Positions 1-64,000 of a DNA stretch of 64,000 bases are shown here, in pieces. How positions within the stretch are numbered: the first letter of the stretch is position 1; each line of letters begins with the position of its first letter. The notes beneath the pieces are model-generated. The model saw nothing but the letters and a program-made list of their open reading frames with translations, was not told the origin of the DNA and did no database searches. The position numbers were made by a program, and so were the translations under genes. Origin of the DNA: Hyaloscypha bicolor E (lineage: Eukaryota > Ascomycota > Leotiomycetes > Helotiales > Hyaloscyphaceae); NCBI RefSeq assembly GCF_002865645.1, contig NW_020194628.1, positions 1,302,001 to 1,366,000 of the forward strand, written 5' to 3'.

Positions 1-160
1 GCCCAACTACCTCACCGCCAGTTTGATTATGTATTTGCTAATTTAAACACAGTCTTCTGGCCTCCTACTTAAGCCGTTCCCTCTCTTCGGTTCTCTCATT
101 CATAATAGAGCGCATTTCTCACTAACACTTTTGCCTTCAACCTTGTTTGTGCCTTGAACG

Positions 161-1653
161 ATGTCGCACTCAAACCCTCCCGAAGACCTGGAGCGTGGCC
201 GACCATCCGTAAAGAATAAAGAACCGCAAAAACGCAGTTATTCTGTGGCCAGTGCCATGTCTGGCATCTCGCTCTCATCTATTATGAACAGGTTCACTAT
301 TCTCCCACACCGGCAAGAGCAGAGAAGAAAGGTGCTCGATTATCTCTTCGAAAACCTTGATCAAGGAGATAATCGGCGTATAGACAAGGATCGCATGTAT
401 GGCTTAACGCCCAAAGAGGTCGCCGCAGAGCTTATCTCTCTTACAGAGAAGCTATATGAGGCCAAAGATTATAGTTTTAATCTGTTCGAGAAGCTTGCTC
501 TAGCGAATGTCCTACATTGGCAACATCGACTCATCCAATTGGACGAGAAACTCAATTCTGGAGAATGATTGTTAATGGAAAGAGCCCTTCCGAAAAAGGA
601 CGCAGTCAATTCACACTCACCTAGTCATCTCGCCGACGAAGACGAAATTTCACACGGCGAAGCGCCGAAGCATCAGAGGAAACGGCCACAAAGAAGGCCA
701 AGAGGACTCAGTCGAAGAGTCGGCCGAAGAGTCAGCAGAAATTGATAAGATGGCTCTAGAACTCTCTAATGCTCTCCATCAATATTGTATTTTTGTCAAG
801 GCCTGAAGAGGCTTGTGCGGATAATATGGGTGTATATTGGTATATTAGTAAGGAATGATAGTGCCCTAAAGGCGGGGAAGAAGCTATATATATATCTGTA
901 GTGGCCTGTGCGCAGCACGTGACAATTTTACCCAACACAATCCATCAAGACAAAACCTTCATGTGCTGACCAATTCACAGATACTGCCATCAACGACTTC
1001 AAGCACATCCTTAACACATACAAGCAACCGGACACGGCTCGCAGTCGCAACATAGGTGTGCTCCTAGCCAAAACTTTTCACGAACCGCGTTACTGGGACT
1101 CACCAGACTCCTTGAATCTGATGGACCTCGCGCCGACCTCTGGCGACGGAGGAAGGGTCGATTGGCTGAGAGCAAGACTCCAGAAATTGCTTCCTGAGAA
1201 GTCTCTGGATGCTTCTGGGATAGATCGGAGAGAACTGGACAGGAAACAGAGATCTGGAAGTATGACTGGTATGTCAGACTAATTCCCGCTCCTCTATCGA
1301 ACCCAGTGTTTACGGATTTGTCTCCTAACTGATAGTTAGCGGGATCTGCAAAAGTCCTACAACCGCATCGACTCCATACGCGCCACATCTCGCCCTCAGT
1401 TGACCGCTTTGCGCGCATAGTGATGGCTGTCATCGGCGGGGTCATGCTCCTTGTCCCGATGATTGATCTTAGCTTCGTGACTTCAAGAACGTGGTCCCTA
1501 ATTACCACTTCTCTCTTCGTCCTGTCTTTTGCTTTTGCTCTGGCGGTGTTCTCCAATGCATCTAACCAAGAGATCTTGGCTGTGGCAGCAACATATACCG
1601 CGGTTCTTGTGGTATTTGTAGGTAATTTGTTATCGTATCCTAAGAATACATAG
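161..1653 (+). pseudogene. DUF6594-type membrane protein, probably broken
   Basis: Three pieces look like one gene. Piece 1 (161-568, 135 residues from ATG 161) ends in a helical stretch with LANVLHWQHRLIQLDEKL, like the helix before the membrane part of DUF6594 proteins, then hits TGA. Piece 2 starts after a convincing acceptor at 980 (CTGAC branch, TTCACAG) and runs to 1268. A good intron (1269-1339, donor GTATGT, branch CTAACTGAT) joins it in frame to piece 3 (1340-1653), which holds three hydrophobic segments and ends with the AVAATYTAVLVVFVGN signature seen at the DUF6594 C-terminus. I find no donor that joins piece 1 to piece 2 without the stop, so the 569-980 interval is either badly modelled or a lesion. 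A paralogue lies at 28674-29928. The family's function is unknown. Confidence 0.45.
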
Positions 1654-3191
1654 AAATAGATTGTTATACGAGCCCAAGAATGCAAACACTGTCTTGAATA
1701 CCTTAGAGTCGCCGCCGTTGCCACATTCGCCAACACGTGGACTCGTTGGTATTGGGAAAATATGGATTTCAAATATTCCCCTAAGTCGGAGTGTTTGGAG
1801 AACGATGGCACGTCAGATTCGGGCGGCATTTCCTTCAGCCCAGAGCCCATCTTGTAAATGAACCGCATTATCGCTGAATAGGTTGTTGAAATAGATGGGA
1901 AAGAGCAAACAAGTGCTGTCGTTAGACCATACTTCGTAGTGAATTCAGGGGTATCACGTGATATAACATGACTTTCAAGATTCACGTAGGCCTCTTTTCC
2001 TTCCAGAGAAATAATTAGTCAGAGAAATAAGTGGTAATTTTAGTAAAGTCAGAAGAATTCCCAAATAGCTAGCAGGAGTGTCGTTACGAATTGAGCGGTT
2101 TCAGGAGAGATGAATTTCTTCGAGACAAGTCCACATTTAGTAAATTGAAACAGGTTGCAGACTTCCCGCTGTCCTTTAAGACTTTACTAGGCCTATTTCT
2201 TTTACTACTCAACGCCGTGCAGAGTGATACAATAAGAGGCAAGACCCCAGCAAGACCAGGGGCTGCTCAAAATAGGCGACCCGAGGGACATGCCGCGGTG
2301 GCACAGCAAACCAAGGCAGCCAAGACAGATTAACAGGAGCACTTGTCCCGGGTACTTGGCCATGGCATCCGATACGGCAACGGACGCGATCTGACCTTAC
2401 GTGGTACCGAGTACTGATACGATGCGTTCAAGTCAGCTGCGCACCGAGTATGTTGCAAGTATAGCATGAGTGGTATTACACAGCTGCTCAGGACAACCTC
2501 TCCGAAGGCAACTTGCTGAGTCTGGAACGACCACGAGTCCGACTTCGTGTCAACTACGGAACAATCAGCTTGGATTGAAGAAAGTGAAGAGTGTGAGGTG
2601 TGAAGTGCAAGTAAAGAAACAAGAAACAAAGAAGGTGAGGCTGATGAAGGGCAATATGACTGCCCCTCATGTGACCCCCAATGGCCGCTTCTGGAACCTG
2701 GTGCACGGACATGAATCAGCCGCTGTGGACCCCTGCAGACATGGGCGTGGACGCCTCACCGATCTCGGGTGCGCACATGTATTTGGTGGTGAGCATGACG
2801 AAGTGGAGTGGGACGGGAGATCAAAGACCACCACTGGCCGGCTCAGAGCTTCGCCCATCAATTGGGAACGACACGGTACGGTGACCTCACAAGCAGCTCC
2901 AATCTGATGCTATCCACAACTCTGTGGAGATAGATCAAAATAGCATCGACGCGCAATATCCCCAGTGTTTTTACTTCTTCGTTCTGCCACTTCTCTCGGT
3001 CGCGCGGAGTGGATATACCTTTGGCCGCCCCGCTACTAGCCGACACAAGCGGATCTGATTTCACCTTCATTCAATCTGCGTGATATCCTCACCTCCAACC
3101 ACCTCCTCGCGTTTTCAATCTCACTTGCTATGTTTCGACACTGACCACACTGCGGCCTTTGCACTTGCAAAGCCACTCCATCCGCGACACC
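1654..3191. other. Intergenic, no supported gene
   Basis: Several short open frames occur on both strands but none shows family motifs or splice signals. Nothing repetitive was noticed apart from short purine-rich GTGTGAGGTGTGAAGTG wording near 2590. Confidence 0.5.
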
Positions 3192-5132
3192 ATGGATGAG
3201 GCTGCGAAGCTAGTATGCGAGCTGCAGCTGAAGCTCGCCCAGCTCGATCATAAGGTCTGGCAGTATCAGCGCGACATGAAGTCGGAATTCGAGAAATATG
3301 CGGAGGATCTCCTACGGGAGGTACCAAGGGATATATCTGAGACTGTCTCGAAGACTATCGCCGAGTCAATGAAGGGATGCAGATCTCTGTATCCAGACGG
3401 GGCACGGCCTATTGAGTCACCCGCAACAGGCAGCATTCGTGTAAATGGGGCTGGACAGTCGCAACAAGCAGGCACCGCGCCCATCCCAGCAGCCTTTCAA
3501 AGAAGATCTACCGACGCGACAGACGACAGTCCGAAGAGTCCGCAGCACGAACGCGAGAAGGAGTTCCACGGGCTGTTCACCCCGAGCTACCTCCCTCTCC
3601 TCGACAGCACCAGTCGCAACGACCGCCGATTGAGTCCCGACCCTCCTCTTTCTCCACGACAAGACGTGAAGGGGAAGCAGAAGGAAATGGATGATAGGGA
3701 GGTCGAGGCTAGCGAAGATACCAGATCATTTACAACTACAACAGAGCCAAAGAGACCTGATCCCCCAAGGCGCCGAAACACTGATTCGTTCTCAATTGCA
3801 TCGGATTGTAGTGGGACAACAACCCCTCGTAGCGCTCTGCGACGCTCTTCAATCTCTTCCAAGTCACATAGCCCGCGTCGAGTGCGTTTTGATGTCATGG
3901 GCGAAGAGGTAAGCACATTCTCCCACTTTTGGCCAGCTGGGCGTCTGGATACATTCACTCTCAGGCAGGAAGCTGGCACATCATGGGAACTTCAATCTAA
4001 CTTGCTCCAGGTTCTACCCACAGCTTCCCCACGTCCATTCAAGCCCATCATGCCGGAGGAAATCTACCCAAGAAGCTACCCGGATTCGGACGAGGAGGCA
4101 GGATCTGAACAGATTGAGGATGTCAATTCACAGCCCCCGAAGAGAGTCTCGTCATCACAAGCGCTGAGAGCATTGTCACGATCGCCGTTAGTGGATGACG
4201 GTACGGAATGGACTACAGTCAGAGCTCCACCGGATGGTTCGGCGTCTGTTGCCACGAACGGCTTCCAAGGCTCCGATGATGAAGATGATCAGCTGGAGAT
4301 TGGCCCGTCAAAAGCAAAAATAGCCGCGCTACCGAGTACAACGTCAAGCATCTCGAAGAAGTTGAGTCCCAATCGTCTCGATGATACCAACGCAATACCT
4401 CCAGTTGAGGACAAGCAAGAAGAGCAAGCGGAGACACCCTCCGATGACGAAATGCTCGATATGCCGCCTTTGAGACGACAGAACGCATCTCCTGCCAGCA
4501 TGCTCTCTCCAGCAATCCCAGCGGATATCTCGGGCAACAAGTCACCAACAGCATCTACTCGATCTCGCGGTAAGCCATTGCACAGCCTCGAGACAACTGG
4601 CAGCATTCCCCAAACCGCAGGTTCTCAACTCTCAACGGAGGAATACGATCACGATGATCTCTTCCACTTCGACGACGGCAATGTCGACAGCCAGAAATAT
4701 CCCCCTGCCCGCATGGAACAAGAAGCCGAAGACGACTCCTCCGAATCATCTGAATCCGCGGCGGACGAACCCCCAGTCTCACCTCTGAAGGAGCCAGTCA
4801 AACTCAGCGAGTACTCCTCCTCACCAGCCCGTGACATCGTCCGCCCATCTGCCCGTGCGAAATCGGAAGATACGCCCACCTCAAAGGGAATCGTAGGCTC
4901 GTACAAAGGCCGACCATTCTCCATCCCGATCGTCAGTCCCGAGGTCCACGCCATGGCTGCTTCGCTGGGAGACGTCAATTCTTTCGTCGGCAGTGTCCAT
5001 GACCGACCTGAGAGTGATGATTATAGCTTCCGAGCTAGTCTTAGGAATTCCGGCACGCCAAGAAGCTTTAGTGAGAGGATGCGGATGGAGGATATCATGG
5101 AGGCGGAGGAGCACAAGCGCAGGGAATCCTAA
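3192..5132 (+). CDS. Conserved disordered protein with N-terminal coiled coil
   Basis: The model starts at ATG 3192 (context CACCATGG) rather than the in-frame ATG 33 nt upstream and removes one intron (3909-4010), giving 612 residues. The first 75 residues form an amphipathic helix with regular Leu/Val spacing (ELQLKLAQLDHKVWQYQRDM), probably a coiled coil. The rest is rich in Ser, Pro, Asp and Glu with many acidic clusters (SDEEAG, SDDEDDQ) and SP/TP sites, so it is very likely disordered and phosphorylated. A short RRVRFDVMG motif precedes the intron. I recognise no catalytic domain. The intron is 102 nt, a multiple of three, and has no stop codon, so it reads through as 34 extra residues; donor GTAAGC, branch TCTAAC and acceptor CTCCAG argue that it is real. 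Start and end are reliable; function is unknown. Confidence 0.8.
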   Translation: MDEAAKLVCELQLKLAQLDHKVWQYQRDMKSEFEKYAEDLLREVPRDISETVSKTIAESMKGCRSLYPDGARPIESPATGSIRVNGAGQSQQAGTAPIPAAFQRRSTDATDDSPKSPQHEREKEFHGLFTPSYLPLLDSTSRNDRRLSPDPPLSPRQDVKGKQKEMDDREVEASEDTRSFTTTTEPKRPDPPRRRNTDSFSIASDCSGTTTPRSALRRSSISSKSHSPRRVRFDVMGEEVSTFSHFWPAGRLDTFTLRQEAGTSWELQSNLLQVLPTASPRPFKPIMPEEIYPRSYPDSDEEAGSEQIEDVNSQPPKRVSSSQALRALSRSPLVDDGTEWTTVRAPPDGSASVATNGFQGSDDEDDQLEIGPSKAKIAALPSTTSSISKKLSPNRLDDTNAIPPVEDKQEEQAETPSDDEMLDMPPLRRQNASPASMLSPAIPADISGNKSPTASTRSRGKPLHSLETTGSIPQTAGSQLSTEEYDHDDLFHFDDGNVDSQKYPPARMEQEAEDDSSESSESAADEPPVSPLKEPVKLSEYSSSPARDIVRPSARAKSEDTPTSKGIVGSYKGRPFSIPIVSPEVHAMAASLGDVNSFVGSVHDRPESDDYSFRASLRNSGTPRSFSERMRMEDIMEAEEHKRRES

Positions 5133-5464
5133 AGTCTTGTTCCTTTTTCTTTCTTCGCGAATATCGAGCTGCGAGAGTCAATTCACTGCATTTGGCATCT
5201 TGGTGCGCCTTGGCATATGTGTTTTATAGCGGGGGTTGCATAGTTCCGGCGTTTCAGAGATAATGGGGCAGATAATGAGCATTACATGGAATGGTTTGTG
5301 AACGGGAGAATTATGGGATGATAAGGGATAAGATGAGATGAGAGAGCCATGACGAGTTGTATTTGAGACGAGAGAGATAATAATACACAGTGAATAAATG
5401 GATGTGTGCAAAAGGTTTCGTGTAATTCTGGTACATTTTCGACCCTCGATTTCGCAAAAGCTAC

Positions 5465-5815
5465 TACTTGTTCGGCCGGACTCACCTGGTTCTCACTTAG
5501 CACGCTTACCAGGTGAGGGAGGGCAATACGCAAATCACCGCAAAAATTTGTATGGGGAAATTTGACCCCGCCCCTCCCCCCACCACAACCACGGATTTTT
5601 GGCTCTAAATTTTAGAGGGTAGAAGTTTTAGTATTAAGAAACTATTTCTACTTCTTAACGAGTTATTAATTGCGTGCCGTTGCTCCCAAAATCATGCGCG
5701 AATAATTGATTTTTGGTGGGGTTTTACATTTGCGTATTGCTGGTTTTTGCGTATTGCCCCCCCTCACCTGGTAAGCGTACTAAGCGAGAACCAGGTGAGC
5801 CCGGCCGAACGAGTA
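5465..5815. mobile_element. Tc1/mariner-like MITE with about 70-bp TIRs
   Basis: The two ends are near-perfect inverted repeats: left TACTTGTTCGGCCGGACTCA and right, reverse complemented, TACTCGTTCGGCCGGGCTCA, continuing through CACCTGGTTCTC, CTTACCAGGTGAGG and GCAATACGCAAAT with about five mismatches and one indel over 66 bases. TA stands at both outer edges, as expected for a Tc1/mariner target duplication. The 351-bp body has no coding capacity, is AT-rich in the middle, and is non-autonomous. The element at 26255-26886 shares the TIR wording and the subterminal CAAAATTTGTAT motif. Confidence 0.8.
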
Positions 5816-6236
5816 TCGAAACCGATACAGTACAATGCCCGTATGGCCCAGCCCAATGTCCTACGAGCCTCGGAGAATCGCCCCGAATGTTCCTCGAGTG
5901 CCAATAAGATTACATTCCTCCCCGTCGCGAATTTCAAGGGGGAGATTGACGAGAAAAGATCCCGGGGAGATGTGTCCACACGGCTTAGTAAGAATGATTC
6001 GATATATCATCCCTCAGCTTACATCGAGATTCCCCCTTTTCCTCGCTTATGAAATTCACGTGGTTTGGCATCTCTGCTCGTGTCCGGGAGAGCCAATATT
6101 TTACCAAAGGGGAGCGTACTCCTTGCCGAATACTTGTCACTGCGATAAAGGTCGATTACCGATTTTCTTTTCCAATGTAAAACAGTGGGAGGAGTTCAAC
6201 ACCAAAAGTAAACAAAACTCCGGTTTTGATCTAAGG

Positions 6237-6280
6237 TGTGAGATGAAGTGTGAGATGAGGTGTGAGATGAGGTGTGATGA
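6237..6280. repeat. 12-13-bp tandem repeat (GTGTGAGATGAG)n
   Basis: Three to four imperfect copies of GTGTGAGATGAG/AAG in tandem, non-coding. Confidence 0.7.
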
Positions 6281-7545
6281 GCTTCGCACCACGCTTTCTA
6301 TGTTCGACCGTCTTACGAACGTCTTCTTGCTGCCCAAACTGAAGCCAGCGCATTTAGACATCGACCTCTTCCTTGAAGGTTAAGTTAGAGCTCATTTTCA
6401 ATAATGCGGTCCACTCTCGTCGAGTCGTCCTTGAGGAGACCATCCGGGTTGGGAGGTTTTCATTTCGAGGTCTGCATCAAATATAAAATGTATGCACCAA
6501 CTTGCATGAACAACGTCGACTCTCATTGGGACTCAAATTACGAAGGAGTGCTAAATTCAATACCTCCTGCCCTTCTCGTCGAGTATTTTTTGAACCCCAC
6601 TAATCGACAGTTGCGAACTCTTGGCCGATTCATCCCACTCTCGTGTCAATTTGCGCTGCGAATATTAATACAGATAAGGAAAGGTCCTGTCCAGCACGAC
6701 ATTTTGGAAGCATTCTCCACTCTATGCATATGTTTTATTTCCTGCTCCTCGGGAATAGTGATGGTGTTCTGCTTTGCAATCCCTCTTGTACTGTGGTCTC
6801 TGTGTACGCAGTACAGAGCTTCAATCTTCGCGAGGCAAAGGTGGGACAATCGTCGATTCTACCTGGCTCCAAGATCAGCAATGCACTTGCCTGCGAGAGA
6901 TAAGGCTGAACGTGATAACCAAGCAGTAGAGCGCATTTCCTATTCGTCCAAGATCTCATAGCTTTTGAGTTTGCAACGTTACCCTGATTCTTAGGATGTA
7001 TGCCAAGCTGGCTCGGGTTCAGCTTTCCGTAATGCAGAGCGAGCAAGAATGATGAGTGGAAGCAAAAGACTTGCTCGATGCAGCACAGTCTGCAATATCA
7101 CGACCCCGCTCGAGCTTCCTGTCCGGACAGCCTTATTTATTCTCGGATTATCCTCACCGTTGTTGTCGAAATAGGAAGGTAGCGGCGCTCCCTGTCAACG
7201 TCCAGCAATTTAGCTCCTCCTGTTTCGCTCGCGGGGGTGTTGCCCGCGAAGTCAATCTCTCACTCGAATACAGCGAAAACGCTGGAGTGAGTGGTACGAG
7301 ATCGGGGTATCTCAATACCCCGAACACTGGCAATCTGCACTCGCCATGGTGAGGAGGATTCAATCTAGGACCCGACTGGGTCAGATGGGGGAGGCATGCT
7401 CATGTAGCAAACCACCGGAGCTCCGCTCTGTCCTGAGTTATAATGCCAGCTCCCTCTAATCCTTCCAGGAATTCTAAAAGAACACAAACAGTTGGACGAG
7501 TCGGTGAATTTTGTCATTTTATTCTTTTGAAACACCTCGTTCAAG

Positions 7546-10534
7546 ATGGATTCCAGAATTCCAGGACAGGCAGGCGCACCACTTGGTGGTGATCCAGCAC
7601 TTGCCTTCAACACCAGCCACTCCACGGGTGTGGAGGCACTTGAAGAACTTGGTGTCCACGATGTCTCTGAGCGGAAACCCCACATTCCTGACGAGAAAGA
7701 TGAAAAGGGGCTGGCGGACGATATTCGATATGTGCCTGCTGATGAGGAATCCCAACCTACGATTGGGAAGGGGATGACGGCTTCTGAGAAGGTTGACAAT
7801 ATGGAAGAAATAGCGTTGTATGCTTTGCATGTTGATGATGATCCTTCGCTCAATCCGTGGACTTTTCGAACTTGGTTGTATGTTTATTCCCTTTTAACTT
7901 TTCACTGTTTGTTTTCAGCATATGGACGCCAACTTTTCCGGCGGTAATTGAGATAGAGCTGACATTTTCATAGTCTTGGTAAATCGAACCTCACAGATTG
8001 ACTTCAACCGCAGATTCTAACGCCTCGCAGGCCTCGGACTATCATGTTTCTCTTCCGTACTAGCCACCATCTACCAGTTCAAGCCCCAAGGAATCGTCCT
8101 ATCCGCAACCTTCCTCTGCGTCATCAGCTATGTGCTAGCTATGGTCATGGACTACATTCCAAAGAAAGGATTCATTGGCAGGTGGTTCAATCCCCATCCA
8201 TTTAACCACAAAGAACATGCCGCCATTCTCATCATGTCATCGACCGCCGCTCACTCAGCTATGGCTGCCGAAGTCATTGCAGTCCAGCGTCTCTGGTATA
8301 CCAAGATTCCAAATGCGGCAGTGTGCATCTTCTTGATTTTCTCGTCTCAGGTCTTGGGATATGGAATTGCTGGCTTGATGAGGAAGATCATTGTGTATCC
8401 AACCAAGGTACACCCTCAGCAGAATTTGTCAAGAATGTTTGCTGATCACAAACGAAAAGTTCTTCTACCCCGCCAATCTACCAATCATGTCTCTTCTTGA
8501 AACTCTGCATCGAAAGAAGAAGGGAGAAACAAAACCCCAGCTCAAGATTTTCTACTGGGCTTTCGCGCTTATATTCGTGTGGGAAGTGGTGCCTGAATAT
8601 ATGATGCCCATACTTACTGGAGTCAATATTTTCTGCTTGGCAAAGAGGAACAGCAGTAAGTGACTCTACGCCTGAACACCGCTCATGCTAAGCCTAGAAA
8701 GTGGTCTTCACGAACATCTTTGGTGGCGCGAATGGTAACGAGGGACTTGGGTTCTTGTCCCTCTGCTTCGATTTCCAGTATATTGGAAGCAGTGCATTAT
8801 ATCTCCCTTTGAAGGTACCCTTGCCTCGAGCCAAACTTTTCAAGCCCAGCTGATTATTGCTAGACTCAATTCAACACTCTTATCGGATATATACTTAACT
8901 TGGCGGTCTTCCTGGGTATCTTCTACGGGAACATTTGGCGAGCTAGAGACTTCCCATTCCTCTCGCAGCTCCTTTTCTCCCCTGCGTCAAACTCCAGCGG
9001 CTATATCACCTTCAACCAAACCGCTGTTTTGGATGCCAATGGGAGACTGGACGAGGGGTTACTCACAGCCGAGGGCGGAGCACCCTACATGGCAGCAACA
9101 TTCGCTGCCTACGTCCTGACACAGAACATGGCCATCACAGCCACTTTCACGCACCTGATCCTCTACAACTGGGACGATCTCCACAGCGCATTCTCATTCA
9201 TGTCCTTCGGCAGCCTGAAAAACATCGCCAAGCCTTCCTTTTGGATGTTCTGGAAAGCGACCGAGCCGACGGAAGAAGACATCAGCGAGATGGACCCACA
9301 TTACAGACTCATGCTAAGGTACAAAGATGCTCCCGACTGGTGGTACGGATTGGTGTTCCTTGTATCCGGTATTGTGGGCTTGATTTGTATCTATGAAGCG
9401 GATTCCGGCATGTCTTGGTGGGCGTTCATTATTGCTATCTTCCTGGCTTCTATCTTGATTCTTTTCACGGGTGCCCAAGCTGGTCTTACTGGATTTAGCT
9501 TGCCTGTTCAGCCAATTATCCAGATGATCGGAGCTTATCTTGAGCCTGGCAATCCATTGACAAATATGTTCGTTTTCCTTTCTTATGCTTCGAAGCGTCT
9601 TTACTGACTTTTGAAGGTATTTCACGCTCTTCGGCTACAACACGGTCGGTCAAGGATTGCTGCTCTTGCGAGATCTGAAGCTGGGCCAATACGCTAAGTT
9701 GAGCCCTCGATGCACATTTACCATGCAGATGGTAGGAACATTAGTTGGGTCGGTCCTGAACTACATCATCACACTCACCATCACGCAAAACCAAAGAGAA
9801 ATCCTGCTCTCTATAGAAGGCACCCATATCTGGTCCGGCGCCGTAAGTCTCCCTCTCCTATCACCCTACGGCTTGAACTGACACCACTCACCTCAGGGTC
9901 TGCAATCCTTCAACACCCAAGCAATAACCTGGGGTGGCCTCGCAAAGCAAATGTACTCCTGGGGCAGCACATATCAGTAAGCCTCAAGCTCTTCATCGTT
10001 TGTTGTTTCACCCTATGAGAGCTCAGAGCACGCGCGCTTCAGCGGAGCGGGCATGCGCATTTAACGTGGAAGTTTTTCTCCTCAACTCTGAGCTCACTCT
10101 AGAAATTCGGGAAACTTCAATGCTAATTCCACGGCAGATGGGTTCCCCTCGGCCTCGTAATCGGCTTCTTCGCGCCCCTCCCCGCCTACTTCCTGCACCG
10201 CCTCTTCCCCAAACTCGGCCTCAACCACCTGAACATGTCGATCATCTGCTGGCACATCGGATGGCTGGTAACTGGCATCAACTCCGCCATCATTTCCTTC
10301 TTCCTCGTCGCTTTCTGGAGCCAGCATTATCTGAGAAGATATAAGCCGGAATGGTTTCTGAAGTTTAATTATGTGCTTTGTGCAGGTCTGGATGGTGGCA
10401 CCCAGGTCGTGGTTTTTATTATGACGTTTGTTTTCTTTGGCGCGAGTGGGAAGGCGATTCCATTTCCAGATTATTGGGGGAATAATGTGGAGGGAAATAT
10501 TGATTATTGTATGGTGGATCCGGCGAATGGATAG
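7546..10534 (+). CDS. OPT-family oligopeptide transporter
   Basis: A plasma-membrane proton-coupled oligopeptide transporter of the fungal OPT family is encoded in nine exons: 7546-7877, 7974-7978, 8031-8407, 8460-8655, 8702-8814, 8864-9567, 9617-9842, 9897-9976 and 10138-10534. The sum is 2430 nt, an open frame of 809 residues. Family marks are the acidic DDDPSLNPWTFRTW before the first membrane helix, the FNPHPFNHKEHAAILIM motif, VFTNIFGGANGNEGLG, and the terminal DYWGNNVEGNIDYC. The N-terminal 100 residues are hydrophilic and presumably cytosolic; hydrophobic segments fill the rest. Exon 2 is only five nucleotides (TCTTG); without it the conserved WFLGLGLSCF cannot be read. The sixth intron (9568-9616) has a weak GTTCGT donor and the last (9977-10137) is the longest. 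Length matches the family, so it looks intact. Substrate (tetra-/pentapeptides, glutathione or metal chelate) cannot be told. Confidence 0.9.
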
Positions 10535-11594
10535 TTGCAGTTGCACAGCCATTGGGATTTTTGCTTCCCCGACAGATATTCTCCTATTTACCGATAGAAG
10601 TTGGGTTAGTTCTATTAAATCTGGCTTTTACTCTTTGAATTTGCACATGCTTATGCGGCCCCTGGTTTATCTTTTTATAAATTTTAAGCAAGCTTTAAGC
10701 TTCTACTTAATTGTGGGAGCGAAGATGACACAAGCGAGCCTCGTTCCCCTATTCGTACCGAGCTCTTCCCGAAGCAGGTCTATGGTTTGCTTGATGGGGC
10801 AACTAATGAGTCTGTTATCTTGTTTGATTTTGTTCATTACTCGGCTCCTCGCTTGAAGTTTATGTAATGTACGATAAAGGGGCAACAAAAAGGGGAGATC
10901 ATGATAGTCACGTGATTGGGTCAGTCTCTAACGTTTCTTTTCTTAACTTATCGGGGCGAGTAGCGTTCCTCCGCAGCCATGTACCTTAAGGATATCTCTC
11001 GAATTGCTCAAAGAATGTTGCGGTGGCTTGAAGGGTAATGTCTGCTATTGACAAGGCGTGACTTCTGGGAATTTGAAGCATCCGATTCTTTCCGAGGAAA
11101 CATCACTTCCCGCTTCTCATCCTAGACTATGCACTTATGAGCATATAAAGCGAATATGAAAATATTTCTTACAGGACATGCCCCATTTTAATTTCGCGAC
11201 GCTCAAAGCAATAGTCGGCGGGGCTCGGAAATATCTACGTACAGTAAGTATAACGTGTCCCTCGCGAAATAGAAATCGCCGAATGGAGTCATCGGTTTAC
11301 AACATCGCCGCTCGGAAAGCACTCAGTCACGGGACTTTGTTACGCCGATCTTACAAGGTTGAAGCCTAGAATTTCTTCAGAAGCATAAAGTCTCAGCCTT
11401 TCCCTTCAAGTTATTGTCGTCAAGAAAATCAAGATTTATATATCCACCAAACTGTGTTCTCCACCCAAGCTCTTTCCTTAAAACCCAACCAACTCCTTCT
11501 ATAACAAGCCCATTCTCAACACTCTTTCATCAAAGAAGGCTATTTCCATCCAATCAACACCACCTTTCTCTTCCCAAATTCCCAACCATCCACC
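10535..11594. other. Intergenic; promoter region of the FAD monooxygenase
   Basis: No supported gene. A CACGTGATTGGG stretch (10908-10919) combines an E-box-like CACGTG with an ATTGG (CCAAT) motif. TATA-like ATATAAAG lies near 11143 and TTTATATAT near 11435, and the last 150 nt before ATG 11595 are pyrimidine-rich, as usual for a fungal 5' leader. Confidence 0.4.
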
Positions 11595-12860
11595 ATGTCC
11601 TCTCCCCACATCCTCATAATCGGCGGCGGAATAGGCGGCCTCGCCTTGGCTCAAGGCCTCAAAAATCACTCCATCCCATTCACGCTCTTCGAGCGCGACC
11701 CCTCCCCCTCCACGCGAGCCCAAGGCTACCGCATTCGCATCGCTGGAATTGGGGCCCAAGGACTGCATTCCTGTCTCGACGACGAGCTGTGGTCACTTTA
11801 CCAGCGGACATGCGCTGAAAGTAAAGGAATGGGAGTGAAAATGAATGCTATTGATGGGGGCAAGGTGCCAATTTTCAGACCGGGTGGACCGGGGGGGCCA
11901 GGGGGTCCAAGGGGTCCTGGTGGGCCGCTTGGTGAGGGACCGAGAGGAGGGCTGGCCGAGGATCCCAAGTGGCATGGCAAAGCTGATAGGACGACGCTGC
12001 GGGCTCTACTCCTTCTCGGTATAGAAGGGAACGTAAAGTTTGGGAAATCATTCGCAAGATATGAAGTCACTGAAAATGGAGTAACGGCCTTTTTCAGCGA
12101 CGGAACGAGCGAGAATGGGACGTTGCTCGTTGGAGCAGAGGGTGTGGCTTCAGTTGTCAGGAAACAGCTCTTGCCGTATCATCGATATGTTGATACTGGC
12201 TCTCGTGTCCTGTACGGCAAGACGCTCATCACGCCTGAACTCGAGGAGCGCTTCGCGCCTGAAGTAATGCAGGGTGGTATCACGGTTATCCAGGACTCTG
12301 CGCCTCTGACGTTGTTCCTGGAGCCCACTCGTTTCGCAAATGATAACTCGATCGAGTCTCAGGGGCGGATTACAAAGACTGAGGATTACGTGTATTGGGT
12401 TCTTGGTGGAAGCGCCGATAACATGGGTCTTTCCGACTCTAAATTCCATTCCCTCAATGACAAAGAGGCAGCGAATTTGACGGTGAAATTGACAGAGAAA
12501 TGGCTCCCTTCTTTTCGCTGCTTGTTGGAGCTCCAAACCACTTCACAGTGCGCACCTCTTCGCCTCATCTCAGCTAAGCCAGAGAGGCCGGAGTGGAAAC
12601 CTTCTGCACGCGTGACGCTGCTGGGCGATGCCGCTCATGCGATGATGCCTGCTGGTGGTTCTGGGGCAGCGTGTGCTTTGGGCGACGCTGCGTTGTTGCT
12701 GAAGTTGATTGTTGAGGAGGGCGTGAGCGAGGAGACGATGGAGAAGTATATTGATGGGATGTGGCAATATTCATTGCCGGCTATTCAGCAAAGTGCCATG
12801 GCAGCACAGGGGTTGTTGGGATTCAAGGGGTGGGATGATGCGAAGGAGATCAATCTTTGA
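11595..12860 (+). CDS. FAD-dependent monooxygenase (PHBH fold, salicylate hydroxylase-like)
   Basis: The intronless 421-residue protein belongs to the class A flavin monooxygenases that hydroxylate aromatic or polyketide substrates with NAD(P)H and oxygen. Visible motifs are the Rossmann GGGIGG (residues 10-15) followed by the acidic strand end LFERD, the second FAD motif GAEGVAS (about 180-186, where most relatives have GADG), and LLGDAAHAMMPAGGSGA (about 342-358), which contacts the FAD ribityl chain. There is no signal peptide or C-terminal anchor, so it is probably cytosolic. Residues 95-119 are a Gly-Gly-Pro-rich insertion between the first FAD segment and the K-x-D-R-x-x-L-R region; it looks like a simple-sequence expansion in a surface loop. 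No other biosynthetic genes flank it except the convergent 2EXR gene, so a cluster role is not indicated. The substrate is unknown. Confidence 0.9.
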   Translation: MSSPHILIIGGGIGGLALAQGLKNHSIPFTLFERDPSPSTRAQGYRIRIAGIGAQGLHSCLDDELWSLYQRTCAESKGMGVKMNAIDGGKVPIFRPGGPGGPGGPRGPGGPLGEGPRGGLAEDPKWHGKADRTTLRALLLLGIEGNVKFGKSFARYEVTENGVTAFFSDGTSENGTLLVGAEGVASVVRKQLLPYHRYVDTGSRVLYGKTLITPELEERFAPEVMQGGITVIQDSAPLTLFLEPTRFANDNSIESQGRITKTEDYVYWVLGGSADNMGLSDSKFHSLNDKEAANLTVKLTEKWLPSFRCLLELQTTSQCAPLRLISAKPERPEWKPSARVTLLGDAAHAMMPAGGSGAACALGDAALLLKLIVEEGVSEETMEKYIDGMWQYSLPAIQQSAMAAQGLLGFKGWDDAKEINL

Positions 12861-12983
12861 TCAAGGTACTCGTGGCTTGGTGTTTGTTTGATACCCTCTC
12901 TGCTCATTAGATAGTACAAAAAGCTGAACATTGGCGACTTAAATGGTTCCACTATCTTAGGGCAAGGTCTTGTGTTTGGACGT

Positions 12984-13934
12984 TTAGACCCATTCCCAAT
13001 TCCAACGAGAATCCCAGAGGTACCGTCTCAGCCTCCTCGGGGTGGTGGACGGGATAAAGCCGATTGTATTGGTATCACGCGCCAGATATTGGATGCTCTG
13101 CAAGGGCCATCTGGGATGTTGTTCCTTGAACTTGGCACACTCTTTCTTCTCCGCAGCGATGAAGTGTTGCAAATCCTCATGGTCGTATATGGTTGGGATG
13201 ACATCCTCCCGGGATGTGTCCTGTCGAGATGTGTCCATGATCAAAATCGTAGTGAGGCCGAGGAGGAGAGCAAGATATTCTTGATTTCCGCTCTCTGGGT
13301 TCCAGAAAATCTCGTCGACAAGGACAGTTTTGAAAAGGTTGAGAGGAGTATGATACCGTTGGCATAGTTTATCCATCCGGTCGTGCAATTCGACGTGAGC
13401 AAGGTTGACAGCGTGTCCCGTGAACTCGTAGTTGAACCAGAGAATATCAACAGAGGGATCGCAATAGAATGATTTGGATTTGGACTCCTGGTGTTCTGTA
13501 AGGGTGTAATGCCGAAGTGTATGCTGTCTAGATTCGTGACAGACGAAGAGAGCTACGGGCGAAAACCACTGCTGAGGTATCTGTTCCTGTTCCGTGTGGA
13601 TGGAGTGCTTGCTGGAGAAGTTTCCTAAGATGCATAGGGAGAAAGTAGGGTCACCGTGCTCGTGCTCGTGCTCGTTATCGCTATCTTCGACGCTGGCTGC
13701 GTCACGGCCATGGCTACCCACTTCAATCAACCGAGGTCCCGGCCACGTGTGCTGCCAAATCCTTTCTCGCAACTCGATGGGGAGCTTGGAGAATTGGTGG
13801 AAAATATCAGCATGATGGAGGCGTATTTCGGCGTCATCCTGAGAAATAGGAACTGCAAGTTATCCATTAGCCTTGAGAAGGTAGGCCGAGCAAGAGAGCA
13901 TCTTGCCTCCTTTAGACGATTCGAGTAACGCCAT
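12984..13934 (-). CDS. 2EXR domain protein
   Basis: The protein carries the fungal 2EXR signature near its N-terminus: FHQFSKLPIELRERIWQHTWPGPRLIEV, followed by the second half with SPVALFVCHESRQHTLRHYTL. In these proteins a conserved FxxFxxLPxELRxxIW block pairs with a later CxESRxxAxxxY block; the function is unknown. No in-frame ATG lies between the stop at about 13873 and MRERIW, so a first exon is needed. ATG 13934 with exon 13934-13907, a GC-AG intron (13853-13906, donor GGAG/GCAAGA, branch GGCTAATG, acceptor TTGCAG) and exon 13852-12984 gives an open 298-residue protein. The alternative is an N-terminally short product from 13772. A HEHEHGD run near residue 65 comes from a GTGCTC hexamer repeat. 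It converges on the FAD monooxygenase with about 120 nt between them. Confidence 0.7.
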
Positions 13935-14534
13935 GCCCCGAATTTGTTGCTTGTTAATAACAAATCTGACGAAAACGGGCGTTTAAATCATTGCAAGAAC
14001 ATTGAGAAGCCAAGTCAAATAATCGTTGGGGTGCAGCCTTAATCTAGGCAAGTTGGTGGTACTTTGGTTGGGCACGAAGTCGCGCCCGACTTCAGTTGCG
14101 GATCGGTCAGGCGCCCGCCTTTCGGAAAGGGCGAGACTAAAATTGGCAGAGAAATCAAGCTCTAGGACTAGAAGGGACAAGTCAGCTGAGCCCTCGTCAA
14201 ATGCATTAATTGACACCCAAAACTTGACCATAGAAAGGAAAACGAGAACCGAAACATCTGTAGGAAAGCGGGGGCTCAAGTTTTATCTTATTGGACTCAA
14301 TTGTTGAGAACAGCGTTCTTCAAGATTATACTCCCACAATGAAAAGATATTATGAGGATGGGGTTTGGTTGTAGGCTGAATGTAATACTCACTTCAGTCA
14401 GACTGCCTTATTCAAAGGGAACCTCTGGCATAGGCGATCTCCCGGAAGTCCCAGACTAGGAGAATGGCCGTGAGGTTATGGGGCCAAGCAGTAGCATCAT
14501 TGACGTCTTTCCCCGGTCCTCTCCTTGCAAGCAA
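13935..14534. other. Intergenic between 2EXR and Ras-fusion genes
   Basis: Promoter of the 2EXR gene and 3' flank of the Ras fusion. Open frames on both strands near 13983-14307 are short and without recognisable features. Nothing repetitive seen. Confidence 0.4.
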
Positions 14535-16823
14535 TCATGGTCTTCTGCCTCGATTTCTTCTCCTTATAATGTCGAAAAGCGAAATTGCTCGCTTAGGACC
14601 CTCCTGGGGAAACTTGTCCTCGCGCTGGGACTCGCGCTGTGTCTGTACGGCATTCTGCAATCGCTGTCGGCGTAACATCCTCACAGGGTCGTAGAAGGTC
14701 TTCTCAACATTGATACAATTCTTTGCTGAAGCCTCTAGAAACGCACATCCAAGTTCCCTCGCCAATGCCTGCCCTTCCTCTTTCGATACTTCTCGTTCGG
14801 CCAACCGATCGCAATTGTGACCAACCAACATAACCGGAAAGTCGAGGGGGTTGAGTTGCAGTTCGATGTCCTCCTCGTGTTTGGATAGCGAGTCGTGTGT
14901 TAGTGTCGTCGACCCTTTGATTCTTCGAACCTGGTCGTGAAAACTTTTGATACGGGTAAAAGAAGATCGATCGTCAATAGAATAGACCAACACGAAGCCT
15001 TCGCCATCCCTGATCCATTGATCCCGCAGAGCGGTGTACTCCTCTTGGCCAGTTGTATCGAGGATTTCTAGCATGCAGAGTTGCCCATCGATGACAGCTT
15101 GTTTTCGATATGAATCCTCAATGGTGGGGTCGTATATATCAACGAATTGGTGGAGGGCAAACTGGAGAGTGTGTTAGCAAATTCACCAAAATTCAGCTCG
15201 ACAAAACTAACTTGCATAATCAGCCCTGTTTTTCCTACATTCCCGTCTCCAAGCACAACTAACTTATACAACACCATCTTGCCGGACCGACCAGCGCGCG
15301 GGGGCCGCGTAGGGACTTGGGGCCGAGGAGCAACTTGTGCTGGACGCTGGGGAGGCGGTTTTAAGAACTTGGGAATCCAAGGTGTGCTTTTTTGATGAGG
15401 TTTCTTGAGTTCCTTCTTGGATTCTGATTTGGGTATTTTTGTTTCGAGAGATATTAGATCTTGTCGACGTCTTCTTCTCCCGGTAGGTGGGCGACCTGTA
15501 TCTTGATTTTCATCTTTTCTTGGTGGGTTCGGCCGCAAAGAAGCAATCAAATTGTGTTCCGTCGTCCTATTTTTTCCTTCCTCGGCTTTTGTCTCAGTTA
15601 CGCGCGGGAAGTATGTATCAGAATTGGGAATTGACACGGGTGGTCCCTCTGGGTTTGTATTCGTCTCCGCAGGAAACAGTTGTGCTTGTAATATCGTAAC
15701 CTCGGCCGTGGTAATACATGCCTCAAGTATAATCGGATGCTGGTCGACGATGCCGCGAACCGGGGGGTCGTATGAGGGGATACGTGAAGTAGAAGACTCT
15801 CTGGCTAGAGATTTAATCTCGTCTTCTGCAAATGGTTGCGGAGGCAGAGTATTATACCATTTGTTGTTGTATATCTCATTTAGATATAAGGGCAGAGCGA
15901 TCGCTGATAACGTAGAGACCTCGGATAAACTCAATCCAGTAAATATCGACCACGCGTGGCTTCTTACGGCAGAACTCGTGAATGATACGTCCGACTTGAA
16001 TCGTTCTGTTCTTCTATATACTCTGGAGGTTCCGAGGTCGACTTCAAATCCGGTTCGATATCCTGCACAACCTTCAGTTGGCAAATTAGATCCATGAGAA
16101 ACATTTTCCACCGTGCTAAACTCTAATTGAGAGGATTGCTCAGTGTGTGTTTCTCCCTCTGGAAAGTTTGGCATGCTGCCATTTCTGAAACAATACGTAA
16201 TCACACTTCCGGTCTCAAAATTCTCCTCAATACTCTGTAGTCGTAATGAGATGTCGTGATTACTTCGCAAAAGCTGTTCGACAAGACTTTGGAGTGTCTC
16301 TCGAGATTGTTCCGCTTCTAAATCTGACTCGCTGGTGAATAGATTAGCAACCAAGAATCGCATAATTCGCAACTGAATTCTTGCCAACTTACCATTGAGC
16401 GATGTTCAACATCAGAGACAAGGAGGATTTGTGACGTTCCAGTCGTAGCATAATACTAGTTACTACATCTTCTTTCCAAAGAGTCGTCAAGCGTGAGGTA
16501 ATTGGCAGTCTTCCCTTGTCTTTTGCAATTGATGTAACCAGAACCTCAAGTTCAGAGAAGGTCAGTACAGCTTCGGTTAAGATCGCAACAAGCTGTTCGA
16601 CTCGGATCATGGATATGCGTCTTCTTGGCGCTGAGTTTATTCCAAGAAGGAAAGATTGTACCGCCGAAAGACATATCTCAAGCTCTCTGACTTGGGAAAC
16701 CATTTGATCCATCATCCGTGGCGCTTCGCCAATGCTCTTCTTCACTGCCAAAAGGAGAACGACAACTCTTCCCGCCGAGCCCAAGAGTCCCACTAGGGAG
16801 GTCGCGACATTTATCGGATCCAT
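14535..16823 (-). CDS. Fungal_N (STAND N-terminal) domain fused to a RasB-like GTPase
   Basis: Exons 16823-16393, 16331-15212 and 15161-14535 join in frame (introns with GTAAGT/CACCAG and GTTAGT/CTCCAG) into 725 residues. Residues 1-175 resemble the helical N-terminal domain of fungal STAND/NLR proteins (MDPINVATSLVGLLGSAGRV, then helices ending ...SLRLQSIEEN). A roughly 330-residue Pro/Ser-rich linker with RRRRR follows. The GTPase starts at SGKMVLYKLVVLGDGNVGKT, as RasB does, with switch I YDPTIEDSYRKQ, switch II LDTTGQEEYTALRDQW and EASAK. Oddities are HNCD in place of NKxD, Thr where Ras has Ala59, an acidic insertion before PVMLVG, and a C-terminus RRRNRGRRP without a CAAX cysteine. Membrane attachment would therefore need the N-terminal domain. 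An internal Met (15277) could give the GTPase alone. The gene may act in NLR-like signalling; this is inference. Confidence 0.8.
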
Positions 16824-17934
16824 CTTGATGGAGAACAGCTACATCATCCGCTTGGGACAAATCCGAGAATGTTTAGCACAGGAAAAGACGAAATAGACGA
16901 CAGGGCTTCGAGTCGTGGGAGATCACCGCTCAAATTTGATTTTGGGGGTCCGACTGCGCGCCGGACGCCACCAACCCCCCAGCCCCACCAAGCACCTCGT
17001 CAACCTCCTCCTGCACGTCTCACGATGAACAACCTAGAACAATCGAATCCTCGCAAGACCAGTGAAATCAAGCCAGATAAATACTTGCTGAATAGTCGGA
17101 AATAAAGGATGTTCTCAACAGATCGAATACGTAAGAACGGAAGGAAAGGGCCATTGGCAAACGATTCGGCAATCTCGAATCGGGACATTCGAGAGGGGCC
17201 ATCTGTGATATTGTTGTAGGAAACACAACAGGGCTGGATGTCTCTCACTCGAGCATACTACACTTTCATCCCTTTGCTTAATAAGATGGAATCAAGATGG
17301 AACTTTCACCGAGAAGAAGCCTTCAAGTGTTCGGGGTTCCATTTGGCTTCGCCCTGTCACAGGCAACTCCCAGGGCTCTTCCGCCTCGCCATTGGATCAG
17401 ATTCTTAGATATCTAGCCAATGAGACGCCCAATCATGCATGACTAGCCGTTTGAACGGCTTGGTGCAGACAAAGGCGGCTAGCAGCCGGGCCTCCGTGAG
17501 GCGGGTCTTTGGGAGACTGCATGATCCTGCGCAAGAGAACGAATTAACACATGATGGTTCCCGGATGCAGAGACACTGCGTGCAGCCTGCGAGGATGCTG
17601 CCTGTGGTTCGCTCTTCCCCAGTCTTAGCCTGCAGGAAGTGGCGCCCCACACCCCTGGAAATAGCAACGAGGCGGAGTCCTCGACGAATCGTCATCAATC
17701 AGCCGACCTGGAGAGCCTGGGGAGGCTTCCCTGAGGTGCTCTCGCCTTTGACTTGGTCGTATGAAACAAAACCATTGCGTCCCTCGAACCTTCACTTGAA
17801 TCGCTCTACACTTCACTACTTCAACAGCCCGATACTGTCGTTGTGTTGGACCTGCAATGAAGAGAGGAGAGCGGCGATAACCGCTCCGCGGACGTTGGAT
17901 CAAGCCAGGACCACAGAACCTCAACCCACAAGCG
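16824..17934. other. Divergent intergenic region
   Basis: Shared upstream region of the Ras fusion (minus) and the lipase (plus). A proline-rich open frame at 16869-17105 and a long frame at 17439-18260 overlapping the lipase in another phase show no family features and are treated as chance. Confidence 0.45.
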
Positions 17935-19781
17935 ATGGCGATCTTCGGCAGATCCAAGAAGAGCAAGCCGACCACAACTCGGCCTCCGCCTCAATCGAAC
18001 TACACCCCAGAGCCTTCGAACGCAGTTATCTCGAATCCGAATTGGGCATATGTCAAACAAAGACCCAACAACCCGTACGGCAATGGCTTTGGGGCACAAT
18101 CACAAAGCTGGCTGATCGCCCCCGTTCCTCCTCAATACCAGCCCGTCTTCGTCTCGCAACCTCCTCCTCAACCGTCAAAATTATACAAGGGTGGCGGGAA
18201 TCTCAGCACGCTCAAGTTGGCCTCTGTAGTCAATCTGCTGTCAGGAGATGTACCGAATAGCATTCCGGGAGCACAATACTTTAACAATGGAATTCCTCTT
18301 TACGCGCAAGGCGCTCAGTATATTACCCAAGGAGTGGCCCTCTGCGACATGATATCTTCGAAGCTCGATGCTGTCATCACATCTATCGATGGGGAGAGGT
18401 TTAGTGGAGACGAGAGGGAATTGGCGGTCTTCACACCCCCTCAGCCAATGTGGCAGCAGGAGCAACAAGAGAGTGGTTACACGGAGAGGGGACTTGGGAA
18501 GGGCAAATCGAAAGGCATGGTTAACAACTCCGTGTCTTCGGCTCTCACAAGTACGAACTACTTTGCAAAGGTCAACCTGTACGCCAATTCACGGCTGCCT
18601 TTGGACCTGCCTCCAATGAAACTGTAAGTAATACCACTCTGTAGTGAACCCTCCACTAATTGATAATAGATACATCCCTACCTTCCCTCTACTCTGCTTA
18701 GCAGCCCAATACTCCGAACGTGTGTATATAAAACCCAGGGGTCAAGAAAGGGAGACGCATGTGGACTCGGATTGGAGAATGGGGACCAAGGCTATGGTCA
18801 TCAAATCGTTGCCCATGGATGACATGAATACGATTGTATTTGCAATCAGAGGGACGCAGACCTTCATGGACTGGGCTGTCAACCTCAGATCAGCTCCTGT
18901 GGCGCCGACAGGGTTTTTGGTTGGAAGGCTCTAATCACGTGATATCACATCAGCTGACTTGAGTTCAGGATGACCCTGGAAATCTCTGTCATGCTGGATT
19001 TCTCACTGTAGCAAAGAAGATGATCAAGCCAGTTGCTGCAAGGCTTCGACATCTACTGGAGGAAGACCCCGGACGATCAAAATGTTCGCTCCTCATCACG
19101 GGACACTCAGCTGGTGGAGCCGTTGCGGCTCTCCTATATTCTCACATGCTTTCCACAAGCAGAGAAACGGAGTCTGAGCTCAACATCCTTACTGGTTGCT
19201 TCAGGCGCGTCCATTGCATAAGCTTCGGCGCTCCTCCGGTTTCTCTCCTCCCTCTCGCGAAGCCAAATAATCCTGCACTCAAAAAGTCGCTGTTCTATTC
19301 CTTCGTCAATGAGGGAGATCCGGTCCCACGAGCGGATAAGGCTTATATCAAATCACTTCTGGATCTCTACTCGACGCCAGCGCCGGGCCAATCATGTCCT
19401 CTGACATCCGGTCTCGGCAAATCAAGCAGCTCACTAGCTGTCAACAAACCCGGCAAATCAAGCAGCTCCCTCGCTGTCAGCAAGAAACCAAAGAAGTCCA
19501 AGAACGCTCCCGAATATTCAGACGCACCCGTCTGGCCAGTGCCAGAATCAGCATTAAGTAATGCCGGACGAATCATCCTCCTTCGAAGCGTCGAAAGATA
19601 TGAGAACCGAGGCAAGAAGAAAGAGGTCCATGAACGGATGAACGAAGGCGTCGTGGCGCAGATTGTCACTGATGATTTGCTTCGTGGCGTTATTTGGGGT
19701 GATCCGGTGTGCCATATGATGGCGTTGTATTCGCGGCGCATTGAGGTTTTGGCTACGAATGCGGTGACGGGTCGGTCGTAG
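17935..19781 (+). CDS. Class 3 lipase domain protein
   Basis: Three exons (17935-18623, 18670-18919, 18969-19781) give 583 residues. The alpha/beta-hydrolase core of lipase class 3 begins with FAIRGTQTFMDWAVNL, has the nucleophile elbow LLITGHSAGGAVAALL, a probable acid in FVNEGDPVPR, and a candidate catalytic His in GDPVCHMMALYSRRI near the end. The first 230 residues are Pro/Asn/Gln-rich and low in complexity, with no signal peptide, so an intracellular lipase is likely rather than a secreted one. Between acid and His there is an insert with the unit GKSSSSLAV repeated twice, then a basic KKPKKSK stretch. The second intron has a non-consensus donor (GTTGGA); it is preferred because it joins PTGFL to DDPGNLCHAGF, the block normally found there. 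Substrate unknown. Confidence 0.88.
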
Positions 19782-21460
19782 TTGCCGAATATTGGGAGCA
19801 TGATTGAAACTGAGGGACGGCGCTTGTTTAGTATACCCATTATTATTTGTTTCATGAACGAGATTGAGATTTTACGAGTCATGAGGAATGAAGAGTTTCA
19901 AGTCAGTTGTTCCGAGTTTGTTCACTGTGATCTGTATGCATCCCAAATGGCAAGTGCCAACTACCATTCTTTCCAGCCCTTGTTTACGATCCTGGTTTGA
20001 AATTGCTATAAGATCATGTCTTCTGCACACGACAATATGTTCTCGTACCTTTTGAACTTGCACTCTTTGCGATTCCCATGTGTTCTGCGAGAAGTGAAAC
20101 ATGTTGCTCGTCAACATGTACGTTCTGGCGAGTGCCAAAAGAGAGTGTCATTCCCTTATAAGCACTATCATCAGGTTATGGGGGACCAAAGCAGATATTT
20201 CTGCTCTTTCCAGATAGTTTAAGAACTTTCGACCCCGTGTTGACTTGAAGCATCGTGTGGGTGCAAACCAAAGTGGTTTTCGCAACCGGAGCCATGGCCG
20301 CCATTCTGGGCCTGAAACAAGTCCCGTTTCGTCGAGCAAATCGTTGTCGCATTTCCCATAATTTCAAATTTGTCAAGAACAGAATGAAGAACACGATTGG
20401 ATCCCATCGGATATTATTTTGATGGACAACTTCTGTTCGACCAATGATAGCCCGAGGACTTTGGCGAGGAAGAGATTACTAAGCGAGCTAGTTATTTCAG
20501 TCGTGCGGACCGTAGGCGACGACAACCTTCTCGACCACAACGACATCAATACCCATCCATATACGAAGTTCCATCATCATCATCGAATACGCAAGCTATA
20601 TGGCCATGAAATGAGGAATTGATCGGCGCGGTTTATGGCCCAGGATACCATGACTTCAGCGCGAGAAGACAAAGATGTTCGCAACCACGGTGCCATCAAT
20701 GCCCATGTATCTGCCATCAGTGCCCACGCATCGTTACGAAGTTCTGCGATCATCGAATATGCAAGATATATGGCAAACGATTCCATGAAGTAAGCGGCTG
20801 AAGTTAAAGGGATAAATGCAGGTTTTGTGATGGTTGAAGCGAAATGCACTGGAGTGAGTGATGCTTTACCGCGGCGACGACGACATCAAACTCCATGCGC
20901 CGACGCCAAGTTCCATCATCACCGAATACGCGGACTTCACGGCCACGAATCGGGATAATACTCCGCTGAATTTAAAGGCAGGTACGCTTGGCAGGTGATG
21001 GCCACTGGAGACGGCCGAAGCGAAATGCATCAAGGTCGACAGCAAGAAAGAACAACGGACCAGCCCCGATGGAAGTACCAACAACGAGCAATGTCGATGC
21101 CGACGAGTGTTTCTTGCTGTCAACGAGCGCTGATTTCGAGTTTGTCAGGCTCCGAAAGGCTCAGCAATGCAATAAAGCTAGTCAAAATGTTGTTCTACAG
21201 AAGATCGGTGATCCGAATGCTTTGCCTTTCATTCACATCACGCTCGTTTTTATGCAACATATTTTCAAAGCGATATATTCAAGCTGCACGATACGACAAA
21301 CCGCTATTTCAGCAAACCCCGATATGCTGCAAGCATGTGGTCTTCGAAACATTGCGAGCGTTATCCTTACAGTTCATTTCAATATCCTGGAATCAGCCTT
21401 GCTCACTACTTGCAAGCGCAGTACCTCCTCGGCACTCCTCCTCACTGCTCTCCTTCCGCC
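19782..21460. other. Intergenic with diverged tandem repeats
   Basis: No supported gene. The 20515-21045 part holds three diverged copies of a repeat of about 190 bp. Frames covering 20988-21536 lie partly antisense to the small membrane-protein gene at 21461-21888 and have no recognised features. Confidence 0.5.
20515..21045. repeat. Three diverged tandem copies of a repeat of about 190 bp
   Basis: Three consecutive segments share the order ACATCAA...CCATG, CGAAGTTCC(A)TC, ATC(AC)GAATACGC, ATATGGC or CACGGCC, and the last two also share GAAGCGAAATGCA. Identity is moderate and the units are not coding. Confidence 0.55.
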
Positions 21461-21888
21461 TCAGTGTTGGGCTCGCAAGTGCTTCGAGAACACTTCGAGA
21501 GCGTCCCCAATGACTCCATGCAAGTTGTGTGTATAGGCTGTACCATTGTCGGGTGAATCCTGGGTCGAGGACGCGGGGTGGAGGAGACCGAGTTCGACGT
21601 CAGAATCTGGCCCACCGAAGGTTGGTAGGTGGTCATTTCCTGCTGGAGGCGGACATGATGGTTAGAAAGGCCAGAGTTCATAGTATAGACAGGCAAAAAT
21701 TTGAAAACAAATACCTCTCATTGCGTTGTTGTATCTTCTAGTAGCCCATATGGCACCGCCGCCCAAAAGCGTAGCCGTGAGGCCAAACACTACGTTCAGG
21801 ATATCGCTGGTTGCAACTAGTGAAGCGAATAAATTTTAGTCCATGCAATGTAAAGAATTTAACGAATGCCTTGAGAAGTCTTACCCAT
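21461..21888 (-). CDS. Tiny single-TM protein, copy D (SDVExGL tail)
   Basis: The model has exon 1 21888-21885 (ATGG, four coding bases), exon 2 21816-21715 and exon 3 21639-21461, giving 94 residues. Introns have GTAAGA/CACTAG and GTATTT/CAGCAG signals, both phase 1. The N-terminus MVATSD leads straight into one hydrophobic segment (FGLTATLLGGGAIWA) closed by TRRYN, so a single-pass N-out/C-in protein is expected from the positive-inside rule. The tail holds SDVELGLLHPASS and later GVIGDALEVFSKHL. Copy E (24188-24627) matches in all three parts, including the tail. Copies A-C on the plus strand share the exon pattern and the membrane exon but have a different tail. No known family is recognised. 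Homologous splice structure across five copies is the main support. Confidence 0.65.
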
Positions 21889-24187
21889 TGCTCTAAAATT
21901 ATAGAGTTGTGACTGTCAGTCGTGGGGTTTGGACCGTGGGAAAGGATGAGCACCAGGTTGCGGACCGCGGAAGGACGAGGGACGAGCGTCTGGTTTGCGT
22001 TAAGGCGGATTTCGATCACCGTATTACCTGATAAGTTCGCCTACCCTGGCACAGACGCCGCTCTGTTGATCCGCCGCAGGCTCGGCAATGATACCTGAGG
22101 TATCAATACCCCCCTGGTACCACTTGGTATTGGTAGGATCAATCCGTTTTGTTCCAGTATTGATTCTGAGCGATAAATTTGCTAAGTATCTTATGTAGTA
22201 AATTTATATATAGAGGTACTTTCCTTTGCGAGAGGGGTCAGATAGCTAAGGGGTAAGAACACCAAAAAGTGGGACTTTTTTAAAGTCGTTAAAAAAATTA
22301 TAAAAATATCTAAAACCATTAAAGCGATATTCTTAATTATAATGCTATTCTTACTTTTTTAATTAAAGGCAATAAGTATAATAAGAATCGTAGTTAAAGG
22401 GGTTGGACAGGGGGGTCCTTGATTCTCGCTTAGGATCGATTCTGGTATCAATACGGTTCAATACCCGAAATTAGGTATCATTGCCGAGCCTGGGCATCAC
22501 GGCTACGGTCAGCGAGTCGTGCCTTGACGCAACGACATTGATATCCTCTTTCGCGCCTAAATCTTAATTCAAATGTCCGGCTTTCTGCGTTGCGACTCTC
22601 CAACACAGATACTTTGCACCGTATCATCTCATTCCATACACACCAAAAGCTGACAATAACATTTCCATTACCCATACATGACCACCCGATTTCGAGACAC
22701 GCAAGCCACCTTCTGGGCCTTTCCACCCTGCACTGAACCCAATAAGTGCCCCTAGCATTGCTGGAGAATATGCAATGACTTACTGCCGATTGTTTCTTTC
22801 TCATGCAATTTGGTACCTCGCCATGAAGTGCAAGAAGGAGAGTCGAAGCTCGCTCTAGTTGCAGAAGCTGAGCCTCAGGTGCCTCGTTGCCATAACATCT
22901 GGCTATATCCCGCTCTGAACCTCTTTTCGCGATACACCTCTTTTCCATTCTCCCACACGAATGCCTATTATTGAACAGAGGTCACTTTATTAAGATCCTT
23001 TTGGCATATCTTTTTATTCTCTTAATATCTTCGCATTATAAATTCCTTCGCAGAACTCTCTCTGCCTAAAAATCTGAAGGATGTTCTACTATCAAACCAA
23101 CACCCCACTGATTGCGCTGTACTTCGACGACATACATCTAAGTATGCTCTGCCAGCACGCATGGGCCGCCGTAGAATCCAAGAAGATTCACTTGACTCAG
23201 GCAGAGTAGTAGCAGTGCTTTTTTGGCTTGTTTCGGAGAACAGTTTCCAGCTTTCCTCTTTTGCAACCGCTTCCTTATCTTCTTTGGTCTTGTGGGACAC
23301 TTCACTTAGCTCGAACAAGAGGAACTTGAAAGCCTGCTACTGAAAGGGAAACTTGCGCCTCGATAAACAGTTGCAAATAAAGATTGCGAGATCATTTATA
23401 AATGTGTACAAATTTTGGAAGAGAACTTAATTCCTTTAAGTCCAGTCCTGATTCGGGAGTAGTTGATAATGATACCTCGTTTAGGGGACTTCACACTTCA
23501 TCAACGAGCCAGCCCTCGAAGCTGGATTCTGCCTTCTGTACTTGGTGAGCTCAGTTAATTCGTCCTAGACTAGGCGGGAAATCGGGTTTTAGTGCGACAA
23601 GAACAGGTTAATTTGGATTATTGGAATGGCATTGTTAAGTTTTTCATGTGACAGTATTTACCCTCGAAATTTGTACGTCCAACTTCAACCTCGGAGACCT
23701 TCCCACCTCCTCGAAATGGGCCTTTCTAGCGGTCAGCCGTTGGAAGATACTCAGCGTGGTCTGGCTAGCCGAATGCTTCGAGCATTGTATCGAGGACCAG
23801 CGGCGTCGCCTTGGTGCTCCTTGTGAAGTTGTGTCGTCTTATCCAGCGGCGCGGCCCTCCTTAGCTGGACAGGTGCATCGTCCCTTGTTTCTGTTGCCTA
23901 CTGTGCCGAGATCAATGACCTATCATTTTCCACCGAACATCGATTTCGTGGAGCCGGTAACTTGAAGCTGTCACCGAGTACTCGAGTACGGCATATTCGA
24001 GATGAAGCGGCGTCACGCATAGCAGATCTCTTGGGACTTTTTGCAACCTTGCTACTAACAAGACATAAATACACCAGAGCCGTGCAACACTGTCCTCCTA
24101 CTGAACCTCCATCCCAGGGACGTGGAGGTTACCTTACGCAATGCTTCGCCGGTACCACCATCCTTTCCCACACCCATCATTTTGACC
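21889..24187. other. Intergenic between small-TM copies D and E
   Basis: Holds the TIR element at 22077-22492. Frames at 22478-22948 (minus), 23022-23318 (minus) and 23648-23965 (plus) are open for 98-156 codons but show no family features or supporting splice sites; they are left as unassigned. GC content falls sharply inside the element. Confidence 0.45.
22077..22492. mobile_element. MITE-like element with 20-bp perfect TIRs
   Basis: The ends are CAGGCTCGGCAATGATACCT at the left and its exact reverse complement at the right, with further imperfect inverted similarity inward (GGTATCAATAC...GATTCT.AGCG). The 416-bp body is AT-rich, with long A/T runs at 22270-22400, and has no coding capacity. 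No clear target duplication is visible. It is unrelated in its TIR to the element at 5465. Confidence 0.7.
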
Positions 24188-24627
24188 CTACAACAAAGTC
24201 GATATTACCACGAGAGCTTCCCCAAATACTTTCAGCACATTTTGTCTACAAATTTCAGCATCTAGAGCTGGGGTTTGAGTCATGAGGTCCTGGGATTCGT
24301 CTTCGTGCGTGGTAGGAATCGGTGAGGCATTCTCGATGAGACCAAATTCGACATCGGAGACTCGCGCGCATTCTATATATATATGTTAAAAATACGACAG
24401 TTGGAAAGACGAGCCTTTAAAGTAGTGGGATTTGCCAAATGAAAAGACGTACCTGTTGTCTTGTTGTGGTACCTTCGAGCTGCCCAGATTGTAGCCCAAA
24501 TACCTCCCATAGCCAAAACTGCACCTAAGGCGCCCATTATGGTGTTCGTAATGTCGACAGCTCAATAATAGTTAGTAAAGAAAAATAGTGATGAACTTCT
24601 GCAACGGTTACGAAAGAACCTGCCCAT
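24188..24627 (-). CDS. Tiny single-TM protein, copy E (SDVExGL tail)
   Basis: Homology to copy D gives exon 1 24627-24624 (ATGG), exon 2 24560-24453 and exon 3 24372-24188, encoding 98 residues. Exon 2 encodes a hydrophobic helix with GALGAVLAMGGIWAT and then WAARRYHNK. The tail has SDVEFGLIENAS and KVFGEALVVISTLL, matching copy D at both blocks. Intron 2 is standard (GTACGT...ATATAG). Intron 1 would be GC-AG (donor ATGG/GCAGGT, acceptor TTGAG), which is unusual; the GT four bases further on leads to a non-homologous frame. So either a GC donor is used or the start exon has mutated. The conserved downstream exons argue that the protein is or was made. Function unknown. Confidence 0.55.
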
Positions 24628-24715
24628 TGTGATTGATTATTCCAACTGTGTTGTTGTTTGGGAGGAGGAAGACGAGGAAAATTCAGTAATGGTTCCGTAG
24701 GAGGTCTGTAGGCTG

Positions 24716-24781
24716 GTTCAAAGCAGCCAATTAAAGTCCAACAAGGAAGTTCAAAGCAGCCAATTAGAGTCCAACAAGGAA
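24716..24781. repeat. 33-bp direct tandem duplication
   Basis: GTTCAAAGCAGCCAATTA and the following AGTCCAACAAGGAA occur twice back to back (24716-24748 and 24749-24781) with one mismatch. Confidence 0.9.
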
Positions 24782-25111
24782 CCTAGGATGTGCATCGGGA
24801 TGATTGAGCAATGAGTAGCGGGGCCTGGAAACACAGAAAGCTCGCCGCACAGCACAGTGCTGAGATCTGTGAAGCAAAGCGCCGAAGAAGTAAGAGCGTT
24901 TAATTCCAACTCTGCCACGTGACGTTTGCTCTTGGGCCACACTCTACTCTTTCTACACCCCTCTCAAATTCACCAGGGGCCGCATAAATAGGTGCAAATG
25001 CAAAGAGTAAAAGCCGGATTTTCTCTCGTTAAGAGAGTATATCAGGCCCCCCCCCCCCAGTAACGAAGCTGCGCAAGAGAAAGTATTCTTTTAAAAGAGG
25101 ACTTAGTTAGC

Positions 25112-25227
25112 AAAGAGTATTTAATCTTGGGGAGACCCCCCAAAACCCCCCTTTATGGAAAGGAGGCAGTAGGGTAAGGCAAAAGTAGTCTTTAATCTTA
25201 GGGGGAGAAACCCTAAATCCCCCCTTA
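25112..25227. repeat. Imperfect C-rich repeat pair
   Basis: TTTAATCTTGGGGAGACC...CCCCCCTT (from 25120) recurs as TTTAATCTTAGGGGGAGAAACC...CCCCCCTT (from 25192), about 70 nt apart. It may be the remains of an element. Confidence 0.5.
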
Positions 25228-25798
25228 AGACTGCAGCGCCCGGTCAAATAATACTCCGGGTCATGTGATGAGGCTTTTTCACAGTCACGTGAACAATCTG
25301 CCATACCAGCCCCCCACCTCGTGTAAACAAAAGCTTCGTTTTGACAAGTCAAAATCTTGCTTTTAATGAACGACTCCAATATATGGCTCGCTTTTTGACG
25401 TTAACTTCCTAGCTGCAGCATAGAGTTTGGATGATCCACTGAGACAGTCGACGATCACTGGCCCAAGAGCCAGCTTCCAGTTACGCCACCGTGTGAGACG
25501 ATCGAATGAATGGCAAGCTTTGGAGTTACCTGCAGCAGTTGTTTGCGCAAGTCAAAATCTCTCCAGTCAGTCTGTAATCGATGGATTGCGGATCCTGACA
25601 TAGCCATCATAGATGATCCATCAATACTTGATCGGACCCCCACATCTCAGGATGAAGGAAATCTTCACTTCGAAGATAATGAAAGTTCAGGAATTAGGTT
25701 CAAGAAATGATTTCAACCCATCCAGGGTATTATGGGAAGTAAGAAGTTGCTTTCCTGAAGATTCACCTCGAATCGTCCATGCCAGCATCGTGTCCCAG

Positions 25799-26083
25799 TA
25801 CGAAGGCGCCTGGGCGCACCGAATCGAAATCCGTCCATTTTCGCCTAAGGCAAGGAACACCAAAATCTCTAGTTTTTTTAAAATTGCGCATCGTAGCACT
25901 ATCAAGTTCGAATACTTTAAATTAAGCTTTATGTAATAGAAAAGAAGTCAAAGTAACTTTTGTTATGGTTTCGTGGTTCTAAACTTTTAGGGAGTTTTAT
26001 TACGATTTTTTAAAGGTGAGGGAATGATTTTCAAAACTCTCGCTTAGCGAAACGGACGGTTTTCCATTCGGCGCGCCTTCGTA
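25799..26083. mobile_element. MITE-like element flanked by TA
   Basis: The left end TACGAAGGCGCCTGGGCGCACCGAAT and the right end, reverse complemented, TACGAAGGCGCGCCGAAT form an interrupted inverted repeat that continues as GAAA(T)CCGTCC. TA lies at both outer borders. The 285-bp body is AT-rich and non-coding. Confidence 0.65.
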
Positions 26084-26254
26084 AGGCCGCAAGGCTGAGG
26101 ACTGACGAAAGTACCTTCAGGGTGCTGGGTTTGTTATTACACCATTTTCGCGCTTGGCTACTGTTTCTCTTGCTCGGCTAACTATAATTCTCATCCACTT
26201 GTTTGACGTGATGGTTGAGCATGCTAAAGAGGAGAGGCTGTCCTTCACGCACTA

Positions 26255-26886
26255 ATCGTTCGGTGGTTCTCACCTCCAGCCAGCTTAGCACGCCTTGTAA
26301 GTAAGGGATAGCGATACGCACAGAACAGCGATACGCAAATCGCACCAAAATTTGTATAGGCAAATCGGACAGATCTGCATTATAACAACGCCTTAATTTT
26401 TTAGTCTTAAAATTTACTAAGCTAAAGGGCCTACGCCTCGGGATCAATTCCCAACACTTAGACACTGTTTTAATACGTTGCGTTGTGAGAATTCAAAGGG
26501 AGAAAAAGGGCGAATTTTGGGGGGTGCCACCAAAATCTCAGATTTCGTATCGCTATCCCTCACCTGCGAAGGCGACGGGCATTGAAAATCGTCCATTTGC
26601 AGAGTGCGCGCGAGAATACCAAAATTACCTTGTGCGGAAAGTCGCACTAATCCCCAACGCAACGCCCAAAACTTTCTACAAGAGGCTTATACAACAGAAA
26701 AATAGTACGTTAATCTTTTCCAAGAATTTTATAACGATTAAATTTGGGGAGAAATTGCGGGACATTTATAATAGCGCAGCCCCAGGACTTCCCAAATTTT
26801 CGCTTAGTGAATTAGACAAATTTTAATGCCCGCCGCCTTCGTACAAGGCGTGCGAAGCGGGTCGGAGGTGAGAACCACCAAACAAT
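26255..26886. mobile_element. TIR element related to the MITE at 5465
   Basis: The left end ATCGTTCGGTGGTTCTCACC and the right end, reverse complemented, ATTGTTTGGTGGTTCTCACC agree over about 50 bases, including TTAGCACGCCTTGTA versus TTCGCACGCCTTGTA. Inside the left end GCGATACGCAAATCGCACC and CAAAATTTGTATAGG match the subterminal region of the 5465 element. The length is about 632 bp with no transposase. The flanks show no clean TA duplication. It lies 170 bp from the element at 25799. Confidence 0.7.
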
Positions 26887-27333
26887 CACCACAGGTATGC
26901 GGGATTAGTCAGCTCCGAGCTCTAGAGCTCGGACGCGGCTCGACTTTAATCCGACCCATGCCTGGGAAATGTCAACCCACGCCTGTCGATGCAGATCCGA
27001 CCTCGGTTCTTCAAAGCGCGCCCCAACTTTCTTGAGACGATAACACTCATTTCGATCACAAGCTTCATGAATCATCAAAGACCCACCATGCCTCTCGAAC
27101 CACTTTTCAACAAATTACTGCACGGTAAGGTATGAACCACCAGCTAACCTTGCCGCGAGCCGAGGCATCACGTTTCTTTTTGCAACTGCGTTCCGGGTTT
27201 TTTTTTGCTCTAATTGTCGATTTCACACGCCATCGCACGTTTCTCTCTCTCCTCTCTTTTCCTTTCTCTCATAGATTTCTCGTTTCATAGACTGGTTGGT
27301 GGATTTCTCTTCTTTGAGAAACAGGTAGACAAA

Positions 27334-28390
27334 ATGAATGAAAAGGGAAACTTCGCCGCCGTTCGAAAGGACATTGCCAAGCTGCTGCATCAGCCTGAGT
27401 ATGATGATGGCAGCGCAGGGCCGGTTCTGGTTCGCCTTGCCTGGTACGTCTTTCATTTGGGTCTTCACCTTACAATTCCAATTATCAACTTCAGCACCGC
27501 GCCACAGGTACTGACAACATCGCAGGCACTCATCAGGAACATACGACGCCGCAACAGATACAGGCGGTTCCAACGGAGCTGGAATGCGATATGAACACGA
27601 AGGTGGCGACCCCGCGAACGCAGGCCTACAACACGCCCGAGTCTTTCTCGAGCCCGTCAAGGCTGCACACCCATGGATAACCTACGCGGATCTCTGGACA
27701 TTGGCAGGCGTTGTGGCAATCAAGGAGATGGGTGGCCCTTCAATTCCATGGCAAGGAGGGCGAACAGATTTTGTGGATGACAGCAAACTTCCCCCACACG
27801 GACGACTCCCAGATGGCGCAAAGGGCTCAGATCATCTTCGCTGGATATTTTATCGTATGGGGTTCAATGACCAGGAAATTGTGGCATTGTCAGGTGCGCA
27901 TAGTCTAGGGAGATGCCACAGTGATCGGTCTGGCTTTGAAGGGGCGTGGGTAAACAATCCTACGAGGTTTTCTAATCAATACTTCCGGCTTTTGCTTTCA
28001 TTGCAATGGAAGAAGAAGACGTTGAAGAATGGAGTCGAACAGTTCGTCAACTATGATGAAGACTCGGAGACAGAGCTCATGATGCTGCCGACCGACATTG
28101 CTCTCACCCAGGACAGAGAATTTAAGCCATGGGTGGAGCTGTATGCTCGGGACAAAGACAGATTCTTCGATGATTTTTCGAAGGTGTTCGCGAAGTTGGT
28201 TGAATTGGGCATTCAGAGGGACGAGAATGGGGTGGCGACGAATACGGATAATGAGAATGGTGGATATCATGCCGCACCGAAGAAGAAGTCGACGGCAGGA
28301 AGCCCGGCGAAGAGTACAGATGATGATGTTGGTCCGAGTGAGAGTGAGCCTTTGAAGGAGGGGAATAAAGCTTTCAGAGCGAGGCTGTAG
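27334..28390 (+). CDS. Cytochrome c peroxidase-like haem peroxidase
   Basis: Two exons (27334-27443, 27526-28390) encode 324 residues of a class I haem peroxidase, which reduces hydrogen peroxide. The distal site RLAWHSSGTYD is formed exactly across the intron (TG/G making Trp), giving the catalytic Arg, Trp and His. [22 protein letters not shown] follows, then the proximal haem ligand in [12 protein letters not shown], and [15 protein letters not shown]. The start [16 protein letters not shown] matches the short N-terminus of the non-mitochondrial fungal group; upstream in-frame Met codons would add a hydrophobic stretch encoded by the pyrimidine-rich leader and are less likely. Residues after about 280 form a charged Ser/Lys-rich tail ([12 protein letters not shown]) that is not part of the fold. 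The electron donor, cytochrome c or another, cannot be decided from sequence. Confidence 0.92.
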
Positions 28391-28673
28391 AAAAATGTAC
28401 CAATATCAGAGGCTGCGTGAGGTTATTAGACAGACATAGACTAGACTTTAGAGGTAGATCATAGATTGCTTTTTGCCATAGCCCTCGTTCGTTCGAGTCG
28501 CCCAATTCATTCTCGACTTTCTGGTGGAAACAAACAGGCAAGTGCCACCCACGCTCCTTCCCAACTTTTCCGCCAGCCCACAACCTCATTTCTGCAAGTT
28601 CGGGAAACTTTCCATTCATCACGCTCCCTAAACTCCCTTCTTTTTTATCAACCCTCATTCCTATACCCTGAAA

Positions 28674-29928
28674 ATGCGCTTCTTTACCCGCTCGGCAGAT
28701 CTTGAAGCGCAGGCACCGAATCGCATCCGATCAAGGTCCCGCACACGTTCCCAATCAATAGCACAACCAAGCTCACCTCAAACACCACGGCTGCGCTCGC
28801 GCACTCGCTCAGCATCAACAGCTCAGCCTAGACAAGAAATGTCAACCTCGCCACTTCCCTCCGCACCACTCTCAAAAGCTTCAACTACCAAGACAATCGA
28901 GACTCCAATACCTCCGACCCCCGTCTTCTCGAAACCAGCAATTCTATACGACAATCCTCTCCTCGCAACGGAAGGTTTCAAAACTGCTCCCACAAGTCCA
29001 CTTACCAGGGCGCGCCAGACTGCTTCAGAAAAGAAGGAAACATCAATCTTACCAGAAGAGGGTGAAAAGGTTGATGAGAAGAAACAGGCGTTGTTGAACA
29101 AGTACGATCCAGGCGAGATGGTGATTCCCGTCCCGCAGATCAGCGATATGAATCTGCATCGTCGGATGGTGCGGACGTTTTACCTGGATAATTTGTTATG
29201 GGCGACCGCTAGATTACAAAGACATGTGTGGGTGGCGGCGAGTGAAGAGGAGGTGTATAAAGACCGTAGCTCATCCCCCCTTCAAACGCAAAGAGGGAGG
29301 GAAGCTGATCTTGCCAGTATGGACGGCTGAGAGACGGGATAGACTTCACGAGGATTTGCTGCGGTACAGTAAGTTCTTCAAATATCTGGGTGTAGGGGAG
29401 GGGAAGGCTGATCAAGCGCCAGCGCAAGCAGTGAAATCCTTCGAGTACTGGAAAACGAGCATGATGCAAACCGTCGACCTCGTCACGCCTCCGAATTACG
29501 ATACCTACGGCCGCACCCTCGCCATGCTCGAATGCGCATCCCATCATGAATGGGACCCTTCCGCCTTGGCCACGATAAAGTCCATTTCCAACACCCTGTT
29601 CAAAGACCTCGCAGACTTCTCTCGAACCCAAGCTCCCGCCCACCTCCAGCGCGCCGACCGTCTCAACGCCAAATGCCGAAAACGAGGGTTGCTGAATCGT
29701 ATGGCGATGTCGACGTTTGGGGGCCTTACGCTGATTGTGCCAATGTTGATTATGGTGCTGGACCCCAGGAAGCTGGTGTCCGTAGTTACGACGAGCGTTT
29801 TTACGCTAGCTGTTGGGTTGACCTTGGCGATTTGGATGAATGAAGCGGAGAGTAAGGATATGATTGCGGCTACGGCGGCGTATGCGGCTGTTTTGGTGGT
29901 GTTTGTGGGGGCAGGGACAACTGTTTGA
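28674..29928 (+). CDS. DUF6594-type membrane protein with apparent frameshift
   Basis: From ATG 28674 the first 190 residues hold an Arg/Ser-rich disordered start, then a helical part (MNLHRRMVRTFYLDNLLWATARLQRHVWVAAS). The frame then shifts: the continuation that makes sense (TVAHPPFKRKEGGKLILPVW, YSKFFKYL, three C-terminal membrane segments, ending ATAAYAAVLVVFVG) lies one base over. Removing one A from the AAA at 29259-29261 joins them as EEEVYKTVAHPPF. No intron with usual signals does the job. So this is a one-base insertion in an A run: an assembly error, a recent null allele or a pseudogene. The long intact second half favours error or recency. The C-terminal membrane region matches that of the broken gene at 161-1653, so the two are paralogues. 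It lies 284 nt after the peroxidase gene, same strand. Function unknown. Confidence 0.65.
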
Positions 29929-32354
29929 GATGGGGAGAGGATGAAAAAGGTGTGGGGTTAGGAGTAGGATAGACGAGTTTAGGAAGTGTGCTATTGAAAC
30001 CGATCACTGGTGGATGAAAGTTGTATGATGATTCCCTAAGTGATTCGAAAGATATGGCCTCCGCTTTACCACTAAAACCACGTTTAATCCGCCTAGCGGG
30101 GCCACCTTAAGGTTCTCACTCGCGCAAGGCTGGTCTCGTGCATGCGAGATTTGCTTTTTGGAGAACATGTCCGGTGCTGCTTGAAGGAATGTCGCGGTGA
30201 TCCACGGGCGCACTGCAATTTTAGTGTCCTTGAAGAAGATCGATTCATCAGTGATTGGACCCATTTGGCTACATGAGAGCGCACTGCAATTTTAGCGCCT
30301 AAGAAGAGGATCACGACTCGTTCAATTTAAGCGAAGATGATCCCTTTTACTTAATCAAGGTCATTTGCTCCCCTTTCCGCAAAAGACTTGCGATTTGTAA
30401 GAGGCATTTGAATTTTATAGTGAAAAGGCTCTAAGATGTGCCCAGGATCGATGTGCCAGAAAAGTAGGGGAGTCGGGCTTTGAAGCCAACGAAAAGGGGC
30501 TCGCGTAAATTTAGTCGACCCCCTTTACCTCTTCCTACTCCGAACCCATGCGAGGCAAAGCTTCCTGACGCAATGGGTGGAAGGAGCGAAATTGGAAGTA
30601 GTCTTAGTGATGCGTGGTTGCCTTGTCAGGCTTCAGAGTCTGCTTTGCTAGTTTCTCTCACCATTCCCCACCCTTTCAACCCCTCTTGATTGCAGCCATT
30701 TTCTCAATGGTCTGCTGTTAGGGTGCCATTTTAAGATGAGGTCAGACGCGATTTGCAACAAAGCTTAAGAGCCAAGGAGTTGACGTGATTATTAAAACGC
30801 GATCCGATATGCAACACAGCCGCGTTCTTGAAAAAGCAGAAAGCCGAAAGCAGAACTCCCTCAAATAATCATACAGATGTTATCAATTATCCAGACAACT
30901 GTGATTGGGAAATATGGTCTCCCGTGAATTCAAGTGAGAAATCCCCACCCCCGGCCCCAATTCGTTGAAGGATGACTTCCCACCTTGAGTTGTGTTGCAC
31001 GTTGGGCGGATCTTTTCGACGCAAGGGGGTTCTTCAGAGCGAATGAAATCCCTCTCAAGGTTTTAAACTCCCAAAGGAAGGAGTATTTTGAAACCTCATG
31101 GCGGTGGTGTGCAATACAAACAGCTTTGGGGGACGTCAGCTAATCTATGTCACTTCAAGACTGGTCCCAAAAAAACAACTGGTACGGAATAAATCTTTCC
31201 CCCTCAGGTGACGAGTGGCTCTCGAGAGGTTTGTTTTGTTGCACATCTGACATTGCTTAGATTTGTGAGATGTGCAACATATCTATTTTTAGAAGAGGGG
31301 TTCCCAGGAAACCCTGGGACTGAACATGTGACTTGAGTTTGAGCAGAAAGGGCTTGCGAAGAAAGACTGCCGACTAAATATACCCTAAGAATGGCCGACA
31401 AAGTGGGTGGTTGGGATATAAGTAAAGTTGAAACATCGGAAGCAGTGTGAGGCTTTGCTTGATCATGAACTCGCACTCTCTCGAGGAGTAGCGGCTCGTG
31501 AGATCCACGTGACCGGCCTCGGCAAGATTATCCCGCATGCAGCCTAGTAAGGTTCCGGCTCCGGGTACCTGAGATTGGCTCACACTGTCAGCCATTCACA
31601 GCTACGTGTCTTCCCTCGTGCCGTGTTCGGTCGTGGACGATGATACGAGATACATCATGAATCATGATTCATGATTCATCCAACAGCGCAAATATGTCAA
31701 GTGCTGTCATGATGATCAGATTCGAAGGGGTGCTTCCCAATCTGGATATAATGAACCACTATTAATGGGCTGAAAAGGCCGAGACTTCACGCCGCGTCAG
31801 ATAGTGAGGTGTTGGGTACCCAAGCTTGGGCTGTTTAGTGCTCCGAGGCTATTTCAGGCTGGCTGGAGCGTAGCCTCGTAAGCGGCATCCAGCTGCGGGA
31901 AGCCCAGAGCGATTTAATTGAAGAGGAAGTCAAGTTGAGCTTTTAGTACTATGGTAGAATGTCCGAGAGATAAAGGACAAAAGGCATGATGGTCTAAAAT
32001 AAATAATAACATTTGACGGATAGGATGTGCGCTTATTGACGGCAGCCTTTATTTCTCGGGTCCCAGTGCTTGGCGGTCGAAATTAACCCTCGCTAAAATG
32101 CGTCCCTCATTGGTGTCGACGCCGTCTGGTAACGTTCCGTCTTGCCCTCCTCTCTTCCGTGTCCCCCTCTAGAGCTCGACATCACTCCCACATCCTTCTC
32201 CATGTGGCTGCCCGCCAGTAACAATCAGTCTCGCTGGACCATGTCGAGATAGGTGGTACAGCGGGCAGATTGGCACTCCGTGCATGTATATCTCCCCGAA
32301 TAGAAACACCGTCGGGCTAGGTGCGCCAATAAATGGTTGCTGTGCCCCCGCGTC
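29929..32354. other. Intergenic, no supported gene
   Basis: About 2.4 kb without a credible gene. GCGCACTGCAATTTTAG occurs twice (near 30208 and 30281). A small inverted repeat TTCCCAGGAAACCCTGGGA sits at about 31301. A heptamer repeat is listed separately. The kinase promoter and leader lie at the right end. Confidence 0.5.
31655..31680. repeat. Heptamer repeat (ATGATTC)n
   Basis: About three and a half copies of ATGATTC/ATGAATC in tandem. Confidence 0.7.
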
Positions 32355-34627
32355 ATGTCCGACTTCGATCCCAAAACACCCACATCGCGAACTCACGAAA
32401 GCAACAATGTGCCGCCGCCAGAGTCTTCGTCAGTTGACGGGAGGGTTGCTGCTGCTGCTGCTGCGATGAATGAGCAGAATCGGAGGGGGGATTCAACTAT
32501 TCCAGTGTCATTTCCACTCGCGCAGGCGCCAGACTCCACCTCGATATTCATATCGAACACGACAGCACCGTCGCCCCCCCCAAATCCTTCTGCCAACTCC
32601 TCTCTCCTTACTCCTCTCCATACCGCATCCCGCCTTCCTCCTTTCGATTCCCCGATTCAATACTCGAGCCCTCTGAGCGCGGGGTTGCGGATACAGACCG
32701 ATATTATCCCTGGATATACTGTCACGGAAGCGAGCGCAAATACCACAGGACGAAGCCCGAGTGAGTCAACCAGGATACCTTCGAAGTCTACATCGTTCGG
32801 TTTGGATCGAACACCAAGCATAAAGAACGTCTTCGCGACCAGTGTAGGCAGCAGTTCGAACTTTGGCTCGGCCCCCAACTCTGCCTTATCTTCGCCAATG
32901 CTGAATGCTATGGCAGATGTGACTCCGCTCCCCTCACCGCTTATGACCGGAGATTCCCCCGGCCCTTGGAAGCAACTCACTTCTCGACCAGCCTCACGCG
33001 AACTCATGATCCCCATAACCGCAGACTCGGCCCTCGTTACGGCGAATGGCGAGTCCATATCTGCCGCCATTGCGAACCAGTCGAAACGGAGGGCATACCA
33101 TGGGCTAATGGCGACTCCAAACGAGTCCGGGCTACAGATAAACAAGGAGAAGAACGCAGAAGAACATGGGAGGAACCGCAGCATCAGTGAGTATATACCT
33201 GAAGCTATCCAGGTGCCAAAACCGCGGCAGATCACTGTCTCAGGCTCCCATGCGCCGATTGATGCAACTCCGGACTCAGCTACGGATATGCATATGCGGA
33301 GGGAACCACATTTGGCTGTACAAAGGGGACTGGCTCCGATTCCAACACCACCAACTCCGCCATCGAGTAGGACCGGAGCAGAAAGTAGTGACAGTGACTC
33401 ATCTTTATCTACTGCAAACTTACCCCGACTACACAAAAAGTCTCGACATGAGTACTTCGAGGCGTATACTCCAGGAGACTCCAAGAAGAGGAGATGGCGA
33501 GCCTTGAAACTGTTAGGGCAAGGCACTTTCAGCAAAGTCATGCTGGCAACAAGTCAAGTGCCTGAAGAAGATAACCGGATCGACGAGAATGATGTTTTCA
33601 GGGAACGGATGGATGGGATTCTTACGCCTGTTCAAGAGAGCAGAATCGACAGAAAGAAACTAGTGGCAGTCAAGATCTGTGAGCATGGACCAAAGGGAGG
33701 AGCTTCGGAAGAACGAGTTGAGATGTCACTGAAGCGAGAACTGGAGATCATGAAAACGATACACCATCCTTCACTGGTCCATCTCAAGGCATGGAATATC
33801 GAGGAAACACGTGCTATTTTGGTACTGAGTTATTGTCCTGGCGGAGATCTTTTTCAAGTGGCAAGCGAGCACCGGAATCTGCTTGTTCCCTCACTGCTGA
33901 GGAGGATGTTCTCTGAGTTAGTAGCGGCCGTTCAATATCTGCACGATCGTCATATCGTGCACCGAGACATCAAACTTGAGAGTATGTATTATGGTTGTTT
34001 GAATGTTTACTGCTGATCACTTGAATGCTAGACGTCCTTGTCAACCTCCCACAGCACGAACTGTCCCGTCAGCAGGACTGGATTACATATCCATATTCAA
34101 TCGTCACTCTCACTGATCTGGGTCTTTCCCGACGTGTTGCAGATGACGAAAAACTGACGACGCGCTGTGGATCCGACGATTACGCTGCGCCGGAAGTAAT
34201 TATGGGGCAACCGTACGACGGCAGAGCAACAGACGCCTGGTCACTCGGAGTTCTTCTTTACGCATTACTAGAAAGCAGATTACCGTTCGATCCTAATCCG
34301 GGAATGTCAGAAGGACATAAACAACGAAGTCGCACTTCTCACCGAATAGCGAGAGTGGAATGGCGGTGGATCGAATATGCTGGCGAAGAAGGGGATCACG
34401 AAGGCGATCCTGAGAAGTTCAGCGAACGAGGCCTGGAAGGCGCAATGCTCGTTACCGAAGGACTTCTCAAGCGAGCACGGAGCCGATGGGCTCTCGAGAA
34501 AGTCGCAGAGCAGGAATGGGTTAGCGGAGGTATCAATATTGAAGGCGGAATCAAATTCCGGGAAGAAGATACACCCGAGGAAGTATTTACCTCCGACTCT
34601 GGAGGCGGGATTCAGAGCCCGTTATGA
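32355..34627 (+). CDS. Serine/threonine protein kinase with long disordered N-terminus
   Basis: Exons 32355-33981 and 34032-34627 (intron GTATGT...TGCTAG) give 740 residues. Residues 1-370 are Ser/Pro/Thr-rich with an Ala run from a GCT repeat. The kinase domain begins with WRALKLLGQGTFSKVMLA (Gly loop, about 388), has LVAVKI (ATP Lys), HRDIKLENVLV (catalytic loop, about 536, formed across the intron) and YAAPEVIMG. The DFG motif is read as TDLGLS, so Phe is replaced by Leu; the Asp and Gly are kept and activity is expected. About 60 residues are inserted after VMLATSQ, between beta 2 and the ATP lysine. The pattern recalls the yeast Prr1/Prr2-Npr1 group, but this is a family-level guess. The upstream in-frame codons lack another ATG context better than GTCATGTCC. 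Confidence 0.88.
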
Positions 34628-36622
34628 CAATAACCGAACCTGTTTTGAGGTATTGGATTGGAGACCAGAGATATATATTCAAACCGATTTTTCAGAGGGT
34701 TCCTTAGGGTGATAAGGTAGGGAGTGGTGTTAAATACAGTGATCGATCAGCAACGATTTGGGTTTGGGAAAGAGGGTATTATGATACCTGATGGGATGGG
34801 CGGCGTTCTTCTTTGCAATGGTGCCGGGGTGGGTTTGCTGTTCAGCGAGCGTCTATCCATTCTTTCGTGTTTTTGGGAGAGGAGGCGTGGGAAGAGAAGG
34901 GAAGAGGTGCGGTGTAGCAGAGAGGGTAATGTGTGGATATTGTGTATGATAGGTCTGAGTGAAAAGTGTGAGGAGAAATTAAGGAGTGGGAGTAGATAGA
35001 TAGAGACGAGCAATGGATGCTGTTTATTGCAGTCCTTTGGATCGTTTGGGATGCTTGCACGGGTGAAGCGACCCTTGTGCAAACGGAGAATTCCTTCTCT
35101 TCGGAACCTAGGCACCTGACAATGCAGCGGCATATTGCTTAGTTTAGGCCACCAAGAAATCGAAATGGCCAAAGTTGGCAGGGCTATCGACTCTATTGGC
35201 TCTCTTGCCATGCGCCTATGGGCAATTGAGATCTTCAGTGGCTTTGCACGCTGATTGGATCCCAGCCTTGCGTTCCCGCTTGCAGCTGATAGACAGGGAA
35301 AAGCAGCGTGGACCGTGGACCGTGGACCGTGGACCACTGAATAGTGTCATTTCCAAGAATAAGCTTCTGGGAGGGCGAGTCCCGATCGAGACGCTCAGCT
35401 CAATCTTCGTTCTGTCATCGGATGTTGGGCTGCCAAATTAGCCAATAGCAGTGCAAGCGCACGTCCGCGGGGATTCTACAAGTAGAAGTGAGGCAAAACG
35501 CGGTCCTCCCTAACGTTGTTTGCAAGGACTGCGGGCAAAACACGCGAGCATGTATCTAGATACCATCAACGCCCAGCATATCGATTGCGCCAGACCTCTA
35601 TCCGTAGAGTAGGTCTTGCAGCCAGCCTGCATTGCTGCCTCTTCCAATTGTCCTTATATTTTTGACTCGGGCATTATTGTCATAACGTCTAAGAACAAAT
35701 CATATTACCTTTACTGGTGAAGTTTTAAAGACCCGAGTTGATGCTATCAATGCAGCAGTAGCAATCTGCTATCCGCCTGCATGCGGTACTTGAGGCAAAC
35801 ACCTCCGCACCCTTCCTACGCCACTGGTACTTGCCCCTTGCTTAGCTTGGTGCTGCGATGCAGTGGTGTTCCAAAAAGCCGAGTTGGTTCCTGAGTGGAG
35901 GGTTCTCCCAAATCGATGGCCTATGAAGTTCGTTTTGGCACTTGGCGGCTTCAGTCCCCGGAGAGTGATACCGGGGGAAATCCAGAAACCCCAGTTGCAT
36001 GAGCTCGTCAGATCTCGTCAGCATAGCTTTCCGACGCCACAAGAGTCACCAAACCCCCTTCCAGCGTCACGCCTACCCCACCAAATTTTTTTCGATTTTT
36101 CAAAGTCTTTGGAAAATTCTAAAAACTTTCCAGATTATAGAGAATACTCGAAATATTGTGAATATCGTGTTAATTCTTTGAATTTGTAGCGTTAAGGTCT
36201 CCAAAATCCAAGTTGAGCGGGAAGGGGGTGTGGGCGATTGGTGAGTGACACCTTCTAGTGATGTAACTGCCCGACAACACTACCATCGCAGTCATGAATT
36301 CCAACAGCCACTTCTCGATCGCGCTTTCTGCCCAGCACACTGTGGCCGGGCGTACTCGAGAGGCTAACCCTGACCGTACGCAGTAAACAGCCCCTGTCCA
36401 TCACCGATCACTCCGCTCTCTACTCCGCTCTCCACGCCATGGGAAATTTCGCACCAACTCATAAATATCTCCACTCCCGACCACCAGAAAAAGGGAACAT
36501 TTAGAGCAATGCTTCTTGCTTTCTCCTTCTGCTGTAAACACTCCTCCTCCTCTTATAAATTCTCTCATCCCCCTTTAACGAATATTCGATCATAATCTTT
36601 TGTCCAATCGGCGAATCTACAA
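34628..36622. other. Intergenic, no supported gene
   Basis: Contains a heptamer repeat at 35308. Frames at 34747-35337 (minus) and 35863-36189 (plus) have no recognisable content. TATA-like ATAAATAT near 36460 and a pyrimidine-rich leader from 36500 precede the tiny gene at 36623. Confidence 0.5.
35308..35335. repeat. Heptamer repeat (GTGGACC)4
   Basis: Four perfect tandem GTGGACC units. In the register ACCGTGG it fits the ACCGTGN units of the array at 41390. Confidence 0.9.
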
Positions 36623-36994
36623 ATGCGTTCGTTCCCTGAACGCCTGAGCCTCGTCAAGCGACTTACTATTTTAGTTTCTACCAACGACACGATAGCTTTG
36701 TCCTTCGGCTTCGCCTCAACCTTCATTGCAATTGTCACTGTGTTTGTTACCCGAAGGGCTTACCAGATTGCGAGTTTGTTTCCCAATAATCTCTTTTTTG
36801 TTTGTCAATTTCGCTCAGGTCTGGAAGTCCTCAGTCTGTACACCAAGGCTAACTAGCACTCAGCGACAACAGATCTCGAACGGCGCCCAAATACCCAGCA
36901 AGGAGATGGAATACAAGTGTACGAAGAAATGGTGATGGAGGAGATGGGATTAAGGAGGTGGTCCACATTGAAGAGGTCTGACGTCGGGAGCTGA
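36623..36994 (+). CDS. Tiny single-TM protein, copy A (EEMxLRRW tail)
   Basis: Exon 1 carries only ATGC (36623-36626); intron 36627-36674 (GTTCGT...TTTTAG); exon 2 36675-36773; intron 36774-36863 (GTTTGT, branch GGCTAAC, CACTCAG); exon 3 36864-36994. The product is 77 residues: MLSTND, a hydrophobic segment beginning IALSFGFASTF and closed by VTRRAY, then a soluble tail with QVYEEMVMEEMGLRRWSTLKR. Both introns are phase 1 and exon 2 is exactly 99 nt, as in copy B. A colinear frame from ATG 36623 reads through intron 1 but gives a non-homologous N-terminus and then stops at 36856 without the tail. Five copies of this design occur in the window. Predicted single-pass, tail in the cytosol. No known family recognised. 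Confidence 0.65.
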
Positions 36995-39900
36995 AATCGA
37001 GCTACGTAGGCTCTAAACCTTCATATCAAACGCAATATTCATTATTTGGTGTAGTTCTAAATTCTTTGTACTGGAGAATCTCATCGTATTAGGGTGAAGT
37101 TCAACCCCACTGGATGCATCTACGAACGCTGCTCTTTCATAAAAGCCGCATTGCCTCGTTTAACTATGTCACCGTCTAGACTTTTTGCTTCGGTCACCTC
37201 AGGCTCAATTGGTTTAACTTATCAAGGGTGGGAGGCTCGATCTCAGAGATACACCACCCTGTTCATTGACTAATAGTCGAGCAAAAATTTAACCCCTGAT
37301 GATCGACTTATCACCTCACTTGTTAAATCTCAGTTGCCTCGGTCAAGCATATTCAGACCCAGCTACCATGACCAGAGATTGTATCCTCCAAAGCCATTCC
37401 AAATTTCTATCTACAAACGGCGGTCGACCTATGGAACAGGCTTCTCCTCGACAGGCGCACGTTAGTCGTTAGGCTGGGGTCGCGGCCGAGTCCTATTTCT
37501 GTTTGACTTCGGCGAGCTGCGGCTAAGGCAACCCACCACCTCGTGCTGGGCATGGAGGAAGCGGAGGACGAGAGGCAGCCGGCACTTGGTGGATGGGGCT
37601 TCAGTTCGAATGCAGAGGGTTCTATGGATTTTAAAAGTCCAACCAGAGAAGGGCAAAGAAACGCCCACGCCAGCCGATGCCTCATGATTTGGGTTCTCTC
37701 ACTACGCTTCATCGGCCGTGTCTGTCGACCAACTCTCCTCCTCCTACCATGGCCGGATGCAAAGAAAATATGAAGAAATTTACCCCCAGCCTCAGCCCTC
37801 CTTTACCCAAGCATCTAATCCAGCCTTGTGGCGAACCTTGGCGAGACAACGCTTTGAAGCCGCAGCCCCACAGATTCTATTTCTTTTGACATTCGGATGT
37901 GTTCCTCCGAAGTTGCCGCGCTGTGAGGCTTTCGAGGAAGCACGTGTGGCTCCTGAACCGGTCAGCTGGCTCAGTTGGCCCAGGAGCTCGAGCCTCAAGG
38001 CAGTCAGAGACAGTATGTGCGGGATGTTACTCACCAAAAAGAAGTTTAGGGCTTCTGGGACACGACTGTGGCGGAATACCAATCGCCCGGCAAATAGATA
38101 AGCTTCAGCATTAGGTGCATCATGGTTTAAGCCTCAGCGGTGACTTCCCAGAGTGGCAATGTGAGGGATTTGTGTTTAGTACCTGCAGGGTGGTACGAAG
38201 TTAACTGATTCCTTGAAGCTGCCTCATCGGTGAAGTTGGTCGCTTCCCGTGAAATTGCCTCATGGTTTAATTGGTTCCTCCGAGGTCGCCTTACTAGTAA
38301 AATTACTTGATTCCTCTGATGTTGCCTTATAAATTAATCGACTTCTCTAAAGCTGCCTCATAAATTACTCGGTTCTCCTAAGGTTGCGTCATTGGCTACC
38401 CTCACTTTTAACGACTTCTGGAAACCCCGATTCGACTACCACCACGAACTAAGTCATTACGTTCAGCTTCGCATACCATTACTAGCCATTTCAAATTGGC
38501 GAGATGTGAATCAGACCGATTGAAGAGCGTTCCGAGAAAGGATTCTTGAACCAAGGGAGAAGCATGAACTGAGATGGATGGACAGTGTATACCAGTCAAT
38601 GGGGAATGGAAAGAGTCCATCCTACCTTGCAGGAGAGCTTTGCCAATTACTTCACACGAGTTATTCTAAGCCTTCAACGTCGACATGTGTCAGATATGGC
38701 TTAATTACTTGGAGGAAATTATAAAGATAGAGTGCTAAGTAAGTGTACCAATTTCTCTAGGTATCTGTAGGGCTGGAGTTGACGTGGAGTAGGTGAGGTA
38801 ATATCAGGCAGGTAACCAGGCCCGCCAGCAAGTCCGAGTCTTAGCCTTGCCTGCGCCACCAAAGATTAGAGTGTAATCTTGCTCTCTTGATCAGAAATTG
38901 ATCGATAGCTTACCACCTGCTTGACGTCCTTGTGGCGTTCTCTGGAAAATTGGATGCATCTGCCTTGTCCTCCTTGTAGTGTTGTGGCCTTGACACTCTG
39001 AGGGACAGCAACGCCTGGTTCAGATGAAGTGAGTGAGGGAAAGGGCACTGTTCCTCGAAGCGTCGAATTCAGGCGAATTTGATAAAGTCTTCCCTCCCGC
39101 CGTGCTGAAACCACACCATTGCACCTGCAGTGCGGTACACCATCTCTATAGCTATTAAATAGAAACAACCTTGGAGATGGGGCCGTCGATAGTGGAGCAT
39201 AGCAAAAGGCCCAAAGAGGGCTGCAAGGGTTGCTCTGCAGCGCAGCATGCGCATCCCCAATTTGCCGGGTCACTCAATATCACGGCGCCCGAGAGCGACT
39301 TCTTGTCACTCGTCCGCTTAATGCCTCGAGCCAACGTGGCAGTAGGTGGGATGTCTCATCAGGGTGACTGAGTCGGCATCGTCGGCGCTGAAGGATTTTG
39401 ATTCGCTTCCTCCCTCCCGTGTTCCCTCAGTCCCGCGTAGCCAGGGATGCAAGCAAGCAAGCAAACGGTGCGCCTGCCCTCGGCCTTCGCATTCTCCCTC
39501 CCCATTAGAAGAAGTAGTACCTTCCCTGCACCCCTGCCCTCGCGCGGGCTTTCTCCATCTTCTCTCATTGTCTCGAGTACTCTCATTCGCCTGGCATGCC
39601 ACATTTCAAAGTCGCTGGCAAGGATCTGGAGTGGGAAAGAGTGGCACCGCCTATCATCTGCATCAGCCGTCACAACTTCCATTACAACCGGAGTTTTCAT
39701 GCACACCTCCATCTTCTCCATGGCCTTGCCTCTTTTTACTTGCATACCTTCAACCTTCATTGATTCTCTTCCTCCCACGCTCACGCCCACCTGAAGCGAC
39801 GCCTGCAATAATCGTCCAAAGTTTTCTGATCTACTCCCTGGTTTGGCATGCGATATAAGACAACCCGAGCCCCAACCAAGATTCTTAGAATTATTTCAGA

Positions 39901-40124
39901 TATAAATTCTAACCAGCCCTTTTCCATTCTTCCGTCTATTCTTGAGGTTCTTTGGGCTTCGTTTATTTTTCAAATCACGCTCAAACCCCACAGGCCCCTA
40001 CAACTCGAATTCAAATCGTGGTCACTCACAGCCTTGCTGCACGAGAAACATCAATCTGCCCAAGCAACAATTCCCTGCGTGCACCACATTTCACCATAGA
40101 AAAATATTCAATTAGCCAACTCCA
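36995..40124. other. Intergenic with a minisatellite
   Basis: A 3.1-kb region without a credible gene. It holds a 31-36-bp minisatellite at 38207-38402. The 39360-39840 stretch is pyrimidine-rich on the plus strand and open in several phases, but no frame has family content; it lies upstream of the tiny gene at 40125 and may be its promoter and leader. Confidence 0.5.
38207..38402. repeat. Minisatellite, six units of 31-36 bp
   Basis: Six consecutive units start GATTCC, GCTTCC, GGTTCC, GATTCC, GACTTC and GGTTCT, and each continues as a variant of TTGAAGCTGCCTCAT then a T/A-rich end (ATTAATC, ATTACTC). Units differ by 20-35 percent. Confidence 0.7.
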
Positions 40125-40491
40125 ATGCGTGAGTTTTACTTTAATTATTCGCTCATCGTTCTTCATAATCTGACGTTTATTCCACAGTGTCAACCAGTGA
40201 TTGGTTAGCCTTGTCCTTTGGCCTGACTGCTACCGTGCTTGGGATCGTCACAATCGTCGTAACCCGCAGAAATCAAGCTGCTCGAAGTAAGTGCAACAAA
40301 GTGCACTGGATAAGAGCCTAAGAGGAATTAGACTGACGCCTTTGTCTATAGATAACGGTCAACGGGTCCAGCACAATAACTCCGCGTGTGCTCAGCATCC
40401 GCAGGTTGTGGTGGTAGAGGAGATGCATCTGCGAAAATGGAGATCAACAATTGGGAATCGATGGGAGAACGGGCACGCACAACTTGTGTAG
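40125..40491 (+). CDS. Tiny single-TM protein, copy B (EEMxLRRW tail)
   Basis: This copy has the cleanest splice signals. Exon 1 coding part ATGC (40125-40128); intron 40129-40187 (GTGAGT, branch ATCTGAC, CCACAG); exon 2 40188-40286 (99 nt); intron 40287-40351 (GTAAGT, branch GACTGAC, TATAG); exon 3 40352-40491. The product is 80 residues: MLSTSDWLALSFG, hydrophobic through TATVLGIVTIVV, stop-transfer TRRNQ, then a tail with HPQVVVVEEMHLRKWRST. Both introns are phase 1. The tail blocks HPQ-x-x-V and VEEM-x-L-R-[KR]-W also occur in copy C. A short (GAT)n run follows at about 40530. No signal of a known family; I would expect a small membrane protein with a cytosolic tail. Confidence 0.7.
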
Positions 40492-42159
40492 TGAATTGTA
40501 TGCTGCGTGAGGGGTGACCTTGGGGTTTGATGATGATGATGATGATGATGATTTACGTCCGGCGGGGTATTATTGAAACTGGCTACCTCCTGTGACCTCC
40601 CATGGGGTATGGGGACGTGCTAAGCTATGGATTTATTGTACAAAAGTGCAACCGTAGAAAGCATTTCTAGTATGAGCGAACGTGCCGTGAGGCTTGTGAC
40701 TGCCCACCTCCCCGGCCGTTTGGGGTGGTAGCAGGTTACATGTAAGATGGAAGCCTTCAAGAGTTGCTCGATAGAGCGCGAAAGTGTGTGGCCGAAAGGC
40801 CCGGTTCAGAGCTGAGATGAGACCTTGGGGTTTGAATGTATGGTAGACTCATTTGACGTAATGCTGCTTCGTATCCTAGCAATTCATGTAAAAGTATTCC
40901 CCCATGCTCTCTGAAGTGGGAACGAATGAAATGGGGATACTTTACGCGTCTTGCATCCATAACGGGACAGGTTTGACAACGGGAAAGAGTGATTAAATTC
41001 GGGCTTGCTGTTGGGCGACAGAGGTTACAGCCTGCGGACACAAGTCCTTGTTTTTAGCGATGTTTTCAGGCATCACAAAACCAAAGTCGCCCACTTCACT
41101 TCACAACTACAGATTGAAACCCCGTATAGTTCAAGCGCACACAACGAAAAAGGATAGATTGAGTTTAAAATGCCTTTAAACCCAAAAATGAATATAAAAT
41201 GAAAGCGTCCAAAATAGTTATGGGGCTCGTTTCTCAGCGAAATGCACTAAAAACATGGACTTATGTCTGCAGGCTCGTTACACCGCTAGCTGCAACTTGC
41301 CATGGCTTACGATGAGTATATCTCATTCTTTTACGATGCAAGCCCCGGACTCCGAGCAGGGCGTCACAACCCTCGGTGCCAGCACGAAAACCATAAACCA
41401 ACACCTAAACCATAAACCAAAACCTGAACCATAAACCATAAACCAAAACCTAAACCATAAACCATAAACCGTGAACCGTGAACCGTGAACCGTGCACCGT
41501 GCACCGTGCACCATGCACCATGAACCATGAACCATGAACCATGAACGCGCTGCACATCTCGTCTCCAATTTGCTGGAAATGTTTGCGGGCATTTCGTGAG
41601 TTGTATTGGCGGAGCTGCTGTCGAATTGAGGCGCCATGCGAGCCATTGACTCGTTAGGCCGGGTTGAAATGTGAATCTGCCCCAAGGCCGCTCTGCTGGA
41701 AGCAAGATTGGCCGACCACGACGACAGCAGGCGCAGGCGAGAGGTGTGCAATCTGGGAACGGCACAGCTAGGCACCTACCAGTTGTGGAAGACGACAAGC
41801 GAGTAAGCACGAGGTGGCTAGAAGTACATGGGGCAGAGCGTGAACAACTCGTACACATTAGGGTGCACACCTCAGCGTCTGCCTTTGGCGTTCTGTACCC
41901 ATCGTGATTGGCTAGCACGGAAATGTATCTGCAGCTATGAGTAAAGAGGTCAACCGAGCATGAGGCATGCAAATGACCCGCATACTGCACCCCCAACGCA
42001 AACTTTGATCCATACCACCATCGGGCGTGACAACGACTTCGACCTTGCAGCAAACAAAAGTTTCAACTGCTCCCAGAAGCTCACATTATTCCCCAAGAAA
42101 CAAGTTAAATTCCTCACTGACTTAATTTCAAATTTGATCGACATCGATCATCAAGCAAA
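40492..42159. other. Intergenic with heptamer array
   Basis: No supported gene. The heptamer array at 41390-41546 gives long open frames on the minus strand (GGTTCATGGTTTATG repeats read as MVHGSW/FMVHG), which are repeat artefacts. The 250 nt before 42160 are the probable promoter and leader of copy C. Confidence 0.5.
41390..41546. repeat. Heptamer minisatellite with graded unit change
   Basis: About 20 tandem 7-bp units, sometimes with a 12-bp variant. Reading rightwards the unit changes in blocks: ACCATAA, then ACCGTGA (3), ACCGTGC (3), ACCATGC (1), ACCATGA (4). Confidence 0.9.
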
Positions 42160-42487
42160 ATGCGTAAGTCACTGTCCACCTCCGGAAAGCCAACTCTAAC
42201 TGGAGCCCTCTAGTCACAACGGGTGACACCCTAGCCTTGTCCTTCGGCCTCATTTCAACCCTCCTAGCAATCCTCACGGTAGTAGTCACTCGAATCAACA
42301 CCCTGCTCGAGGTTCGTCTCCCTCCCAACTCGCTCTTCATACACTAGTGTGAACGAATGCTGATACAATTTTAGTTCAATGCGAGCCCCAATACATCGAC
42401 TCTGTCGTCGCCCACCCACAAGACATGGTGTTGGAGGAGATGCGCTTGCGTCGATGGTCGAGTATGAGAAGGGGTAATACAGACTGA
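42160..42487 (+). CDS. Tiny single-TM protein, copy C (EEMxLRRW tail)
   Basis: Exon 1 coding part ATGC (42160-42163); intron 42164-42213 (GTAAGT, branch CTCTAAC, CTCTAG); exon 2 from 42214; exon 3 42375-42487. The membrane part TGDTLALSFGLISTLL and the tail HPQDMVLEEMRLRRWSSM match copies A and B. The second donor is odd. The best site (GAG/GTTCGT, exon end 42311) makes exon 2 one base shorter than in A and B and puts exon 3 in another frame, ending in CVDGRV. A weak donor four bases on (GTTC/GTCTCC, exon end 42315) restores the conserved tail and gives 72 residues. So this copy either uses a poor donor, makes an altered tail, or is decaying. Its closest relative in the window is copy B. Confidence 0.55.
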
Positions 42488-42897
42488 GCAAGGTTGGAAG
42501 AATGACTTGAATGGCGTGAAGAGCAAGCAAAGACACGCAAAGAAATATGTAGGCACTTGCCAAACTTCAATTTCAATATCAAAAGGCATCGTCATCAAGT
42601 AGCCACAGCGAACATGTACCCCAACCAAGTTATTAAGAACAAAGCCCGTTTCTATTTGCGTCATACAGTATCTCTCACTGTGATGCATGATCGATCGCAC
42701 TGCATCTCTCCGCGTATGCAGTAGCAGTGCGCCTCCCAAATCCGTAAGATCATCAATGTCTTTTCTTCTCTCAAGTGTGTGCCAAGGCCAACAAGAGAAA
42801 ACGCCAACCAGCATGCAATTACCACCATCATCCCCACCCACTCCGCACAACAACTCGATCCCAACTCCCATACAAAACAACGATGCAAGTCAAACTC
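42488..42897. other. Convergent intergenic region
   Basis: The 3' flanks of copy C (plus) and the ubiquitin protease (minus) meet here. Nothing else seen. Confidence 0.5.
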
Positions 42898-45800
42898 TCA
42901 ATCCATCTTGAGGTCCTCGGAATCATTGTCAAGATGGATCTCAGTCGCCTCTGGTTCCTCTACCTCCAGACGGTCGTCGACTTCGAATTGAGGGGTAGCT
43001 TGGAAGATCGGCATGTTGCCAGCTCGTTGCATGTTCTCCAGCAAGTCGGCTGTTAAAGCAATATTGGCTGCCTGGCCTTCTTCGTCCAGGTCTGGCACGG
43101 GGCTTTGGTTAATGGAGTTGCCATCCTCATCTACGGCATCTGTGTCTGCTAAGTCTTGCATACGCTCAGCAACATCACTTGCACCTGCTGAAGAATTGTG
43201 CTGTACAACGTCACTTGCACCATCCTCGTCGGCATCTGAACCGGTTCCCGATATCATTTGGTCTCCCCGTGAGTTTGCTCCCAAGTTTGCGAAATTCCAG
43301 TTAGAATTTGTGAACATGTGACCGAGGGGATTGTACGTATTGTCTTCCATTTCAATAGCTTCATCAGCAGGCTCGATGCTGCGGTGCACCGACTCCCATG
43401 CCATGGTACCCTCCTTGTCTATCAGCGGAACGCCGTCATCATTGCTGTCGTGGGCTTCGTAGGGAGGCAAATCAAGGGCCGATGGATTTATTGTCATCGT
43501 CGCCGCGCCATCCGAACCATTTGGAGGATGGTGAGCTGCTCCTACTCCTGTCAAAGCGCTCGACGACCCACGAAGGGAGGAGTTTGCGACGAGGCCCTGG
43601 TCTTCCCCCGACTCCGAGATGTCGTCGGCTGGGGCGTCAGGAGGATTGTCAAAGTCTTGAAGAATTTGCTGAAATCTTGGTCCACCAAGTGGGACGTCGG
43701 ATCGTCGTCGATAGAAGAGCAAGTAAGCACTCTGAGAGACAACTCGTGATGGGTCTTTCTGCTTTGAGACCGAGGAATCTGCAATTCTGTTAGTTAAACC
43801 CTTCGCAGTGATGCAACAAGTCACTCACCATTATATTCATACCACTCGTTATCGACAAAGTTCTTGGCAAACGCAGTATAGTGCCCCCCACCAAGTCCAC
43901 CCCAATGATCATCAACGGCAAACAAGTCATAAATCTCTTGCTTGCCCTCTTCCGACTCAATAACTCTCGATGTGAGATCCAATCCCTCGATTGGGAAATC
44001 AACAAAAACGTCGAGCTTGTCACGTCTCATTGCGCTAGAGCTGAAACGCTTCAAATGCATGACCAGAATGTCAGGTGTCTTCCAGAGCTCGAATTTCTTG
44101 GTGGCTCTCCGGTGCTCTTTGCACTTGGGGCAATACCAGGTATCCATTTCTGATAGAATTTCTTCCTTGCCAAATTCATTCAGACAGTCATCCAAGGTGA
44201 TGCCATTCTTTCGTCGTTGTCTGAGTGCGTTCCGCTTGGCCTCGAGCTCAGGATCATCGAACCTAGGCATCTTGTCCCATGTAGACTCACCCCGCATCTC
44301 GTCGCCTGGCTGACCGCAGAACAAGGTCTCCCAAGCTTGCGGGTTCCAGTCGACCACGAGGCCTTCGCCTAACCGTACAAGAGGACCTTCGTCGGGCGCG
44401 TCTGGCTCTAACTCGTCCATGACTTGGTGTTTTCGATTTGCCTGGTTGCCCTTTTTTGAGTAAGTTTTGAGATTAGGCTTGCGTCGTCTTTGACCTACTT
44501 TAACCCCGGATCTTGGTCCGGCCGGTCGGACAGGAAGAACCTAGTCTTCGGTCAGAGAACCCGAGGAAATTTTAGGAGGTTCATGGGATGGGGGTGGTAA
44601 ATGGAGATATTGCCGTCGGAGAGAATTTCAAGGAGAATATTAACTTACTTGAGGGGCTATTGCTGGTATGACGTCTTCGTCTTCATCGCTAGTCTCATCA
44701 ACCATACGAGTCGCGCTTGAGAAGCCGTTACTGGTGCTATTGCTGGTGTAAACACCTTCCTCGCTGCTTTCGGATCCAGTTCGACCGTCTTCAAATCCAT
44801 TTCCAGAGTCTTCATCAATGGGTTGGTAAACTTGTGGATTCCGTGATGAAATTGAGGGGTAGATCTTGTCTTCATCAACAACATTCCAACCTGACGGAAT
44901 CATTTCCTTGGAGCCGGCGAAAAAGCCAATCTCGAACATATTCTGAAGCGATGGATTCAGATAAGATCTTGGATTGACAAACTTCGGACGTCGTCGCTTG
45001 AATGGTGGAGGTTCACTACAAATTCAGACCGGTTAGAACAGCAACGTAAAATAGTGGGATTGGGGTGCTTACATAGTCTTCACTGGTTCAGACGATTTCG
45101 AAGGTTCGGCAGTGGTTTCCGATGGCTCCTGAGCGCCGTTTGAGTCTTTCATAGTGACATCTACGAGCTCATCTTCTCCGTCGATGGAAGTGGCCACAAC
45201 CTTGCTGCCTCCAGAAGAATCGGCATCTGAACCAGTGGTAAGAACGATATCCGGGTCAACGCTGTCAGCAGCACTGGCCTCGGCTTCATCGACATCATCC
45301 TCGTCTTCAGCGAGTTCCTGGGATGTTGAAAATGTGGCCACTTTTTCAAGGATCTTGCGCTTGATAGCCTCCTCGTTTCTTGCCTCCTCTGGGGTAAGAA
45401 TGATGAAATGGGGTGCACCCATGATGGCCCAAGGCTTCCTGCTATTGTATCTTGAGGTGCGTTCAGAATTCGGCTGGCGGTGGAAGACGGGAACGAGCAT
45501 CCGGTCAGCCAGAGGGTCGTCCCAATTAGGAATATCATCCTCATCGGAATCGTTGTGGTTGCCGTAATTGAAAGATAGCATCGACTTTTTCTTCTGCTTC
45601 GGCTTCCGGGGCGAGGGCCAATTGGTAGGTTTGCATTCAAGCTCATAGATTGCAACATTGTCATTGCCTCCAATCTCCTCTGATGCGACTGCGAAGTTAT
45701 CATACGTCTTGTAGAATTTTGATTTGAATTCCTCGGCAGCGAACAATCTCTCTGTTGGAACACCTACTCGTTTGCTAATGAATTGCTTCAAAGCTAGAAT

Positions 45801-47890
45801 ACTACCTTGCTTATCCATATCAACATCAAACAGGATTGGTCTGTGATTCAACGGGAAGTAGAAAACTTGGTGAGACCAGGTGTTCTCAATTGGTAGTTGC
45901 AAGGTTAAGTTGTTGAACGGGTCGAATGTGATGCTGACTTTAGCACAGATGGGGCAGACAAGTGTCGATTTGTACATGCCAGTGAAGAGATCCGAGATAA
46001 CAGAGTCGTCACGCTTCTTGCTAATATCCCAGACTTTGGCGGCCATTTCTCGAATGGCTTCGGGGTTGTTCACCATCTCGTCTGTAGAATCGGGCTTTTC
46101 GATGTATGGCTTCTTCTTTACACGGCTCAAATCCTCTTGCAATCCATCTAAAAGGAATCCAAGGAATTCTTGGGAATCTTGTTGTCCATAGCCGGAGAAC
46201 GATGGTGCGTATCGGCCGATGGTAGTCTTGAAAAATCGCGGAGCAACAGACGTAGGTGGGGGATCCTTGTAGATCTCTTCCAAAAGTCTCTCATAGGCCA
46301 AAGCAACGTCTCCGTTGTTGCCCAGGGGATTCTCCTGGTTAATCTCGTTCTTTGCAGCTCCAGTGAGAAAGTACTTAGTCAACTCCTCTACGCTCCGAAC
46401 ACATTGCAGTGCCGAGTTCATGTAACAGGTGTTGCCAAGATTGCTCAGACCAACCGTTCCAACTGGTCTACCGGTTTTTTGTGTTCGACCTCGTGTCATT
46501 GGGCCTGAAGGTGCTGGACTGTTCCGACCACTATTTGACTGACTATTCGACTGGCCTGCGCCAGATCGTGTAAGAGCTGTCGAAGTTGACTTGTTCCCCT
46601 TGGCTGTGTAATTTGAGACGTAGTTGTCGCCACCTGGACTGATCAGTTCATCCAACACAATCGTTTGATCGTCTCCCAAGCCGGCAATGGACAAATCCGA
46701 GCTACCATTATATTTTGCATTTCCGGTTTGGTCAGGAAGATCGACCAATTCTCTTCCATTACCCCGCTCCAGCTTCACAAATTCGGGAACATCAAGGAGA
46801 AGCTGGGTCCATGAGTCTTGCGGCTGCCTTTGAACTGGTCCAGCGGCATTACCGGCTGCAGGTGAGCTTGGCCTCGAAGAAGGGGGTGTCGCAGTATTCG
46901 CCACGGCCGGAACTGGTTCGGCGGCAGGTTGGATTCTTGGGACTCTCCAGAGGCGCACTTTCTTCGACATATCTGTCATTCCAGCCACCGTCTTAACTCT
47001 CTTCAAAAAGTCATGATACTTAGTAGATCTGCTGAAGACGAGGATCGGTGCTGGGGGGTTCGTGGCCTTCAGCTTTTGGGGCAGGTTTATCGGGTTGTTT
47101 TCTCCGTATAACCGGTGAACGGTGAAAATCGGGGGATGGAATTCGAATATCACATTGGGTATCCCAGTCTTGTCCGGATTCGTGTTGTGGGCAAATCGAA
47201 CAATGGGAACTGAACCTGCCATCAACCCATACCAATCAAACACCATGGTCCATGCCTCCTCCGGGAATAGTGTAAAGTCGGCCTGACCTGTTCCTGGCTT
47301 CAGCTGGACGTGCTCTTCTCCATCGAAATCCTTGATAATCTGCTGAATGATATCCGAGTTGTCGATGGGTCCTATCTCGCCTTCGGGTTCGACCTTGCTA
47401 TTCTTCCTAGCCTCTGTGCTTCGAATCTGCACACGGCTGAGCCATCTCTTCGATACCAGGTACATTTTCTCTCCATCGCTGGGTTGGCATTCTGCGGCTG
47501 CCTCGCAAATCGTCGTAACGGTCTTGATTTGGGCATCGATAGAAGGGGTTTCTGCATCAGTCACGTCAGGAAAGAACATCTTAAGTATGTGTGCGCATTC
47601 ATTGCCATACCTGTTTCGGCTGTCTTTGCAGGAGTAGCATCCGGGGATTCCTCCGTTGAAACATCAGCCACGGCGTCTTCGTCCTCGCTCCTTAGCATAT
47701 CAACTGACTGTGCTCTCTTGCTGCTAGTTGCAGTTGTCGACGCATCTGCAGATTCGGGAGGGTCGGATGGAGGAACAGTGATCATATCGACATCATCCTT
47801 CTGGCTTGACTGGGCCTCGCCGTCCAGATCCGAGGCTCGTCTCTTTAGTGGCGACGACGACCTCTGTGGGAGATCTGCGGCACCGCCCAT
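42898..47890 (-). CDS. ubp12: Ubiquitin carboxyl-terminal hydrolase, UBP12/USP15 type
   Basis: Five exons (47890-47611, 47551-45073, 45015-44649, 44540-43829, 43778-42898) encode 1572 residues. The enzyme is a cysteine deubiquitinase of the USP family. After a disordered start comes a DUSP domain (EKMYLVSKRWLSRVQ, EGEIGPIDNSDIIQ), then the split USP core: Cys box VGLSNLGNTCYMNSALQC (about 463), GYGQQDSQEFLGFLLDGL, a CPICAK zinc knuckle half, the second half CPKCKEHRRATKK, and the His box DHWGGLGGGHYTAFAKN (about 1258). The first intron is placed at 47552-47610 (GTATGG, branch TGACTGAT, GATGCAG), which joins AET to TPSIDAQIKTV; a start at the internal Met 47579 would be wrong. The acidic insert (EDSGNGFEDGRTGSESSEE) separates the core halves. 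In yeast the relative acts in nucleus and cytoplasm; its targets here are unknown. Confidence 0.9.
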
Positions 47891-49689
47891 AATAGCCCTG
47901 TGTGAGAACAGACGCACCGGTGACTGGGCTCTTGTGTCTTGATCGAGAGGTGCGAGCGAACGTCTTGAATTTTCTGAGGCTGAAGGGTCCCCACTTCTCT
48001 CGCCTTCCAGCGAGAGGCCTGCGTAGGCTGCGCTCGGAGAGCTGGCCGTAGAAGAGATGTTATGGTCGAAACTTCCAAAAGAGGTCTCAGTCTGTAGATG
48101 CGAAGGTATGTGTGGAGGAAGAGGAAGGCCTGATTCCTGGGTGGTAGGGATGTCGAACCGGGGAAGGTCGTTGGGTGACTGTGATTCACGATCTTCAACG
48201 GAGTTCAGGGGAATATCAGGGTTGTTCTCGGAGTTCTGGCCTGGAATATGCTGGGGCGAAAGTTTTCTTTTCTTTGTGGAAGACGTCGTGACTGCGAGCT
48301 GCCTTTGCAGCTCTGAGGGCGACGGTGGGAAGAAGGTTGCGAGAAAGGACTGGAAGTTTCCTTGGCATAGGCGATTGCAAATCTGCAGGAACTGACAGAC
48401 GGCATTTAGTTGTGACGGGAGGCCACGAGAAGGGACATCGAGGTCGAATTGGGCGTGACAGGTGGGTGAACGGGGAGTTGTATGGATTTTGAAGAGTCGG
48501 GAAGATGTTTCTATTCGTGTCGTGTTGGGTTTGGTTAGCGCGCCTGTCGGGGCTGGCGTGGGGCAGTCGCAGCCTGGCTGGTGAATACCCTCAAATATTT
48601 GTCGACGTCAGCGCTAGCAGCGTGGCGATAATAAGAAATCGTTGAAAAATCGCGATACTGTGTCGAGAAGCCAGAAGGAGCTGTGGATGAGGAGGACAAG
48701 TGATTGCGATCGACGGGGCAATTGATTTTGGTTTTGGTTCTGATGGGGGCTCCTCCTATCCTTGTGCATGCAGGTTGACTTCACGTTCACACAGCCTTAC
48801 AGTCACGCGCAGCGGCGGGCTGACAGGGCTTCTGCCTAAGACTCCAAGAGCCTTTCTGTCAAGGGATTGAAACGAGCTCTTGTGAGGCTCGTTGTTTGAT
48901 TGAGAATATGGACGCGTTTCTTGCAAGACACTGGGAGGTTCTGGTGTGAGTCGTGAAAGGCAGGTGCAGATTTTCAAATCCAGTGCTGATCAAGCTGGAT
49001 CTGGACGGTGTGGAGGCAACAGTGGAGATACAAGCTGCTATTTTGATCGATTTCAAGGTGTTCACTTATCTCAATGATTCATTTAGCGTTCACCTTCGAC
49101 CTCCTCATGTCTCTCACAAGAGTCTAACAGAAATGGCCGCAGGCCCACAAGTGCAGAGCTGTTTCCGCCAGATGTCGAAAATAGAGATGTATTGAAGAAA
49201 TAAGCGTTTTATTGCAGTTACTTTCAGGCAAATGCTTCACGTGGCTAGTTTTGGGACCTCAAGTTATATAGTCGCACACAGACAGGGAGGTCAATGAATC
49301 TTAGGAACCTCAGACTTGCTGATGAGGGGTCCAACGGAGGTGAAGCTGGCTTCATGCTGTTGAATCAAAGGGTGAATTGTTCGTGTTCGACAGCATTTCC
49401 CTTCTCCACAGTTCAAAGAGCTTGGGCAAAACTTGCGGATCGAGTTTGTCCGGATTTGGCTTCTCATCTGCTAGGCAGAAAACTTTCCTAGACGGAGTTT
49501 CCAAAGCTGAAGCTAGTATGGACCGCCTCCGGACATCTTTCTCCCCTTTGAAGCCCGGGTGAACTCTTCTCAAACAATGCAGATGCTTTCAAAGCTGAAA
49601 CTTGCCCAGTGGGCCTCCAAGACTCCTTTCCAAAAAGGTGTTTGTCCTCCCATACTGAGGTGGCAGGCTCCACGCTCCATCGCCTTTGT
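47891..49689. other. Intergenic; promoter of the ubiquitin protease
   Basis: No supported gene. CACACAG just upstream of ATG 47890 could be the acceptor of a leader intron. Frames at 47845-48405 on both strands look like leader shadows. Confidence 0.45.
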
Positions 49690-50700
49690 TCACCTTTCAG
49701 CAGCACCAGGAAACAGCTCCTCCAGGTGATGCCCAATCGCCTCCTTCTCCTCCTCCTCCCTCGTCAGCCCCTCAAAAGCCAACAAATTATTAACATTCGC
49801 ATGAATCGCATCCAACGTTCCCTCACAACTACACGGCACCCCACGATCACTACCATAAACAACCCTCTCCCCTCTGTTCCCCGTCATCTCCAACGCCGGC
49901 AACAACAGACTCGGCACCCCTGCCCCCGCAGTATCAACATACGGTCTCCCCAAACGCTCCCTCATTTCCTCCCTCCCAACCACCATCGGACTAACCACCC
50001 AGTCCTCACCCCCCAACGCCAATACCCTCCCACGCAACACCGGTAACGCTCCATCACAGTAAGCCAGCACCCATCTAATCGTCCTATACCGTTGAAAGAC
50101 CCTTTACACAACATATCAACCACCACCCTACACATATTGAACCCCACTTCCACCAACGGTGCCGCTTGCTTCTACGGGGGCGGATTATGTGCGTTCGGAT
50201 GCACGAACTCCACACCCTTCATCTTATCAACCAAGCCCATCAAGCCCACCAAGCATCTCATCACCCAGGTACACACCATTAAAATAGCTTGTTACCGCCC
50301 GGCCATCAGTCACCCCGCTCATTCTCTCAACCTCCCCAATCGCCTTCTTCGCATCATCCGTCGGCGACGCTGCCAGGAGTCCAAACCATGCGGGATACCC
50401 CGTCATGGTCCCAGCACCATAGTCGTTAGAAGGCTGCAGAGCGGGGAGAGTTACAGGGACGTTTGACAGGAATTTCATGGCGATGCCTTGACGGTCCATG
50501 TATGAGAGCGTCTCCTCGGCTTTCCACACATATGGCGATGGGGCGAGAAAGTGTGCTTCCCGCATGGAATGCCATTTCTCCTCTCGCTCTGCTGGGGTGC
50601 TAGGTGGCGAGAAGTGGGCACGCATGCCCAATCCAGACCGAGGCTTTTGTGAGTTATGCCATCTTGCTTTCTCCTGCAGGCCCAAGATGGTCCTTTCCGT
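49690..50700 (-). pseudogene. Decayed amidohydrolase (ACMSD-like family)
   Basis: Similarity to amidohydrolase 2 / ACMSD-type metal-dependent (de)carboxylases runs through three frames. The N-terminal part has RAHFSPPSTPAEREEKW where relatives have a metal-binding HAHF, then METs and SYMDRQGI, PAWFGLLAASP and FNGVYLGDEML. The frame then shifts near 50230, since VDKMKGVEFVHPNAHNPPP continues in another phase, followed by TAG, then PLVEVGFNMCRVVVDML, and another shift before QRYRTIRWVLAYCDGALPVL. The end (ERVVYGSDRG...) is open to 49690. The loss of the first metal His, two or more frameshifts and an in-frame stop mark it as non-functional. Confidence 0.75.
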
Positions 50701-51385
50701 GCTGGAAATCGGTATGAAGCCGAAAGATTCGGGTCTTATAGAGATTTCTCAGAACTTAGATTGACGGCCACAAGTGTTTAAAGCCGACTATCTCCTCTAT
50801 CTCCATACGCTATTCCAATGCTTCGGTCAGCGTGTGTTCACCTAAATTGACACAAAGTCCCTCCGAAAATACCTACCTGCGCTGTTTGATCACGTGATTT
50901 GTATAGGCATTTCATTCCATTCGCTCTTCCGGAGTTTCCGGCCTCATTAAGGGATGATCCGCGTTTGCAGGTAGCTCAAGCCCCTATCTCTCTTCAAGTG
51001 ATGTATTCTCTTCGCAAAACTAATCCCAATACCAAGTGCTGAAGTAGCCTCACCAAACTTGAAGTCTCAGCCTAGTCAGAATCACGTGAATCTGCGCCAC
51101 GAGGATTTCGCTCCCGTGTTTCATCCCCTCTTGATTGCAGAACGCCAAACCAATGTGAGATCCTGCTGGAGCGAGCAAGAACAGGGGTGCCTCAAAGAGT
51201 TGGGCGAATCCTAAGAGGAATCTGCGTCGCAGCCTTGCGCTTGCCTCCTCCAAAAATTCCTCGAACATATATTCTAGTTGTCCTCTCTACCTTGGATTCC
51301 AGACTTGCAATGACTATAAACCTTCCTTTTTGACAATCTCTCTGAGGCCTCCACCTTCCACCCTATATAGATCCCGACTTCAACC
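50701..51385. other. Intergenic; promoter of the ankyrin gene
   Basis: Nothing coding seen. CACGTGATTTG at 50890-50900 resembles the motif upstream of other genes here (CACGTGA also at 18936 and 1954). Confidence 0.4.
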
Positions 51386-53715
51386 ATGGCCCCAAGCACT
51401 GGAGGACGCCCACCTAACGCATGGAACCCATCACGAAGAAGAAAGCTGGTGCGGCTATACACTTTGACAAAGCTCAGCAAAGAGGAGATCCAGAAGGTGC
51501 TTGCTGCTCCTGGGTTTAATCCCTGGTGAGTAATATCCGTTACGACGCAACTCGAAGCCCATTTCCTGACAGTGGCAGCCCGAGAGACATACAAACGCAA
51601 TTGCACGCGCTGCTTCCCTCCGGCTACGGGAAATCTCACACAAAATTCCACCCCTCCAACGATGCGAAAGTCAAAGTGCGGCTTGACTGTCTGCGGCGAT
51701 GCAAGGCGGGCCGAATATCCAAAGAAAGAGCAGCTCGCCGGCAGAAGTGCATAGTACAAACCAAACTTGACCAGTCTCGTACTATTTCGACGGCTCTGTG
51801 GGAATCATTCGATGGGGGCTCTCAGGCTTTTCGGAATTATGCTACCAAAACTTCTCTGCCTCTCCCCCGAGACTTGTCTGATGCCCAGCCAGTCACTTCC
51901 TCACTCTTGCTCCTGGATGGCTCCGAAGTATCGTCGCACCCAAGTGTCTCCTCATTCTACCCGAGTATAGACGCTTCCACTAATGGATTGTCCGAAGCTC
52001 GACGTCCCACACCGCAGATCAGTAACAATAACAATAACAGGGCAATTCAGGAGGCGTCAAGTTCCACCTCAATCGCTCATGCGGAACTAAGCACATCCTC
52101 TCATGACATTGGTATTATCGAGGAAATGCTAGGAGCTAAGCACTCAGGCACTTGTGTCAAGCATGTTTACAGAGCTTTGCGACTTTCTTCAGGCAGCTCG
52201 TTGAGGTCCAATCTAACCTCTCTGTCAAGTCTTGCCAGTTCCTTGTTATCGAAACTCTCTTCTCGCAACTCGAGGGCAACAACTGCTGAACTTACGAAAG
52301 AGGAGCTGAAAATCTGGAATGAGCTGGTCGATGACTCGAAAACGGACATCCCTCGGCCATTGTACACAACTATCTCGCCGCTGAATCGAAAGTGTTGTAT
52401 GCCACCGCTCTTCGGAATGTCTTTAGACACAGTATCTAGTATTTGTGAGACGTGCGGCTTTAGTGCACAATATCGGCGCGTTATGTTATTCACTGACGTA
52501 AGCGGAATCCGCCTCTCCCCTGTGACTGACTTCTATGGAAACACACTTCTTCACTGTGCAGCTGCGGCTGTTAAGTGGAACGAATTCTGGAGGGTCAGGG
52601 AAATGGTTGCAAAAGGAGCAAATGTCAACATCAGAAATACATCCGGGGAAACATTTCTACATATTCTTTGTCGACATTCACTAAAAAACAATCAGGATGC
52701 CTTGGATCTTGTATCAATATTGAAGCTTGTGCAGAACAGCCCACTCTTCTCGATCTCCGATTACCACGGCTGCACAATCTTGCATTATCTATTCCAAGGT
52801 CTAGAACACTTTATATTCAGACATGTGGACTACTCTCTATTCGGTATAGACAAGTCAACGTCTAGTGTGCGGCTCATGTCTGAAATATTCGAAGTCATTA
52901 AACCCGCGCTCTGGAAGCAATATATCAACACACAAGACAATGCGGGAAACAAAGTTTTGGGTATTTTGCAAGATTCCTGCAGCAGAGTTAGCAGCAGAGT
53001 TGGCAGCAGAGTTGGCAGCAGAGTTGGCATGATATCGTTTACTAAGGACGCGACGAAATTGATGGCCACCATTATGAAGAATATCACACCGCCTCCAAGT
53101 ATCGTTCATTATCAGTCCGACCTTGTTGGAAGGGTGACTATTCCTGGGCAGATGACGAACGAGGATTTCTACGGGTGGCTTGGAGACCTTAACCTTGTTC
53201 CAGGGATGACCGAAAAAGAAGCTACAGAGAGGATGCTTGAAGATATCTGTCTTGAACGGCGTCTAACATGGATCGATGCTTTTGGTGACACACCTCTCAC
53301 AGCTTTGCTTAAGTCTCCGCTAGCAGCCACAATTCCAGCTGATTCTCTTCGGAAGTATGTCAAGTGCATGCTCAAATTCGGCGCCGAGATCCATATCCGA
53401 GACAGAAACGGCGACACAGCACTTGCCATCGCTGCCAGGCTTGGAATTCACTCTGTAGTCACACTACTCCTTGAGGAGGGGGCGAATGTTCACAGTCGAG
53501 ACTACCTAGGGGTGGGAATATTGAGTCAAACTGAACGTAGCATGCATCTTGCCGCTGGAGATGAGAAGCTCTGGGCTATGATCTGGAGCTGCAGAATTAC
53601 CTTGATTGATGCCGGGGCGAAGGAAGAGCCGACAGACCAGGATGAGTGGATGCTCCCGTTGTCAACACGGCTAAAGTTACAAGAGGGTCAAGATGTGAAC
53701 GGGCAATTGGTGTGA
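51386..53715 (+). CDS. Ankyrin-repeat protein with N-terminal basic helical domain
   Basis: Exons 51386-51525 and 51573-53715 (intron GTGAGT...CTGACAG) encode 760 residues. The N-terminus, RRRKLVRLYTLTKLSKEEIQKVL then HTKFHPSNDAKVKVRLDCLRRCKAGRISKERAARRQK, is a basic helical domain that recurs at the start of fungal ankyrin proteins and could bind nucleic acid or protein; I do not know its name with certainty. A Ser-rich part follows to about 320. Ankyrin units are visible at DFYGNTLLHCAAAAVKWNE, NIRNTSGETFLHILCRHS, DYHGCTILHYLFQG, DAFGDTPLTALLKSP and DRNGDTALAIAARLGIHSVVTLLLEEGANVH. A four-unit SRV[SG] repeat encoded by 12-bp units lies inside (52981-53028). There is no transmembrane segment or nuclease/NTPase domain. 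The gene is intact and flanked on both sides by decayed metabolic genes. Confidence 0.82.
52981..53028 (+). repeat. Coding 12-bp minisatellite (SRVG)4
   Basis: Four in-frame AGCAGAGTTGGC units, the first with A at position 10. Confidence 0.9.
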
Positions 53716-53799
53716 ACAGTCTTGAATATCCATCTTAGCGTCGTCGTTTAATCCACCAACAAGCAACTATTCTTCTTCAAGTCCTCATGAGATCCCGTC

Positions 53800-55310
53800 T
53801 CAGCAAGACCTCACATGTCCCTTGTTCTTTCCACTCTCTTCGAAATCCTAAGCGGGATGTCGCTCTCATAATAACTCACCACATTGTCCCCCCACCTAAT
53901 TCTCTCTTCTCCCTCAATCTCAACCTCAAATCCCCCACCTACCAATCGAGCAATAAAAGTCTTCATCTCAGCAACTGCAAGATGCCGTCTAATGCAATCC
54001 CTCCTCCCTACCGAAAACGGTACCAAATCTTCAATCTCCTGCTTCCCATCCCACCTCACTACCTCCTCCCCATTCCCACCAACTCCCATCAGCCATCCAT
54101 ATCTCAGGCACGAACTTCTCCGGCTCACAGAGAAGCATCGGGTTTATATGCAGTATCAGAGCATTCGAACTCACCACCGTCCAGCCTGAAACACGAGACC
54201 AGATAAAGTGAGACCTTCAGGTGGGACCATGCGCGGCAGACGACCCGGTACGCAGAGGCAGGGAAGGAGTGGTTCTTTGATTACTGCTGTGAGGTAGGAG
54301 AGTTTCTCCAGCTGTTGGAGAGCGAGGACTGGGGGAGGGTTGTTAGTTTGGAGTTTTCCTCTTGGCTCAGCGGGACAGGCGAAAAGGATGAGCAGTCGAG
54401 GATCTGAATACAGGTGTTCTGTCCTGAGAGTGAGTAGCGCGCGTTGAATTGGAAAATTTGAAGGAGGCGCGAATGGCTCGTCCCCGCTTCATAGCTAGCA
54501 GATCTGCAGATATTCATGCCATGATGATATCTGGAATTGCCGGATAATTTTACGAAGGAACCGAAACTGCTGTACGAGATAGAGAATCTTTATGACTTTG
54601 GCGTTTACTAACACGAACGGGGCTTTGAGATCTGAAAAGCAAGTGCTCAGTGCATTTGAAGGACCCAGAGCCAGTTCCTTGGAAATGTCGTAGCTGAAGC
54701 AGCGAGCTACATCGGATGCTATTCACGACTGCCTCGCCTCCGTTTCCTTGGCTTACAATTGTGACTGTCTTGTGAAGATGATTGTTTTCTCCACAAGATG
54801 CCCCTGGCCTGGCTATGCGTCCGAATAGAGTTGACTGTGAAGTAAGTTGCGAAGATTTGGTGATTTCTCTTCGCTTTACTGGCGTCGAGCTGTCCAACAA
54901 AGGCAGGCCCAAGGAATCTATAAAACGTGGGCTCTTTTCCCAGATCAGAATGGGTGTAGATGGCGTTGTATGCAGATGTATCGCCGAAGTGAAACTTATT
55001 GGGGGCGATGCGAATGATCGGTTCGTATTGAGCGTGCCGTTGCTTGATCTTGAGAGAATGGGTTCGGCCGAGATACCAGGTATAGTAGAATTTGTTCCAA
55101 TTGGTGATGGATACGACAGGGGGCTTTGGGAAAGAGCTCAGTGGGTGGAAATAAATGTGGTAAATTGTCTTGGCCAAGCTGTAAGTGATGATCTATATAG
55201 CAAGTATTCCCAACTTAAGACGGCGAGAAAAGCTGTGGTACCGTCATCATATTTGCACATGTATTTCTTCTCCTCGTTGCTAGTAGAAGAGGAGGAATTT
55301 TGAGGCGTCA
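53800..55310 (-). pseudogene. Decayed cytochrome P450
   Basis: P450 blocks appear in order but in changing frames: the proline hinge and following helix YHIYFHPLSSFPKPP with FYYTWYLG, HAQYEPIIRIAPNKFHF, then YLTAVIKEPLLPCLCVPGRLPRMVPPEG (K helix, where E-x-x-R has become E-P-L-L), GWTVVSSNALILHINP, EKFVPEIW, and the haem loop PFSVGRRDCIRRHLAVAEMKTFIARL (Cys kept, following Gly lost). No single set of introns restores one frame, and the invariant ExxR arginine is missing, so this is a relic of a once full-length, membrane-anchored monooxygenase. Confidence 0.8.
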
Positions 55311-56016
55311 GGACCTACGTGGACTTACCCAATCCAGTACAGCTTAACATGGAAGACGGAGAAGGCTTTCCCCCTCCTACTGGACTTCCAACGTTACATC
55401 AAGTCTTGCGTTGGATGAGAGCTGCAGCCCAAGACCCTGGAACGGCCAGGATGAGGGCCATTGGCATTTTCCTCTTGTGAACCTTTGGGAAGGATTCAAA
55501 ACTCATTAGAGTAGTTGGGTAGCAGAAACTCTGGTGGTGGTCACCCTCCTAACAGGTGCATCTCTTTAGATGGAATTAAGAAAAGTGGCCCCGGACCCCT
55601 TGCGTGGAGTGCCTCCACAGGTTTTAGGGTGTCATTTTGAAACTACTGCTAGATTGAAGGTGGTAGAGGCTCTGCACTTGCTGGAGAGTATATGGATTTG
55701 GATGGCCGTGAGTGAAATGCTGAAATGAGAAGTGGTGGCTGAAGCACAGTGGATCCTCGCTTGAAAAGGGTGTTCGTTGTTTCATCGTTGTTGATTCGCT
55801 GTCACGAACTTCCTTTCCTGGAGAAGCATAGGAGAGTCTCGCTGTCCAATTGCAGGAGGTGACTTGTTCTGAAAAAATATGCAGATCAGAGGAACGCACT
55901 TGAGTATATTTCAAAACAAGCGGCCAACAGAGTTCCCTTCTCTCCATTGTCAACCCCCACCACTCTTCACCTCAATTGCAAGCTTCAAATAAGTCAGCCA
56001 CACGTAGCGTTTCTCG
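55311..56016. other. Intergenic between two P450 relics
   Basis: A 43-codon frame from ATG 55349 begins MEDGEGFPPPTG; there is no support for expression. Nothing else seen. Confidence 0.35.
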
Positions 56017-56340
56017 ATGCCAGATGACACTAGAGATTTAGAAATCTACCGTTCCCTGCCCGTTTGGGGAGACAAGGCTCCCTGTAAAGTATCCCTTTCC
56101 CTCTCAATTGAAGGAGTGCTGTACCTTGCAGCATTTGGTAGAGGGAGTCGAAATTGCCTGGATTCTAATTTTGAAATCTCAATGCTGTATCTCGCAATCG
56201 CCATGATTGCGGCAAGGTATGAAATAAGTACCATTTGAGACCGATGATGAAGACGTTGATTTGGAGCGTGACTGGGCCATTCCTCAGCCAAAGGCAGACC
56301 CGAAAATGTGAGGGCGATGGTTGTTGAGAAGATCCCTTGA
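56017..56340 (+). pseudogene. C-terminal fragment of a second P450
   Basis: A haem loop is clear: YLAAFGRGSRNCLDSNFEISMLYLAIAMIAARYEIST, with the invariant Cys but Asp for the usual Gly after Leu. One base later in phase, FETDDEDVDLERDWAIPQPKADPK matches the usual P450 tail, and NVRAMV follows in a third phase. Only the last 100 or so residues remain, on the strand opposite the first relic. Confidence 0.75.
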
Positions 56341-57635
56341 TATTGGATGATTAATCAAGTATGCGTGTTTGGTTCTTCTTGGTCAAGTACTTCTCTTAAG
56401 AACCTTTCAAGTTAATTCAAATGCAAGACTTTGTGGTTCCAGCGTGGAGCTATGATGTGCCTAACATGAAGTAAACAAAGCTATTTGTACATGGAAGTGG
56501 CGGCGGGTGAGATTGAGGCTTGGGGGTTCCCGTCTCTCGTTCAGTTTGACTGGGGAATTCGATGGCAAAGGTCCCTTGCTGGTGGACTTTTGGTGGGTGA
56601 TGGTCAGCACCGAAGTGAGGAAGAAGAGATATGGGAACCATGTGGAAGCCAAAATACAGCAGGTTCTGAGAAATACTGAGTCCTGCAGGTGGCTTGCGTA
56701 GATTTCAGAATAAGAGCGGCCGACGCGAATGCCTGTGGTGCCAATGCGCGAGGCGGACAAAGTTCGCTCCCTGGTTCGCGATCAGGCTCTATCTTCAACC
56801 CACCACTCACACACGCTTCATTTCCATGCAAGCTTGCAACCTCTTCAACCGATTGTCTGGGATTGATACCAACCAGTCATACCGGCCAATTCCTGGGGAA
56901 GGTAGGAATTGAGCTTGCCCAGCCACACGCGGTCACCGACGAAGGGCTGTGTGCGTCCTGAATGAAATCTCAGCGATTGCTCAAAGGTGCGGATACGCAA
57001 CCCCACACTTCCCAACAGACCGGCGTGCGCCTCCCCCTCCACTGGTGTACTGCATTGAATTCTCAATCGAGTCCTGCACCGTGTCATCACTTGAGATTTG
57101 AGCCAGTTGCACCCGTTGTGACGTGGCTGTGAGCAGCCCGGGAGAGCGTTTTACACAGCCTCGCTGCTGCCGAACCAACCCCCTCCCCCCCATTTGAGGC
57201 TGGAGTCTTAAACGAAAACGCTCCAACAACTCTCCCCCACCAACGGCGCATACTGTTAGAAATGTTATTAATCTCCTCGGCGAGCCCGTAGCCTCACAGC
57301 CTTGCTCAAGTGAGTCGCCGAAGCTCATTCGCTACTCCAGCGCCCCCACGGCGAACAGTCATGCAGTGAGATCTGGGCCCATGGGAAGCTGAGTGAAGAC
57401 GGTTTGCCTTGCCAGATGACTCAAGTGGGCCTAGAGTTATGAACATTAGATCAAGGCTGCCTGGTGGGTTCATATATAAGATAAGTGCGTCACCTTTCTC
57501 AAGTACATTTCCTCTCCAGCACGCCTTCACATAAAAAAGCCGAAAGTGGCTTTCCATCCCACTCTCGCCTTCCAACCACTTCGTTACTCTTCTGCCAGTT
57601 TACGATTTGATCGATTTGTTTTGCTCACCGCCGCC
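56341..57635. other. Intergenic; promoter of the AAA ATPase
   Basis: No supported gene. Short G/C-rich frames at 56689-56961 and 56981-57328 lack features. CATATATAAG near 57472 could be a TATA element for the gene at 57636. Confidence 0.4.
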
Positions 57636-59501
57636 ATGATAAATCAAACGTGTGGAACCTACACCGGTCCTTCGACCACCGCTGCAAACATGCCGGAAGC
57701 CACTCAAGAAAATCCCCAACTCGCTCTTTTGGATGTCTTCTTCCCCGGGTTCTCCGTTCTCTCGACAGCAATCTACAAATACTCGAAAATCGATCTGAAT
57801 ATCTACTTCCCCGTTCTCTTATTTATTGGGGTTCTCATCTTCGCTTCTCAATACATCAACACCTGGCTATGGGAGATGATGGATGGGTATCTCATGTCGA
57901 CTGCCGATATTCGAATCGACGATGAAATGTATAACATGCTCATGGCCTGGATTGCAAACCAGCAATTCGCGAAGAGGTCCCGCCGATTCGTGGCAAATAC
58001 AAACCTCAACAGCCGTATGTGGTTCTTATGGCGAGAGTATGATGAGGATAGCACGGAGGATGAGGCGATGATCGACTTTGACGAGACCGGAAATGCCGTT
58101 TCTACCGGTGGGGGCCACAAGAAGGAGAAGAAAGTCCAGTTCACACCCAGCTTCGGAACCCACTACTTCTGGTATAAGAAGAGACTTCTCATCTTTCGTC
58201 GGCAGCAGGATACCAGACAAACGAGCTGGGGACCTGTCAGCGAGCGAGAGGAGATCTCAGTCTCTTGCTTTGGTCGAAACCCCACCATTCTCAAGGATCT
58301 CCTGGAGGATTGTCGTCAAGATTTCCTGAAGAATGATGTCAATCGAACGGTAATCTACAGGGGAGGCCTCAAATCTGGTACAAGTGAAGTCGCATGGACC
58401 CGCTGCGTCTCCCGCGTCTCCCGACCATTCTCAACAGTGGTCCTAGATGAAACAGTCAAGCAAAGTCTACTTGATGACATGCGAGATTATCTTCATCCCT
58501 ATACCAGAAGGTGGTACTCGAATCGCGGGATACCGTATAGAAGGGGCTACCTCCTCTACGGACCACCTGGAACGGGCAAGTCCTCCTTAAGTTTCGCCAT
58601 CGCAGGTTATTTCAAGCTCAAAATATACATCGTATCCCTCAATTCCCTGGCCATGAATGAAGAGAACCTTGGTCAACTATTCTCCGAGCTGCCTAAGCAG
58701 TGCGTCGTCCTACTCGAAGACATCGACACCGCCGGCCTCACACACACCCGAAAGATCCCCGCTGAGGCCGAGGAGGAAGCCAAGCCCCTCGTGACCGTCG
58801 TCCCCGGAGGCTCAACAACCACCAACCCCGCCAGCCCACCCACGACCCCACCACCAGGCGGGCGAATCTCCCTCTCCGCACTCCTCAACATTCTCGACGG
58901 CGTCGCCTCCCAAGAAGGCCGAGTCCTCATAATGACGACCAACCATCTTGAGAAGCTGGACGAGGCCTTAATCCGCCCAGGCAGAGTCGACATGACCATC
59001 AAATTCGACCTTGCAAACACACAGATGATAACTACCATCTTCCGCTCCATCTTTGCCACGCTGGAAGGCGACATCCCTCCTTCCGCCAAGCCTCTCCCCG
59101 CCATCCGAGTCCCCTCCTCCCTATCCAAAACTGAGACTGCCCTGCTCGCAATCGAGGATGAGAAGCGCAAGGCAGACGAGCTCGCCACCTTCCGAGCTCG
59201 GAAGAAGATGGAGGAAGAGAAGGTAGCCAGACTTGGAGAAGAATTCGCGGTTCTGATTCCTACCATGACGTTCAGTCCTGCGGAGATCCAGGGCTTCCTC
59301 CTGAAGTGGAAGAGGCAGCCCGAGATGGCAGTTAAGGAAGCGGCTAGTTGGGTTGAGAAGACGAAGTCTGAGAAGCAGAAGAAGGCTAAAGAAGAAAAGG
59401 AGAAAGAAGAGGAAGAGAAGAAAAAGGAGAGTGAGAAGGAACGCAAGGAAACTGAGGAAAAGGCTGAAGAGGAAAGGATTCTATTGGAAGTCGGCCTCTG
59501 A
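57636..59501 (+). CDS. BCS1-like AAA ATPase
   Basis: The intronless 621-residue protein starts at ATG 57636 (GCCGCCATGA). It has one membrane segment (about residues 52-72), a BCS1_N region with THYFWYKKRLLIFRR and REEISVSCFGRNPTILKDLL, then the AAA core: Walker A YLLYGPPGTGKSSLS (about 308), Walker B CVVLLEDIDTA, sensor VLIMTTNHLEKLDEALIRPGRVD. Yeast Bcs1 inserts the Rieske protein in the mitochondrial inner membrane, but Pezizomycotina have many BCS1-like paralogues of unknown role, and this one has a 40-residue Pro/Thr insert after Walker B and a 90-residue Lys/Glu coiled-coil tail, both unlike canonical Bcs1. So I regard it as a paralogue, not the orthologue. The stop codon is followed by an 18-C run. 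Confidence 0.88.
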   Translation: MINQTCGTYTGPSTTAANMPEATQENPQLALLDVFFPGFSVLSTAIYKYSKIDLNIYFPVLLFIGVLIFASQYINTWLWEMMDGYLMSTADIRIDDEMYNMLMAWIANQQFAKRSRRFVANTNLNSRMWFLWREYDEDSTEDEAMIDFDETGNAVSTGGGHKKEKKVQFTPSFGTHYFWYKKRLLIFRRQQDTRQTSWGPVSEREEISVSCFGRNPTILKDLLEDCRQDFLKNDVNRTVIYRGGLKSGTSEVAWTRCVSRVSRPFSTVVLDETVKQSLLDDMRDYLHPYTRRWYSNRGIPYRRGYLLYGPPGTGKSSLSFAIAGYFKLKIYIVSLNSLAMNEENLGQLFSELPKQCVVLLEDIDTAGLTHTRKIPAEAEEEAKPLVTVVPGGSTTTNPASPPTTPPPGGRISLSALLNILDGVASQEGRVLIMTTNHLEKLDEALIRPGRVDMTIKFDLANTQMITTIFRSIFATLEGDIPPSAKPLPAIRVPSSLSKTETALLAIEDEKRKADELATFRARKKMEEEKVARLGEEFAVLIPTMTFSPAEIQGFLLKWKRQPEMAVKEAASWVEKTKSEKQKKAKEEKEKEEEEKKKESEKERKETEEKAEEERILLEVGL

Positions 59502-59508
59502 GGCTCCA

Positions 59509-59526
59509 CCCCCCCCCCCCCCCCCC
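59509..59526. repeat. 18-base C homopolymer
   Basis: Uninterrupted C run seven bases after the AAA ATPase stop codon. Confidence 0.95.
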
Positions 59527-60804
59527 TCTCTCTCCTTTCACGAATGATTTGAAGACTTTGTATGATACCCCACTTTGTACGATATTTATTGGAATTTCTA
59601 GCGAGTTGGCAATATCGACGGATCTGTTCTTCGTATCGCTACACAACGGTTAGCAAGTTCCAAAACGAGTTTCGTAAAGCTGCAAACGGTGGGGAAAAAA
59701 CAGAGCGATACAGAGACTGCGAGAAATCCCAGAGGGCTGTATCACGACCATAGAGCTAGTGTTCTCAGTGGAAAACAGCTACATTGGGTGTGTGGTATAC
59801 GTCTAAAGAGAGAAGAAGGAGCGGGGAGCTCGAGAACTAAGATACAGGGTGCTGTGAGGGGCAAAATTCGCTTAAGCCTCAGGTACACGTTTCGCTTAAT
59901 TATGACGCTAAGGAGTATTTAGCCTCGCTCCCAAGCTTCTACGAGCTTCACGCTTCTCTTCTAGAATTAATCAGAGTTCTAGAAATCTCTCTCGTATTAC
60001 GTGACGTGTAATTTGACCCGGTAATTCGTTAACCTGGTACTTGGTTCACTTCTGCCTATTTCTTCTGAGTATCTTCAGTGCCGCGCTAAGAGGTCACGTG
60101 ACAATACAACAGGCTGCAAGTGTCTGCAGTTGTTATGGTATCACATCCCAAAGACATGATAAGCCGGCCATACTGCTGGTGTCAAGGACACTACGGAGAC
60201 AGCAGGCGTACCCAGTGCTTCTGGGTATGATGCCAGAACAACTGCGGGGACACTCATCCACCGCCAGGAAATCTCGGCAGGTGAGTTATGTTAGCTCCGG
60301 TTGCAGTTCGCTTCCGTCCGGTGGCAGTGGTAGCTGCTACTGCTGCTGCTGCTATACCACTCACTGCCTTCCTGCGAGGTATTAGCTTGTACACGATGCA
60401 TGAGATCATCAAGAGATATCTTGGCCTCCTTGATCTGTGGGAACATCTCCATATCTGTATCCACTGAAGCCTCGACACATTTGGGAGCTGCTTTGTCCGG
60501 TCCTGGCAACGATCTGGCAGCCTTCTCGTCGGGACCGATAGATTAGGGTTTCTTGCCTGTTTGAGTACTTCGGCACTCGTTGCTTCTCTAAAGGTTGGAA
60601 AAAGCAGTTACGATTATCGGTGAGTGGTATCAATTTCATGGGTGGGTATGATATCCTAACGCCTCTCCAACTATCCAAATGCAATCAAATCATGACAAAA
60701 GAAACATCCTTCACTTTTCGATCTTAAAAGATTCATCCCATCATTCCACATATTCATGTTCAGCCATACCCCATTACCAAATTAGCAACAGGGCAAACCG
60801 CGAG
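59527..60804. other. Convergent intergenic region
   Basis: No supported gene. A short (CTG)n-like run is at about 60335-60352. The 3' flanks of the AAA gene (plus) and the pseudokinase gene (minus) meet here. Confidence 0.45.
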
Positions 60805-63800
60805 TCACGAAGCCACAACCTCCTCGCCACCCTTCTCCTTCCCACTCATCGCAAACGCACTCGCGTCCTTCGCTCTCCACCCCTGCATCCCTGCCGCTTT
60901 AAGAAACCGCGAGTCATCGAACTCTTGTCTTCTTCCGAGCTGATTTTCATCCCTCGGAACAAGACGAATCCTGACCTCTTCCTTCTGCTTGCCCTGGTGC
61001 ACAAGAGATCCCGAACTCGTGCTCTCAAGGCTCGCAGGATCGAGCCCATCAATTTGTGTAGGCGTAGGAGGGAGTTTGAGTTCCGCCAGAAGAGAAGCAA
61101 GTTCGTCTGAGACGTCGGAAGGATCTGTTTTACTCGCCAGCCTGTCAAGGTGACTTGCAGACATCGCCTCCCGTACTGATGCGGCGATCCTCTCGTCCGA
61201 GATCTTTTCCTCCGAAATGGAAGAGAATATTTCCTGTCCACCTGGTAAGGAAATAGATCTAGCACCAACCGTCTCCCCAATATCCTTGACAAGGACGTCC
61301 ATGGGACAGATATATGCAACCCGTTTACGGGAACTCCACGCTAGAACGTGGCCACATGCTCGTCCTTGCTCGTTGTCTACGACCCAGGCGCCGGAATCGC
61401 CTGGAACACCGAGTTTTCCGGCTACTTGGAAAGAGGTAGAGGGTGTTTGACGCCCGTAGATCTTGACGATTACCATCCCGGGTAGAATACGCCCGGATTG
61501 TAGACCAGAGGTCCGCGCCATGCAGTGAACGTTGAGATTTGCGAGATCCGTGCTAGAGGCAACGGAGAGGGGGTATCGGCCTTCTTTCTGGCTGCAATGG
61601 CGGGAACCGTTCTTGATGTGGTTTGTTATCGGTAACCGATCCTCGGAGAACTCGAACAAAGCCCAGTCAATCTCGTGGACGATGTCATTCTCTGTACGTC
61701 GTCGAATACCTGAGGAGGCGTAGATCTCTCCAAGCTGGAAGGAGTCGAGGTGGTCTTCATCTCTTGTTTCTTCACTGGGGAAGAAGTCCGGGGATACGTC
61801 GTCGATGGCGGGTTGAGTTATCAGATAGGATTCGCCGCAGCCGGTGGGGATTCCTCTTATATCTCCGGGCTCGAGGATTTCGTGCTCCACCGCATCTTCA
61901 GCGGCCCACTCGTCGTCGGAGCCGTATTCTGAGGCGGCGGGTGAGGAGGTGGTGGAGAAATCGGATTCGTAGTCGGAGAGGGTATACATGTACTCCTCGT
62001 CGCCGCTGCTATAGATTGAGGACTGGGATCGCGTGAGGTCGGGCATGTCGGCGTAGGCACTGGAGCGGAGGATTGGTTGGGAGCTATGGACATCTTCGTC
62101 TTCTGAGTCTTCGCTGGGATCGTCGAGCATGTGGTGAACTGTCATGCCATAGGGCTTGTTGTCGACCATGATCAAGCCGCCAAAAGAGACGGGAGGGAGG
62201 TGACGCTCGCCAATATAAGCACCAATGGATGCACCATTCGATGGCCGGTCCTGGTGATCTGGATTTGCGGCCTTAAGCTCACCATTGGCCATTGATCTTC
62301 GAGCTCCCCGTTTCCGTGATCGGACGACTTTGCCACGACATACTTTCAGCCCGAATACATTCTTGTCATAGACTAAGGACTTCTTAAGAATGCTTCGGAC
62401 TTTGGTGACGCTTGTGCAGATAACGAGAATGGTAGGCTTGGTAGTGGTTGGCGTCTCGCCAACACTTTCAAGGCTGATCTCAACAGATTCAGGGTACTTC
62501 TTATAGAAGTTGCGGAGAACATGGTTGATATGGGGCATCAAGCCGGTGTGCCAGAAGTCTAGATGCTCTGGGGCTATCCTGATCGACGGATAGGTACGTA
62601 ACTTCGGTTTTGATTTTTCAACTTTGACAGGTGCTACAAAAGTTAGATGTGGTTCACAGCTTGGATGAGAATACACACCAATTGGCTTGACAGCGGGCTT
62701 CTCAACCCATGTGTTTTCTGTGTTGAAGGAAGCAGAGGCCTTTTCATATGCCGACATCTCCTTCCAGGTTGACCTTACTTCTATCGGAACCGGTGGTTTC
62801 TGGTCGCTGATCATCCTCCTTTGAGGAGTCGACGACCTCGAGGCCTTCAGAGGTGTTGAAGGCACTGGCGGCGAGTCATCACTTTCCTCACTGTCCTCCT
62901 CTGAACTCTCATCAATAGCACAGCAAGTATCTAACGCCTTGGAGACTTTCCAAAAGACCTTCTGATGCATGACATCCGGTCTTGTTTTCGAGGATAATTC
63001 CTCATCAGGCGCATGCCAACAAGCTTGAACTGCCTTCACATAAAGACTTCCACACCTGGCAGCAAGATGTTTCAGAACCGCAGCAGGGTTGTCTGGAATA
63101 GTTTGAATAGATGGGAAGATATCGTGAAGCGAAGTCCAAAGTCCGATTTCCAAAAGCATCATGGCCAAGCTGTAAAGATCCAAAGACTTGCTCTCGGAAG
63201 TGAATCGTGTATACCGGGTAGTCCGAGGATCCAAAGGATGTCTGTAGAGTGAAGCCGGTGATAGAAACGGCGCAGAGTTATCTGTGGCGTTATCAGAAAA
63301 GAGGTCGCAGGAAGCCAGGAAAGATTGGCGCATGTTAACTTGGCTCAGGTCCAGACGATTCTGAGATTGATGTTCAATGAACAAGACATTGGAAGCGATG
63401 ACATTCCCGTGTACTACACCCTTGGAGTGTAAATCGAAGACGGCACTGGCCACGTTGTAGGCTAAGCGGTATTTAACTTCCAGACTAGGCTCGTACATGT
63501 TACTGTACAACAGGTCCGACAAGATGGTAATAGAAGGCATCCTTGGGCTTTCGATATCAACCGGTCCGAAGTGTGTAGGTAGCGCGTACAAGAGACAGAA
63601 CCTGGAGTGCTCAGCCTCTTCGAAGTATCCAATCAGATGAAGCAGACCAGAGAGGACCCTTTCCGTGGAGATGTAAGCCTGGGAGAGAGCAGCAAAGAGC
63701 TTCTCAAACCGGGTCATGGATGGCGTAATACCAGTAACGGAATAGATGGGATCATAGTTTGCGTACTCTAGAAGAACGGGGACAGCAGGAACGGAGGCAC

Positions 63801-64000
63801 CATATTTCCGGGAATCAGAAGGAAAGGCCGGTCGACGCATAAAGACGATCTGTCTAGGAGATTTGGCAGGTTGTAACGTACCGGGCTGTATTGTTTTGAG
63901 GTCCCTTGGCCAGATAAGCGAGCTTGGATCAATTTGTTGCGGGGCCTGCATCCGAGTAGACTCGAACTGTCTCTCCTCTTGTCGATTCTTAGCCAGGGTC
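60805..64000 (-). CDS. Pseudokinase fused to trypsin-like peptidase, 5' end outside window
   Basis: The open frame runs from the right window edge to 60805, so the N-terminus is missing; the helical text before Met 63951 ([12 protein letters not shown]) continues a longer protein. The first visible part is a protein-kinase-like fold: [62 protein letters not shown], where HRD reads HGN and no ATP lysine or DFG is evident, so a pseudokinase. After an acidic linker comes a chymotrypsin-type fold with candidate triad His in YGMTVHHML, Asp in [10 protein letters not shown] and Ser in [14 protein letters not shown] 45-nt in-frame intron (62634-62678, GTGTGT, branch ATCTAAC, TTGTAG) is predicted. 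The C-terminus is charged. Such kinase-like plus peptidase architectures occur in fungal NLR-related or signalling proteins; the role here is inference. Confidence 0.8.

Follow-up and report, generated by a model that had tools for sequence, protein, structure and literature searches.

A clustered family of small genes in Hyaloscypha bicolor, with an intron directly behind the start codon and probably encoding single-pass membrane proteins

Five small genes, called A to E below, lie within one 21-kb stretch of the window, a 64,000-nucleotide piece of a Hyaloscypha bicolor E contig. A sequence-only reading had predicted spliced proteins of 72-98 residues at five loci, and splicing there indeed gives open three-exon models, with products of 94, 98, 77, 80 and 72 residues for A, B, C, D and E, respectively. 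All five share one coding layout: ATG plus one base, an intron, a helix exon of 99-108 nt, a second intron and a soluble tail. The "four-base exon" is the coding portion of exon 1 only. As had also been claimed, phase-1 introns flank the helix exon in all five models, and the same applies to a sixth locus, F, found elsewhere in the genome; intron 1 of B is doubtful. The earlier word "dispersed" does not fit, since the five loci are confined to the 21-kb stretch and just one more lies elsewhere. Across the family, the predicted proteins measure 65-98 residues and would be single-pass. The five window genes look real; they form a modest gene family whose gene structure is uncommon but not unheard-of.

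Genes A and B are on the minus strand. In A, the coding part of exon 1 (ATGG, 21885..21888) is followed by an intron of 68 nt (21817-21884, GTAAGA...CACTAG) with canonical donor and acceptor, in which a YTRAY branch motif was looked for and none was found. Exon 2 (21715..21816, 102 nt) encodes V-A-T-S-D, the membrane helix and A-T-R-R. For intron 2 (21640-21714) the acceptor CAGCAG was chosen; an alternative acceptor, CTCCAG, lies three bases earlier and would give one extra residue. Exon 3 (21461..21639, stop codon 21461-21463) encodes a tail with SDVELGLL and V-I-G-D-A-L-x-V-F-S. Gene B is less regular. Its putative exon 1 coding part (ATGG, 24624..24627) is doubtful, as is intron 1 (24561-24623), which has a CTAAC branch motif and can be spliced only with GCAGGT as a GC donor and TTGAG as the acceptor. 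The helix exon (24453..24560, 108 nt) closes with A-A-R-R; within it, an in-frame ATG (24535-24537) could serve as the start instead. Intron 2 (24373-24452) and exon 3 (24188..24372) follow, the latter encoding a tail with SDVEFGLI and V-F-G-E-A-L-x-V-I-S.

Genes C, D and E are on the plus strand, each with ATGC as the coding part of exon 1 (36623..36626, 40125..40128 and 42160..42163, respectively). Intron 1 of C (36627-36674, GTTCGT...TTTTAG) has only 48 nt, and the search for a YTRAY branch motif found none in it; exon 2 (36675..36773, 99 nt) encodes L-S-T-N-D, the helix and T-R-R, and intron 2 (36774-36863, GTTTGT...ACTCAG) separates it from exon 3 (36864..36994), whose tail contains V-M-E-E-M-G-L-R-R-W-S. 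In D, both introns (40129-40187, GTGAGT...CCACAG; 40287-40351, GTAAGT...CTATAG) carry a CTGAC branch motif; exon 2 (40188..40286, 99 nt) encodes L-S-T-S-D, the helix and T-R-R, and exon 3 (40352..40491) a tail with V-V-E-E-M-H-L-R-K-W. In E, intron 1 (42164-42213, GTAAGT...CTCTAG, branch CTAAC) precedes an exon 2 of 102 nt (42214..42315) encoding L-T-T-G-D, the helix and T-R-I; intron 2 (42316-42374) combines the weak donor GTCTCC with the acceptor TTTTAG, and exon 3 (42375..42487) encodes a tail with V-L-E-E-M-R-L-R-R-W-S.

These models narrow several earlier statements. A first exon of ATG plus one base stands for A, C, D and E and is doubtful for B; the motif x-[ST]-T-x-D before the helix is absent from B; and a helix ended by TRR is true of A, C and D, with ARR in B and TRI in E. 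A common plan at all five loci has to be qualified as well, the helix exon of B clearly resembling that of A alone. It had further been stated that the true ATG never begins an open frame. In C this is not so: its intron 1 has no stop, and the unspliced frame runs for 77 residues from the same ATG and reads through the helix.

Searched with protein D, the 82-Mb genome yielded the sixth gene, F, on contig C54, through similarity of the exon-2 protein. Locus F has ATGC directly followed by the donor GTTCGT, 62 nt ahead of the same kind of helix exon as in D. Similar loci elsewhere, with the same ATGN/intron structure, had been named beforehand as one test of the family, and F is such a locus. 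Over the six loci, 11 of 12 introns begin with a GT donor and 11 of 12 end in a YAG acceptor; 10 of 12 contain a YTRAY branch motif, whose first base lies 14-26 nt before the end of the intron. In the window, ATGN with a good GT donor is located 45-75 nt upstream of 8 of 3203 acceptor-like sites, by a rule fixed after the family donors had been inspected, and seven of these eight arrangements fall in A, C, D and E. Outside the five loci it occurs at one of 3094 acceptor-like sites, while ATGN followed by any GT at this distance occurs at 57 of 3094 (1.8%). Locus F and the scarcity of the arrangement outside the five loci both support a protein-coding family.

Could the loci nevertheless be decaying or non-coding gene-like remnants? 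In favour of this, B requires two non-consensus sites, its intron 1 being non-canonical, and the intron 2 donor of E (GTCTCC) is weak. The spliced frame is open in the models of all six loci, with splice and branch signals present, yet many splice pairs keep a frame, so that open frames alone are weak evidence (the enumeration of splice models covered A, C, D and E, the acceptor of B being outside its rules). The pattern of substitutions also speaks against remnants. Over the ten exon-2 pairs of A, C, D, E and F, differences at codon positions 1, 2 and 3 number 114, 56 and 186. When the same changes were placed at random, the observed identity was reached in 0-19 of 5000 trials for nine pairs and in 522 of 5000 for A-C. 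Changes thus favour third codon positions, which means that the helix exon has been kept as protein, and we consider it very improbable that the loci are mere remnants.

The helix exons were also compared with a set of 222 unrelated hydrophobic segments. Eight of the ten exon-2 pairs score higher than every segment of this set; in the two other pairs, A-C and A-E, one segment reaches the score from the A side and none from the other side. The helix exon of B, compared with those of C, D or E, does not score above unrelated helices. A helix-exon profile run over six frames of the window detects A, C, D and E clearly and no further copies; B reaches 5.1 bits, under a non-family stretch at 29666-29725 with 7.0. 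As a further candidate, L010 (contig C22) was rejected, having 2.6 bits with this profile and an in-frame stop.

In the same genome, a more distant gene, G (C56:395038-395157), has a helix exon alignable to that of A with a score of 71, which is reached by none of 2000 shuffles and none of 222 unrelated helices (blastp 1.4e-4). G differs from the family in an S/T/P-rich stretch in frame before the helix, in an exon 1 that would have 19 nt under the proposed splicing, and in an unalignable tail. By these alignments, G appears to be a distant relative. Its match lies 2.7 kb from the match of the best paralogue of the window's ankyrin gene. A large duplicated block was not supported, as 20 kb more flank around G yielded one weak window match (E 0.005). 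The idea that ankyrin genes generally come paired with such genes was rejected. Of nine ankyrin places found outside the window, six were examined with flanks (L034, L054-L058), the other three being C55, C33 and C24. A helix-exon relative was found near one of the six (C56:397807), while C62, C45, C56:175866, C49 and C23 have none above threshold. A stretch of 4.5 bits was seen at C62, and a helix-like one at L056:9777 (score 45 against A) was dismissed as part of a 219-residue frame with other hydrophobic stretches.

Each of the six proteins has one hydrophobic helix near its N-terminus. The best 19-residue mean hydropathy, inside residues 7-28, is 1.66-2.64 (1.66-2.49 for exon 2 of A-E), and no second stretch above 1.07 was found in the six. 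The residues before the helix carry a charge of -1 in all six proteins; the 15 residues behind it carry +1 to +4 in five and -1 in E. We infer from these charges that the anchor most likely inserts with its N-terminus outside and its C-terminus in the cytosol. The acidic N-terminus, with x-[ST]-T-x-D, would then be very short, and behind it would come a helix of some 20 residues and, on the cytosolic side, a basic T-R-R. Alternatively, the hydrophobic stretch might act as a signal peptide that is cleaved off, with the tails as small secreted proteins. It does begin after only 6-9 residues, and fungal secreted proteins are often encoded by small multi-copy genes; against cleavage stand the acidic N-terminus in six of six, the basic residues behind the helix in five of six, T-R or R-R at that place in A-E and the 0-2 cysteines per tail. 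Secretion is quite improbable in our view, and a retained anchor is preferred. Within the anchor, one face of the helix holds most of the conserved residues (D, G, T, [GA] and T), and an invariant F is next to this face. Such a conservation moment is reached by 168 of 20000 permutations over residues 6-27, the signal being marginal over residues 7-26 (768 of 20000). The one-sided residues look as if the helix packed on its own copy or on a partner.

The tails sort into three classes that do not align with one another: A/B, C/D/E and a class with F as its sole member. Inside the classes homology is clear, none of 2000 shuffles reaching the score for A-B, C-D, C-E or D-E, and the tails of C, D and E share V-x-E-E-M-x-L-R-[RK]-W. 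When three mismatches were allowed, this pattern found C, D and E with none and one other place with three (reversed control 0); that place, on C46 (L026), has 6.5 bits with the tail profile and was rejected as chance. Between classes, the tail scores of D-F, A-D, E-F and C-F (16, 23, 13 and 20) fall within shuffles, as opposed to 45, 68 and 64 for C-D, C-E and D-E. The helix exons do not follow this division: identity is 17, 18 and 18 of 28 for C-D, C-E and D-E with a common tail, and 18, 16, 16 and 15 of 28 for D-F, A-D, E-F and C-F with different tails.

Two histories may account for this. The likelier one, and probably the right one, is ordinary divergence: one ancestor, local duplication, an anchor under strong constraint and tails under weak constraint. 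The clustering of five loci in 21 kb, tails alignable inside A/B and inside C/D/E, and the protein-level constraint on the anchor all agree with it. Less easily accommodated is that no similarity could be detected for the tail of F, or between the tails of A and D, even though the anchors of D-F and A-D match about as well as those inside C/D/E. The second history is modular assembly, in which the phase-1/phase-1 helix exon or a tail exon was exchanged, leaving one anchor with unrelated tails. Intron phases permit such swapping, exon-2 identity is about equal with or without a common tail while tail scores lie far apart, and the C/D/E tail profile has no match in the 10 kb around F. Such a pattern would, however, also arise from fast tail divergence; identity is just 8 of 28 residues for A-C and 11 of 28 for A-E, and no donor gene was found for any tail. 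In each exon-2 pair, 15-21 of 28 codons have different third positions, a level close to saturation; constraint may therefore have set a minimum for exon-2 identity, which is no guide to when the genes split. Exon shuffling of the symmetrical helix module, as proposed earlier, is consistent with the data and unproven, and we regard assembly by exchange as unlikely. Slightly less credible still is its extension, a reusable anchor cassette in this fungus, placed behind a start-codon intron, by which any tail exon landing behind the helix exon would become a membrane-tethered micro-protein. Were it true, the anchor and not the function would unite the family, and gene finders would easily miss its members.

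Genes with an intron at the start codon have been published, fungi included, and encode relatively short proteins (Nielsen and Wernersson 2006, PMC1626468), which weakens the novelty of the four-base exon. The published class peaks at phase 0, with the intron between codons 1 and 2, and its proteins are described as lysine-rich, conserved and enriched for ribosomal ones. The present family resembles this class in intron position and short products. It does not belong to it as there described: the intron interrupts codon 2 in phase 1 (A, C, D, E and F), and the products of all six loci would be membrane proteins with 0-2 lysines each, those of A-E having no Pfam match near the cut-off. Among listed titles and abstract beginnings, no description of such a family was found. 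Anatomically, the nearest comparison is with type III (reverse signal-anchor) proteins, small single-pass membrane proteins oriented N-out/C-in. These share the short N-terminus, the single helix, basic residues behind it (in five of six) and a soluble C-terminal tail; unlike a described member of that class, A-E have no Pfam match near the cut-off and no solved chain at E<=1. Symmetrical phase 1-1 modules of exon shuffling are mainly metazoan extracellular domains. The helix exon likewise sits between two phase-1 introns, but it encodes a membrane helix, and a swap is unproven. Pfam gave no match near the cut-off for A-E, a profile of A-E found no PDB chain at E<=1, and in NCBIfam, which is made for prokaryotes, D and F have matches far below the cut-off and A has none. 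By these searches the family matches no known family in Pfam (A-E), NCBIfam (A, D, F) or PDB. No relative of D was confirmed among 16 and 89 pattern matches in viral and prokaryotic collections.

We favour, as the probable explanation, a small protein-coding family of N-out/C-in single-pass membrane adaptors or regulators, in which intron 1 directly follows ATG plus one base and so places start codon and anchor on separate exons. The leader exon would carry the start codon, and the whole anchor would sit on one phase-1/phase-1 exon (doubtfully in B); the window cluster probably expanded by local duplication. Specificity would reside in the cytosolic tail: E-E-M-x-L-R-[RK]-W in C, D and E, S-D-V-E-[LF]-G-L together with an amphipathic terminus in A and B, and another tail in F. 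An anchor joined to a specificity-bearing tail is why we take the products for membrane-anchored adaptor or regulator micro-proteins; this role is read from anatomy, no family or structure match having come near a cut-off.

If expressed, these genes would form a cluster of membrane micro-proteins with start codon and body on different exons, an arrangement that makes mis-annotation easy. Exon shuffling is usually considered rare in fungi. A conserved anchor combined with unalignable tails would offer a test case, small but checkable, of whether modules are exchanged in these organisms.

Splice combinations were enumerated at the five loci with a YAG acceptor required. Since the frame stays open for many splice pairs, an open product alone is weak evidence, and the models were singled out by agreement between the loci, not by open frame. 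Each model joins ATG plus one base to an exon 2 of about 100 nt, encoding one membrane helix, and to an exon 3 that encodes the tail. Predicted products start with MVATSD at locus A (21461-21888, minus strand; 94 aa), MLSTND at C (36623-36994, plus; 77 aa), MLSTSD at D (40125-40491, plus; 80 aa) and MLTTGD at E (42160-42487, plus; 72 aa). The model of locus B (24188-24627, minus; MAVDIT, 98 aa) was built by hand, its acceptor being outside the YAG enumeration. Phase 1 on both sides of the helix exon, as proposed by the sequence-only reading, holds for introns 1 and 2 in all five models. The uniform plan proposed with it stands insofar as all loci allow open phase-1 models, but intron 1 of locus B fits only as GC...GAG. 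Because of this intron and an in-frame ATG within exon 2, the start position of B is doubtful; upstream of the internal ATG, V-D-I-x-N in B resembles S-D-I-L-N in A, which suggests an ancestral intron 1.

The idea that no open frame begins at the true ATG fails at locus C, where intron 1 (36627-36674; 48 nt) is free of stops and an unspliced frame of 77 residues runs through the helix. Its retention would add 16 residues with a basic stretch ahead of the helix, and this N-terminal extension could alter topology. The four-base exon is likewise to be read as the coding part only; the whole exon would include the 5' leader, so that no micro-exon recognition problem arises.

In the window (both strands), ATGN|GT lies 45-75 nt upstream of 64 of 3203 acceptor-like YAG sites, and with a good donor upstream of eight. 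Loci A, C, D and E account for seven of these eight, second YAGs downstream of the same ATG included. Away from the five loci, the arrangement was counted at 57 of 3094 acceptor-like sites and its good-donor version at one, by a donor rule drawn up once the family donors had been seen. This recount raises support for the start structure and leaves the odds of the readings unchanged. According to PMC1626468, start-codon introns occur in vertebrates, arthropods, fungi and plants, with a maximum at phase 0 between the first two codons; the present family shares the intron by the start codon but has it in phase 1.

Searching the genome (82.04 Mb, 76 contigs) with protein D returned, besides the two exons of D itself, loci E and C and one new place on another contig, C54:391406-391489 (E 0.026, 61% identity over 28 residues). 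There a sixth gene, F, reads ATGC|GTTCGT, a first intron of 62 nt that contains the branch motif CTGAC, an exon encoding LSTGD and the helix, intron 2 (GTAAGT...ACTAG) and a tail of 30 residues. The upstream ATGC|GT played no role in finding F, which fits the ATGN/intron structure that had been proposed for similar loci elsewhere and was looked for in this genome. Genome searches with family or helix proteins gave no further place beyond a distant relative, G, and a rejected place (L010); as only best candidates are scored, there are at least six members. A sugar transporter lies near F. Open frames around F gave nothing listed against the window by blastp (1e-3), a search with low-complexity masking that is insensitive to short matches and also missed F's own helix exon.

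Exon 2 was compared in ten pairs among A, C, D, E and F. Differences at codon positions 1, 2 and 3 numbered 114, 56 and 186; when the same changes were placed at random, the observed amino acid identity was reached in 0-19 of 5000 trials for nine pairs; for A-C the figure was 522 of 5000. Since any two membrane helices share some likeness, the control was a set of 222 unrelated hydrophobic segments, taken from the window and from 90 kb of genomic sequence. For eight of the ten pairs no segment reached the score; for A-C and A-E, a single one did so in the comparison from A, and none in the opposite direction. Exon 2 of B matches that of A (score 64; 0/2000 shuffles, 0/222 segments), is not significantly similar to C, D or E by the same control, and is weakly similar to F (49/2000 shuffles; 4/222 and 13/222 by direction) and G (11/2000; 1/222 and 0/222).

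Tails fall into classes A/B, C/D/E and F alone. Pairs A-B, C-D, C-E and D-E each gave 0/2000 shuffles, and none of the remaining 17 pairs, out of 21 with G counted in, was convincing (lowest A-F, 84/2000). The motif of the C/D/E tails is present at all three loci and, with three mismatches, at one further place (reversed control, 0). Blastn between loci with 1.5-kb flanks detected exon 2 in the C-E and D-E comparisons, and in C-E the tail motif as well. No match came up for C-D, and none for A-B outside the overlap common to neighbouring stretches. Other matches were 14-23 bases long, with E-values of 0.06 or worse. As only exon 2 and tail matches emerge, introns and flanks show no detectable resemblance.

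Exon-2 identity is 15-18 of 28 among C, D, E and F, 16 for A-D, 8 for A-C and 11 for A-E. Exchange of the phase 1-1 exon, joining one anchor with different tails, would account for anchors whose identity in some cases does not drop between tail classes, even though the tails themselves either align clearly or not at all. An anchor held by constraint, with fast-evolving tails, would also produce this pattern, because third positions are near saturation, and we regard exchange as rather unlikely.

G (C56:395056-395154) is the best match of protein A outside A-F, L010 aside. The E-values alone are weak (0.23 for the whole protein, 0.033 for the exon, 0.047 reciprocally); the exon score of 71 against A was reached by 0/2000 shuffles and 0/222 control segments, and blastp between the open frames gave 1.4e-4. 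The best-matching relative, genome-wide, of an ankyrin-repeat gene in the window (51520-53712, plus) lies at C56:397807-399036 (plus), 2.7 kb from G as measured between matched stretches. Placement within 10 kb of it by chance is expected at about 20 kb/82 Mb, or 0.02%, and about 0.2% with all nine ankyrin places outside the window in that search counted. For these two reasons G is probably a true relative, a remnant of an old duplication of the neighbouring pair. The pairing does not hold in general: at five of the six ankyrin places examined with flanks, no helix-exon relative rises above threshold in the 10-kb stretches. A further 20 kb around G yielded a single weak match to the window (E 0.005). 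In the product of G, whose splicing is predicted from DNA, an S/T/P-rich stretch precedes the helix.

All six proteins have one helix (best 19-mer hydropathy 1.66-2.64) and a net N-terminal charge of -1, and charge behind the helix is +1 to +4 in five (E, -1); these features favour a predicted N-out/C-in insertion. Conserved columns D6, G13, T17, [GA]20 and T27 lie mostly on one helix face, with invariant F12 off to its side. A packing face is only suggested, since permutations reach the moment in 168/20000 (residues 6-27) and 768/20000 (7-26). Class-specific motifs sit in the tails. The simplest role would be a membrane-tethered adaptor or regulator.

Elsewhere in the window, an open frame at 29224-29928 (plus) matches DUF6594 (PF20237), and the overlapping 28674-29330 has no Pfam match. 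Some 0.6 kb upstream of locus E lies a degenerate run of CCATAAACC / CCATGAACC / CCGTGAACC units (41390-41545). Among the genes scanned, the nearest family-matched one past E (43821-47579, minus) has ubiquitin carboxyl-terminal hydrolase matches in a pair of open frames, of which 45069-47579 also contains a DUSP domain.

A literature search on gene structure, family and exon shuffling found no such family named, which is weak evidence of absence. The genes, predicted to encode one-helix membrane micro-proteins and carrying an intron close to the start codon, form a small family, clustered locally and very probably real. It is not a new kind of system, and it merits an annotation note.
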